DNA of 64,000 nt from Chloranthus sessilifolius (Eukaryota; Streptophyta; Magnoliopsida; Chloranthales; Chloranthaceae), in assembly GCA_021018995.1 (NCBI GenBank), contig CM037584.1, positions 173,556,317-173,620,316 of the forward strand, in the 5' to 3' direction. The notes below the pieces were generated by a model. The model was not told the DNA's origin. It ran no database searches and saw only the letters and a program-made list of their open reading frames with translations. Positions 1-64,000 of this stretch are shown here, in pieces. The stretch's first letter is position 1, and each line of letters starts with the position of its first letter. The position numbers and the translations under genes were made by a program.

Positions 1-529
1 ACTGAAGGAAAACTGATGCAACTTTATGCAATATATCAGATATGAACAGATCACAGCGTTCGTAATCCCAGAAATATGTAAAACAAGAAATATTTTGTGT
101 CTTCAGAAAAAGGCCAACCAAAACACCATCAAATCTTCTTTGAAACAGAAAAATAGCTTCAGATCTATACCCACCTTGAAATTCCAATCCAGCTCATACC
201 AGTATGCTCCCAATCAACACTTGACCTAGCTGACATCATGCTGACTTAAACAATGGTAAGGTGACATCAGCAGTAAAGGGTCCTAGGACCTGCTCTGATA
301 CCAAATTAGCTGATTGGGGATTGTAGAATGGGGATAGAAGAGAGCTACCATTAGGAGAAGTGAGAGTGAGAGAGAAATGAAAAAGAATTAGGGTTGTGAG
401 TCCTTACTACTCACCCATTTCCACTAGTTTATTTACTTATGTACAACATGCTCACATATAGGACACTGCCACATATTACATATATTATAAGTTACTAGAG
501 GCACAGCAACTCATATCTAGGGACACACC
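1..529 (-). mobile_element. Copia-type LTR retrotransposon, right end only (leader plus 5' LTR)
   Basis: A minus-strand element runs off the left edge. Positions 1-291 are untranslated leader, 292-303 is the primer-binding site, and 304 to about 529 is the adjoining LTR. The right LTR border is a guess (TG...CA rule) because no partner LTR is in view. The leader shares short blocks with the leader at 10205-10338, so the two elements are related. No coding part is visible. Confidence 0.55.
292..303 (-). promoter_or_regulatory. Primer-binding site, initiator tRNA-Met type
   Basis: GCTCTGATACCA on the plus strand is the complement of TGGTATCAGAGC, the usual plant Copia primer-binding site. It fixes the element as minus strand, with its 5' LTR to the right. 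Confidence 0.7.
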
Positions 530-781
530 AAGCGAATGTATTTTGGGAAAGGAGGAAAGAAAATTTGTGCACTAAGAGGACCCTTGTAGAATGTTAAGAA
601 TGGTGGAAGGTGAGGGCTCCACTATAGTTATTTATATGTAAGTATGGATAGGGAAAACAATGCCATAAAATAATTTTAAAAGGTGATATTATAAATATTC
701 GCCATAACTCATTAAGGAGAGTTAGACTCGAATTTTGCGTAGTTCGCCATAGATCTTCACTCGTTTTATAATAACCTTGTG

Positions 782-1430
782 AGGATGGATAAAGAAGTGA
801 ATGCCAGCTTGGAGAGGGTTATAGAAAAGATGGTTCCATCAGATACCCAAAAAAAAAAAACCTTCAACTAGAGGACTCAAACAGTAGCACCAAAGGGATC
901 CTTGTGCCTTTAGGTCTGGCAATTGAAGTTCTTAATGAAATACATCCAAGTGAGTATTTATGTTCATAGTCATGAAATCTTTTGTTAGTTCGAAATTTAT
1001 TACCAAATGATTATGTAATTTATATTCAAGTGTGTTGTGAGGCATGTGGGGGTTGACTTTCCAACCGTACAAAAGTTGGCAAAATTGCTTAGCCAACCAT
1101 GTAGCACTTCAACATGCAAAAGACATTGTAGCATTTGAGGCTGCACAAGAAGAAGATGAATAGATTGCAACAACAGTTGATACATGATTTAGTTTTTAAT
1201 CGTATGAGTTCGCACTTCATGAAGACAACTGCAATTAAAACACAAATATTGGAAACCAATCAATCTCGATAATTTTTCGACATTCCAGATGCACCACCAC
1301 CAAAAAGGGGAAGAAAACTTTGAAGATGATGCTCACCATTCTAATGAACTGTCGGACAAAGAAATCGGATTTGGATCGTGATATGGGAGTTAATGATTTT
1401 GATAGTTTGATGAATCCTTGATGATTGTAG
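782..1430 (+). pseudogene. hAT-family transposase, C-terminal remnant
   Basis: Conceptual translation gives, in order, segments matching the C-terminal half of plant hAT transposases. MDKEVNASLERVIEKM lies near 786. A GILVPLGLAIEVLNEIHPS-like segment near 893 matches the usual GAFGFPLAIE...MHP. FPTVQKLAKLLSQPCSTST near 1060 matches LQKLA..VLSQPCSSS. HKKKMNRLQQQLIHDLVFNR near 1145 is the hAT dimerisation helix IHTKKRNRL..L.DLVFV. The segments sit in different frames and are separated by stops, and the conserved Trp pairs are lost. The N-terminal catalytic part is absent. It lies in the host gene's transcribed region if that gene extends left. Confidence 0.7.
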
Positions 1431-2125
1431 TTGTTTTTATACTATGAAGTTACGAAAAATATTATGGGTTTGTAGTTTTGTATAATCATTGGTCATGATG
1501 GATGTTATGTTGATCAGTTGATGGGCTCATGGTTGTTGATTGTCAATGGTTTTTGTAGTTCCTTATGATGGACCTTAGATATGATTCATGAGTGTAGTTA
1601 TGTACTTATGATTGCTGATTTGTCAATCATTAGACTCCTTTAGCATGTATAATTTCCATGAAATTATGTTATATGAAGCACTACTTTGTTAATTTGTTCA
1701 AAAAAATGTTAACAGCACAGATAATTGTTTAATCCATGAAATATATATTTTTATAATTTTCATAATTACTAATATTTTTTTACATTGTTTCACTTTTCCT
1801 GATTTTTCCCTTCATCATTTTTTTTTTCTTTTATTTTTTCCCTAACTAATTTATTCCTGAACTCTGAATTTGCCACTATGCTTCACATCTATAAATAGTG
1901 TTATCTTAGCAATACTATACTATAAAAGGATTGATTCTTGTATTATGCTGTTACAATGCTCTCAATCAGTAAATATCATTATTACTACCTAACATAAAAT
2001 CCTAAGATATCTTCATATGCCCATTCTTAGTGTCCCAAAAATATGACAATAAACTTGTAGATTCATTGGAACTGAAGAATTCAATAGCATCACTCAACAG
2101 CTCATGGAACCAAATCCCTCTCATG
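1431..2125. other. AT-rich spacer, no gene seen
   Basis: Low-complexity T-rich DNA with repeated ATGATTG-like words. Near 1918-1990 a TATAAAAGG followed by CTCTCAATCAGTAAATATC looks like the end of a Copia LTR, but no borders could be set. Confidence 0.4.
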
Positions 2126-2133
2126 CTCGTGGG

Positions 2134-2389
2134 CATGGTATCAAAACTCAGCCGATACTGATATGTATCAGATTCGTCAAAAACCAATACCGATACCTGT
2201 ATCGGGGCAGTATCGGTATCAGACTGATACGGGTTAGTACTGGCCGATATTGTCTCGGTATCGGCTGATTGAACAATACGAGACTTCTTTTCTTCTTTTT
2301 CTTTACTTTTACAAAAATAAAAATCCACCGATACAGTATCGCCGATACGTATCAATCCAAAATCGACCGATACCGATATTGACGCCTTG
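2134..2389. mobile_element. hAT-type MITE, CGATAC-word subfamily (copy A)
   Basis: The ends are CATGGTATCAAAA and, on the other strand, CAAGGCGTCAATATCGG. The 8-bp TSD CTCGTGGG is exact (2126-2133 and 2390-2397). The interior is packed with CGATAC/GTATCG words. No coding capacity. The 8-bp TSD fits the hAT superfamily. Confidence 0.75.
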
Positions 2390-2700
2390 CTCGTGGGGTA
2401 ATCGGGAGAAACTCCCAGGGAAGCATATAAGTTTGTTCTTTATCTAGCAGTAGAAGTTGCAAGAGAAAAGGTTGTACTTTGCAATACTTTATTGTATTTT
2501 TTTCTCAAACGTTCAATGTTAACAACATTATAAATAAAAAAATTATTTAAAAAAAAGTAAATCAATAATATAAGTATCAAAGATTTCTATGGTCATAGTA
2601 AACTCTTGATTACTAAGCATACCTATATCCATATGTGCATGTGTGCGTGCTTTGGTAAAAGGATAGGCAAACTACAATAGGATTATACTAACTTTCTTAC

Positions 2701-2783
2701 AGCTTGCAGCCGCTCCTCAAATTGATGATCTACGACAACATTGCTAGATTTTCCATCCAAATCACTTGCAAATCCAGGTGCCT
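2701..2783 (-). CDS. Exon 5 of the long-intron host gene
   Basis: An 83 bp block after the acceptor GACTTGTAG and before the donor GTAAGA. In the phase handed on by exon 4 it reads [16 protein letters not shown] and then [11 protein letters not shown], a mostly acidic, soluble stretch. The other frames are closed. The intron before it is about 12.7 kb and contains the whole 3790-10599 Copia element. The exon ends in phase 0; the next exon was not found between 1 and 2700. Confidence 0.55.
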
Positions 2784-5700
2784 CTACAAGTCAAAGCCAT
2801 ACTAGATCGGATAGATAAGCTAAATCCAGTAAAATGTTTACAAACGAAAATTGCAGAGGCAAGAAGGAAGACAAAATAATTTCCTCAATCAATAATAAGT
2901 GACGTTGAAAATGGAAATAAAAAAGTCAAAAAAGCAGGGTTATACAGTGAAGTATATCCCATTAGATTATAGGCTCCAGCTCTCACATCTTTAAGGGAAG
3001 CTTTAAATTCACCCACCGAATCTTTGAGTTCACCCACATTCAAAACCCATTGACTGCTTTGAATCAGATGATGGAGATCGTTTTTCATCCCAATCTTTCG
3101 CACGATCGATCTTGAGATCACGAGCGTACTATCAGACGATCTTCTTTTTTAATTTCATGTGGCACACATCCAAAAAAAGTGGCCTTAAAATCAGGTTTGA
3201 GCGTGATGAGTTCCACGCAATATTAAGGTCACTTTTCTGAGATGTGTGCGACGTGAAATTAAAAATTGGCTGTCTGATGGTAAGCCCATGATCTCAAGAT
3301 CCATCATGTGAAAGATTGAGTCGAAAAACGATCTCCTTCACTTGATTCAAAGCATTCAATGGGTTTCAGCGCGGGTGAACTCAAAGATTCGGTGGGTGAA
3401 TTTAAAGGCACTCTATCTTTAATCGAAACGTACACTCCAAACCTCTTTGTTGAAATTCACACTATTCAACCAACCAAAATTTTATATAAACTAGATTTGT
3501 ATGGTATCATAACGAAAAACAACAAAAGTAATCAGTGAGTTCCACACAAAAGACAATTTTCAGTCTGTTCATGCATAACATGCCGGAATAAGAATCAGAA
3601 TCCCAACCCAAAGCATAACTTTTCGAAGAGATCTTCTAGCAGACTACTATTCTATGTACCCAGTAGAGCTTTAACTCATCAGAACATAGATTAAAAAACA
3701 ACGATTTCATCCAAGTGAAACTAAACAAACATCCTAAATTATGAGCATGCCAAAGAAGAAATGGGAAAGAAACACAAGGATATTAATGCAGTAAAAAATT
3801 GAAGGAGGTTAGATTAGGGATAGGTTTGGTGAGGAAGAAGAGAGAAGAAGATTGGGAGAAATTAGGGTTGAGTCAATATGACTAAAATCCCAATGTAAGT
3901 TATTATTTATATCATCTTAGCATGTTCATGGATTACATGGTCCCATAGTTAGTTGAATTGTACAACTTAAAATTCACCTAACTAGACACATACCCAAAGT
4001 TACTCACTACACACCCATACAGTAGAAATATCATCTCCAACACTCCCCCTCAAGTCGGAGTATAGATGTCGATCATACCCAAATTGAAGATGTCATAAAG
4101 TCTCTTGCCTTTAGTCAAGATGTCGGTAAGTTGATCCTCAATTCTAACTTGAGGAATACTGATTTCTTTAGACTCGACCTTCTCGCGAATATAGTGACAA
4201 TCCACTTCAATGTGTTTTGTTCTTTCATGAAAGACAGGATTCTTAGCAATACGATGGGTGGCCTCATTGTCACCATACAAAGTAATTGGAAAAGAGAGAG
4301 TGACTCCCAAATCTGACAAGATGAATTTAAGCCACATGCCTTCTCTTGCACCCTGGGACATGGTGCGGTACTCCCCCTCAGCACTGGAGTTTGATACTAC
4401 ATGTTGCTTCTTAGATTTTCATGTGACCAAATTACCTCCCAAGAAGGTGCAATATCCTGTAGTTGATCTCCTATCATCCAAAGAACCGGTCCAATCGGCA
4501 TCAATAAATATCTCTACATCCAAATGGCCACGATTTTTATAGAGAAGCCCTTTGTCAGGACTTCCTTTCAGATACCTCAGGATCCTGTGAACAACCTCCA
4601 AATGTACGGTCCTTGGTGAGTGCATATATTGACTCACCACGCTTACTGCATAAGCAATGTCTAGACGAGTCATGGTTAGATAAATCAGTATGTCAACTGA
4701 TCTTTGATAGGAACGTGGATCCTTGAGCAGGTCACCTTCTTCACCATTTAATCGGTGATTTTGTTCAATAGGGGTCACAACAGGCCTACACCCCAAAAAC
4801 CTCGTATCATGAAGGAGGTCTATGGTATACTTCCGCTGGGATAACGAGATGCCCTTCTTAGATCTCGCCACTTCAATGTCAAGGAAATATTGCAAACTTC
4901 CCAAGTCTTTAATTTCAAACACTCTGCTCAAATACTCCTTCAGCTTCAGGATCTCATGACCATCATCACCAGTAATGATGATATCATCAACATAGACTAA
5001 TATGACCGTCATCTTGATCCCCCATTTTACAATTAGAGTATGATCATAGTGACTTCTTCGGTACCCAATCCTCATAATAGCTTTACTAAATTTTTGAAAT
5101 CATGCCCTTGGAGATTACTTTAATCCATAGATAGATTTCTTCAATCTACACACTTTTCCCTTCTCTCCTTTTACAAACCCAGGAGAAAGGTCCATGTAGA
5201 CTTTTCCTTGAGATCACCGTGAAGAAATGCATTCTTCACATCGAGTTGAGACAGTGGTCAGTCTTTGTGGGCAGCGAGAGATAACAATACCCTGACTGTG
5301 TTGGACTTGGCTACAGGTGCAAAGGTATCCTGATAATCTACTCCTTGTGTTTGAGTGTACCCCTTTGCTACAAGCGTTGCTTTGTATCTTTCGACAGTAC
5401 CATCGGGTCTATACTTAACTGTATACACCCATTTGCAACCAACAACACTCTTTCCTTCTGGGAGTTTAACAATTTCCCACGTTTGATTCTGTTCCAGAGC
5501 ATTCATCTCCTGAATCATAGCATCCTTCCATTTTGGCTGCAACAAGGCATCATAAACAGTAGAGGGAAGGGAGATAAAGTCAAGAGAACAAATAAAACTA
5601 TCATGGGATGATGAGAGATTATGATATGACATACTTACTGATGGGATGACGAGTGCACGAACTAGGAAGTCTTCTGTGAGCAATGGGTAGATGAAGACAA

Positions 5701-8700
5701 GAACCAAGAGGACCCTCTTCGGGTAAGGGATCCTGGTCGGTATTCTGAGAAGGAGACTTATCCACATTCTCATGCGTAGTGGCTTCGGCGATACTTTTGT
5801 TGTTCCTTCGCACATACATCTTTCCCCATCCATATTTATCAAAGATTGGTTGTTCGTTTTCTGTAGTTCAACAATTTCGTCATCCACTTCTTCACAATTT
5901 TCACCATCTCCCATAGGTAAAGCTCTAAATATCTCAGAGTGCTCTTCATTGTTACGTTGTGTCTCCCCCTGAAGAGGACTCAGAGGATGGGAGAAAGGGG
6001 TGCCCTCAAAGAATGTGACATCCATGGTGACTATCACACAACAAGTGAGAGGGCCAAAGCACTTGTATCCTTTCTGAGAAGAGGGATACTCAATAAAAAT
6101 ACACTTGGTAGCCTTAGGATCAAGTTTACTTCTCTGAATCTTGGGGATATGAGTAAAACATAAGGACCCAAAGATACGTGGTGGCACTATGAACAGAGGT
6201 CAACGAGGAAGCACAAGTTGGAAGGGAGAATGTCCGTCCAAAATAGGTGTAGGTATCCGATTGATAAGGTAGGCAGCAGTGAGAACAGCTTCAACCCAGA
6301 GATATTTAGGAACCTTCATATCAAACAATAGAGATCACACAACCTCGAGAAGATGCCTATTTTTCCTCTCAGCAATCCCATTCTGGTGGGAGTATAAGGA
6401 CAAGTAGTTTTCCACACAATTCCATGAGAGTTAAGGTAAGATTGAAGAATGTGAGAGGAATATTCCCCACCATTATCCGATTTAATGATCTTAACATGCC
6501 CATGAAATTGGGTGCTAACTAGTCTGTCAAACAGAGAAAAAATAGAGGCAACTTCATCTTTGGTGCGCATAAGGAAGAGCATAGTCAGTCTAGTAAGTCA
6601 TCAATAAAGCTAACAAAATAACGATAACCATGCAAAGCAGTAACAGGGGAAGGCCCCCACACATCAGAGTGAATAACTTCAAAAGGAATAGCACATTTAC
6701 TATCACTCAAGGGATAAGAATTACGAACATATTTAGAGAACTGACAAGTCTCACAATTAAACAAACTACTATCAAATCCATTAATTTTTTTTGAAAATAA
6801 AAGTTTCAAACGACTAATATGAGGGTGGCCACAGCGAGAGTGCCACAATCGAGCTTCATCAACAGAAACCATCATAGTTGCAGGAGGAGATGCACCACGT
6901 AAATCTTGAAAGAGGTAGAGTCCCTTCTCTTCAGTACCATGACCAAGGATCTTCCCCGATTTCAGGTCCTGGAAAACACAATGTGATGGAAAGAATGTCA
7001 CACTCTAATGTAAGGAATTGGTAATTTTACTGACAGATAATAGATTCATAGGCATGTTGGGAACTAAAAGAGTAGAGTCAAGGGACAAGGTGCCTAAGGG
7101 AACATTCCCTTTACCCTTTACGGGAACAAGGGATCCATCAGCAATGCGAATATGAATAAAATCAGAAAGACTAGACACGGATGAAAATAAATCTGTCATA
7201 CCAAACGTGTGATCCGTAGCCCCAGAATCGATGATCCATGGGGACTGAGAGGTTGAGGTCACATGGGCAGACCATAGGTACCTGACTCAGCTATGTGGGA
7301 GGAAGATGCCTATCCCTGTGTGACCGTCATGCGCTGAAGGCGGCCCTGGAGATCCTGAAGCTCTCTCTGTAAGCTCTGGAAATCAGCTGGAGGTGGAGCT
7401 GAAGGAGGAGGTGGTATGCTCTGACCAACAACTGGACTAGAAATGTCCTCAGTGGAAGACTGAAATGCGCGACCCGGAAGAAATTTTGGTTTCCCATGCA
7501 ATTCCCAACATCTTTCTCTGGTATGACCCTTCTTGCCACAATGAGAACATAATAATTTCTCTCTTTCTTCACGGGAGAGGCCCCCACGACCTCCACGACC
7601 ACCACCTCTACCACCAAACTTGCCTCCACCACGACCAAAAAAATGAAGGATGGTAGGACAAATCTCTCAGATATATTGCCACCAGGAATCTATATAAGCT
7701 GTTGCTTGCTCTCCTCATGCTGAAGGAGAGCATACACTATACCAAGTGGAGGACACTCCTCTCTGCCTAGAATGTTAGATTTAACATTCTCATATTCAGG
7801 TCTAACCCCTTTTAGGAAGGCGAACACTCTCCTGCTTTTAGTATTTTTACAAACCTTGCTGGCACACGAGCTGCACAGTTCTTCTTCTTGATATTGGGTT
7901 AGTTCATCCCACAAACTTCTCATTTGAGTGTAATACTCTCCAATGGTCTTATCACCTTGCTTCATAGTGTTAATTTTGTTACTCACCTGAAACATTTTTA
8001 CGAGGTTTTGTTTCTGCGAGAACTCATCTCTCACAGCCTCCCATAATTGTTTAGCATCACTGGCATACATAAAGGAATCACTAATGTCTGATTGCATGGA
8101 GTGTAACAGCCATGTCATGACAGTTAGATAGTCACTTTCCCAATCAATATACTTAGGGTCATCTTCTCTGGGTTTGTGGACAGTCCCGTAAATGTAACCC
8201 AACTTTTTCTTCATCCCTAAGTACATAGCAGTAGACTGAGACCACGAAAGATAATTGACTCCATTCAATTTCTTGGTAGTAATTTGTAAGTTATGAGAGA
8301 CATCTCCCCCGCCAACGATCCCGCATTTATTCTCGTCCATGATTAAGAGATACCGAGATCAAAAAGAAAAATTAAAAAAGGTAAGACCCTTCCAAACAGG
8401 GTTTCTAGGCTTCTCGCACCGACATCATTTTCCAGTAGATTTTCTGGGTGTCTTAAGGCATACTCCAGATTCCAGATTCCGGCAAGGGCAATCATAAAAA
8501 AAAAAAAAAAAAAAAAAAAACTGACTCACAGAAAAATTCTGTCGAGCATCACTGTTTCAGGTAGAGAATGACGCAGGACGGTACCCTAAACTACGTGAAT
8601 GCAATGATTGATTTTGCCGAAATTAAATGGAATTAAATTAAAGCAATAAAACCTTCAAAGCATAACGAATACCTCAGGTTTTCGTAGTATTCCATGGGAG

Positions 8701-11700
8701 GATCACGTATAATTCAGGCAGGGTTCAGTCCGGGCATTAGATCCGTTAGGTTGCAGCGTGGATCGTTCCTAGAGATAGAACTCTAGATTTTCAGATTAAG
8801 GCGCTCACAATGCAATGATGGAATATCTGGTTTTGGGTTATTTTGATATGGTTTGGGTTTAGCAGTCTGATGGAGGCTACGGTGGTTGAATCGGGTCAAT
8901 TCAATGGTTTAGGGAAAAGCTAGGGTTTAAGATTTCAAAAGGGATGATGGCCGAATTAAGGTTGTAGGATCACACAAGCAAAGGTTATAAGAGATAGATA
9001 GGTAGATAGAAGATAGATTTACAGGCTTCACACCCTTGCCTTCGCACCAAACCCTTCTCGGGAAGAAGAATCACTCTTCGAAGAAACTCATCTCAAGTCT
9101 CAAAGCAAAACGCTCATTCATTCAATAATCATCAACTAATTACATTGTTCACTTAAGGACCTTATATAGGAGTCCTTTCAAACCCTTCTCGGGAAGAAGA
9201 ATCACTCTTCGAAGAAACTCATCTCAAGTCTCAAAGCAAAACGCTCATTCATTCAATAATCATCAACTAATTACATTGTTCACTTAAGGACCTTATATAA
9301 GAGTCCTTTCAATAAAATAAAACCCTAAAACAAATAATAAATAAAAGACAAATAAACCCTCAAAAGTTCGAATTTAGACTTCAAAATTAACTAAACAACC
9401 CGGCGCGATTTTGATCGATCGAAATTGGAATTCAATCGATCGAAAGTGAAAATCAATCGATTGAATTTTATACATATAAAATATCGCCATCGACATTCGA
9501 TCAAACTAATTGAAATTCCTATCGATCGAAATTTTCGATCGATCGAATAGTCCATTCGATCGGTCGAAATTTCACTCTAGGACTATATAACTCTGTCGAT
9601 GCCATTCGATCGATCGAATTGGCTGATTCCTCCAATTTTTCTTCTTTCGCCTCATTCGCCTATTTCTGATTTCCATTCCGCTTCTTCCGATGTCGATATA
9701 CACGAAACGGTCTATATCCAATGCCTACGATGTCGGCGTCCCCGTCAGAGAATCATCACCACCGATTCACAAAAAAACTTAAAAAAAAAACAACAATAAA
9801 ACTGGTTTTTAATCTATCAAAAAATGCTCCCTACCAGTTTCAATGGCTTACTTGAGAAATCTGAGTGAGAACCACTTGTTAACTAGCCTTGAAAGAGAGC
9901 TATAACAGATCTGAGTTTTAGATCTCGTCTGTAACAGATCCGAGTTTCAGATCTCGTTGGAGAAGACGAAGCTGGAAGTCTATCTTCCAGTGATCAGATG
10001 GCTTGGCGGTAGAAGACAATTTTGCTGAGGATAAAAAACCGACCAAAACCATGTCAGTTAGATCTGAGTTTCAGATCTCGTCTACAATAAATCTGAGTTT
10101 TAGATCTCGTTGGAGAAGATGAAGCTGGAAGTCTATCTTCCGGTGATCAGATGGCTTGACGGTAGAAGACAACTTTGCTGAGGATAGAAAACCGACCAAA
10201 ACCATGTCAGTTCCGATCACTTTCGAGCAGGTCCAAGTTGGAATGCTGACGTCAACATGGCATCAGCTCTGACGTCAGCAATCGTAAGGTGATTTCAGCA
10301 CCAGCAATGTAGCGGAAATGTCAAACCTCGATCGTCTAGCTCTAATACCAAGTAAAAAAATTAAGGAGGTTAGATTAGGGTTAGGTTTGGTGTGGAAGAA
10401 GAGAGAAGAAGATTGGGAAAAATTAGGGTTGAGTCAATATGACTCAAACCCCAATGTAAGTTATTATTTATATCATCTTAACATATTCACGGATTACATG
10501 GTCCCATAGGTGAATTGTACAACTTAAAATTCACCTAACTACACACACACCCAAAGCTACTCACTACACACCCATACAGTAGAAATATCATCTCCAACAA
10601 ATGCATTACGTATTTGTTTGTCATACCTATATGCTAATACTTTTTTTTTAAATTGATTGTTTTTTAAAACTGAATCTTGTACCAAACATAGGGGCCATTG
10701 TTTGGTGCAACAGTATCACGGCTTGGGCTGTTAAATGTGAAGACACAGGTTCGAGTCCGGAGAGCAGCCACTTTGGGTGTAAAAAGCTAGAGGTTAGGTT
10801 TGTATCCCTCGACCCCGTATGTACAGGACCAGCATGGGCGATGACCTTTTAATCTTGCACCAATTACTTAAAATAATGAGGTTCGAAGTCTTAAGTTTCG
10901 GCTAAGTAGCTGCAATTTGGCTGAGGTGACCTGGTTTTGGTTGAATTGGAAAGAGTCGTTTGTGTCACAAGGACCTGCACTGGGGCACACAAGATTCAGT
11001 TGAGTTATATATCTCAGACTAATCGGTCAATCATGTGGTGGTGTGCAGGGGGTTCTAAATATTAAAAAAAAAAATCTAATTAATAATAAGATCAATATTA
11101 ATATTCATCTTAATGTTAATAAAAATAATATCATATAAATAATAATAATAATCACTCAATACCCATATTTGTCTACCTCTCATCTTCTAAAGCTTAGACA
11201 ACTTCGTTTCAAAATCTTGCAAAAAAACATTGGTTACTGGCCAAATCTACTGTTTGAAGCTTGGATCCTAAAATTTTTAAAGTTCTTCGGATTTTGCCCC
11301 TGAGGCAATATTCTTTTGTTTTTTTTAAATTAAATTAGGTAAAAAATGAGACTAACATTTAAAACATCAAAATATATGATGATTTGTGGATTTTGCTGTT
11401 GATTATTGCATAAGAATGTGGTTTTATATTTCTTAGCAAGTCTAATTCTACTAGAAGAAAAAAATAAGCAGCAAAAGTACAAATTTACAGCAGGGAGGAA
11501 ATTCAAAACTAAGCCCTACATTCAAACATTAAAAAGAGTAACATCCCATAAATTAGACCCACAGACCCACCACTTCAGTCATGCAAGGAACACCATATTT
11601 GCTCAGAAATCACATCTTTTTTCCTAATTTTCATGTGAATGTGGATAAATTATCTCTTGCATCACTTGGAGAAGCCGACCCATGTCCTTAAAATTTGTGG

Positions 11701-14700
11701 TGCCTCAGGAGTGGAAGTATGAATGCTACAGATGTTGTTCAAGAAGTCCCCCTCAACCAGATCCAAGAAGACACAATAAGTTGAAGTGAGCCCTATTTCT
11801 AGTGCCTCAATTCAGAATCTACAATACTCAAGATGTCCAATAACACAGCCAAATAAATATAATTCCCCCAAGTTTGTTAGTAGATGTTCCCCTGATGCCA
11901 ATGGACCTTAAGTTTCCTTTGCTGCAACCCAGGTGTAACTTCATTTAGCCACCTTCCAGGAAGATAGGTATCAACATACATAGTTGATGGCTGAAAAAAA
12001 GGTAAACCTCTCTCCAACTGGCCATGAAAGTGGACCATCCATAATTGATACAGGGCAATCGAAGCAGGCATTCTCCTTGGGAAAAGGGAAGATTGGCGTC
12101 TTGGGTAGTGACAAGATGTCACTAAGGATTAAATCTACGTCAATCTCACAACTAGATCAATTGGAGAGCGAGTTCCGGAAGGTTTTTAGAAGAATTGATC
12201 GACTAGATTCATGTAGAGGCAAGCCGGAGAACCAAGTACGCGGATTGATAAAATCCATCTACGGGTTGAAGCAATCCTCACAGGCCTGGTTCATAAATTT
12301 CAATGACGTTGTCATACAGTTTGGGTACCAACGAAGTCACTATGAACACACTTTGTTTGTGAAGAAGGACTGAAACTGACTGCACTCATAGCAGATGTGG
12401 ATGATATCATTGCCACTGGGATGACAGTGAAGAGATAGTAAAGGTGAAGTACTATCTGAGTCAAGCATTTGATATTAAGTACTTAGGACCGTTAAGGTAC
12501 TTTCTGGGTGTTGAAGTAGCGAGATCCCAAAAGGAATTGTTCTTTCCCAAATGAAATACACTCTGGATGTAAAACAAGTTGGGATGCTTCATGCTTGGTT
12601 GCAAACCTATTGATGCTCCTATGAATCAGAATCACAAGGCCAATACTGAAGATGGTGAACTGCTCAAAGATGTGAGCCGATATCAGAAGTTGCCTGCTAA
12701 ACTTATATGTCTGACTATGACACGTCCAAAATTACATATGCTTTCATTTGTGTGAGCCAGCATATGCATGCTCCTCGCACTCCTCACTTGGATGTTGTCT
12801 ACCGAATCCTATGATATTTGAAATATAGACCTGGTAGGGGCCTTCTATAGGGAGATCATGGGTATTTAGATCAGAGGTGTTCAAGGATGTCGACTGGGTT
12901 GGATCAATCAGTGAGAGAAAGTCTACTACGGGTTATGTCACATTTCTTGGAGGCAACCTTGCACCTGAAAAGGCAAAAGCAAAGTGTAGTCTCAAATTCC
13001 AGTGCCGAGGCAGAATACAAGACGATGTCTCAAGGAACCTGGGAAGGAATGTGGCTACGATTTATATTACCGAACCTTGGAGTACAAGTTCACCTTCCTA
13101 CCATGGTTAAAAAATTGGAAAACCGATACGTATCGTCCAGCTCCAATACTGATTCATATCGGTCCCGGATAATACATTCCAATGTATTGGTCCCGGATGA
13201 TACATTCCAATGTATCATCCAGTATTTTGGGTTTTTGTATGGGAGGCACCGATACAGTACCTTGAATGTACCGTATCGGTGAGGTCCAAAACCAATATGT
13301 ATCGGTATCAGTATCGGACGAGATTTTGACCCATGAGTTCCTATACACTTGTGTGGTGACAATGAAGCAGTTCTTCATATCGCAAAAAACTCAGTATATC
13401 ATGAAAGAACCAAACACATTGTGGTGGATTGTCATTTTATCGGGAAAAAGTGGAATCATGGGAATTTGTACACCTCAAGTTGCTTTCGAAGACCAATTTG
13501 CTGATGTTCTCATCAAGTTTGTTGGGAGAATTAGATTTCAGGATATTACTTCCAAGTTGGGCATTACTGACATCTATGCAACACCCTGAGGGGGAGTATT
13601 AGAAAGTATGTGAGTTAGAATAATTAGGGTGTTATGAACCATAGTTGGGTGTGCCATAAGTAGAATAAGTAGGTCTTTTTCCCTTTCTTTCATTGCACAT
13701 ATATATATGGGATCTTGTATTTAGTATACAAGCTGACAATATGAGCTGTGAATTATTCATCACAACCCTAATTTATTCCCCATCTCTTCTTCTCTCTTCT
13801 CCAACCTAACCCTAACCCTAAGTATCAAACTCAAGACTCATTTTGACAAAGGTAATAACTCTCCCTCCAGATAGCACCAACCCAGCCACTCTATGGTTGC
13901 ATTTCCTATAACCATTGAACTTCACCTTAATATAACCAGAAGGGAGAGTAGACCAAACGCCCTTACCCCTCGAAATCAGAGTTATGTTGTAGGCCTCTTT
14001 CCAGTTGCTACCTAGATCAGTAGAAGATATCTGTTAGAAACACTTCCATAGGCACGCATATTTGGAGACCTCAAGTTTTGCCACTGCAGTTATGGGAAAT
14101 CATACCTAAATATAAGAAGTTGATGGTTAAGTTAAAATCCGTGCTTAGAAGAACCCACTGAAGTAGGACATTCTTTATTGTGGCTTGTTGAACTGCCCAA
14201 TGCGCCTGCGAAATCCCTGATTGTGCTCAAATATAAATTTGGCCACCACGGCCATGTACTCGTTAGAAGAGCAGGTCAAACTCTGTTGCTCTCCATTTCA
14301 GAAAACTATAGCCACCCCCTTACCAATTCTTTGCCACATCACATTTACCTCACCAACTGCAATAGGTGTATCCTCACTGCATGAATCAAGGGCCTCGCAC
14401 GCTTTGTCAAGTCTTTCTAGACCCTAGACCATGGAGATCTCCACCACTTGCTATATATTTGCCTTAGCTGCCCAAAGTACCATCCTTCAAAAAGAAAAAA
14501 ATATTTGATGGATTAGATTGAATCTAATACCTCAAGGTAGCTATATTAGAAGGTTGAATACAACCTTGAGGTTTCAGGTTCAATCCCCGGTAATACATAC
14601 AAACAAAAAAGTGTTTTAGAAAGCTTAATGCATTTTTTGCAAAAAAAATGATGCCAGCAGAAATAAAAAAGGAAAAATAGAATAGGGTAGCGTTATTTAC

Positions 14701-17700
14701 ACCCGTTAAACCTGTGAAGAACATACGCATTTCCACCATAAAAACCGTCAACTGTTTTGAATCGACAATGGAGATCGTTATTGTCCCAATCTTCCACACA
14801 ATAAATCTTGAGATCATGGCGCACCTATCAAACGATCAGATCGAGATTCCACATGGCACACATCCCCAGAAGTGGCCATGATCATGGGCATACCTATCAA
14901 ACGGTCACTTTTGGGGATGTGTGCCATGTGGAATCAACATGTGACCGTCTGACAGGTGCGCCATGATTTCAAGATCTATTGTGCGGAAGATTAGAACGAA
15001 AAACGATCTCCATCGTTTAATTCAAGGCAGTCAATGGTTTTTTATGGCAGAAATATGTGTGTTCTTCACGGGTTTTATGGGTGTAAATAATGCTACCCAA
15101 CAGAATATTGTTTCTCTTTTTTGTAAGAATTTGACAGCACTTCATTCCACTATAACTTTTGAATACTGCTAAAATCACAATAAATAAGGTTTGTTAGCAG
15201 TCTCCATTCGTATATATTACATATGTATGTGCAGTAAAAGCCACTATATGCTATAAAAAACCATCAACATACATGACATCAAAAAAGTACAATTACATAG
15301 CAGAATTACCAGATATTAGATAGCCAATGGTACCATTACAAAATGACCTTTTCACAACAATCAATAAAATAACTACAAACATAATTCAAACCAAGAAAAT
15401 TATTTACAAGGGAAAGTCAAAGAATAGATCCCTTACGCCTTGTTATTGCGTCAGATTGTCTAAATGTTGTTTGTCTGCACAAAAGAGAAGAGATCCAAGT
15501 CATTATAAAGAACAGAGAAGCCAACAAAGGGAATAATTATGAAGTCAAACAAAAATCAATTACCTTCCATTGTCATCCTTATCTTATTTTAAGAATAAAT
15601 ATATAAACTTTCTTCAATTGGTAGAAAATAATGTCATAAAGAAGTAAGGCAAGACCCACAAGCTCTAGTTGCTTGCATGCACACATGCATCCACGCATAT
15701 AAACACACATAAAAATAAGCTAAGCTTGCCTGTGTAAATACTTCAATAGCCTACAATAAAGTCTGAACATGTAAATAAGACCTCTCTTACATGTAACATG
15801 AGGATAAGAGCACTTCATTGGCCAACACAAGTTCATTCTAGAGGCCATTGAAGCCTGTACAAGTAAAAAAATCGGCAAATAAAGGTGGAAGAGAATGTGA
15901 TTTAGGACTTTGGGATCACAACATGACACTATCACACCTGGATATGCCACGCATGGGATCTTTAGAGAATTCTTGACGAGTTTTGTTTAACTAATCACAA
16001 GGACTGCAAGATAGGATAAAATTAGTAATTTAACTGTTAGTTTCCTGAATAGGATGGGATTTACTTTTCCTCAAATATAGGAAAACTGTTTGGATAGCAT
16101 TAGAAGTTGTTTAGACTGAATTAGGATTTTTGAAGTCTCTATAAAACAATAATAGGGGAGCTAGCCACCCTATGTTACTCTATTACAGAATTTTCAGGTC
16201 TAAAATTGGGATAGAAACTCTTTCTTTATTTTCTATCATGTTGCTTTCCTTCTCTACAACTCTTACAAAAAAATAAGGTTGGTTGTTGTCCTGTAATTTC
16301 AGTGATTTTTTGTTCTACTTGAAAATGCTTGATGTTATTTGTCAAGTTTGTCCATATCATTTTTGTTTTGTACTTAGTTCTTACATATCACTTCGAAGCT
16401 CATATATATATGCATAAATCCGGGCTATCAAAATAAACAAATCAACATTTGACGTCTCCTTCGAAAATTTTAAAACCTAAGAAATTGATATTTTAAAACA
16501 TTCCTTTGAAGTATCATTGACTTAGGATCTATATGTATTCCCTATTTTTATGTCTCTTAAAGAAACAGAAAACCACTAGAAATTCTTAGACCATGAAACC
16601 ACTAGCTGACTAGCATTTAATAGAGAATCGTATAGGAAAGAAATCCAGGAGGAAATAATATGGTTACATTGAGAAAGAGTTGTAACTAGATAACCGTATA
16701 GGAACATTTGATGTGCAGTTATTTAGCCTACCCTTTTTGTGATGGAACTCTTCTGTCCTCTTTTGGTGGCTTCACATTGTTCGACTGTAATAAACAAAAA
16801 TAATCTTTCAATGTGTTGCTTCCGTAAAAAATATTCTCCAAAATTTGTCCTTCATGTATTAAAAAAAAGTCAACATGTCATCATTTGAGATATTATTCTT
16901 TAAATGTATTGGTTCAGTAAATAAATTCAACAAAAAATAAGATTGTTGCCATTAAAAATTCCATGCAATAGGATGCTATCCATAAACAACCGTGGAAATA
17001 TAAAATTAGTGCATAATTTATACTTCAAATGCAACTAAGCTATTTCAGTATTGTTGTGAACTCAAAAGGAAATTTAGTCTAGGAAGCAATTTGATTATAT
17101 CAAAACAAAGTTTGAAGTGAAGAAACTCCAATGCCTCAAAATTGAAGATTATTTAAGAAAATAGGGATGCAAATTCTTCCCAACTTAATTTAAAAATCTT
17201 CAACCAAACAAAAAATCATTACCACCGATCCGTATGTGTGTGGTATAGGCTCCATTCTATTTCCTCCCGTCGTATGCAGATTCAATTATCTCCCCGAGCT
17301 AAAAAAGATTTATCCCAACAAAAAAAGAAGATAGATGCTTTCTTAAAATAGCAATTTTATTAAAATAGTAAGGGCACTCTCTTTATACTGAAACCTCCCC
17401 AAAATAGAAAGTTTCACAATATATAAATTTACCTAAAGCAGCAATATTTTTACATTGAAACTTTCAGAAAATAAAAGCCTATACAAATCTTGGCTACTAC
17501 TTATTCTTCAGTTAAGAGAATAAAAATAGTCGCTTCTTGTCAAGTTAGCAAGACATTGTTATGAGAACATGTCCCATGACTGCCCAGCAGCCCTCGCTCA
17601 AACTGATTTCAACACCTTTAGACATATCTAGGACTCAGGGACATTTCTTGGTGCAATGGTAAAAGGCTTGGGATGAGGCGTGAAAACATGTGTTCGAGTC

Positions 17701-19611
17701 CGGGAAGCAGCCACTTTGTGCGCAAAAAATTCAGTGGTTAGGTCTGCATCCCGTCCAACCCTCCCAGTACCCCGTATATACGGGAACAGTGCCGGTTAAT
17801 GGTCTTTTTATATTCATATCTAGGATTGAGTCTTCCCAATTCTTACTATTATTGCTTATAATCATGGGTCAAAATATCGTTCGATACCGGTACATACTGG
17901 TATCGGATGATAGCGGTACGATACATACACCAAATATCGGTTGGTGTATGTATCGCCCGATACACTCAATGTATTGTCTGCATTGGACCATGCATTGGTT
18001 TTCTCAATGTACCGGGCGACACATTCAATTTATCGTCTGATTTTTCTAAAAAAAACTAAAGGGCCACTTAAGTGACCCCTGATGAATATACCCAAAAATC
18101 ACTTATTTCCTCCTTCCTTCTCCTAGATCTCTTCTTTCTTAGCCCCATGGATCAAAATTTCGGTTGGCACCAAAACAATAACATCAGTTGGGCCAAAATA
18201 TAGGAAGTCCAAATCATTGGCCGATAATTTCCAGACCATTTTTAGAGTATTTTGAAGGGGAAAAAAAAAACGAAATTGGCACTGAAATTTCGGTTTCGGC
18301 CATGCCCGAAACCGATATTTTGATCCTTACTTAGCCCTCCCTCCATCACCTACATCAATTTTCACCATGGAAAACTTGTTTTCAACGGGTTGGAGTGACG
18401 GGGAACGCAAAGTTTAGGAGCCTTGGATTTGAGGCAACAACAGATTTTCGGCGTCAGAAGAAGCGTAGAGGAAGCTCGAGTACCGTAGCCTCAGAGGAGA
18501 AACGGATACAAACCACGAGGAGAACAGCGCCGCAGCGAGCCCTCGCTCGAGCGATCACTTAAACTCACTCGAGCGGTTATAATCATCAGTCGAGTGAGCT
18601 ACAGCGACGGGATTTTATGTGAAACTTTCTTTTTTGTGTTTTATTAGTATTAAAACTCTTTTATTGCGAATTTTAGTTTTGGTGGCCTATATATAGAGGC
18701 TTGTAAAGACTTTTAATTAGTTTTTTGAAAATTAAATGAAAAAGAGTTGCTTTTGTGCAAATCTTAGAGAGCTTGTGAAGAGTTTTCAATCAAGGGAGTG
18801 AATCCTTCAAAACCTTGAGGAGTGAGCAATCGTTTCTCGTGCGACTTGGTGCAAAGCCGACGTACAGCCGTGGTGTGAAGCTTCGAAAAATCCTTGGTGT
18901 GAAGCCTTAGAATCTATCCTTTTATTTCATCTTTTCTCTCGTTGTTGTCAGGTATTATTTTTCCTTAATTTCGCTGATAAAATCAAAATCCCCAAAATTG
19001 TTTCCCTTTGCCAAATTATTCTAAGTTTTATTTCATTTAAAATCCCTGATGAATCAAATCCGATATTGTAGTTATCGCTTGATGCCCTAAACTAGAACGA
19101 ATCTTGAGTTTCCTCATCGGAGCCGTTTTTCTAGATCGAGAAAATTTTCACACATTCAGACGCTAAAACGGATTAATCTAATTGTTTTATTAATTTCATT
19201 GAATTACTTTTAATGTGTTGCATGATTTTGAATATTTTCGCTATTCAATTCTTTCTAAAAGTTAATCTCAAATTCGCATATTAGGGTTTTAGTGTTTGTC
19301 CCGCATCATGGAGCCTCAAGAACATCGCATCTAAAGTATTTTCTTTAAGCAAGGTAACCTTATCTTCTTGTTTTTCTTTAAATACGGTTTTTCTCGATAG
19401 ATGGGTAGATCTAACTCATTTATCATAGATGAAGGTACTCAATTTATGTCAAATTTACTCTACTTTACATACCAAAAATCAGAAACGCACTATAAATAGG
19501 GTTGAAATACAGTAGAAAATATGTAGATATGTTAAAAAAAAATTCAAATAATCAATAAAAGAAATACATTTGTAGAGAATTTTTTGGCATTTTTTTAGAT
19601 TTGAAAAAAAC

Positions 19612-19647
<36 letters not shown>

Positions 19648-22600
19648 CCAAATTGTACTGGCCGATACATCAATCAATTTATCGAATTTCTGATATATTG
19701 ACCATGCTTATAATTATGAGAATTCAAGGTTCGAACTTCATCCTATGGAAAGGACAGCTTGTGTCTTTAGTCTTGTCACAATATCTGGGAAATCACTAGG
19801 ATGGATCCATTCATGCACCTTTGGAGAATATTTTGCTTAAAGAGATACCAGTTATGGAAGGAAACACTAATAAATAGTGTTACATCTATTAGATTTTGTG
19901 GCCTTCAAAACCCCATTTGATTTAATTAACCTCTCTTTGATTACTTAAACACTAGATCATAGTCATCTATCCCTAATTTGGTCAATTGTGCTATTGTGGT
20001 TTTACACTTCTAGCACTGTCTATGCTCTTGGACACTCAAGGAGTGTTCCTAGTGATACCCTATCTGTAATAAATAGTTGAGAGAGAACACAATATGGGTA
20101 AGTTTAAGTAAATTAAGACTGCGTTTGGGTCAGCTCTTATAAGAGCAGTTTTATCACTTAAGGCGAGGAGCTGTGTTACCAAACATGAAAGCAGTTTTCT
20201 GCTGGAACCAAAGTGTGAAAGAGCTAACCCAAACACAGCCTAATACTTTGAGTTGTGAGAGCAAACAAAATGAGGGCACTATATGACATGGATTTAAACA
20301 AATGATCCAGATAACAAGTGCTCTAATATCAACATTTTCTTTTTTCTCGTTGAGACGTGTCAACCATTAGCATATCAATATCCCTTCCAATTAGAAAGAG
20401 ATTTATTGAAATAGTCATCAACAAAAGAATAGATTTTGAATCTATATAGGATAGATGTGCGGAGCATAAGTTTCAAATACCTGCAAAAGAGAGTTTTCTT
20501 CATTTTCAACAAACGTTAAATGTCATTTTAAAACTTCTAAATGATAATAGAACTTTCCATCTCTACCACTAGGGATGCAGATTCGGTTAACCGAACCGAA
20601 AACAAAACCGTTCGATTTTCGGATCGGATCAGCCTAAACCAAAACCGAACCGAAAGGATTGAGTTTTGTTTGCGGTTAACGTTTTGCTCAATAGATCGAA
20701 CCAAAAAACCCAAATGAAACAGGAAAAAAAAATCAGTTCGGTTCGGGTTTTTTTTTACTTTTGTCGGCATTTCATTTTTTCGGTTTTTTATGATTTAGAC
20801 CCAGTTTTCTAAATCTACCAAACCAGTTTTCAGTTTTGTCCACCCAAAACTGAAACCGAACCGATTGGAATCAGTTCAATTTTTTCAGTTTTGGACAGGT
20901 TTCGGTTTTTTATTTTTTTTCGGGTTTTTCTGATTTGGGGTCGGTTTTCTAAACCTACCCAACCAGTTTTCGGTTTTGGCCACCCAAAACTGAAACCAAA
21001 CCGATTGGAATCAATTCAATTTTTTTTGGTTTTGGATCGGTTTCGGTTCAGTCTGTGGGCCGGTTTTTCGGTCGGTTTCGGTTTTTGGTTCAAAACTTGC
21101 ACCCCTATCTGCAACCAATAAGACAATAAAAATATATGTACATGGCAGAAACCATTATGTAGAAGTGCAGCATGCCTGCATCACCATTCCAAAAAATAAT
21201 CATAACAAGATAAATGCAATATCAATAGCCTAAATCTAAGGCTGTGTTTCAGTTAGCTCTTATAAAAGCAGAAGCAACTCTTTGCCTGCTCTCTGTCAAA
21301 GCAGATAAAATCTGCTCTGGGATAGAGCACGCATGGAGCAGTTTTATCACTTAAAACAACTCCCCGCCAGAGCAAATGAGGCAAGGAGCTGCATTACCAA
21401 ATGTAAAAGTAGTTCTCCGACGGAGCCAAAAAGTGAAAGAGCTGTTCTTAGCCTCAAAAGAGCTAACCCAAACGCAGCCTAACACATTAATTTATGAACT
21501 AAGTTCATGAAAGAAAAATAAAAGAATGATGCATTATTTTAGGGCGCATTCTTTAAATGTTGAGCAAGAGGCTACCAGAAACTACAGAGACATTAATTAG
21601 ACATACAAACATTTCATTCTATTTTCTCCCCCCCCCAACCACACACACACAAAAAAATTAATTATTAAAGTTTAAATAAAAAGAGACTACCTTCTCTTTT
21701 TTCTTAGATTGAGGGCCAAAGCCACGGCTACCATTTGAAGCTGAACAAAGAATGTTAAATGTCTTCCGAGCTTGATCATTAGAACAAACATATAAACCAA
21801 CTTTTTTGAAACCCTTGCCCTTAAAACATATAGCATATCTCGTGAGGGATGTATTTGCCTGAAACTTTGGTGGTTTACTCATCAGAAACACTTGGAAGGC
21901 AAGGATAAAAAGAGAGTCAACTTAAGAAGATTCTTGTAGTACTAAAAGTATAAAAATAATGAATAATTTTTTTTTAAATTGATGACAATCTTAGTACCCT
22001 TATATGAAGTAAATAAGAGATAAATGCTCTATCAGCATATGTTGTGGATTATGATGAAATGGTACAAAAACAGAGATGATTTCCATGTAGAATGTGGAAG
22101 CGGGAAAAAAGATGTACTCTTATAGCCTAGTGGAAATATTCAAATACTTGAGCAATAAAAGGTTTACAAACCTTACAAATTGAAATGAACACACATTTAA
22201 AAAAGAGATCGACTCTCCTCACCATTGCACTTTTAGGCCACGCAATGCCATATGGTGCACTTTGACCAAACGACAACGCTCAAATGGCAGGCCATCATTT
22301 GAACTTAACACGGCCCAAAAGTCAAGACCATCAACGGATTCATAACAATCATAGCACTTTAATATGGACCCTACAGTAGATATGAACAATTGTTTATATT
22401 AAATGATGTAATCGAATGGTTCGGTCGTAACTTTTGGGCTGAGTTTTGTTCAAATGATGCCCAGCCATTTGAACAACATGGTGTTAAAATTGGGCTCTAA
22501 GTTTGGTTCTCGCCCGAGCGAGAATCGGGCTCTCCCAAGCAAGGTCCGAAGTCCACTTCGTTGGACGCTCAAGCGAAGTGGAATTCACCCGAGCAAGGAG

Positions 22601-25600
22601 CACAGTAACTCACTAGTCGCCTGAGCGAGGTCCGAATATGCCCGGGCGAGTGCGTGCATATTGGTTCGACTTGAAGCAGTTTTACTTAGTTTAGGAGTCT
22701 ATTTTCAAGGCACCTATTTAAGGGACGAATCTATGGCTTTGAAAAGTCCCAAAAAAGCTAGAGAAAACCTATCTAGGGATTTGAGGAGAGCTTTGTGAGG
22801 CTTGAGAGAGTTCTTGTATTCTTGTAAATCATCAATATAGTGAATCATCACTGCTCGTGGACGTAAGCAAATTGTCGAACCACGTAAATCTTGTCTCTTA
22901 TGTGATTGTGTTTGATTTTCTCTTATTTTGCGTTTGTTAGATCGTTAGTTAATTTGAGAGCTTCCGCCCAACAAATTGGTATCAAAGTTATTAGGTTTTT
23001 ATTCTATGATCGGAAATGACATCAAAGTTCGTAAAGGTTTCGAATGCGAGGTTCGAGGTTGAGAAATTTGACAGGAAGATTGATTTCGGATTGTGGCAAG
23101 TATAAGTCCGGGATATCTTGATTCAACAAGGGCTGCATAAGGTGTTGCAAGGGCTTAAGGGTAAGTCGGCAGATATGTCCGATAGTGATTGGGAAGAATT
23201 TAAACTTCAAACGTGTAGTACGATGCGGCTATGTCTAGCAAAGGAGATAACGTAGAACGTGATGTGGGAGAACTCGGGGGCCGCGCTATGGGCCAAATTG
23301 GAGAGTCTCTACATGATAAAATCTTTGACGACTTACCTATATCTCAAGAAGCAACTATACAAGTTGTACATGAAGGAAGGTACTCCTCTCAACAAACATC
23401 TTAATGAATTCAATAGAATAATATTTGAATTATTAATATTGGAGAAGAGGTTAAGGATGAAGACAAAGTATTATTGTTTTTGTCTTCCCTCCCCGATTCT
23501 TATGAGCACCTAGTTACTACGTTGCTCTATGGGAAGGACACTATTGAACTGGAGTCAGTTACAGCTGCACTGCTTTGTAACGACTAGTGGCATGAGAAAG
23601 AAGAGTTTGGATAGTGATACACAAGAGGATGACTTGTTGATTAGGGAGAGGTTAGAGGACCGTAAATTTGAAAGGGGTAGATCAAAATCAAGATCTAAAT
23701 CCAGAAACAAAAAAACTATAAGAAGTTAAAGTGTCACGAGAATGATCACATTAGAAGGCCTTGTCCTCAGTTACGGGTTAAGAGGACAGAAGCCCAGGAT
23801 AAAAAGTTGAAAGGGGTTGTTGATGAGGCTGGTGCAGCCAAACAAGCTCCGGATGATGATGGAAACATATTGTCAATGGTCTTTGAGAAATACTGTTAGA
23901 ATGTACGAATACTTGATTCAGGGTGCTCCTACCACGTGTCCAAATAGGGTCTGGTTCACGTCTTATACAAAGGTGGATGGCAGAACAATTTTGATGGGTA
24001 ACAATATGGCCTGCATAACCATTGGCAAAGAAAGCATCAGAATAAAGATGCACGGCGGGATTGTTAGAACATTGATTGATGTACGACATATACCGGAACT
24101 GACGAAGAACCTCATATCACTTGGTACGTTAGACTCTAATGGGCTCAAGTTTATAGCTCAAGGTGGAGTTTTGAAGGTGACTAAGGGATCTTCGGTGGTG
24201 ATGAAAGCGGAAGAGGTTGGGAACATATACTTTCTATCAGGGAACAAAGTGATAGGTAGAGCGGCAGTGTCTATGTCAAATGATAGCAGTTTGTCATCGA
24301 CACAGTTATGGCACATGCGCCTAGATATCAGAAAGATGGATGACAGAATTGAGCAAGAAAGGCTTATTGAAGAGTGTAAGGGTTAGCAAGGTTGACTTTT
24401 GTGAACATTGTGTCTTTAGAAAATAGTACAAGGTTAAGTTCAACACAGCGGTCCACACAACAAAAGGCATACTGGACTATATACATTCAGATGTATGGGG
24501 CCTTCAAAGGTTCCTTCTAGAGGTGGTGCCAGATACTTTATTTCCTTATCGATAATTACTCTCGGTATGTATGGATCTACATGATGAATAGTAAGGATGA
24601 GATTTTCAAGAAGTGGATGATACTGTTTGAGAACCAGACTAGTAGGAAGGCCAAGCGGTTGAGAACCGATAATGGTGGTGAGTACACCAGTGGACAGTTC
24701 CAAAAGTTCTGTGAAGAGAACGATATTGCAAGGCACTTCACAATGAGGAATACACCGCAGCAAAATGATACAGCATAACGTATAAACAGAACTCTACTTG
24801 AAAAGGCAAGAAGTATGTTATCCAATGTGGGATTGGGTAAAGAGTTCTGGGTTGAGGCAGTCAATACGGTGTGCTATAACAGATTACCATTTACAACAAT
24901 AGAGTGCAAGAATCCAATTGAGACATGGTGAGGGGAGCCTGCAGATTATAGTGCACTTTGGATGCGCAACTTACTATCATGTCAAAGATAGTAAAATTGT
25001 CCCAAGAGTTAAGAAGGCGATCATCTTAGGATATGTAGATGGGATGAAAGGATACAAGTTATGGTGTCCTAAGCAGAATAAGGTTGTGATCAGCGAAGAT
25101 GTGACCTTTGATGAGTCTTTTATGCAAACTTTTAACAAACAGAGTGTGAAAATTGGAGAGATAGTGAAAGATCAGTTTGAGGTGAAGTTTCTAACTCCTA
25201 CAAATACTACATCAGGAAAGGATATAGAGATTTCAAGTGTAGAAACAATTGAGAGAAAACCAGAGCAATCTTTAGCAGGTCGAAGACCTAAAAGGAATGT
25301 TAGAGCACCAGTTCGCTATGGTTACGAGAATACGGTCGTTACGCGTTGACGTTGGATAGTAATGAGCCATCTTCATTCAAGGATGCAATCAATAGAAAGA
25401 ATAGAAGACCGCCATGGGTGAAGAGATAGATTCTCTTTACAATAATCAAACTTGAGAACTGACAAAGTTACTTAAGGGAAAAAGAGTTATAGGGTGCAAG
25501 TGGGTTTATAAGAAGAAAGAGGGTTCCCCGGAAAATAGTGGTACAAGATATAAGGCACGATTGGTAGCCAAGGGCTATGCGCAAAAGGAAGGAGTTGATT

Positions 25601-28600
25601 ATAATGAGGTGTTCTACCGGTTGTGAAACACACTTCAATCTGGGTTTTGTTGTCAATTGTGGCATAATTGAACTTAGTTGGAGTAACTCGATCTGAAAAC
25701 GGCATTTCTACATGGTGATTTAGAGGAGATTTCTATGAATCAACCTAAAGGGTTCAAATCCCCTGAAGAATAGAGGTTAGTGTGCAAACTGAAGAAGTAT
25801 TTGTACGTGTTAAAGCAATCGTCGAGACAATGGTACAAGAGGTTTGACACATTAATGGTGGGCCAAAATTACATTAGAAGTGAGTACAGCAATTGCGTTT
25901 ACTTCAAAAATCTAGCATATGGCTCATTTATTTATCTTCTCTTATATGTTTTTTTTTTTTGATAACCTGGGTATCCGGGCCTCTTAGAGCACCCGCCTAA
26001 TCCTAGGGGCACATGCGTACCCCAAATTCAGCACATGTTGGGTCAGCACAGGATATAAATCCCTAGGGTGGCCTCAAGGGGGTGAGGGGATTCGAACGCA
26101 GGTCTCTTGCTTTTGGAAGGAAGTACCTGGCCAGCTCACCTAACCCCTTGAGGTTATCTTCTCTTATATGTTGATGACATATTCAAAGCTGCAAAGAGCG
26201 TGGTGGAGATCAATAAGTTGAAATTTCTACTTAGAATGAAGCTTGAGATGAAGGATCTTGGTGCAGCGAAAAAGATTCTTGAGATAGAGATTGTGAAAGA
26301 TAGAGAGAAAGGGCAGTTGTGTCTAACACAGAAAAGTTATCTAGAGAAGGAACTCTTAAGATATGGGATGGAGAACTCAAAGGCAATGAGTACTCCATTG
26401 GCAGCTCACTTTCATTTTTCGACTAGCCTGTCTCCTACTACGGATCAGGAGCATGACCATATCACTCGTGTTCCCTATGAGAGTGCGGTTGGTAGTTTGA
26501 TGTAGGCTACAATGTGCACTCTACCGGATATTTCATAAGTCATTAGCGTAGTTAGCAGGTATATAACAAACCCGGGCAAGGAGCATTGACAGGCAGTGAA
26601 ATGGATTATAAGGCACATATGCGGTACAATGGATGTTGGTTGGTTTTTCTCAGTGGTACAGATCATCAATTACATTGTTACGTAGATTCGGATTATATTG
26701 GTGATTTGGATAAGCGTCGGTCTACAACTGGATATGTATTTACATTATCTGGTGGTCCAATTAGCTAGAGGTCGATGTTACATGATATAGTGGTTTTGTC
26801 TACTACAGAAGCATAATATATTGCAGTAACAGAAGTTGTGAAAGAAGCATTATGGCTTCAAGGTTTGATTGGTGAGTTGGGGATCACACGGGATAGTGTT
26901 GATGTGTGTTGCGATAGCCAAAGTGCTATTTATTTAGTAAAAAACAACGTATATCATACTCGTACCGAACACATTAATTTACGATATCACTTCGTGCGAG
27001 AAGTAATCGAAGATGGAAAGATATCTTTGAAGAAGGTGAGTACAAAGGACAATCATGCGGATATGATCACAAAGGTGGGGCCAGCGGTCAAGTCTAAGCA
27101 AATGTTTGAACTTGATCAATGTTCAACAGGTTTAAGCGCCCTCGGGGTGCTGGAGGCAGTGGTGACAAGGGTTTAAGGATGATTTACAGATAGAGTACAT
27201 GACAGTTTAGAGCCAAGTGGAGAATTGCTAAAATTGGGCTCTAACTTTGGTTATCTCCCGAGCGAGAATCGGGCTCACCCGAGCCAGTTTACCACACCAG
27301 AATTACGCTCACTGGATGCTCGAGCGAAGTGGAATTCACCCGAGCGAGGAGCACAGTAACTCACTGGTCGCCCGGGCAAGGTCTGAATCCGCACGAGCGA
27401 GTGCGTGCATATTCATTCAATTTGAAGCATTTTTACTTGGTTTAGGAGTTTGTTTTCAAGGCACTTATTTAAGGGAAACTCTTGGACGAATCTAGGGTTC
27501 CGGAAAAGCTAGAGAAAACCTATCAAGGATTTTGTGGAGAGCTTTGTGAGGCTTGAGAGAGTTCTTGTATTCTTATAAATCATCAATATAGCGAATCACC
27601 GCTGCTTGTGGACGTAGGCAAATTGCCGAACCACATAAATCTTGTCTCTTGTGTGATTTTGTTTGATTTTCTCTTATTTTGCGTTCTTATTTAATCGTTC
27701 ATCGTGAAATCGTTGGTTAATTTGACAGCTTCCACACAACACTTGGATTTAAAAAGTTAGTGCCACACGGCCTATAAAGTGGGATGTTGAGGGTGTAAGC
27801 CCAACTAGACAGTGATCTCCCATTAATCATAATAAAAAAGAACATTCGACAAAAGTAAGAAATGCAATGGTTAAAGGTGCTCTGATCCAACCAGCTAATA
27901 ATATATTCATATGATAATTGACAAATATATATGCTTTTGAAAGCACCCTAGCATAAGTCTCAAGGGTATTCTATTAGCAAAGGTCGAGTCTCATTTCTCT
28001 TAACATATCAGTCACCTAATGTCTTCCTATGATATAGTAAGATACTCAAATTGATGCCCTTTTAGCTCCTCTCGATCGGTTAATCATTCAGTGGCAAGTT
28101 TTCTATCCAAAGATTTTTTCTCACTTTGTATGCAAAACCATGATTTCCGAATTTACTGTGACCCCACTAATTCCAAACCGAATTAATAAATTTCCATATA
28201 TCCTTTTTTCACTTTTAACATTTCTAGGAAAAACTAGCACAGAGATTGTGGTGAAAGAGGGAGTTTCCTGACATTCGTACTTGTTTGGAAATTTTATCTT
28301 GCCATATATGAGTTATTTTTTTCAGCCATTTTTTTATGCTTCGATTGGACTCAAACATCTTTTTCAGAAAAAAATATATAATAATTATAGATCTAACCAA
28401 ACCCACAATAAATTAACTTAACTTTTGGGTGTTATGGGTTTTCTTTTTTCTTTTTGCAAAATAAGTGACATTTTATAAACATTTGCATCTATGCAAAACT
28501 ATTTTATAACTAATATTATTTTAGATTTTTTGTGATTGTGCACCCAAATGGTACCCTAATAAATCTTTTTAGGCAGTTGCAAAATCTTGAAAAACAAAAC

Positions 28601-28978
28601 AAAAAACTGGACACAAATTCGGAAACTATGATCAAGACTTGACCATAAACAAAACCCTTTTACAGGTAGAAAGCACTCAGCATGTAAAAACTAATATCAC
28701 ATTACAAAAATCAGAAATTGAGACGTTAATAAGCGAACAAAAAAAATGACAAAATGGGTTTGTTGAGAATGAAGAATGGCCGAATTTCACGAAAATTATT
28801 ATGGGCTTGGTCCCAAATCGAGTAAAAAGATTCTGAGCTGCAGTTAATTACACATGCTAAAACTAAGAGCAACCAAATTGGTAGCAAACAGCTATGACGT
28901 TAATACAAACATAGAGTTGAAATATGAATTGGAGTAGTTAGAGACGTTACTGACCGTTGCAGGAAGCCGAAATTCCAT
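2701..28978 (-). CDS. Host gene with very long introns: putative plastid-targeted protein, exons 1-5 (3' part beyond left edge)
   Basis: Five short open blocks on the minus strand join through GT-AG junctions into one frame with no stop: 28951-28978, 21691-21890, 16732-16784, 15437-15474 and 2701-2783. Junction phases agree at every step (1, 0, 2, 1; the last exon ends in phase 0). The N-terminal 70 or so residues are rich in basic and hydroxylated residues with few acids, and contain [16 protein letters not shown], which resembles a plastid transit-peptide cleavage region. A basic, Pro/Lys-rich linker follows, then an acidic stretch ending FEERLQA. Introns of about 7.1, 4.9, 1.3 and 12.7 kb hold Copia elements, SINEs and MITEs. 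No exon after 2701 was found in the window, so the C-terminal part should lie to the left. The family is not recognised. The phase consistency is what persuades me; exon choice was made by eye and could be wrong in places. Confidence 0.55.
2995..3413. mobile_element. Mutator-type foldback MITE
   Basis: A 419 bp near-palindrome with arms of about 200 bp: GGGAAGCTTTAAATTCACCC at one end, GGTGGGTGAATTTAAAGG near the other. The 9-bp TSD differs at one base (CATCTTTAA at 2986-2994, TATCTTTAA at 3414-3422). The arms share a core with the copies at 14685, 29190, 57235, 58110, 60002 and 62580. It lies in intron 4 of the host gene. Confidence 0.7.
3790..4042 (-). repeat. 3' LTR of the 3790-10599 Copia element
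   Basis: 253 bp, matching 10351-10599. On the element's strand it starts TGTTGG and ends TTTACT, so the termini are TG...CT rather than TG...CA. The TSD beside it fixes both borders. A purine tract (CTTGAGGGGGAG on minus) abuts it inside. Confidence 0.9.
4050..6187 (-). pseudogene. Reverse transcriptase and RNase H region of the Copia element (3790-10599)
   Basis: Integrase C-terminal part with PP.IFGSLCF, then RT start [19 protein letters not shown] and [19 protein letters not shown], active-site block [12 protein letters not shown], and RNase H with [37 protein letters not shown] and the usual DQLTDILTK end. Fossil coding region with several breaks. Confidence 0.8.
6190..7265 (-). pseudogene. 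Protease and integrase region of the Copia element (3790-10599)
   Basis: Protease motif IIDSGATDH near 7235. Pre-integrase segment [15 protein letters not shown] and CETCQFSKY, then integrase core IHSDVWGP and SDNGGEYSS. The order fits Copia. Fossil coding region. Confidence 0.75.
7440..8340 (-). pseudogene. gag region of the Copia element (3790-10599)
   Basis: Begins [17 protein letters not shown] and continues with the Copia gag core ([18 protein letters not shown], then W....W...SD). A CCHC-type zinc knuckle lies near 7500-7560. Leu/Trp-rich helices typical of plant UBN2-type gag are clear. Fossil coding region. Confidence 0.75.
9050..9311. repeat. 131 bp tandem duplication
   Basis: Two head-to-tail copies (9050-9180, 9181-9311) beginning AACCCTTCTCGGGAAG, nearly identical. 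The close match implies a recent duplication inside the Copia leader. Confidence 0.85.
9405..9620. repeat. Cluster of CGATCGA palindromic words
   Basis: About ten TCGATCGA, ATCGATTG or near-variant words spaced by AT-rich linkers. Comparable clusters lie at 42130-42320, 50525-51025 and 63829-63990. Confidence 0.7.
10339..10350 (-). promoter_or_regulatory. Primer-binding site of the Copia element
   Basis: The minus strand reads TGGTATTAGAGC, one base from the usual initiator tRNA-Met site, and touches the LTR with no spacer. Confidence 0.7.
10351..10599 (-). repeat. 5' LTR of the 3790-10599 Copia element
   Basis: 249 bp partner of 3790-4042, directly adjoining the primer-binding site at 10339-10350. 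It differs from its partner at about 13 positions plus a short gap. Confidence 0.9.
10686..10850 (+). mobile_element. tRNA-derived SINE (Au-SINE-like), copy 1
   Basis: 165 bp with an internal Pol III B-box (GGTTCGAGTCC) and the segment GAGCAGCCACTTTGGG, shared with the SINE at 17636. Flanked by a 13-bp TSD AATCTTG(T/C)ACCAA (10673-10685, 10851-10863). The likeness to plant Au SINEs is from memory. Confidence 0.7.
10864..12139. other. Intronic spacer and unclassified sequence
   Basis: 10864-11060 holds GAGTT/AAGTTTCGG-like words of unknown origin. 11060-11640 is AT-rich. 11640-12122 has open minus-strand stretches of no recognised family that seem to continue at 13850-14480 beyond the truncated Copia copy. 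Confidence 0.35.
12140..13840 (+). mobile_element. Truncated Copia element: reverse transcriptase to 3' LTR
   Basis: Plus-strand fragment starting inside RT ([13 protein letters not shown] near 12258), then a VDDI-type block, a [15 protein letters not shown]-like block, RNase H ([17 protein letters not shown] near 12888), the purine tract GAGGGGGAG at 13588-13596 and a 3' LTR from about 13597 to 13840. It resembles the 3790-10599 element in the RT and RNase H blocks. The 5' half is missing and the rest is broken in several places. A hAT MITE sits inside it. Confidence 0.8.
13101..13335. mobile_element. hAT-type MITE, CGATAC-word subfamily (copy B), nested in Copia
   Basis: Begins CCATGGTTAAAAAATTGG and ends, on the other strand, CATGGGTCAAAATCTCG. 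TSD CCTTCCTA / AGTTCCTA (13093-13100, 13336-13343; 6 of 8). The flanks fit together as an uninterrupted Copia RNase H region when compared with the element at 3790, which confirms the insertion. Confidence 0.7.
13841..14675. other. Unclassified sequence with interrupted minus-strand open stretches
   Basis: On the minus strand, stretches such as [20 protein letters not shown] (near 14400) and [20 protein letters not shown] (near 13950) look protein-like, with stops between them. I do not recognise the family; a decayed LINE or host pseudogene is possible. The Copia fragment at 12140-13840 lies in the middle of it. Confidence 0.3.
14685..15098. mobile_element. Mutator-type foldback MITE
   Basis: 414 bp with terminal inverted repeats GGGTAGCGTTATTTACACCC and its near-complement, arms of about 190 bp. 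The 9-bp TSD AATAGAATA / AACAGAATA (14676-14684, 15099-15107) differs at one base. Same core as 2995-3413. Confidence 0.8.
15437..15474 (-). CDS. Exon 4 of the long-intron host gene (38 bp small exon)
   Basis: This small exon lies between a strong acceptor (TCTTCTCTTTTGTGCAG) and a GTAAGG donor. Entering in phase 2 from exon 3 it reads [12 protein letters not shown] and leaves in phase 1. The leftover C joins AG of the next exon to give Gln. The frame match on both sides supports it, but 38 bp is short enough for chance. Confidence 0.42.
15475..16731. other. Intron 3 of the host gene
   Basis: Mostly AT-rich. From about 15900 to 16300 the plus strand has TATAAAACAATAATAGGGG, then a T-rich transcript-like stretch, resembling a small Copia LTR; no border pair was found. 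The cryptic exon at 15791-15854 lies here. Confidence 0.35.
15791..15854 (-). other. Possible cryptic or poison exon in intron 3 of the host gene
   Basis: A 64 bp block has a good acceptor (pyrimidine-rich tract, then CTTGTACAG) and a consensus donor (GTAAGAG). Included between exons 3 and 4 in the inherited phase, it would meet a stop after six codons. It therefore cannot be a normal coding exon of this gene, but inclusion would truncate the product. It may also be a chance pair of splice-like sites. Confidence 0.25.
16732..16784 (-). CDS. Exon 3 of the long-intron host gene
   Basis: A 53 bp block between the acceptor TTTGTTTATTACAG and the donor GG|GTAGGC. In the phase set by exon 2 it reads [17 protein letters not shown], a hydrophilic basic linker that continues the KKKEK end of exon 2. 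The other two frames hit a stop. It ends in phase 2. Confidence 0.5.
17636..17814 (+). mobile_element. tRNA-derived SINE (Au-SINE-like), copy 2
   Basis: 179 bp. A-box-like GGTGCAATGGTAAAAGGCT, B-box GTTCGAGTCC, then GGGAAGCAGCCACTTTG. Flanked by the 13-bp TSD CATATCTAGGA(C/T)T (17623-17635, 17815-17827). Same family as 10686-10850. Confidence 0.8.
18146..18329. mobile_element. hAT-type MITE, CGAAA-word subfamily (copy D), nested
   Basis: 184 bp, ends CATGGATCAAAATTTCGG and, on the other strand, TAAGGATCAAAATATCGG. Exact 8-bp TSD CTTAGCCC (18138-18145, 18330-18337). Sits inside the element at 17863-19706. Confidence 0.8.
18340..19400 (+). other. LTR-like or captured promoter/leader segment
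   Basis: CTCGAGCGAG-like words at 18535-18600, a TATATATAGAGG motif near 18690, then a stretch containing TTGGTGCAAAGCC and GGTGTGAAGCCTTAGAATC. The same words occur, on the minus strand, in the Copia leader near 9000-9050. It is probably an LTR fragment, but no borders were found. Confidence 0.35.
20117..20240. mobile_element. Tourist-like (PIF/Harbinger) MITE, short copy
   Basis: 124 bp; one end GACTGCGTTTGGGTCAGCTC, the other GAGCTAACCCAAACACAGCC. Flanked by TAA on both sides. Internal blocks match 21240-21479, of which it is a shortened copy. Confidence 0.75.
20570..21107. mobile_element. hAT-type MITE with CCGAAACCGA words
   Basis: 538 bp with TAGGGATGCA at one end and TGCACCCCTA at the other, the classic TAGGGGTGCA hAT terminus. 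TSD TCTACCAC / TCTGCAAC (6 of 8). The interior is almost entirely GGTTTCGGTT-type words and their complements. Confidence 0.75.
21240..21479. mobile_element. Tourist-like (PIF/Harbinger) MITE, full copy
   Basis: 240 bp, ends GGCTGTGTTT and AAACGCAGCC-type, exact 3-bp TSD TAA. Sits about 210 bp from exon 2 of the host gene. Confidence 0.8.
21691..21890 (-). CDS. Exon 2 of the long-intron host gene (transit peptide region)
   Basis: This 200 bp exon follows a CCTTCCAAG acceptor and ends AAAGAGAAG|GTAGTC. It encodes about 66 residues. [19 protein letters not shown] near the start is basic and Ser/Thr-containing; [17 protein letters not shown] near the end resembles a plastid cleavage region followed by a glycine/proline turn and a Lys-rich run. 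If exon 1 is wrong, translation could start at the ATG at 21882, in the same frame. No repeat similarity was seen inside the exon, unlike the DNA on both sides. Confidence 0.55.
22482..22973 (+). repeat. 5' LTR of the Tork-like element
   Basis: 492 bp, TG...CA termini. Contains CTCGCCCGAGCGAG-type palindromic words near the start, a TATTTAAGG motif and a transcript-like tail. Followed by AAT and the primer site. Confidence 0.85.
22976..22988 (+). promoter_or_regulatory. Primer-binding site of the Tork-like element
   Basis: TTGGTATCAAAGT, close to the complement of the initiator tRNA-Met 3' end, starting 3 bases after the LTR. Confidence 0.65.
23030..25340 (+). pseudogene. gag, protease and integrase region of the Tork-like element
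   Basis: The gag core [20 protein letters not shown] and [15 protein letters not shown] is close to Tnt1-type gag. A basic RSKSRSKSR tail and a pre-integrase LWHMRL follow, then integrase with [13 protein letters not shown] and the C-terminal [12 protein letters not shown] segment. Fossil. Confidence 0.75.
25350..27175 (+). pseudogene. Reverse transcriptase and RNase H region of the Tork-like element
   Basis: RT blocks GCKWVYKKK and [14 protein letters not shown], the YVDD-type region around 26165, [14 protein letters not shown], and RNase H with [39 protein letters not shown] and ADMITK. Fossil; the SINE at 25949-26153 lies within it. Confidence 0.75.
25949..26153 (-). mobile_element. tRNA-derived SINE nested in the Tork-like element
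   Basis: 205 bp on the minus strand with a 12-base A tail. B-box GCGTTCGAATCCC and an A-box-like TTAGGTGAGCTGG. The 17-bp TSD TTATCTTCTCTTATATG is perfect (25932-25948, 26154-26170). It is a different family from the two Au-like copies. Confidence 0.88.
27226..27741 (+). repeat. 3' LTR of the Tork-like element
   Basis: 516 bp partner of 22482-22973. Preceded by the short purine stretch AAGTGGAGAAT. The CGAGCGAG word region is the least conserved part between the two LTRs. Confidence 0.85.
27779..28950. other. Intron 1 spacer
   Basis: AT-rich, without repeats I could classify and without coding frames of interest. Confidence 0.4.
28951..28978 (-). CDS. Exon 1 of the long-intron host gene (start codon)
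   Basis: The ATG lies in the sequence ACCATGG, with A at -3 and G at +4, a near-ideal plant start context. The exon encodes MEFRLPATV plus one base and ends at a GTAACG donor. A TATAAAT box lies about 120 bp upstream, and the leader between them is short and pyrimidine-rich. An upstream ATG near 29021 is in another frame, in a weak context, and would stop soon after the first junction, so it could act as an upstream overlapping ORF. The split A|TG codon at the junction regenerates ATG in exon 2. This is the least certain exon because it is so short. Confidence 0.42.
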
Positions 28979-29098
28979 GGTTTTTTCGGAAGGAAAAGCA
29001 GCCAACTACCTTTGTTGAGCATAAGAGGATAATAGTCTGTTTTTAAAAGAAAGGGAGGTGCTATGAGCAACCACTTTTTTCTTTTCGCACACACCAAA

Positions 29099-29105
29099 AT
29101 TTATA
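29099..29105 (-). promoter_or_regulatory. TATA box candidate of the long-intron host gene
   Basis: TATAAAT on the minus strand in an AT-rich context, about 120 bp upstream of the ATG at 28978. A start about 30 bp downstream would give a leader of roughly 90 nt. A Mutator-type MITE begins only about 85 bp further upstream. Confidence 0.35.
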
Positions 29106-29189
29106 AAATTTAAGTTGTGTGTGGAAAATTAGTAAAAATTGTTGTTTACCCAAATGCTTTTGAGTACCTTTAAATGCCCCAACGAATAT

Positions 29190-29566
29190 TTGAGGGCGCC
29201 TATTCTGAAAACTCAGTGACTGCTTTGAATTAAACAATGGAAATCTCTTTTCATCCCAAGATTCCACATAATAGATCTTGAGACCATGCCTACCTTGAGA
29301 CAGTCAAACTTTGATTTAATGTAGCACAGACCCCAAGAAAAGTGTGATTTAAAAATCATGTGGCACTATCATGTTGAAATCTGATTTTAAGGTCCTGAGA
29401 TATGTGCCGTGCAAAATTAAAATTTTACTGTATGATGGTGCGCCCATAATCTCGAGATCCATTATCCGAAAGATTGGGAAGAATGGGACAAAAAATGATC
29501 TCCATCATCTCATTCAAAATTGTCAAAGGGTTTTCAGCATGGGCTCTCTTAAAGACCATCCAAGGT
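29190..29566. mobile_element. Mutator-type foldback MITE upstream of the host gene
   Basis: Left arm GGGCGCCTATTCTGAAAACTC, right arm ending TTTTCAGCATGGGCTC, with the shared core GATCTTGAGACCATG / ATAATCTCGAGATCC. Borders are approximate; no clear TSD. Confidence 0.55.
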
Positions 29567-29964
29567 GTTTTCAGCATTACCCATTTTTATGTGAGACTTT
29601 TTGTTTACCTCATGAAAAGGAGGGTATTTTTACCATTTGGTAGCTTTGTTTTCAGTAAAAATGTATCCTTCAATGATTTAATATAAGAAACCTAACCCAT
29701 GCCCCATAGATGGTGCTTGGGTCAATCCCATCGAAAATGATATTGTTTTGAAAGTGTACAACTATTTAGGAGCAGACAAATCATTGAAAAGTGTGCTTTT
29801 GACCTTTCACTAAATTAGCATTCAAAAATATCAATGCATCTCAAGGTTGGAGGACTGCAATTGACTAATACACCACTGAACACCTAATGTCGGGCTCAAC
29901 TAATAAAGAATATATAGGATTCAAAGATAGATACACATCATAGATGCCTAACTTATATTTTAGG

Positions 29965-30183
29965 CAAGGTATCAAAAGCAGTATCAGTTTGCTCGAGGCC
30001 GATATGAATCGGCACCAATACGTATCGGCCAATTTAAAAAAAAAAAATAATAATAATAATAATAATAATAAAGTAAAGTCTCAGTCAAAATCGAGAAGTA
30101 TCAGCGAATACCCGATACATATCGACTGATATGGGCCTGTATCGGCCGATACGTATCAGTATCGGCCGATTTTTTAGACTTTG
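29965..30183. mobile_element. hAT-type MITE, CGATAC-word subfamily (copy E)
   Basis: 219 bp, starts CAAGGTATCAAAAGC and ends, on the other strand, CAAAGTCTAAAAAATCGG. Exact 8-bp TSD ATTTTAGG (29957-29964, 30184-30191). Contains an (AAT)n microsatellite at 30046-30071. Confidence 0.8.
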
Positions 30184-30191
30184 ATTTTAGG

Positions 30192-30890
30192 CATGTTTTT
30201 TCTAGGTATTTTGGAAGTATTTTGAATTTAAAAGATCTCTTGAGATCTTATTGATTCTATTCACCTCTATTTAAAACGGCTTCTCTCCTTAACGAAAATA
30301 CAGAAAAATCATTATCAAAATTTAGTCTCGAGAGTGTCTTCATGGTATAAGAGCATGACTTTTCCTACTCCACGTCACTCAATTCAATTGTCCACGTGAG
30401 TTGGCTCAATCCCGTCAACACGTGCGGGGTTTGTTTAAGTTTAGTCCCACATCGGATAAATCATGCCTAAAAGATAAGATTCACATCTATGATGTGTATC
30501 TTTCTTCAATCCTAAATATTCTCTATTGCCAACCAGATGGGTCAAGGGTATATGTTCAACCCAACCCGAAAAACTAACCCTGCCCCATTCAAAATCTTAT
30601 AAATCCCAGCCCGAAAATCGGGTCGGTCATTCTCGGTCCAACTTAAAGGTGAAGTTTATGCGCCTGATCGGGTCAGGCGAATCAAGTAACAGGTTGATCC
30701 GACATGTTGACAAGCCTTATTTGGAAGCTTTGTTTCACTGTTGGATTCGTTAAGAGTCAAAATAGTTCACATATCTCACGGTATTGATTCGAGCTAGCTT
30801 TGTACAAGGAATGGTAGCACATCACTACCTCTGGACAGATTATAACATGACCATCTAGTTAATAAGCCAAGTGGCATGTAGCTTTGAGCA
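30192..30890. other. Spacer with GGGTC/GACCC words
   Basis: 30526-30720 is rich in CCCAACCCG/CGGGTCGG words, like the interior of another word-filled hAT MITE, but I found no ends. The rest is AT-rich. Confidence 0.35.
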
Positions 30891-30898
30891 ATCCTAGT

Positions 30899-31075
30899 CA
30901 AGGATCAAAATTTTGGGTTTCATTTCGGTTTCGGAAGGGACCGAAATTTCTGCCGAAAATTTGAATTTCGGACGATAATTTCAATCTCATACAAAAATAT
31001 GACCGAAATTTCGGTCCAAATTATCATTTCGGTGAGGACCGAAACCGATAATTTGGACTGAAATTTTGATCCTTG
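30899..31075. mobile_element. hAT-type MITE, CGAAA-word subfamily (copy F)
   Basis: 177 bp with perfect 15-bp terminal inverted repeats CAAGGATCAAAATTT and an exact 8-bp TSD ATCCTAGT (30891-30898, 31076-31083). The interior is TTTCGG/CCGAAA words. It is the best-preserved copy of the family here. Confidence 0.88.
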
Positions 31076-31144
31076 ATCCTAGTCATCAAAATGCGAGCTC
31101 ATGTATCGAACAAAATTACGCTAAAAAGGAAAATTATAATAGTA

Positions 31145-31298
31145 GGAGAGATTTGTTGAGGACAAAGTGCATGCGGCTGACGTGGCGTGATGTGAATAGC
31201 TGCATCGGCCTGCATTAATTGAGCCCCTCCGCATTTACAGCCAATTGTATCATGCTACATCATCTGCCTGCACTTTGTCTGCATAAAATCTGTCCTCC
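31145..31298. mobile_element. Small foldback MITE
   Basis: GGACAAAGTGCATGCGGC on the left pairs with GCCTGCACTTTGTCTGC on the right; outer ends GGAGAG and CTGTCCTCC. TSD not clear. Confidence 0.45.
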
Positions 31299-31469
31299 AT
31301 ATGACACTGTCCACTAAAAAATTACACTCATTGCATGATCTGAACCATCAGATCTATGCATTTTGAAATGAATGATCATTCATTTTTTATTTTTTATTTG
31401 TCGAAATTAAAGTGCGCCAATCGGATAGTTACAACTTCGACACTTCTAAATCACGGGCTATTGATTAAA

Positions 31470-34400
31470 GGGACCGACTCTCTCGACGGTCATTTAAACA
31501 CCAAAAGATCTCACACAATGTCACGACCCAGAATCCTTACCCGACCTCAAGGGCCTAGAATTCCGTGTTATGACACCGCACGCTTGTTAAGGCGATAAGC
31601 GGACATACACATAATTCTTATATCGATTTAGCATATGGATCAAGGCATTTAATAGTATCATTTAAAAATAAATTATTCAAGAAAACAACAGCGAAAAACG
31701 TAGATGACGTTAATTAAGTAATAAATCCTAACCATGCATCTATAATCGAAAGCAAGTAGAGGTTTTACGTAGAATAAAACAGTCCCAACGCAAACCCAAA
31801 ATTGGTGCTGAAAAATAAAAGTATCTAATAACAAATCTCCCCTGAAAATAATAAAACTATGACTAAGAATCTCTCAATGCTCAAAGTAATCCCATATTCC
31901 TATTCCTATGGTAGCCAGCGTCTTCACTCTCATGAGCCATCGAACAATGACATCCCCATCCTCGGTGATGAAAAAATCGAGTTCTCACCCATCGTTAGTT
32001 TTGGGGAGGGGGTGAGTTTACTCAGTCACGTAAACTCAGCAGGTTGCACAATCGATCCGCCATAAAATACCCAGGTGATCGTGTGTGCAATCGCTTGAGT
32101 TGCGATACATTTTGAAATAAATCAAACAGCTATAAATGATTACAAAAATATTTAAGATCCCATATCTATCATAACAAAACTGAAAAATATAGCATAAAAA
32201 AAAAAGAAGTAACATAAAATGAAAAGACCTGACATAACATGAAATGAATATGATGCATCAAATTCTGATCTCCTTTTGTGTCTGCTTTGTCGACTTTTCC
32301 TATGTGGCATATCTTAAAACTTAATATTGCTTCATACGCCTACACAACGTACTTCACATCTTACTTAATTTACGTATACGACCTGTGCCAGGCCGCTGCT
32401 CGAGCCTATCACGCGAGGTCCACGTGTAGATAACCACCTAACCTCCATATCATATCGTATACCACCATCCAGCCTGATGAGGTTGCATGCATTTAAATCA
32501 GTGTCCCCTTACGTTCCGGATACTGTCGTATCGTATTGTCCTTAAGACCCGTCTTGACTGTAAACGTTGGATCTTGCGGTGGCACGCAAGACATGACACG
32601 TGTAGAAACTTAATTTGTATTTTGCTGGCCTTCACAACGTAACTTAGTTATCCGTATTCGTAGCTTACCTTATCTTACATATCATTTCTTATTGTTTGCT
32701 GAAAACTTAATTTGAAGTGAGCCACGGTGCGATAGATTCATAAAATCACGCTTTCCAAGGGACGGGTTCCGTAATAACATGGATGTACTTCGTGTGACAG
32801 CCCATACTCCCATAGAGGTGTTGTATCCGTACATGGATGCCTATATTCCAAGTTCCACATGATCGTGACGGGAACCCCACCATGACGAAGGCTTAAAAGT
32901 CGTGTGACATAGCTTATTTCTTTTTAATTGTGCGTATGCCCTATCGTGATTTTTCTATGTGGTGCATGCCATATGATGAAAGGACTAACTTGGCCAAAAG
33001 AAACTATTTCATATACCTTACATACTTGTGAATATAAAATAATAATTAACATTTGAACAGAACAGATATTTCATACAAAAATTTTGGAGAAACCTTCTAT
33101 GGGCCGTCAGATTACTGATCGGGCCTTCTGTTTTTAAAGTTTCCTAATATTTGTGCAGTCTTAGTATCGACACCTTTTACTAATTTGACCTAAGAGTGGG
33201 TCAATGTGGCAGTCAAATGATCCACTTAGCCTAGTTATACAAGGGTTAATATCCCTCACTAAATTTTCCAATTTGTGAGCCTCAAAGCGCGTCGTAGAAA
33301 TTTTAGTGACACTTTCTGATCCATTAGATTACATTGAGTTACTATTGAGATCGTTTTGAAGTTGGTCCTATGGGCCAGTTGGGCCTTGATTCTTAAAAAT
33401 TAAGGGTCAAAGGGAACTCATGGCATTATTTCATGTAGCACCTAAGGCTAAAATAAGAAGATATGAACATGGAGTCATCTATCATCTAATCTGAACCATT
33501 AGATGGTTAGACAATAAAATTTTATCTAAGGTTGGCTCTTTTGTCCCGATCCTGATTCGAACTCTAGCGTACTAGATCTTCCAGTCAACGTTGTACAAGA
33601 TCTAGCAGTCAAGTGCACACTTAGTGTACCTACCATGTGGCAATCAGATTGAACAGATCTAAACCATAAGATATTTAAGAAAGATGATTCTAAGGTATTA
33701 AGTCTTTGGGCCCAATTTATTTTGATCTCTAAGGTCTCACATCTAAGGGTCAAAACCTTCATGTTCACTGATATCTAAATAGCCTTTTAATTTTCTTGAT
33801 TTGTGGGCTAAATTCTCGAGTTCTGAACCGTCAGATGTCTCGAGGATTTCAATTAGTGGAGATGATCCATCTTTGCTCTATTTCTTGGGTTGGGCCCACA
33901 AGGTCCAACCTTGAATCTATTTCGTTTGAAATCAATGGTGCTAAAGGGATGGTTGCACCAAAATATTGACGCACCAAACTATTGGTTTCCTACATGTACT
34001 TAAATGCTCCTGACTACATTGGTCGGTACCGGTGAGTTATCACCAGCAATGACGGCGCTTGGTTGGGCCGATCCTCAGTAATTCATTTTATCCCAGCCTG
34101 ACTCTTTGATTTTGACAATCATTAGTTTTTCCCAATCAATCAAGTGAATATAGAAGATAAATCAACTGTCCCGATTTTTATAAAGGCTTCCATGCGAGGT
34201 GGGTCAATCATAAAAAGAAAACTTGCCTGAAACCGTACCTAATCTAAACATGCTCAGATCTGGCTTGGGCTTTAGTTTAATCCATTGTATTCTCAGTCTT
34301 GGTCAAATTGGACCCGACTTCCCGAGTGCTACTGATAGCGCATGGACGAACCGCCAAGAAATAAAATACAAAAGAACTGTGAGTCCTATAAATCCAGTCC

Positions 34401-36235
34401 CAGATATATGTATATATATATATAGAGCGACGGATGGCTTAGTAATTTTGCTTCCTATTTTAGGAAAGAAGATATTGGTGGCGCTTAATCGCTTTGGGAG
34501 TATCGAACTCATTGATCACTGGTTTCTCCACTATTGTGCTCAGTAGCCATAAGTAACTCGCACTCCACAAGGTGGCCGCCTAATACAATAAAATAATAGG
34601 TGTCTAATACAATGCCATAATAGGTGAGACCAATTCCTTATGTAGCACTATAAATCATGATGGAATCTCTGAATGAATCTAACGTCATCGTGACAGTGGA
34701 TCTAATACCATCAAAGCACTAGATCTGATAGTTTCAGTATATACGTTTATGCACTCCTAGATTAAGTGAGTGTACTGATGGCTGCACATCTTAACCCATA
34801 GAAATACTATCTTTAAGTTGATTTGAATAAGGTGCATGTATTAAAGTTTCACAAAAGATCTTAGCCCAAAAATAAGGTAAGAAAGAAAAGACAAGGGAAG
34901 AGTACTCTCGTCAATTAATGGAGACTTGTTGTCAAGCTTTTGTTGGCAAACTTCCATTTATATATTTAGTAAATATATCATATTAGATACATACAACTTA
35001 ACTATTATAACAAACAAACATAAAGCAAATAAATAAATAAAATAAACCTACCGATCCAAGGTTTAGTCATGCACTGAGATAAACGAACATGTTCTATATG
35101 GATCTAAGAGCAATTTATTTTGGCACGTCACATTTTCTGAATGTAACATTTCTCAATCTTATATTAAAGGGTGTTAAATCCTTATATCTCGACATATCTA
35201 GTTAAGATTGTTCTTATGATCTTAGATTGATTTTGAGTTTCTTAAAAAAAATAAAAATAAGTAAATACATATATAAATATATAAACATATATACTGAAAT
35301 ATTTTAAGATGGATTTAGGGACACCCACTTGTTGGAGCGTGTACGGGTTGATTCTGATCGATTCGGCAACACGATAGCTTACGCGTCGATTCGATTGATC
35401 GGCGTGACTGTCGCTTTAGCGATGCGTTTTCGATGGTGGGTCGGCGGGTGCTAGGCTGGTTGGATGCGAGAGAAAGAAAGGAATTATTACAACATTAATG
35501 GTGCCGAGATATTTGTAGAGAAGGAACGAGTGGCGGAGATAGATGAAAGAGGAAGAAGCTAGGGATATGAGAGTTTATAGAGAGAAGATGAAGACTTAAT
35601 TTGGGCATGGTTTGCCAAAAAGGCAAGAGTTCAAAGACCCAAATTTCCTTCTAAAATTAGGGAATCATGGGGCATAAAAGGCTAGTTTTTTTTTTCCTAA
35701 AATATAATATATTGCTAGCTAGTAACCGGGTCAAACTAAATTTATAAAGTTTCTACACTAATGGTTGTGTGTGTGGGTTGAGTTAGAGTGTGGAGCACTC
35801 ACACGGGGCTTGGTGATTCATGGCATCTAAAGCTATTGAATGCCCATCCTATGATCCGGGTCATAACACACAATCAACAATTTAAGACGTGGGTGATCCG
35901 AACCGTCAAAGTAATAGATCATAGGTTGAAGTGCAACAGGCCCAAAATTGATGTTTTAGAGAAATTTAAACCATCCGATCATCCGATCTATGGACTATAA
36001 TATTAACCGTAATTTTTAGTTTCAATGGCTGATATTAAAATTCATCAATCGAATGGTTTATATCCACTTAGATGCATGTTTCTTTGGGTTGAGACATGTT
36101 CCAATGATAGATTGCCACTTGGACAATTTAAATAGATCATAAATGCATGCCACACGGCACAATGATAAATCACACATCAACAGTATGACATAAAAAGTTT
36201 AATTTTAATGTTGGAAGATCATTTAAACACCACTA
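31470..36235. mobile_element. MITE split by a long solo LTR (GGGACCG / CATTTAAACACC family)
   Basis: 31470-31518 and 35874-36235 align end to end with the reverse complement of 56354-56801: GGGACCG, then GTCATTTAAACAC, then GATGATCCG-, GTGATAGATC- and TTTAAACCATCCG-like blocks in the same order. The 4.35 kb LTR at 31519-35868 interrupts it. The uninterrupted copy serves as the empty site. Confidence 0.75.
31519..35868 (-). mobile_element. Long solo LTR, Gypsy-type by its ends
   Basis: On the minus strand it starts TGTTATGACCCGG and ends GGGTCGTGACA. The exact 5-bp TSD CACAA (31514-31518, 35869-35873) and the empty site in the MITE copy confirm the borders. At 4.35 kb it is very long for an LTR and may hide further insertions. 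No gag or pol was seen. The TGTNATGACCCGG / GGGTCGTNACA ends are like long-LTR plant Gypsy families; that assignment is inference. Confidence 0.7.
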
Positions 36236-36499
36236 ACTATTTGGATTGATCAAACAAAATAATTGTGATCTCTGAGTGTGAACAGGTCAAACAAGCATCA
36301 AATTAACCAAGAACCACACTCCTTTGCATCTACTGTTATACAGAAACTGATTCCCCCTCCCTATAATTGCACCTGAGAAATATTTGAATTAGGCACAGCT
36401 CTACATCTTATATATGTTGGTCATACTTCAATAACATACTTGATGGATTGATCTGCTCTAGTGCAACATGGCACTAGTAACAAAAGGAATGCATGGTCC

Positions 36500-36619
36500 C
36501 TAGCCTTCTTGAAATGCTTCATCCTGAACCAGAGGGGACCTTGCACTGCACTGAGAAGGAGCTTCCCGGAAAAGCCGACGCGGACGCCCTATTAGGCTCT
36601 CGATTCCCAACCTCAGCCG
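36500..36619 (-). CDS. Candidate small gene, exon B (with stop)
   Basis: Follows a good acceptor (TTATGTCAAATTTTGCAG). In phase 0 from exon A it reads RLRLGIESLIGRPRRLFREA and on to a stop at 36500, 39 residues rich in Arg. It is GC-rich compared with its surroundings. A second frame (to 36519) is also open, so the reading depends on exon A being real. Family unknown. Confidence 0.35.
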   Translation of the reverse strand, partial: RLRLGIESLIGRPRRLFREAPSQCSARSPLVQDEAFQEG

Positions 36620-36936
36620 CTGCAAAATTTGACATAAAAACCGTGAAGTTATGAATTTGAGGATCCAAGATTGGAGAAACAACACAATAGATAAGGGCAG
36701 GAGAACCACAACTATCATAGAGTGACATAAGTTCCTCATTCCCACCTTGTTTGGCAATTGGCATTCCATGCAAATAAAACTATCATATATGTCCTTTCGA
36801 AGGTTAGTAAACCAATAAAGAGAAACCACCCATTCTAAAAGTCACAACGATTTGCGAAAGCATCAAGCCAGAAGGCCTAATGAACAGAACACCTTTTAAG
36901 CAAATATTATGCAAGTCGCTAAAATTCATGACTTAC

Positions 36937-36975
36937 CTTGAGCATTCCATGGAATGAACTAGTTGGGCATAACAT
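36937..36975 (-). CDS. Candidate small gene, exon A
   Basis: ATG...MLCPTSSFHGMLK ends at a perfect AAG|GTAAGT donor; the intron to exon B is 317 bp and GT-AG. The two exons would give 52 residues. The hAT MITE at 36984 duplicated the 8 bases directly in front of this ATG, so if the ATG is the true start the insertion replaced the leader. Otherwise this is the end of a longer gene whose upstream exons lie to the right of 44466. Confidence 0.35.
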
Positions 36976-37101
36976 ATTATCGGTAGGGGTCAAAGAGCCG
37001 GGCTTCGGCCGGACTCGAGTATAACGAAGCCCGGCCCGACTCCTTTTATTCATAAGCGAGCCGAATAGAAATAGATTCTGAAAGGGGAAATAAGGAGGCT
37101 T

Positions 37102-37391
37102 TAAAGAAAGAGAAAAGAATATGATAAAATAGAAAAAGTAACCTTTATTATATTTTTATTTGATGAATACAAAAGAGCTAGAGTTCTCTTTTTATAATAC
37201 ACTAAGTAGTGGTAATGTGGGTTAGTGGATACATGGGTAAGTGGATAGTTACGTAGAAGTGGGAATGAACATGGGTAAGTGGATAGTTATCTAGACATGG
37301 GTAAGTGGATAGTTATGTAGAAGTGGGAATGAACATAGGTAAGTGGATAGTTATCTAGAAGTGAGAATGATACGGTGTTGAACGCTTATTA
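37102..37391 (-). repeat. 3' LTR of the Ale-like element
   Basis: 290 bp. On its own strand it begins TAATAAGCG and ends CTTTCTTTA, so TA...TA termini. A GATGGGGGG purine tract adjoins it. Contains repeated GGGTAAGTGGATAG words. Confidence 0.88.
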
Positions 37392-37398
37392 CCCCCCA

Positions 37399-40300
37399 TC
37401 AAGATGATGGGCATTCTTTGATCATCAGCTTGTCTTTGAGATAAGCAAACCGAGGAGATGATAGAAATTTGGTGAATATATCAGCAATCTGATCGACGGA
37501 GGATATGTGGAAAACTTGAAGCTCATTGTTGATTACCTTTTCGCGGATGAAGTGATAATCAGCCTCAATATGCTTGGTGCGGGCGTGAAATACGGGATTT
37601 GAGGCCAAAGTTATTGCAGAGATGTTGTCACACCAGATGGTTGGCTTCGATCGTTGAGGAATATGTAGGTCTTGAAGTAACTGTTTTAGTCATGATTCCT
37701 CTGCTGCAGTATGGGCTAATGTACGACATTCGGCTTCGGTTGATGAGCGAGCAACGGGGGGTTGCTTCTTTGCACACCACGAAATAATGTTTTGTCCTAA
37801 CATGAGACAAAATCTGGTAGTAGATCATCGATCTATAATGTTGCCTGCCCAATCGGCATATGAGTAGGCTATAATATCTAAAGAACCAAGTGTGAAAGTT
37901 AAGCCATGATTGATTGAACCTTTGATAAACCGTAGAATCCTTTTGACCTCACAAAAATGCTTATTAAGAAGCTTATACATATGTTGACACACTTTATTTA
38001 CCGCAAATGATATATCTGGGCGAGTAATTGTGAGGTATTGTAGAGCTCCAATCAAGCTGCGATACAAGGTAACATCAGAAAATTCTTTGTCTCCATTCGG
38101 GTAGGCGGATGGCTTTGTGGAGAGTGGGCTTTTGTATGGCTTGCATTCAGTCATGGAGACCCGAGCTAAGATTTCATGAGCATATTTGGTTTGGATAAGG
38201 TTGATCGATGTTGCAGTTTTTGTAACTTCAACGCCGAGAAAATAGTTGAGAAGCCCCAAATCTTTGATACAAAATTGTTGACCAAGAGTGCGTACAAATT
38301 CTGTGATGTAAGTGTTGTCGCTGTCGGTGACCAAAATATCATCCACATAAACAAGTACAATAGTTATGCAACATGCACTGTGTTATACAAATAAAGAGCT
38401 ATCGGCAGTACTAGATTGGAAGCCTTGACCAACTAAAAATTTTGACAACATTGAAAACCAAGCGCGTGGAGCTTATTTCAAGTTGTAAATGGCTTTGCGA
38501 AGCTTGCAAACGTGTTTCGGAAAGGAGGGATCCTCAAATCCATGTGGTTGACACATGTAAATGTCATCTTTTAAATGCCCATGGAGAAAAGCATTAGACA
38601 CATCTAATTGTCTAATTGCCCAATTGTAATGAATAGTCATTGAAATTATAACTCGAATTATTGGATGTTTGGCAACAAGGCTAAAGGTTTCTGTATAATT
38701 AAGGCCATATTCTTGATCATAGCCTTTGGAGACGAGTCGGGCTTTGTGTCGCGCTATGGTACCATCTGCATGAGTTTTGATTTTAAAAATCTATTTGCAC
38801 CCAATAATTTTTCTATTGTGAGGCATTGGGACTAGGGTCCACGTGCCCTGTTGAAGGAGGACATTGAATTCATCAAACATGACGAATCTCCATTTGGAAA
38901 GTTTAGAAGTCTGAAGGTAAGTTCGCGGTTCATGAAGAGTGGGAGAGGAATGAGTATGGAGAGAAAGTATCTGTTTCTTCTTAAACACCCCTGATTTGGA
39001 CCGGGTTTGCATTGGATGAGTATTATTGATTGTAAGGGTAGAATGAGAGTGTTCATCAGGGAATGTACTAATAGAGGACAGGATGGGAGTAAGAGGTATT
39101 TGATTAGTATTTTGTGGGGAAATTGGTGGAATGATGCGGACCGGTATAGTATAGGGGTTGATGGTAGTAGGTGATGTGGAGTGAGAAATTGATAAATGGT
39201 TAGGAGTGGAAGTAGCTAGTGGAGAGATTGTTTGGACGGGTGTTGAATCAAGTGGCGTATTTATAGCAATGGGACAACTTGTGGAACCTGAAGAGGTTGG
39301 GTATAGGTCTCTGAAAGGAAAAGATTTTTCAAGGAAGTTAACATGTCTCGAAATGTATACTTTACATGTATTAATATCGAGACATCGGTAGCCTTTGTGT
39401 TCAGATGAGTAACCAAGAAAGCAACATTGAGTAGACCGGGGTTCTAATTTAAGAACAGAGTAGGGTTTCAACCAAGGATAACAACAGCAGCCAAATGTCC
39501 TTAGAACTGAAAACTCTAGAGCAGCATTGTAAAGTTTTTCATAAGGAGTTTTATTGCCAATGGTATTGCTGGGAAATCAGTTAATGAGGAAAACAGCGGT
39601 GCATAGGGCATCCAACCAATATGTGGAAGGCATAGATGTGGTGTGCATTAGAGTAATGGTGGTTTCTATGAGATGTCGGTGTTTCCTCTCTGCAAGCCCA
39701 TTTTACTCGGGCGAATGTGGGTATGATTTTTGATGGATGATGCCATTAGTGGTGCATAGATGGAGTATTTGTTTATTAATAAATTCTCCCCCATTGTCAC
39801 TCCGAAAAACTTTTATTTTGCGAGAAAATTGATTTTCAACTAAGTTTTTAAAATGAATAAAAGAACGATAAAAATCTGATTTTTGTATGAGAGGATATAA
39901 CTAAAAATATCAAGAAAAATCATCAATGTAGATAACATAATATTTATATCCTCGAAAAGAAGTCAAGGGGGATGGACCCCAAACATCTGTATGGATAAAT
40001 TCTAAGGGTGCTTGAGTTTGAGATGAAGACAATTCAAAGGGAAGTTTATGGGTTTTCCCAATGTTACAATGCTCACAACATAAATGAGTTTTAGTAGAGA
40101 GGGGAAGATGAAATTTAGCAGTTAAAAATCAAAGAGTATTTGATGAGGGATAACCGAGCCGATTATGCCATATTGTTACAGGCTGTCGAGAGGAAATAAA
40201 GGCTCTAGTGGAGTTTGGGAATGCTGATGAGGATCGGATGGGATAAAGTCTATGTTGGCTACTGCTCTTGGTGAGAATCCTCCCCGTTTCTTTGTCCTAA

Positions 40301-40480
40301 ACCACAAACCCAGAAGAATCAAAGGAAAGAACACAGTTATTATCCTTTGCAAATTTATGCACAGATAATAAATTAGTAGACATATGAGGCACATGTAAGA
40401 CATTGGTGAGAGTAAATTTATTATGAGAAGTAGAGATGATACCAGAACCCGTATTAGAGATAGAAAGCACTTTACCATTA
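37399..40480 (-). pseudogene. Integrase, reverse transcriptase and RNase H region of the Ale-like element
   Basis: Integrase near 39600-40480, its C-terminal part with CCFLGYSSEHKGYRCLD near 39400, RT with the DDILVT block near 38340, and RNase H ending SSVDQIADIFTKFLSSPRFA near 37450. Fossil. Confidence 0.75.
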
Positions 40481-40802
40481 CCGATGGTTACACTATCAGA
40501 CCCATGGTATGGGCTGTGAACGGAGAGTTGTGACAGATCTGATGTGATGTGGTTAGAAGCCCCACTATCAATATACCAATTAGAATCAGGAGGATTGTGT
40601 TGGGTAGCAACAAAAGTTTGATTTGGTGTGGGAAGAAGGGGTTGTTGACTCTTGTCATTGCGATACCAACAACGGTCGGCATTATGGTTGGAGCAGCCAC
40701 AAATGTGACAAAAGAATCAAGGTGCTGAGGATTGATAGGGTAGGTTAAATATTTGATAGTAATGCCAGGGAATCTGACCGTCCGAGCGATTTCCTCCAGA
40801 GC

Positions 40803-43062
40803 TGTGACGACCCGACTTTTCCAATCCCTAAGGTATAGGAAAGGCCGGTTCATCAACTTATTGATTTCTCAATAAGCCGTAACAAACAGAAGCCGGCAAC
40901 ATAAACAAAGGTCTAAAGAGAGGCAACATTGTTAATCCATAAACAAAAGCTTCATATAACAAAATTAGATCTATCACTGTGAGGAACCAAAAGGAACCAC
41001 CGGTGATGGCCAATCCGATCACCTAAAATAGAGGTTCACAATAATGGTTCCTCGAGTGATATCAAAAGATCAAAAATAATAGCCTAAGGCTCATCATCCA
41101 AAATAATATCCAGACAATACCAAAAATAGAAAATCTAGGATCACGGGAAGAACTCCTCAGCTGGTATATCCAAATCCTCCTCGGGAATATAATCGGAGTC
41201 CTCCAGATCCTCTGACCCAAGGTCAGTCTCAACACCTGTGACGTATAGTCGAGGGTAAGCTAACAGCCAAGCTCAATAAGGGAAGACAGATCTATTTGCA
41301 TTTCTTATAAGTAAAAGTTTTCAAAAGACGGAATCGGATCAAATATGGTTTTTCAATGATGCTTTTCAAATTAAATCTCCAGTTCTAATCCTGAGTCAAA
41401 ACTGATCATAAAATCTAAAGTGTTCAAAATGTTCTGATTTAGCATGCTTCTTGTCTTAAATTTATAACTTAATTTTATCTCCCAAATTTCCTATAGCATG
41501 AGAGCAGACTACGTGACCGATGGGAAGACCCTCATCGACCATCGTCGTTCATGAACCCATTTCGAAAATGCAACAAGCCCCTACGCTATGAGGGAAACTT
41601 GCGCCAAAGTTTTACCATCAACACGGTTGGTGGAATCTAGGGCATCGTACTTATGAACCCAAAATCAAATGCAAATGCTAACACATATCCAAGCTTTATT
41701 ATTCATATCATATACTGATTTTTCAAAGTTCTGATTCGAAGTTCTGATTCAAAAGTTAACTGAGGTTCTGATTCAAATTTAATTGAGGTTCTGATTTCCA
41801 ATGATTCTTATTTATAACAAGGTTTGCAAATTTTCGGATTGTATCATATGTTCAAAGTTTTAATTTCACTGTGTGTAATGAATTTTCTATATTTCATGCT
41901 TCTAAAACTAATCTGATTTATGACTGTTTATGCTTATAATTTATGCAAATAATAGTTTGGATTCCCCTACCTTAACCAAGCAAATTCAAAAGCATGCATA
42001 AGCAATCCTCTCCAAGGACTCCCAATTGACCAAAACCTACATATATTAACACCCTAAGTGTTAATATACAACCCAAAAATTAATCCAAAGGCTCATAAAA
42101 CAAAAATCCAATCAAAAATTAAAAAGCCAGAAACTGGACAGAATTCGACCATCGATTTCAAATTCGATGGTCGAATTTGAAATTCGATGGTCGATTTGAA
42201 ATTCGACCATCGAATTCCAGAACTCTGTTTCAAAGCTTAAAATCCCATTTTCGACTGTCGATTTCCAATTCGACAGTCGATTTCCAATTTCGACAGTCGA
42301 TTTTGAAATCGACAAATGAATTCTCGTGTTCTGTGGTCAGAAATTTTAACATGCTCGGATTCTTTTTCATATTTTCTACACAGCCATTCCATCATTTCTA
42401 TTGAATTCAAAACTTACTTTCTTAACAAAAAAATCAAACAAATTTGCATAAGGAGGTTTCAAGGCATACCTCTTGTAGCTAACTCTGTTGATCCCTTGTC
42501 ATTCACACTAACAAGCTTCTATGATTGAAGGTTTTAAAAGCTTCAAGTCAGCCCATTACAACCCTTCTTCCATTGCACAGATCCTATCAACATAGTGATG
42601 TCCTCTCCTCTAACCTTCTCTTCCAATATCTCAAATTGATCCAATTCCAAATATCACATAAACCGATGGTTGAGATGGGAAGAGGAGCTCTCTCTATCTC
42701 AAGATCTAAAGATCACAAGCAGCCCAAATGGTTTACAATTTGTTTTCAACCGAAAGAGAATTGTAAATTCTCTCAAATCTCTCTCTCGTTATAATATTAA
42801 AACAAAGCCTACAAAAATCTAGATATTTAAATTTTACAACTTATCTACTTAAGTTGAGAACATATCTAGTGTTAACCACCAACATAAACCCAATAGTATA
42901 AGTCATCGATTTCATGACTTGCACACCTCTCGAGACCAAATCCTTTGGCCATTAGTCTTACCATAGCCTTAGCTTACCAAAAGTCCAAAATATTCTACAG
43001 TATTTTCCGGGCACGCTTACCGAGGTAAACGAAAATATGCCGAAAATATCAGGGATATTACA
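40803..43062 (-). mobile_element. Solo LTR, Gypsy-type, nested in the Ale-like element
   Basis: 2260 bp. On minus it starts TGTAATATCCC and ends GGGTCGTCACA. Exact 5-bp TSD AGAGC (40798-40802, 43063-43067). No coding. It is the youngest layer of this nest. Its interior carries the TCGA-word cluster at 42130-42320. Confidence 0.85.
42130..42320. repeat. Cluster of ATCGAATTTGAAATTCGAT and TCGACAGTCGA words
   Basis: Two word types: TCGACCATCGA/AAATTCGA in the left half and TCGACAGTCGATTTC in the right half, forming many short palindromes. Confidence 0.7.
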
Positions 43063-43067
43063 AGAGC

Positions 43068-43860
43068 GGCCGCAAAATCCGCCATTGGCGCGGCCTCGTT
43101 GCCCACCATTATGACCACCACGAAAGAATGATCAAGCTTCAGAAGTTGGAGTTTGAGTAGCAGTCATGGCTATTGTTGTGTCGGACTTTTCATCATCATC
43201 CGCTTCGAACTCCAGATTCAGGTCTTCACTGGATAGTAGAGAGAAAAACTCATCAAGAGTCATGGGAACAGGATGTGTTCGGATCGACGTCTTGACTACG
43301 TCGTAGGTCCGGAGAAGACCATTTAAAGTGTAGAGAATAACATCTTCGTCATCTAATGGTGACGATGCAGCGGCGAGATCGCTAACGATTTTTTGAATTG
43401 AATCAATATACTCTTGCATTGTTAGTTTTCCTTTTTGAAGCTGTTGGAGTTGAGATTTTTTTTGCATAATATGAGATCTTGAGGGATTGTTAAGTCTGGT
43501 ATCAAGGGCAACAAACTGTTCATGAGAACTTTTAATGGAAATAACATATGGAAGAACAGAGGGTGTGATGGTGGCATGGATGGCAGAAACTAGTAACTGG
43601 TCAACTTGTTTCCATTCAGTGTGTTTTGGATTAGAAATATGTTTGCCATCTAAATCAATAATAGATGATGAAGGACAAGAATCTGGATCATCTATCTATT
43701 GAAGAAAGCCAGTAGCCTCAAGGATATTTCTAGTTTGCGATTTCCAGGTTCTGTGGCTAGAGGCATCTAGTTTCACAGTAACTAAAGAGTGAATATTAGA
43801 CAACAGAAATTGAAGGTTAGAAGGTAAAGAAGGTAAAGAAGTCATGGATATATAACCACA
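43068..43860 (-). pseudogene. gag region of the Ale-like element
   Basis: LQQLQKGKLTMQEYIDSIQK and GLLRTYDVVKTSI are typical of the Copia gag helices. The protease and knuckle part lies on the other side of the solo LTR, around 40480-40797. Confidence 0.65.
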
Positions 43861-43898
43861 GTTGGATCAAAGAGAGCTCGCGGAAGCTTTAATGGAGA

Positions 43899-43911
43899 GG
43901 CTTTGATACCA
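43899..43911 (-). promoter_or_regulatory. Primer-binding site of the Ale-like element
   Basis: The minus strand reads TGGTATCAAAGCC, an initiator tRNA-Met type site directly beside the LTR. Confidence 0.7.
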
Positions 43912-44217
43912 TAAAGAAGGAGATAAAAAGATGACAAAATAGAAAAAGTAACCTTTATTATATTTTCCTTTGATGAATACAAAAGAGCTAGAGTTCTCTT
44001 TTTATAATACACTAAGTAGTAGCAATGTGGGTTAGTGGATACATGAGTAAGTGGATATATGGGTAAGTGGATAGTTACGTAGAAGTGGGAATAAACATGG
44101 GTAAGTGGATAGTTATCTAGATATGGGTAAGTGAATAGTTATGTAGAAGTGGGAATGAACATGGGTAAGTGGATAGTTATCTAGAAGTGATAATGATACG
44201 GTGTTGAGCGCTTATTA
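43912..44217 (-). repeat. 5' LTR of the Ale-like element
   Basis: 306 bp partner of 37102-37391, with a slightly longer GTAAGTGGAT repeat block. It touches the primer site at 43899-43911 (TGGTATCAAAGCC on minus). Confidence 0.88.
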
Positions 44218-44474
44218 GGCTTCTTTAGAGAGAGATGCATGATTTCCTCCACTTTAATTGGATGACATGAGATTGAGGATAGGAGGCTATCAAATATGAG
44301 AACCCAAAGGGCTTAGGGGATAAGCCCGAGCCTGGTTCATTTAATTATCGGGCTTAAAGTGCTAGCCCAAGCCAGGCCCGCAGGCATTATAATCAAGCCC
44401 AAGCCCTCTTTAAAACGGGCTCGGCCTAACGGGATGGGTGGGCTACCCAGCCCATTGCCACCCCTAATTATCAG

Positions 44475-45614
44475 TATCATAAAAGGTATAATTTCAAATT
44501 TTCCAACTTAAAAGGGATGCATTGATGTGCATGCCAAACATTTAAGCAAACTAAGGATCCACAACTGTTTTCCATAAAGGTTGGATTTTTTTTGTAGGTA
44601 AAGAAACACAAACATGTACCGAAAAGCGTATGATGAAATATGTTGAATCTTCAAAGTAAAAAAGCAAAGTCCATTTATTATGGGTAGTATACAGAAAACG
44701 AAAATAAGATGGATCACAGAGTGGAACATCTAGTAATGAATTGGGGAGGAAAAAATATAAACATGATCAATCTCGGAGAACTTGTAATTCAAACATACAT
44801 AAAACAGCCGTTCTTATCAACGTAAAAAATTAGAACTCTAAGCTTCCTAAACCTTCTACAGTAAATAGACACGATGAATTCAAAAACACCTTGGGTGTGC
44901 CCAAAACTAAAACTCAGTCATAAAGCTATACCACCACCAATTTTTGGATATAGTGGGGGAATCCAAGTACCATTGGTGGCATAGCCTTGCAAATTATAGG
45001 ACACTATAGATCCGTAGAAGCTATTTGTTGGAAAGCAATAACGAGCAAGATTTTAAGCCTTAAACAAATGCATGGTAGGAAGTTTGAATCCTCAATTATG
45101 AAGATGGCAGAGGAATTAGTTACTCATCTCTTTTTCTCATTATGTGGCAGGGGAATTAGTTACTCATCTATTTTTTAAGGAGGGTACGCCATTTCCCCAT
45201 ATTTGGTATCATCTGGTCTATCCGAAGAAGGTTATGACTTTGATGGGGGACTTATTGATGCATCATTTGTAAGGTAAGGTGAAAAACTATATGGGGGTTA
45301 TTTTAACAACACTGGATACTACGAGACCTTTGAGAATATTTAAGAGGCTTCCATGAAGAGCATTTTTCAAGATATATATAATTCTATTATGAAATGGAGA
45401 TGTGGTAACAAAGGGTTTAAGGGAACCCATAATCTTCTTAGAATGTAATAGCATATTGTAGAAAGTAGTGTCCTAAAGAATTTCATAGCCAATTGGCAGT
45501 CGGAAGTCTTTGATAGAAGTTCTACCAGCAATTCAAGGATTTAAGGGATTGGAGGTCTTACAAAATTTGATAGTAAAGGGGAAAATGCCAAAGTTTTCTC
45601 AGTTCCAATTGGGA
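44475..45614. other. Spacer with possible terminal exon
   Basis: On the minus strand, after TAATTTGCAAG near 44986, one frame reads YATNGTWIPPLYPKIGGGIAL and stops near 44918; it looks protein-like but the acceptor is weak and no partner exon was found. 45180-45614 has interrupted plus-strand open stretches that run on at 52482 beyond the inserted LTR element. No family recognised. Confidence 0.3.
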
Positions 45615-45619
45615 TTAAG

Positions 45620-46094
45620 TGTTAGATCTATTGATGCAATCATCCAAAATAATTGTCCTAGAATCTAGGCGTATGATCAATCAAAACAAAATAAATCAAT
45701 AATCTATAAATTAATATATATGTGCGTACCTTGTCGCGTTTATCGTGGCCATTGATTCATGTCGCCGTTTTTCCTGCGAAAAGATAAAGGTGGCTCTACC
45801 TGTCTCTCTTGCTACACTCTCTTGATGGGAAAATGTCAAAAGGTTTGTGTGTAGTGAGCGGGAGACATTCACCTATATATAGTATGAAAAGTCATGCCCT
45901 GTTTAGAATACCATCTATCAAGGTATTCTAATAGGAATAAGTATCACATGTAAATCAGGAAACCCTAAAGTTTCCTTCAATTCCCGATAATGACTTTTAT
46001 TATTTCAAACAACTGCAATCCATAGTTTTATAAAATCCTAGTGTGTATGGGCCACACAAAATAAGAATTTTTAGATTCCATAAAAATTCCAACA
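45620..46094 (-). repeat. 3' LTR of the non-coding LTR element
   Basis: 475 bp; TGTTGGAATTTTTATGG start on minus, TG...CA termini. Confidence 0.85.
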
Positions 46095-46559
46095 GTCTCC
46101 CACTTGTCCACACACGGACTATGATTTTAAAAACAACTCCCACTGGATTAGACAACCAAAACGAGTATACTCTGAAAACAAAAATTATTTGAAATAACTT
46201 GGGCATTCCCAAAATCACTCAAATTTAATGAAAATATAGGAGTGAATCATGAATGCACATAGTATACCATTTTCTGATATCGATACTACGACAGTTCCAT
46301 AGTCACAAAACTATAATTAACAACAAATTTGAGAGATGATAACTAATTTAACATATGAACTAAATGCACAACCAAAGTGTACAAACCCATAATGTCCCGC
46401 TCTATATTCGTCGTATGTTGTTCTAACATTCATAAAACTCTGGCTTGTGAAATACTTCACCTGATCCTTAGAACAAGAAGTTATTCACGTGGTGCCTAAT
46501 CACGTTCAACTCTGAGCAAATTCAAAAGAGCACCAATACTCAGTATAAGAAAAATTAAA

Positions 46560-46885
46560 GTAAAATCTTATTGACTCACTCACCAAGGTGTGCCACCCAA
46601 AAATTATAAAAATTTTCATCCTCAATTTGTGAAAAACTCCACCCAAAATAAAAAATTTCTATTGGCTCACTCACCAAGGTGTGTCACCAAAATTGTGAAA
46701 AACTTCACCCTCAATTTGTGAAAAACTCCACTAAAATATAATTTTTCTGTTGGCTCACTCATCTAGGTGTGCCACCCAAATTATGAAAAAGGTCACCCTC
46801 AATTTGTGGAAAACTCTACCCAAAATAAAATTGTAAAAAAATTTCACCTGATTTTGTGAAAAACTCCACCCAGAATATACATGTA
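46560..46885. repeat. Degenerate tandem repeat inside the LTR element
   Basis: Three to four units of roughly 100 bp built from CTCACTCACCAAGGTGTG, ATTGTGAAAAACTTCACC and CTCAATTTGTGAAAAACTCC. Confidence 0.7.
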
Positions 46886-49071
46886 TATATAAGGCAAATA
46901 TTTTAAGATGCATCGATAATAATTGTAATTTAGAAGTGAGATAACTCTCACTCAAAATGTAAAGCCTGAGACTTTATCAATTCCTTATGGTGACAATCGT
47001 GATGTAATAATAAAATCATATAACCATTAAATAATAAATCTTGTTCAAAATATATTGTCAATTTTAAAAGAAAATTTTCATAATAAATTATGATAAAATA
47101 TAAACGGAGATCCCAACTCCATAAAAATTTACAAATATATTCCATTAATAAATAGTTCTATCGGTATATCTACTATTTAATATTACAAAATTATGTCACC
47201 AACCATAAAATTCACCAAGGATATAGACATGATAACATGTCACCCAAAAGTCTAAAAGACCAATGTCCACAAAAGACTCCAAAAATGACTATAAGCCATT
47301 AATATCCACCAAGGAAAAAATAATTAATTTCCACCAAGGATAAAACAATTCGAATTAGGGGTATGAACGAATTGACTAGAGTGTTTTATCTTGTGCACTT
47401 AATCCACTCTTTGAGTATAGATAATGTGCAACATCCAGCATCACCTTTCGACAGAAATTGAGTGTACAACCTATCCTCCCCCATAGCGTAAAAAAAATGC
47501 ACGAAGACGTAATCGCTTATATTTCTGATTTGATCACAATGATTCACTACCTTTGGGTAAGAGAATTATCATTCTCTCTCCTTTACACTTACGACTATTC
47601 TACTCATCCCATTTATACAAAATTAATGAATCACCTTTGGACAGAATCAATAACTTCATGCAAATCAGTGCATAAGGTGATCTTAATGAGATAAAATCTC
47701 AAGACCCAAGAAACAACAACCTCCATAGAATGATCACCTTTGGGCAGATCCAATCCTATTTCAATTATAGTCTCTCGAACGACTATTTTAGTGGTCTTTC
47801 TTAACCCCATTGGAAAGACCTAGACCTGATATGTCTAGCCTCAAGAGTTTAAGCAACTCACTGTAAAGTGTATGTGTGTAACTTATAGGTAGTCAAAAGT
47901 GTCATAAAATAATATTTTAAATAAATTTGTGATGATAAAATTTAGCCATAGATCTATGAGCTTGCACACACATACACTTAGGTCATAGGATCAAACCAAA
48001 GATCCAAAAGCACATGTAACACCAATATACTAGACATATCATTTGGTCACCCAAATATTTTATTCTATTATATACAGTTAATAATCGTTGCCAATAATAA
48101 AACCAAACCATTATAAGCCCACAATCATATTCTTTTCAATAATCAAGCCCAAAACAAGATTTGATCCACTAGGAAAACATACACTATTATAAGGCCCACA
48201 ACCACAATGTTCAAAAATTTAAGATTGGCAATCCCTTTAAGACAACCACATGTCTTTATTGGAGTAAGGTTTTTAAATTTTGAAAGAGCCCCAAAAAGCT
48301 TGAGATCCGTGAAATTATAGCTAAATCTAATTCATGTTGTGGGTAAGTGCCAAAAATTAATAACAATCATGAAAAATATTATATAAGTATCAGTCTTGGT
48401 GCTAGAGCATAACCTCCAATACACAACCCTATGTCTCGTCACAAACCCAACTTAAATCAATTGTGTAAATGATTAACTTGGGATTCGTCCCACCAACAAA
48501 ACCAAGGCATAAAATGCCCGTGAATAAATATATATACATATCATTAAGTATTAATGACTTACATATTCATAATATTAGTGGTTAGTCCATATATATCAGT
48601 AAGTCGTCTTTTAGTTAAGAATCACCAAATTTAGTAGTCTATACACCAAGGTAGTCAAACCCAATATACCCATGCTTTAATTTCACAGACATTTTATGTT
48701 ATATAAATAAATAAGATATCCTTGGTCATCAATAAGAGATGGCCAATCCGTAATTTGATGTTAAAAGAAGAGCATTTCCATGACCTCGACAAAGTACAAA
48801 ATCCAATGGAAGATTATATACATCTCATACAGTAAGAGAAGATAAAAAAGTGTGGAAGAAGAAGTTGACTAATCTGAATCCCGCCTGAACGAATAAACTT
48901 CGGGCGCGGAGTCACATATTTCCAGCTTCCTAAAAGTTTCACTATGCACATATTTAGAGAAGCTCACAAACCATATATATGCACCATATTTTAGCTAGAA
49001 TTAGTAATATTTAGTCGCAAACAGGAAATACAGTAGATCAAATTAAGAGAAAGCTCCACCCACAGAAATAA

Positions 49072-51584
49072 TGTGACAGCCCAGATTTCGGCACCCCAAA
49101 ACTCGTGCCATCAGCACGATCATCTTGACCGTGCCACTTAGCTAAGCACGGAACACTGGTATATCAAGCATGCAATAGAATAATAAACGAAATTTCAGAA
49201 TTTAAATCTATACTAAGCAACTCTCCAAAAGACAGTTCTACCTTCATGCCTCTGCATGAATGGAGAACCGATCCGAACCATCGATGATAGCAATCATCAC
49301 GGATGGTTCGTCCCAAAAGAATAATCCCAACTCCTTATATACATGGTTTAAACAAAATCAAAGCTTGACATACCAAGCCGTACAAAACTCTCTCAAAAAG
49401 CCCTCAAAGTGGCACAACGGAGTCCTCTAGAAGAAGTCCTCAGGAAGTGGCTCCAACTCTTCACGCCGTGCAAGGTCACCGACTCACCGGTCGGCGTCTC
49501 CAAGCCTCGGCGGTACTAGTAGTGGGCCTGCGGTGAGCTACATCCTAGCTCAATAGGGAACAAACACAGTTGAACATATAAATTATTACTCACATATATT
49601 CCATGATATGTCATGCATGATGTGTCTATGCAGTTATTGCTGAAAACCGTTAACAAGCATTCCATTACTGTTGATTACTTATGTTTTCATTTACTCATGA
49701 ATGATGCTGAAAAGGCCTAAAGCAAAACTTAAACTTTCAACTTAAGTAATTCCCGAGCAATATAGCATCGAGCCCCGATGAGATACCCTTCATCGTCATC
49801 TATATAGACACTTTTAACGTATTCCCTGGGAATACAAATATAGTACCCAAGCCCCTTTTCCCTGGGGATTGGTGGCGGGGTTTCACTTATCTCAATTCAA
49901 CACCCCTGGGGTGTGCTTACTGTGTATGGATAAGCCTCCGCACTGGCCTACGGTTTCGCCGCCGTATCGGTCACGGATATCCTGCCGTGTCAGTCGTGGA
50001 TATCCCGCCACGTCGGTGGGGTACCCTATCAAACCTCAAATACCAAAAATATCGGTGCCTTACATATAGTTATTCACCGTGTAAGTGTGCTATCTTATAT
50101 CAGTTAGGCCCTATCAATCATGATTCAATCCTGGATACATCCCTGGGATGTATCCATTCACTTGCATCACACCTGATGCTCTCATCTCTTTACTTCTTCA
50201 TCCCCTGGGGATGGCTCATTATAATTACTCTTATGGATGTCACACGCACATACACTTTTCATAATTCTTAAGCAATAAAACATTTGAATTGAATTCTATA
50301 TCACTACATACATGCTCTTGTAAAATAAAGTACATGTTCAAGGTGTTCCCTACCTCAAGTCTTCATTTGATCATTGCACCAAGGTCCCACGTGGCTCCTT
50401 GTGCACTAGTTCACACGTACCACCTATGGTACCACATAACAGGTGAAACACATCACAAAGGGTGCAACAAAGAAGGTCTAAGACCCTCCAAGAATCTTAA
50501 AGTCAAACTCAAAGGTCAACATAAATTATCTCAGTCGATTAATCGAACTCCAAAATCGATTAATCGAATCTGATTCGATTAATCGATTCCAAAAATCGAT
50601 TAATCGAAAGTCAATATCGATTAATCGATTTTCAAATCGATTAATCGAGATTCTCATTCGATTAATCGAATTCTAATTCGATTAATCGAAATTCTCTGTT
50701 CAGCCAAGTCGATTCTCAATTCGAGTAATCGAGTTCCTAAAATCGATTAATCGATCCCAAATCGATTAATCGAAAATTGAAATCGATTAATCGAAATCCC
50801 ATTTCGATTAGTCGATTTTCCCAAATCATTTCCTCCAGCCCCCCCTTGGGTCCACTGGAGGTTCCCAGTCGATTAATCGATACCCAAATCGATTAATCAA
50901 AATCCAAAGTCGATTAATCGAACTACAATTCGATTAATCGAAGTCAAATCTCGACTTTTCAACTTCACGGCCAATTTCGATTAATGAAACCCAATTTCGA
51001 TTAATCGAATTGTCGATTCAACCATTTTTTCGTCTTTTCCACACTTTTTCCTCTATTTTTCTAAACCATCATCCTATGATTTAAACCATTTTCAACTACA
51101 ATTTAGCCTCTACGATCTATGCATTTTATTCACAAAAATTTACCTTGAATAAATCTCAAATTGATTTCAAATCGAGCGGTTGGAAGGCTAGGGTTCCAGC
51201 TTTGCTTCTAGCGGATCCCTCGCGTCGAATCCGACGTTTCTTGCTCGAATCTCCCTTCTTCAACTAGCATTTACTCCTTGTATAAATCACTCTCTTTACT
51301 CTTCTCTCTCTCTTCTTTACTTCTCTCTCAACCACCAAACTCTTGATTTTAGGGCTATTAAACCCTTTTATCTCCCCCCCTAGCTTGTGTGTTGAGCACA
51401 TGCACCTCAGTAGGTGTATGTGACTTTAGATTTTTAACACACACCACATGGCTACACAACCCATCACATCACATTCACTCATCACACTCTACACTAACTA
51501 TCGAACTCCTAATTGGTCAAACCTGTGACCGATCAGGCACGGATCCCGAGGTCATAGTTTAGCGTGATTTTTCGAGCTATTACA
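49072..51584 (-). mobile_element. Solo LTR, Gypsy-type, nested in the non-coding LTR element
   Basis: 2513 bp. On minus it starts TGTAATAGCTCG and ends ATCTGGGCTGTCACA. Exact 5-bp TSD AATAA (49067-49071, 51585-51589). No coding. About 570 bp from its 5' end it carries the CGATTAATCG cluster. Confidence 0.85.
50525..51025. repeat. Cluster of about 19 CGATTAATCG palindromes
   Basis: By eye, some 15 exact copies of CGATTAATCG and 4 one-base variants in 500 bp, separated by linkers of mostly 6-20 bp that are themselves rich in AAATC and GAATTC words. The spacing is irregular, so it is not a simple tandem repeat. Confidence 0.85.
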
Positions 51585-51946
51585 AATAACATAGCCCAAG
51601 TTCCACAGAAATAGGAAAAATAATATCAATCAACAAAACATCACGGAACCCTCAAATCTCGACCAAAGAGCATAAATGTTCCATAATGATTTTGTACCAA
51701 ACCCAGTCCATTCCCTCACAAAACAACATCCATAAATAGTGAACAAAAATCGAGATCCACGAAACAAGGGTTTTAGCCAAAAATAAGAGGTAGGAAGAAA
51801 AATCGATAAATTCCTTCAAAACTCAAACAAAGCCCATAAAACTTATAGACATGAAATCTATAATAATAATTTAAAAAAAAAAAAAAAATTCAAACTATAT
51901 TAGATGCAAATATATTTTAATGTTTTGATCAATCATTGGCCAATCC

Positions 51947-51960
51947 AGACTCTGATACCA
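51947..51960 (-). promoter_or_regulatory. Primer-binding site of the non-coding LTR element
   Basis: The minus strand reads TGGTATCAGAGTCT, initiator tRNA-Met type, two bases from the LTR. Confidence 0.7.
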
Positions 51961-51962
51961 AT

Positions 51963-52052
51963 TGTTGAATCTATTGATCCGACCACCCAAAATAATTGCT
52001 CTAGGATCTAGGCTTATAATCAACAAAACAAAATAACCAAATAATCTATAAA

Positions 52053-52104
<52 letters not shown>

Positions 52105-52476
52105 CGTACCTTGTCACGCTGATCGTGGTCGTTGATTCATGTCGCCGCTTTTCCTGTGAAAAGATAGAGGTGGCTCTACCCGCCTCTCTTGCTACACTCT
52201 CTTGATGGGAAGATGTCAAAAGGCTTGTGTGTAGTGAGCGGGGGACGTCCACCTATATATATAGTATGAAGAGTCATGACCTATTTAGAATACTGTCCAT
52301 CAAGGTATTCTAATAGGAATAAGAATCACATGTAAATCAAAAAATCCTGAAGTTTCCTTCAATTTCTAATAATGCCCTTTATTATTTCAAACAACTGCAA
52401 TCCATGATTTTATGAAATCCTAGTGTGTGTGAGCTACACAAAATAAGAATTTTGAGATTCCATAAAAATTCCAACA
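51963..52476 (-). repeat. 5' LTR of the non-coding LTR element
   Basis: 514 bp partner of 45620-46094. It is longer mainly because of a (TA)n expansion at 52056-52101, where the left LTR has only a short TA run. Confidence 0.85.
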
Positions 52477-52741
52477 TTAAGGACTTCAATGATGTTATTG
52501 AAAGTTGAACCATTGAAATTTGAAATGAAATTTTAGAATAAAGTCATTGAAACCAATCAATTTTTTGTGAGCTACATTCTTTCTTAAACAAAATTATTGA
52601 ATCGCGGAGCAAAAAAAATTAAAAAATTATCCTTCAAAATTACTATAATAACTAATTCACAACCAAGGTTTTGAATTTCCTACGCAATTTTCGTTACTAA
52701 TTATCACATAATCAAAGCTTCTGAAATTCCAACAAGCAAAA

Positions 52742-52985
52742 CCCTTAAAATGAATTACTTATAACGAACCCCATTTCCTTCTCGACGTTGGCCTGTTTCT
52801 CATCAGGAAAAGTTTCTGCTTCTTTTTCTTCTTCAAATGTGCTTAAAAGATTCACTTCTTCCTTTGCTCCTTGTTCAAGAGAGAGAGAGAGAGCTGATGA
52901 TCTTTTTAGTCATCTTCAATCTCTCCAGTTATGTCACTGAACTGCGATTAACAAGTTCCTAAAAAAAGGATAAGGTTATTTTTAT
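52742..52985 (-). other. Acidic coding-like fragment, possible exon or pseudogene
   Basis: On minus, after TTGTTAATCGCAG, one frame reads FSDITGEIEDD to a stop. Beyond a (CT)n run another frame reads EQGAKEEVNLLSTFEEEKEA and on to GFVISNSF. The acidic Lys/Glu-rich composition suggests former coding sequence broken at the (CT)n run. No family recognised. Confidence 0.28.
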
Positions 52986-53480
52986 CTTTTTATTAAAAAA
53001 TTAAACTTATCGTTGAATTGTCCAATGATAAGTTTACAAAAAGATGTGGTATGTTCATTTTTTAGTAAAAATTAGAAACTTATCAATGAATTGTCCATTG
53101 ATAAGTTTAAAAAAGACAAGGGCATTTTCTTTATTTTAGTAAAAGTCTGAAACTTATCGATAAACAATCCATCAACAAGTTTCAAAAAATAAGGATATTT
53201 TCGTCATTTTAATAAAAGTCGGAAATTATCGAAAAAAGATAACGGTATTTTTGTCATTTTAGTAAATATTCGAAACCTATCAATGAATTGTCCATGATAA
53301 GTTTACAAAAAGATAAGGGCATTTTTGTCATTTTAGTAAAACTTTGAAACTTATCTATGAATTGTCTATCAATAAGTTTATATAATATTTTTTTAATAAA
53401 ATTCAAACTTAATCATTTGATCGTCCAACGACAAGTTAGTAAAAAGTAAAATTATCGTTGAATGGTCCATCGATAAGTTC
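52970..53480. repeat. Degenerate tandem repeat with AACTTATC...GATAAGTT palindromes
   Basis: About seven units of roughly 70-80 bp. Each contains AAACTTATCGATGAATTGTCC and its near-complement, followed by GGGCATTTTTGTCATTTTAGTAA-like linkers. Confidence 0.75.
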
Positions 53481-53959
53481 ATAAAGCATTATTTAAAATA
53501 AATAAAAGTATGTAAGCCCACCGGCTCTATGTTTGTTCATAACATGATTAATTAAGGCATGCTACATGTGCTTCACTATACCATGATTACTTAAGGCATG
53601 CTACACATGCTGCTTTCTTTTCATTGGCACTCGCCACGCTTAGAACTACAGCTAAAAGCCTGACCTTCATGGATTCATATATCATCCTGTCAAGTTTCCT
53701 AATCATATCGAGATGATTTAAATTAAAGGAAACATCTATTGGGTTAAGTTTCCTTTGTTTCCCGAGTTAATCATCATACAAAGGAAAATTGCAGGTATTT
53801 CATGGTTGTGCAGGTCTCCTAAAAAAGCTATCCAATCTACTACAATATTATGTAGTCTAGAAAATCCATGTTTCATAAACAAAGCGTCCACTACTTAACT
53901 AAAACTGCATAGGTATGCTACTTTTTTGTTGGTACAGGACACTTAAGGGCTTATGTACA

Positions 53960-54500
53960 TAATTTTATATTGGGGTCTGAATGATACATATATGATTTTT
54001 GTTGGAGTCTGATGGTACATATATGGTTTTCGTTGAAGTCTGATGGTACATATATGGTCTGCCTAATGGTTCTCAGGTACATATGATTGTCTTAACAGGT
54101 TTTAGCTCTAAATAATTGTTGTTGTTTATGTTGTTCTCAACTGATTTTCTTAACAAGTTTTACTACATATATGATTTTTCTTGGGGTATGATGGTACATA
54201 TATGGTTTTCGTTTGGGGTCTGATGGTACATATATGGTCTATCTGAATGGTTCTTAGGTGAATATGACTGTCTTAACATATTTTAGTATATTATTTTTCT
54301 TGTTTCTGTTGTTCTCAACTGGTTTTCTTAACAGGTTTTAGTACATATATGGTTTGTATAAATGGTTCTCAGCTGAATATGATTGTCTTAACAGGTTTTG
54401 CAATGAGATGTTTGTTGTTCTCAATTGTGTAAAATTTTCTAAACAGATTATAATATATAATTTTTGTTGTTCTCAGTAGAATATATAGCTTTTTTTTCTT
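53960..54500. repeat. Degenerate tandem repeat (GGTACATATATGG units)
   Basis: Repeated words TCTGATGGTACATATATGG, GGTTCTCAGCTGAATATG and TTGTTCTCAACTGGTTTTC recur in the same order about three times, directly upstream of the zinc-finger ORF. Confidence 0.7.
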
Positions 54501-54637
54501 CAACTAAATATATTCTCGATTGAATATAAACTCATTTTATTATCATGATCTCTCATATAACAGCTAATATACGCCCCTTTTGTTAGTATACTATGAATGC
54601 TAATTTTAGAAAATATTTTTTATTATGAAAACAGATT

Positions 54638-55012
54638 ATGGATATTTGCTTTGGTTGTGGTGAGAGTGGACATTGGATCAAGGAATGTCCTAAAAGGAAG
54701 GATGTTAAAATTGGTAGCACTTATGGTTATGATAAGCCACCTAAGATTCTCGCGTCCCGCACATCCAAGAACCCCGAAAGAAAATTTCTCAGATGCTATA
54801 CATGTAAGTATTTTAAATGGGTCGATAGTGCATCAAGTAATGCAAAACATGATATTTATGTCAATGCGATGGCTACACCGAGCAAAGACATGGGTTTTCT
54901 CAAAAGTTCTACGGGTACAATAGAATTAAAGTTTAAGTTGACGGTGGAGATCAAAGAACTTTCAAAAAAATTAGAGGTAATTGCAACCCTCAGTAGAGGT
55001 GAAGGAGAATAG
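54638..55012 (+). CDS. CCHC zinc-knuckle plus GRF-like zinc-finger ORF
   Basis: 124 codons from ATG to TAG. Residues 4-17 are a CCHC knuckle (CFGCGESGHWIKEC). About residues 38-64 resemble a GRF finger: RTSKNPERKFLRCYTCKYFKW.D, with the R-F-x-C...C-x-x-F-x-W core but a shortened spacing and few of the later ligands. The C-terminal third is a Lys/Glu-rich helix. A good acceptor (TATTATGAAAACAG) lies 3 bases before the ATG, so it may be an internal exon. CCHC-GRF pairs occur in topoisomerase 3-alpha tails and in transposon-linked plant proteins; I cannot choose. No promoter seen; it may be a pseudogene fragment. Confidence 0.5.
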   Translation: MDICFGCGESGHWIKECPKRKDVKIGSTYGYDKPPKILASRTSKNPERKFLRCYTCKYFKWVDSASSNAKHDIYVNAMATPSKDMGFLKSSTGTIELKFKLTVEIKELSKKLEVIATLSRGEGE

Positions 55013-55162
55013 GTGATTGCATTCCTTGATGAACTTCAACACCTAATTTCGATCGACGAAATCAAGGTTTCAGACGTATTTTTTGTTGTATGAGATTTTT
55101 CGCTACTAAAAACTAAGATTTTGTGTTCTATATAGCCATCAAAGTTTTTTTAATATTAAACA

Positions 55163-55455
55163 GATCTGCATCCATTAAATATAGAAGGATTTGACTTCTA
55201 TTGGAGGAAGATTTGTTTTATCAAGATCAAGCAGATCTGCATCCATTAAATATAGAAGGATATTAACTTTCACGATTTCTTATTGGATGAAGATCTGCTT
55301 TTTCAAGATCAAGCAGATCTGCATCTATTAAATATAGGATAAATGTTGACTTTCACGATTTCCTATTAGATGAAGATCTGCCTTTTCAAGATCAAGTAGA
55401 TCTGCATCTATTAAATATAATATAAATGTTGACTTTCACGATTTCCTATTGGATG
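55163..55455. repeat. Tandem repeat, about 70-84 bp units
   Basis: Three and a half copies of AGATCTGCATC(C/T)ATTAAATATA followed by TTTCACGATTTCCTATTGGA and CTTTTTCAAGATCAAG. Confidence 0.8.
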
Positions 55456-55854
55456 AAAATCTGCTTACAGATTGGTTCAATCTGTTGCAATATTGGCATT
55501 AGTAGCAATATCATAAATATGGTATTTATAAAGGTTATAAATAATATAAAAGTTGGCGCCAACTTACCTTTTTGCATATAGCTGGGAACGTGTTTTGTAA
55601 TCAAAGTTCTAAATGACATAAATCTGTAAATTGTATTCGACCATAAGGGTAAGACGGTCTTTCTGTCATTCTCTTAACGCCGGTCTTACAATCTCTAACA
55701 ATCAAAGCTAGTGAACTCAACGGAAGGGGTCATATGTAAATTAAACTTCAGTCAAAGGGGCGGAGAATAAATATGAAAAAGACCGGGGGTGAGTGGAATT
55801 TCGTAATAACATAAGGAGCTAAATGCAAAAATCGCAAAAAAAAATAAAAGAAAA

Positions 55855-55964
55855 TAGAGATATCGGTCGATACTGATACTGATACCCATTTATATCGACA
55901 CTGATAAGTATCAGTTGGCCGAAAAATCGATGCGTATTGGTATCGGCCAATATTTGTTACCTTG
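55855..55964. mobile_element. hAT-type MITE, CGATAC-word subfamily (copy G, one end)
   Basis: The right end, read on the minus strand, is CAAGGTAACAAATATTGGCC; the interior is CGATAC words. No left terminus or TSD found, so probably truncated. Confidence 0.5.
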
Positions 55965-56008
55965 CTTCATAATAGGATTTGTTTTTGGCCCATTTATTAA
56001 CATAGAAC

Positions 56009-56345
56009 ATGAAGCCATCTTTCAAGCACCATGTCTATGTCCTCTTATTTTTTCCTCTCTCTAGCTATCATCATCATCACCAACAACCATCACTGCTCTC
56101 TCTCTCTGGCTATCATCATCATCACCACCAACCATTGCCTCGTCTCCTCTATTTCATCATCCCCACCATGGCCTTGTCCCTTTTATTTGTACTCAGGCTT
56201 TGTGATACCAAAACACAAATTTGAGTGCCACGTGAATATGTATGAAGTCTTTATTTCTTTTTATAATTATTTTAATCGGAGTTGGGGGTTCTCATCTTTT
56301 TTATTAGAAAGGCAAAATGATCTCAAACCGAAGAATTTATGAGGG
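56009..56345. other. Spacer with (ATC)n and a short duplication
   Basis: CTATCATCATCATCACC occurs twice about 47 bp apart with flanking CTCTCTCT. Open frames here are by-products of the repeat. Confidence 0.4.
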
Positions 56346-56353
56346 ACAATTAA

Positions 56354-56801
56354 TGGCTACTGACCGACATTTAAACACCAAATGGTGTTTAAATGATCTT
56401 ACACCATTAAAACATTACTTTTTGTCTCGCACCATTAAAGTGTGATTTATCGTTATGTTGGTACATGTCTATGATCAATTTAAATTGTTCAAGTGGTAAT
56501 CCATCATTGAAATATGTCTCAGCCAATGAAGCATGTCGATAAATGGATGTGAACTATCTGATTGACGAAGTTTAGTATAAGCCACTAAAACTAAAAACAA
56601 CAGTTAATATTATAGTCAACAACTCGGATGGTTTAAATCTCACTAAAACCCCATTTTTTGGCATGTTGCGCACTTTAATCTCTGATCTATCACTTTGATG
56701 TTACGGATCATCCACATCTCAAACCATTGCTGGTGTAAGAACGTAACTAAACATCTTAAACACCATTTTCGTGTTTAAATGACGATTAAGAGAGGCGGTC
56801 C
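56354..56801. mobile_element. MITE, GGGACCG / CATTTAAACACC family, uninterrupted copy
   Basis: About 450 bp, reverse orientation to the split copy at 31470-36235 and alignable along its whole length. One end has the hairpin CATTTAAACACCAAATGGTG. TSD not determined. A further, shorter copy surrounds 60576-60978. Confidence 0.65.
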
Positions 56802-56806
56802 CATTC

Positions 56807-57090
56807 TTAAATCAAGTATGTCTATCTCCGAGAGTAAACAAATCACGTGGCACACATTAGACTTAAATGCGATTTTTTTAAAGTCACTTTTTGGGAGGTT
56901 TGTCACATGAAATCAAAAACTAAATATATATGTTGGTATGTCTATGACGTCAAGATCCATTATATGAAGGATTGGGAGTGAAAAAAAGGATCTCCATCAT
57001 TTGATTCAAAGCAAGCAATGGATTTTGACATAAGCGACCTCAAAGATTCAATAGGTGCAATCGGCCAGGAGCACAATCAATCGTGTGGTC
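56807..57090. mobile_element. Mutator-type MITE, partial copy
   Basis: Holds the right-hand half of the 2995/14685/60002 family: ACGTCAAGATCCATTATAT, then GATCTCCATCATTTGATTC and CAATGGATTTTGAC. Confidence 0.55.
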
Positions 57091-57234
57091 AGGATCGTTC
57101 ATATGGAATGTCACCATTTAGATTAGATGCCTTCTAAAAGTAGCATAGCTCAAACAATGCTACTTTTCTCTGTGTACCTTTGGCTATAAGATACTGGTAT
57201 TTACAACTGAAGATTCTACATCTGCAACTAGGGG

Positions 57235-57530
57235 TTTTGTCCTTTAAAATCATTGATTGCCTTGAATCGGACGGCGGGGATCATTTTTTATTCAAATCTT
57301 TTATATAATAAATCTTGAGATCATGGTTGGCTCACCTATCAGACAATTAAATGTTGATTTCACGTAGAATATATCCCCAAAAGTGACTTGAGAACCCTTC
57401 TCATGATATGCCATGGTCATGGTTAAATTGGAGAAATGTTTTTCACGGGGAATCTATATCTGACTGTCTATGAGTGGGCTATGATCTCAAGATTTATTGC
57501 GTGAAAAATTGGTTGTAAATAATATCATGA
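57235..57530. mobile_element. Mutator-type MITE, shortened copy
   Basis: Both arms of the core are present (AAATCTTGAGATCATGG and ATGATCTCAAGATTTATTG), outer parts decayed. Confidence 0.55.
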
Positions 57531-57705
57531 TCTTTTAAAAATATCACGATTTTTACGTTTTAAACATTTATTTTATGAAGTTTTTTTCAAAAGTTATTTT
57601 CCGCATTTTTGTCAAAAAATTAATAATTTTTAAATATTTCCAAAAAAATTTCCCAATTGCTTCCCCATTTTTTTTCTCCGAATTTTGCATTCTTTTATGT
57701 TTTTT

Positions 57706-57979
57706 CATTTTTTTTAACCTCGCAGGAGGGGAGCATTACCAAACAGACGCCTAATAGATAGTTGGCCCCAACCCATGATTTGTAGAGTTGGTCTACAATG
57801 GATGGGTGGTAAAACAACCCACACATATGTGTGACTGCTTGACATTTTTTTTAACCTCGTAGGAGGGGAGCATTACCAAACAGACGCCTAATAGATAGTT
57901 GGCCCCAACCCATGATTTGTAGAGTTGGTCTACAATGGATGGGTGGTAAAACAGCCCACACATATGTGTGACTGCTTGA
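57706..57979. repeat. 137 bp tandem duplication
   Basis: Two nearly identical copies (57706-57842, 57843-57979) beginning CATTTTTTTTAACCTCG. The second copy runs into a foldback. Confidence 0.85.
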
Positions 57980-58090
57980 CATGCACGGACTTCTAGTGCA
58001 TGAAAATCTGTGCACATCAAGCAGTCACACAAACGTGTAGACTGCCATATCCACCCATGATGGGTGGACACTCATTGTAGACTAACTCTA
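57920..58090. mobile_element. Small foldback element
   Basis: TAGAGTTGGTCTACAATG on the left pairs with CATTGTAGACTAACTCTA on the right; inside, GTGACTGCTTGACATG pairs with ATCAAGCAGTCACAC. Part of the left arm lies in the tandem duplication. Confidence 0.6.
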
Positions 58091-58109
58091 GTTTAAACTT
58101 TAAAAGGGT

Positions 58110-58330
58110 ATATGTTATGCCCACACATTCTCTTAAAGAGCTCCCGTCCTTGTAAACCATTAATGGCTTCTAATCATACGATGGAGATGGGTTTTCACCC
58201 CGACCTTTCACACAATAGATCTTGATATTATGGCGCACCTATTAAACAGTCAATTTTTTGTTCCATGTGTCACATATCCTCAAAAATGGCCCTTGAATCA
58301 CGTTTGAGTGTGATGTGTGTCATAGCATAA
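58110..58330. mobile_element. Mutator-type MITE, left half
   Basis: CACACAATAGATCTTGATATTATGG core with the usual outer part; the second arm is missing. Confidence 0.5.
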
Positions 58331-58468
58331 ATCGGTTGGATCGGGTAATTTATCCATTCACACAAATACGGGCCAGCTCATACAACCCGATAAGAATCGA
58401 TTTGTTTAAGGCCCATCCGGATCCACAAATTAAGACCCTATTATATAACGTTATGATATCAATAGTTG

Positions 58469-58471
<3 letters not shown>

Positions 58472-58542
<71 letters not shown>
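58472..58542. repeat. (TA)n microsatellite
   Basis: About 35 uninterrupted TA units. Confidence 0.95.
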
Positions 58543-58545
<3 letters not shown>

Positions 58546-59028
58546 ATATATATTAGGATGCATAATTGAGACAATTTAAATCCTCTAATTGGTGAAATTT
58601 TTGGTTAGGTGGTAGGTTCCAATACAAGCTACTATTTGATGAATTGAATTACTAAACTTATATGCCACTTGGTTGAGACAGAGCTAATTACTTAATTTGC
58701 TTACTCACTTAGCGAATCGTGAATTGAATATATCGAATTAGTTTGTAGTTTAATTTGGAACAAGCAGCAAATTAATTGGCTAATGGTAAGAATTTTATTT
58801 TAAAATTAAAGTTTGAAAGCATAAAGAGGGTATTTGAACTTAATACTATGATTTTTAAGTTTTATGGTCAATCAATTGATCTTTTGTATTTCTTTAATAA
58901 GAGCAAAATTTATATTATAAAATTTATAAAAAAATTTAAAACTCATCCTACCCTTAAAACGAATCAGATTTGCTTGATAGTAGCGAATTATGAATTGCGA
59001 ACCCAACTCATACCTAGTTTGGAACTAA

Positions 59029-59396
59029 GGCTGTGTATAGCATTGCTCTTTGGTAGCCCCTGTCATAGCAGAGCTCACCTGTTTTAGTAGGTTATCATCC
59101 TCTTTGTTAACATTCTGCTAGCTGTTTTAATAGGTACTCATTCTCCTTGGTAACTCTTTGCATAGCAAGATTTTATGCATGATTTACCTGTTTAGCAAAT
59201 CTACCCTCCTCTCTACTCACTCCTTGTCAGAGCTGATTTTATTTGCTCTGATAGGGAGCTAGTAGAGAGCAGGGAGGTTGCTTCTAGTGCAGGTAAATCC
59301 TCCTTTATAGGGAGTTAGAAAAGAGAATAAGAATCAACTAAAGCGCCTGAACTCTACCGCGGCAAGGGCTAGCAAAGAGCTATGCCATACGCAGCC
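59029..59396. mobile_element. Tourist-like (PIF/Harbinger) MITE, divergent copy
   Basis: Ends GGCTGTGTATAGC and GCCATACGCAGCC, like the copies at 20117 and 21240. Flanks are TAA and TAT, so the TSD has decayed. Contains CTCTGATAGGGAGC-type internal repeats. Confidence 0.65.
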
Positions 59397-59500
59397 TATG
59401 TAATTTGGGACAGTGAACCCTCCCTCTATCAAGAGACATAGGCATTGATTTTCCATTTATCAAACCATATATATATATATATAGGTGATTTTGATCAAAA

Positions 59501-59825
59501 GGGTCAACTACTTGCACAAGAGATTTGTACCATTGCATGTAATTAGAAAGAAAGACTTGTGCCGCACTATTTGAAGGCCATATTGTAAAGATCTTTGTCA
59601 AAGATTGACATGAAACATGATCTCTATCATCTTTCGATAGTCGACCATTGAATTAGATGGTTGTCTTTGACTTTATCGAATCATATAATAGAGATCATAT
59701 TTTGTGCCAACCTTTGACACCAAAGATCTTTTCAAAATGGACTTCAAATTAGATGGCTTAGATGGTGTTTTTATATGCCATAAGTATCAAAAAATTTCTC
59801 AATCTCATGTGCAAGTAGTTGCTTC
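59501..59825. mobile_element. Foldback MITE
   Basis: GTCAACTACTTGCACA pairs with TGTGCAAGTAGTTG near the right end; an inner pair AAGATCTTTGTCAAAG / CTTTGACACCAAAGATC follows. Borders approximate. Confidence 0.6.
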
Positions 59826-60001
59826 CTTCAACAAATTGCAATAAAATTTAAATGCATTTATTTCCAAGTATACATTCTATATTCACAATTAAATAGCTAT
59901 TTCAAGACAGTGTTCACTAATGTTTTATTTATCAATTGGTATTTATTTGGTAATGGAGCCGAGTGCTACGCAGTGCTCGGGTCCACTTGCCATATTGGGA
60001 A

Positions 60002-60433
60002 GGGTACCTCTATTTGCACCTATAGTATTATTGAAAGCACCAACGCCTGGCACCCACTCAAACCCGTTGACTACTTGGATTAGACGATAGAGATCATTTT
60101 TCAACCCATTCTTCCACCTAATAGATATTGAGACAATGAGTATACCATCAGATGGTCAAGTTCATTCTACGTGGCATAGATTCCAAAAAAGTGGCTCAAA
60201 ATACATGGTGCACAATATACTCAAACTTGATTTTAGAGCCATTTTTTGAGATTTGTAACAAGTTGAATAAAAAATGAACCATCTGATAGTAAGAACATGG
60301 TCTCAAGATCCATTGTGTGAAAGATTGGGATAAAAAATAATCTTCATCAAATGATTCCAAGCAATCAATGGGTTTCAGTGGGCTTCAGACATAGGCGCTT
60401 TCAGTAATACTATAAGCGCAAATAGAGGTACCC
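60002..60433. mobile_element. Mutator-type foldback MITE, best-preserved copy
   Basis: 432 bp, terminal repeats GGGTACCTCTATTTGC and GCAAATAGAGGTACCC (perfect), perfect 9-bp TSD TATTGGGAA (59993-60001, 60434-60442). The 9-bp TSD assigns the whole family to the Mutator superfamily. Confidence 0.88.
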
Positions 60434-60575
60434 TATTGGGAAAGTAACAATGACTTCTGACCTATATTTAAATACCACAATGATGTTTAAATGGCACCGT
60501 AATGGTGTTTAAACCACAATGATGTTTAAATGGAACCATAATGGTGTTTAAATGATCTTCCACAATTAAATTTAT

Positions 60576-60707
60576 GGTAATGGTAGACTGGTATCGTGGA
60601 CTACTTAACTTGCCTAATCCAACACTAATTGCAGCCACATGACACTCAATCTCGTGATCGGGTGTCATGGGAATTAGCAGCTCGATGATCATAACTATTT
60701 TATGAAA

Positions 60708-60753
<46 letters not shown>

Positions 60754-60978
60754 ACTAGCATTAACCATGGTGAGAAATGGACACTAAAACCAAATGTGAT
60801 TTTACTATTTCTTGTACGTGCAATTGACTTTTTTGACCGCATGATTTTATATTTTTATTTTGATTTCACAAAATATTTGTGATCATAATGTTGCTCCTAT
60901 TCATAGTATCCGATCATATCATTGGGTGCCACATTGATGCAAATACATTATTCCATGATACAAGACTACCTTTTACCC
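60576..60978. mobile_element. Mutator-type MITE nested in another MITE
   Basis: 403 bp, left end GGTAATGGTAGACTGGTATC, right end (other strand) GGGTAAAAGGTAGTCTTGTATC. Duplicated flank TTAAATTTAT (60566-60575, 60979-60988; 9 or 10 bp). It splits a decayed CATTTAAACACC-family MITE and contains the (TA)n run 60710-60750. Confidence 0.7.
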
Positions 60979-61178
60979 TTAAATTTATACTTTCTATCTC
61001 ACAATACTAAAGTGTGATTTATTATTAGGCCATATAGCACATCTTGACAAATCTAAATTGCCTTAAACTTGGCAATACATCACGGGAACATATATCATCA
61101 GCCATCAAATCTGAAAATAATTGTTAAAATTGACTTTCGGGCCCATTTCCCTTCAATTTGAAGGTACCCAAATAAGTC

Positions 61179-61183
61179 AAAAA
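61179..61183 (-). terminator. Pol III terminator of tRNA-Thr
   Basis: TTTTT on the minus strand, four bases after the end of the tRNA body. Confidence 0.8.
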
Positions 61184-61187
61184 TGCT

Positions 61188-61260
61188 GCTTTCATTGAGA
61201 GTTGAACTCAAGACCTCCCGCTTACTAAACGGGTGCTCTAACCAACTGAGCTATGAAAGC
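61188..61260 (-). tRNA. tRNA-Thr (anticodon AGT)
   Basis: On minus: acceptor GCTTTCA pairs with TGAAAGC, D-arm GCTCAGTTGGTTAGAGC, anticodon stem CCCGT/GCGGG with loop TTAGTAA (anticodon AGT, threonine), T-arm TTGAG TTCAACT CTCAA. No intron; the discriminator base is A at 61187. All stems pair, with one G-U in the anticodon stem, and boxes A and B are intact. CAA-rich sequence just upstream (ACAAACAAAT) and a T-run downstream match active plant tRNA genes. It stands alone among MITEs. Confidence 0.95.
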
Positions 61261-62579
61261 ATTTGTTTGTTTTCTTTCAATTTAAATAAAACACCTTATT
61301 TACTTGATTCTACATTTAAGAGTTTGTGTACTTTAACCGACCCATGCAATTTTGACAGCAAACGGTTCATTGACTCTGTACACATGGCATCATTTTGGCA
61401 AATTTAGTATATAAATCAATAATCTAGATAAGATCCATCTTAAAATTTCACAAAAAATCTATCTACACCATTTGGTCGAAAGCTTAAATGCATCCAAAAT
61501 GAATGGCTACTATGTGATTAAGATGCTATAAGTTTATGAAGGGTCCTCTCAAATACTTATAAGTTCATGAAGGGTCCCCCGTGAAGGTCAGCTTGGCGTT
61601 CTAAATTTTCACAACATGGAATTCAACGTCCAACTAATGCCTGGAACACTCTACCTAAGGAGTATGGGCTGCACAAGCGGTGTAGCATATGGTTTAATTT
61701 GATACACATGCAAAACCAAGTTTTTAACGGAAGGATGGACCCTTCTCTAGTGGTGAAGTGTTGGAGTCCGACGTTGGTAGCCACTGTTTGTGTTCGATTG
61801 TCACTCCTGGCCAAGTCTATATGGGAGAGATTGTTATCGATTGGTTTGTCAATACTTCCTCTTTTGTAGATGGTTCAATTATCACTCCTCGCCTCCATTG
61901 AAAGGGAATGCATTATGCCCCCAACGACGACGAATGCATTCCGCTGCCAGAGACGAATAATATCTATGGTACTTTATATTTTCGACTCTTATACATTTAA
62001 ATAAATTGTCCCATCACGGCACACCTTCAAATCATGGGGCATATATGTTTGATTAATCCAAGTAGTTTCACTGGTAGCCCATCATTGACACATGTTTTAG
62101 TCAAAAAATCACATCTATTGGAGGATTCTAACCATCCGTATAGTGCACTTTAATTTTAACAATTAAAAAAATATGAACAATGTTTTTAAAAATACATAAT
62201 TCGGATGGTTCCTTCTAATGAGTGTGATTTTTCTACCCACTTTAGTTCATTATAAGAACTACCATCTTGATGACTTGGATGGATGACTCAAATGTGGCTT
62301 GATAAGTGCATGTTCATAGCATAATTTCTTTAAAGGCGGTCATGTGCCATTAATCCTTAGTTATTTCTCAGAGTTATCAGTCGCAAGATTTCGGATGTTC
62401 ATTTTATCATAAAAATGCTAGTAAGAGTACAATAGAAATTACATGTAATTTTCTTTACTCAATGAGTTATGCGCTTGCACTAAGAAAAAAACACTTGCAA
62501 AAGTTATAAGGAGTATTTTTTTCGAAAGAGTTAGTATTTGGTATCGGATTCAAGTGTCAACGCTCTTAGTACCTGTGAT
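61261..62579. other. Spacer, no gene seen
   Basis: AT-rich DNA. 62020-62250 has words in common with the CATTTAAACACC MITE family (CCATCATTGACACATG, AACCATCCG), probably another decayed copy. Confidence 0.4.
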
Positions 62580-62992
62580 ACTTTTTGGGATGTGTGTCAT
62601 GTATAACTTACATGTGTGTCGTCTGCTATTATGCCCATGATCTCAAGATCTATGATGTAGAAGATTGGGAATGTAATAACAATCTCTATCGTCTATTTTC
62701 ACTCAATAAAGGCTATAAATATTTAATGTCTTCCATGAAAACTCTACATATTGATAACTTATATGGCCTTTTGCTTTGAATGAGATGGACATCATTTTTC
62801 ATCCCAATCTTCCACACAATCAATCTTCAAGATCATGAGTGTACGATCACATAACATACATATTGGTTTCACGCGACACACTGATCAAGTAACTCTTTTT
62901 AAAATTAATAAATAGGAGTGTGAAAAATTGGTTTCACGCGACACACTGATCAAGTAACTCCTTTTAAAATTAATAAATAGGTGTTTGAAAAA
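62580..62992. mobile_element. Mutator-type MITE remnants with a 65 bp tandem duplication
   Basis: Right-arm core ATGATCTCAAGATCTATGAT near 62637 and left-arm core CCCAATCTTCCACACAATC near 62803. The segment starting TTGGTTTCACGCGACAC is duplicated in tandem (period 65, 62863-62992). Confidence 0.6.
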
Positions 62993-63090
62993 GTTGACAT
63001 TATACATATAAAATATGATGAAATAAATACATTTATCCCTTTGTAATATGGATAATTACATAATTTCCATTTAAATATTACTAATAATAT

Positions 63091-63092
<2 letters not shown>

Positions 63093-63149
<57 letters not shown>
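63093..63149. repeat. (TA)n microsatellite
   Basis: About 28 TA units, ending directly at the LTR start at 63150. Confidence 0.95.
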
Positions 63150-63152
<3 letters not shown>

Positions 63153-64000
63153 AATGACCCGGATTTTCTTAATTTTATTTAATGGTATTAGATGATGTTT
63201 TGCATTATACACGGTATTAGCGCTCTACACTGGAACCAATCCTATTTTTAGAAAACCCTATTTAATCTACATAACTCTTTCACTTTTCTTATGCTAATCT
63301 TTTAAGAAAACCTAGTCGTATCCTAACACTTTCTCTTCTTATAAGAAACCCTAGCCGTCTCTCAACTCTTTTTCTTTTAAGAAACAAAGTTGTCACAACC
63401 TCTCTACCTCAACTCATCTCTCTCAAACACTCTAATCCCTTCCATCAAAAGTCTCTTGTGTTCTTTCACAAGAACCATTGCGACATCTTTCTACCATCAA
63501 GATCAAAGAGGAAGAAGGAGAAAACTTAGACGAACCGGCACTTTGGGCATCGACCTTTTCAACCCAAACCGCCGTATATTTACCGTTCACGTTTCAACAG
63601 TTGGGTACCCATCAATTCACTATGTTCTTCTCAAATCTCATCGCGTAGGATACGTTTGATCGCATATCGACGGACAAAATAAAATAAACATGTATATTTT
63701 TTTTATATAAAATTGCTATTAAAAAGAATGAAATGGCTAACTCTGATTATAGTTTTTATTTTTATTATCCTTTTTGTTCTTCTTTTTCCTTTTGGGACTT
63801 ATTTCGGAACCCTTAAAATTACAGAAATCTCGAAATCGATTGATTTTTATTTACGATCGATCGATTCTGGACCCAACGAAAGATTTTTTTTTTTACATTA
63901 TATTTTTGATCGATCGATTCCAAAATCGATTAATCGATTTGCGTTCGAATAGACCTAACAAGTCCCCTTTAAAATCAATCGATCGATTCTAGACTGAACC
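63150..64000 (+). mobile_element. Start of a long LTR, Gypsy-type, cut by the window edge
   Basis: Begins TGTAATGACCCGG, the same terminus as the minus-strand LTRs at 31519, 40803 and 49072, but on the plus strand. A CT-rich leader-like stretch follows (63390-63480), then the CGATCGATCG cluster at 63829-63990. Its other end is outside the window. Confidence 0.65.
63829..63990. repeat. Cluster of ATCGATCGATTC words
   Basis: About five GATCGATCGAT or ATCGATTAATCGAT palindromes in 160 bp. It lies about 700-850 bp from the TGTAAT end. Confidence 0.75.

Follow-up and report, generated by a model that had tools for sequence, protein, structure and literature searches.

The window analysed here is a stretch of 64,000 nucleotides from Chloranthus sessilifolius (C1:173556317-173620316, forward-strand contig positions). 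A gene model of 16 exons starts on its minus strand with an ATG at 28978 and continues beyond its left edge to a stop codon at -42993 (coordinates are window positions, negative values lying left of position 1; Table 1). Obtained by joining exons in the window with others in the DNA to the left, the model covers 71,972 bp and encodes a product of 424 amino acids in a coding sequence of 1275 nt, which forms one open frame with no stop or frame break. Its introns, 15 of 15 with GT-AG borders, total 70.7 kb, with a median length of 3.46 kb and a maximum of 12.65 kb. We interpret the locus, with a probability of about 0.88, as a single-copy nuclear gene for a chloroplast membrane TPR protein, most likely the ortholog of TTP1, whose 16 exons have come to lie across 72 kb through transposons in the introns.

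Table 1. Exons of the gene model, and transposon features in its introns and directly upstream
Feature	Position	Strand	Remarks
Exon 1	28978-28955	-	24 nt, MEFRLPAT; phase 0 to 0; donor ACG/GTCAGT
Exon 2	21858-21691	-	168 nt (56 codons), phase 0 to 0; contains putative transit peptide and NGSRGFG, ends in basic KKKEK
Exon 3 (provisional)	16784-16732	-	53 nt, basic linker; phase 0 to 2
Exon 4 (provisional)	15474-15437	-	38 nt; phase 2 to 1
Exon 5	2783-2693	-	91 nt, contains FEERLQA; phase 1 to 2; joins exon 6 at -8429
Exon 6	-8429 to -8534	-	frame continued from exon 5
Exon 7	-8653 to -8723	-	in frame
Exon 8	-12185 to -12254	-	in frame
Exon 9	-12472 to -12534	-	in frame
Exon 10	-23897 to -23968	-	in frame
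Exon 11	-24104 to -24205	-	in frame; donor weak, 31.4th percentile
Exon 12	-25095 to -25169	-	in frame
Exon 13	-33012 to -33119	-	in frame
Exon 14	-34605 to -34721	-	in frame
Exon 15	-40080 to -40136	-	in frame
Exon 16	-42934 to -42993	-	in frame, stop at end
Copia element A	3790-10599	- (gene's strand)	intron 4; LTRs about 3790-4042 and 10351-10599; edges read by eye
Copia element B	22482-27741	+ (antisense to gene)	intron 1; LTRs about 22482-22973 and 27226-27741
MITE-like inverted-repeat element	3001-3407	.	intron 4, about 220 bp from exon 5 acceptor
Related MITE-like copy	29169-29555	.	directly upstream of putative promoter; repeat families D2, D5, inverted pairs I8, I9
zf-RVT piece	-1991 to -1014		intron 5; Pfam
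Two Gypsy-type pieces	-18211 to -16034		intron 9; RVT_1, RNase H, integrase zinc domains
Two Copia RVT_2 pieces	-38575 to -37361		intron 14; Pfam

The five window exons

A preliminary description of this DNA had proposed five short minus-strand exons that join in one frame, with matching phases, across four introns of about 26 kb, and had given their outer coordinates only. We reconstructed the inner exons from minus-strand open stretches between AG and GT, and the phases do fit, with introns of 7096, 4906, 1257 and 12653 bp that sum to 25,912 bp. The proposed ACCATGG context surrounds the ATG, and the basic linker and FEERLQA segment were likewise recovered, basic sequence being present in exons 2 and 3 and FEERLQA in exon 5. 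The outer end had to be moved from 2701: we place the end of exon 5 at 2693 because the donor at 2692 (AAA/GTTAGT) scores 1.4, as against 0.3 for that of the proposed end (GCT/GTAAGA), and because it alone of the two supplies the phase needed by the best acceptor of exon 6. The proposed TATA box loses its value as evidence, since TATAAAT does occur at 29105-29099, at a distance of 121 bp upstream of the ATG, but is one of 43 such strings in the window, where 30 are expected.

Chains of five exons were ranked by codon and splice scores, using a codon table trained on exons 6-16 only together with approximate matrices for plant splice sites, which also underlie the exon scan, the ranking of exon 3/exon 4 pairs and the site percentiles given here. 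With the corrected end of exon 5, the proposed chain reaches 9.1. A different five-exon chain, at 45.9, is the top scorer in the real sequence; the maximum on the opposite strand is 42.1, and the maxima of 12 dinucleotide shuffles range from 25.2 to 48.2. We therefore rejected the notion that splice and codon scores suffice to establish exons 1-5, and the claim of a gene cannot be upheld within the window by itself. Searches of exon peptides against Pfam and PDB, and against the text of papers, returned nothing useful.

Neither is copy number a guide to which stretches are true exons. When searched against the genome, the stretches of exons 2, 3 and 4 match only themselves, and in the protein search of the same genome exon 5 matches only this locus; two rival stretches, however, also match only themselves, so that single-copy status does not discriminate.

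Eleven exons to the left

The proof of the gene lies in the DNA left of the window and not in the window exons themselves. The preliminary description had suggested looking there for the remaining exons, and in the 60 kb adjoining position 1 we find eleven, all in frame and ending in a stop. They were located with search phrases typical of a plant protein family, and the independent test is that of Pfam on the joined protein, which detects a TPR domain. The in-frame exons, the stop and this domain together support the proposal that a host gene with transposon-filled introns lies here.

Less secure is the 5' part. The gene could begin to be reliable only at exon 5 or exon 2, with exons 1, 3 and/or 4 as chance openings and a true 5' part that has other exons or a different start; we regard this as rather unlikely, while granting it appreciable weight. 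Such a reading draws on the failure of the five-exon chain to beat the shuffles, on the two competing stretches that are also single copy, and on other in-frame choices that score equally well or better: of the 1080 in-frame pairs between exons 2 and 5 above the splice threshold, the exon 3/exon 4 pair comes 14th, and both exons could be skipped through a weak acceptor at 2781. Their donor and acceptor sites nevertheless argue for retaining them, as the exon 3 acceptor and donor and the exon 4 acceptor all lie at or above the 97th percentile (the last at the 99.8th), with the exon 4 donor weak at the 79.6th. Exon 2 is an open exon of 56 codons that is joined to exon 1 in phase 0 and leads on to a basic segment, and the exon 1 donor reaches the 96.8th percentile among all minus-strand GT in 124 kb. 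A further argument comes from Arabidopsis TTP1, considered below: one T-DNA is reported to lie in its "15th exon" (PMC10967246), and TTP1 therefore has at least 15 exons, compared with 16 in our model and 14 without exons 3 and 4. As the longer model agrees better with this number, keeping both exons, as provisional ones, is favored.

Transposons in the introns

Two complete Copia elements had been described as intronic passengers. Their LTR pairs and target-site duplications (perfect in element A, with one mismatch in element B) are consistent with complete structures, but their coding frames are broken, and at most they are complete in structure only. Element A is assigned to LTR/Copia by its LTR pair (94.1% aligned identity, K2P 0.061), its perfect 5-bp target-site duplication AATGC and its Copia-type domains, RVT_2 and gag_2, the coding sequence of which is broken over several frames. 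In element B, a probable LTR/Copia retrotransposon where the LTR ends adjoining the primer site and the flanks were read by eye, the LTRs are 86.7% identical (K2P 0.147) and the flanks CATGG/CTTGG differ by one mismatch; Pol_BBD and SH3 domains were detected in its broken coding sequence, whereas neither of the two ORFs that reach 120 amino acids carries RVT_2.

To the left, we listed 48 ORFs of at least 110 amino acids and scanned ten of them with Pfam, five of which matched. These add pieces of Gypsy-type and Copia elements and a zf-RVT piece, a domain that we take to be typical of LINE-type elements, so that transposon coding domains are found in at least five introns (1, 4, 5, 9 and 14). 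Intron 4 also holds a MITE-like element with perfect 28-nt inverted ends and with arms (3043-3137/3272-3366) that are 85% complementary. Members of this MITE-like family occur in the window at 3001-3407, 14778-15044, 29169-29555 and 60001-60434 and are 62-77% alike in ungapped comparison (D2, D5). Separately, a stretch of intron 1 (28450-28562) recurs at 77-89% identity in at least 41 further places of the genome.

The transposons in the introns have left the reading frame of the gene intact, and are therefore passengers removed with the introns, if splicing proceeds as modelled. Under the proposed history, insertions of Copia, Gypsy, LINE-type and MITE-like elements into introns would have spread 16 short exons over 72 kb, the gene being so long because transposons fill its introns; the whole stretch of about 72 kb would be transcribed, and the transposons would leave with the introns. 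That the locus is instead a decayed copy, in which the insertions have ended splicing into a working mRNA, appears very improbable. The number of introns with transposon coding domains speaks for such decay, as does the same-strand Copia in intron 4, which could end transcription early. Yet 1275 nt in 16 exons carry no stop or frame break, even though element B is old enough for its LTRs to have diverged by 0.147, and no second copy that could have taken over was found among the best candidates scored.

Read-through of intronic transposons in plants has been studied under the proteins IBM2 and EDM2, which silence intronic transposons in Arabidopsis. We give scarcely any credence to the further idea that the stretched gene acts as a timer, in which the copying of about 72 kb would delay a scaffold of chlorophyll synthesis after a light signal, while the amount of full-length mRNA would depend on how far the same-strand Copia in intron 4 is silenced.

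Copy number and gene length in this genome

Searching the 2.17-Gb genome (32 contigs) with the protein, and scoring the best candidates, we found no second copy of the gene. Fourteen of the 16 matches are exons of this gene, and the other two are weak matches to the TPR part (E 0.09-0.13); exons 1 (24 nt) and 4 (38 nt) were not matched separately.

As a control, the chaperonin family PF00118 has 69 matches in the genome. Grouped by eye (at least two matches on the same strand within 60 kb, lone matches excluded), they form 14 clusters, eight of which span more than 25 kb and up to about 54 kb, with the proviso that a cluster may join a gene and a fragment next to it. In this genome, then, stretched genes seem to be common, and the 72-kb gene is real but ordinary here. 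Some of the chaperonin clusters are paired copies with matching profile segments, one pair being C3:113.11-113.16 Mb and C13:38.31-38.37 Mb, and another C9:30.31-30.36 and 47.60-47.63 Mb; these pairs may be traces of an old duplication of the genome or of segments.

Intronic LTR retrotransposons have been reported to stretch genes in Chloranthus spicatus (PMC8626473) and in Pinus massoniana (PMC12122422), in the latter through mostly low-copy families. The cause of the long introns is the same in those plants as here. Those studies are, however, genome-wide surveys, whereas we describe one gene, element by element.

The protein product

In the joined protein of 424 amino acids, Pfam detects the TPR domain with TPR_19 (E 1.5e-15), TPR_14 (1.4e-12), TPR_16 (1.5e-12) and many other TPR models. 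The division into five TPR motifs is our own: when the segments were tested singly, four of five matched TPR models, but weakly, with best E values of 0.002-0.033 that fall short of the curated cut-offs, and the fifth had no Pfam match alone, being covered only within the whole protein, by TPR_17 at residues 369-400 (E 1.8e-9). A single strong hydrophobic helix precedes the TPRs at residues 161-179, with a mean hydropathy peak of 2.31, and no other separate 19-residue window of the product has a mean hydropathy above 1.2. The first 50 residues contain eight R/K, two D/E and eight S/T. This composition, together with the likeness to the published architecture of TTP1, makes it probable that the protein is plastid-targeted, in agreement with the preliminary description.

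More distant comparisons place the product among TPR proteins in general. NCBIfam yielded 20 families, mostly of TPR proteins and all below their cut-offs, and the matches in PDB are to TPR proteins of a generic kind. In bacterial and archaeal genomes one locus was matched, in a Methanosarcina assembly, at 37% identity over the TPR part; among viral contigs, searched with a portion of the downstream protein, no relative was found.

Relation to TTP1

Arabidopsis TTP1 (At1g78915) is reported to be a plastid protein of tetrapyrrole biosynthesis, a Pitt-like scaffold of chlorophyll synthesis, in which a transit peptide and an N-terminal membrane domain are followed by a linker and five TPR motifs; it has a cyanobacterial homolog, Pitt (PMC10967246). 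TTP1 is described as binding glutamyl-tRNA reductase (GluTR), protochlorophyllide oxidoreductase (POR) and CHL27 at plastid membranes, and the etiolated seedlings of knockouts as greening more slowly (PMC10967246). The product described here shares with it a membrane helix N-terminal to the TPRs, a linker, about five C-terminal TPR motifs and a putative transit peptide. The likeness is one of architecture and exon number, and the introns here total 70.7 kb. From these features and what is known of the family, we consider the gene to be probably the TTP1 ortholog of this plant.

The generic TPR matches fail to separate subfamilies, and the product might in principle be a different TPR protein of the chloroplast, such as a member of the SG1/lumen common family. 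We judge this improbable and have set that family aside: SG1 has 316 amino acids and four TPR motifs (PMC3935568), as against 424 amino acids, a hydrophobic helix before the TPRs and about five TPRs here. Moreover, TTP1 is reported to be the sole candidate with a transmembrane domain among six Pitt-like Arabidopsis candidates (PMC10967246). If it works as TTP1 does, the protein would anchor glutamyl-tRNA reductase and protochlorophyllide oxidoreductase to the thylakoid membrane, and it is perhaps a helper of chlorophyll synthesis.

Implications and other features of the window

A real gene was recovered here from window exons of 24-168 bp, which are too short and too scattered to beat chance alone. 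The locus is therefore a caution for gene prediction where genomes are rich in transposons. The underlying biology is already known. Exon 5, with its 91 bp flanked by introns of 12.7 and 11.1 kb, offers a concrete long-intron case for plant splicing past same-strand retrotransposons.

Outside the gene, the window contains a third Copia element on the minus strand (37102-44217), with LTRs 94.8% alike and RVT_2, SH3, Pol_BBD and gag domains. A fourth LTR pair (45617-52476, 88.9% alike) encloses one ORF of at least 120 amino acids, which had no Pfam match, and many copies of TCGATTAATCGA around 50576-50983. Finally, a tRNA-Thr(AGT) gene lies on the minus strand at 61185-61261 (Rfam, 68.3 bits).
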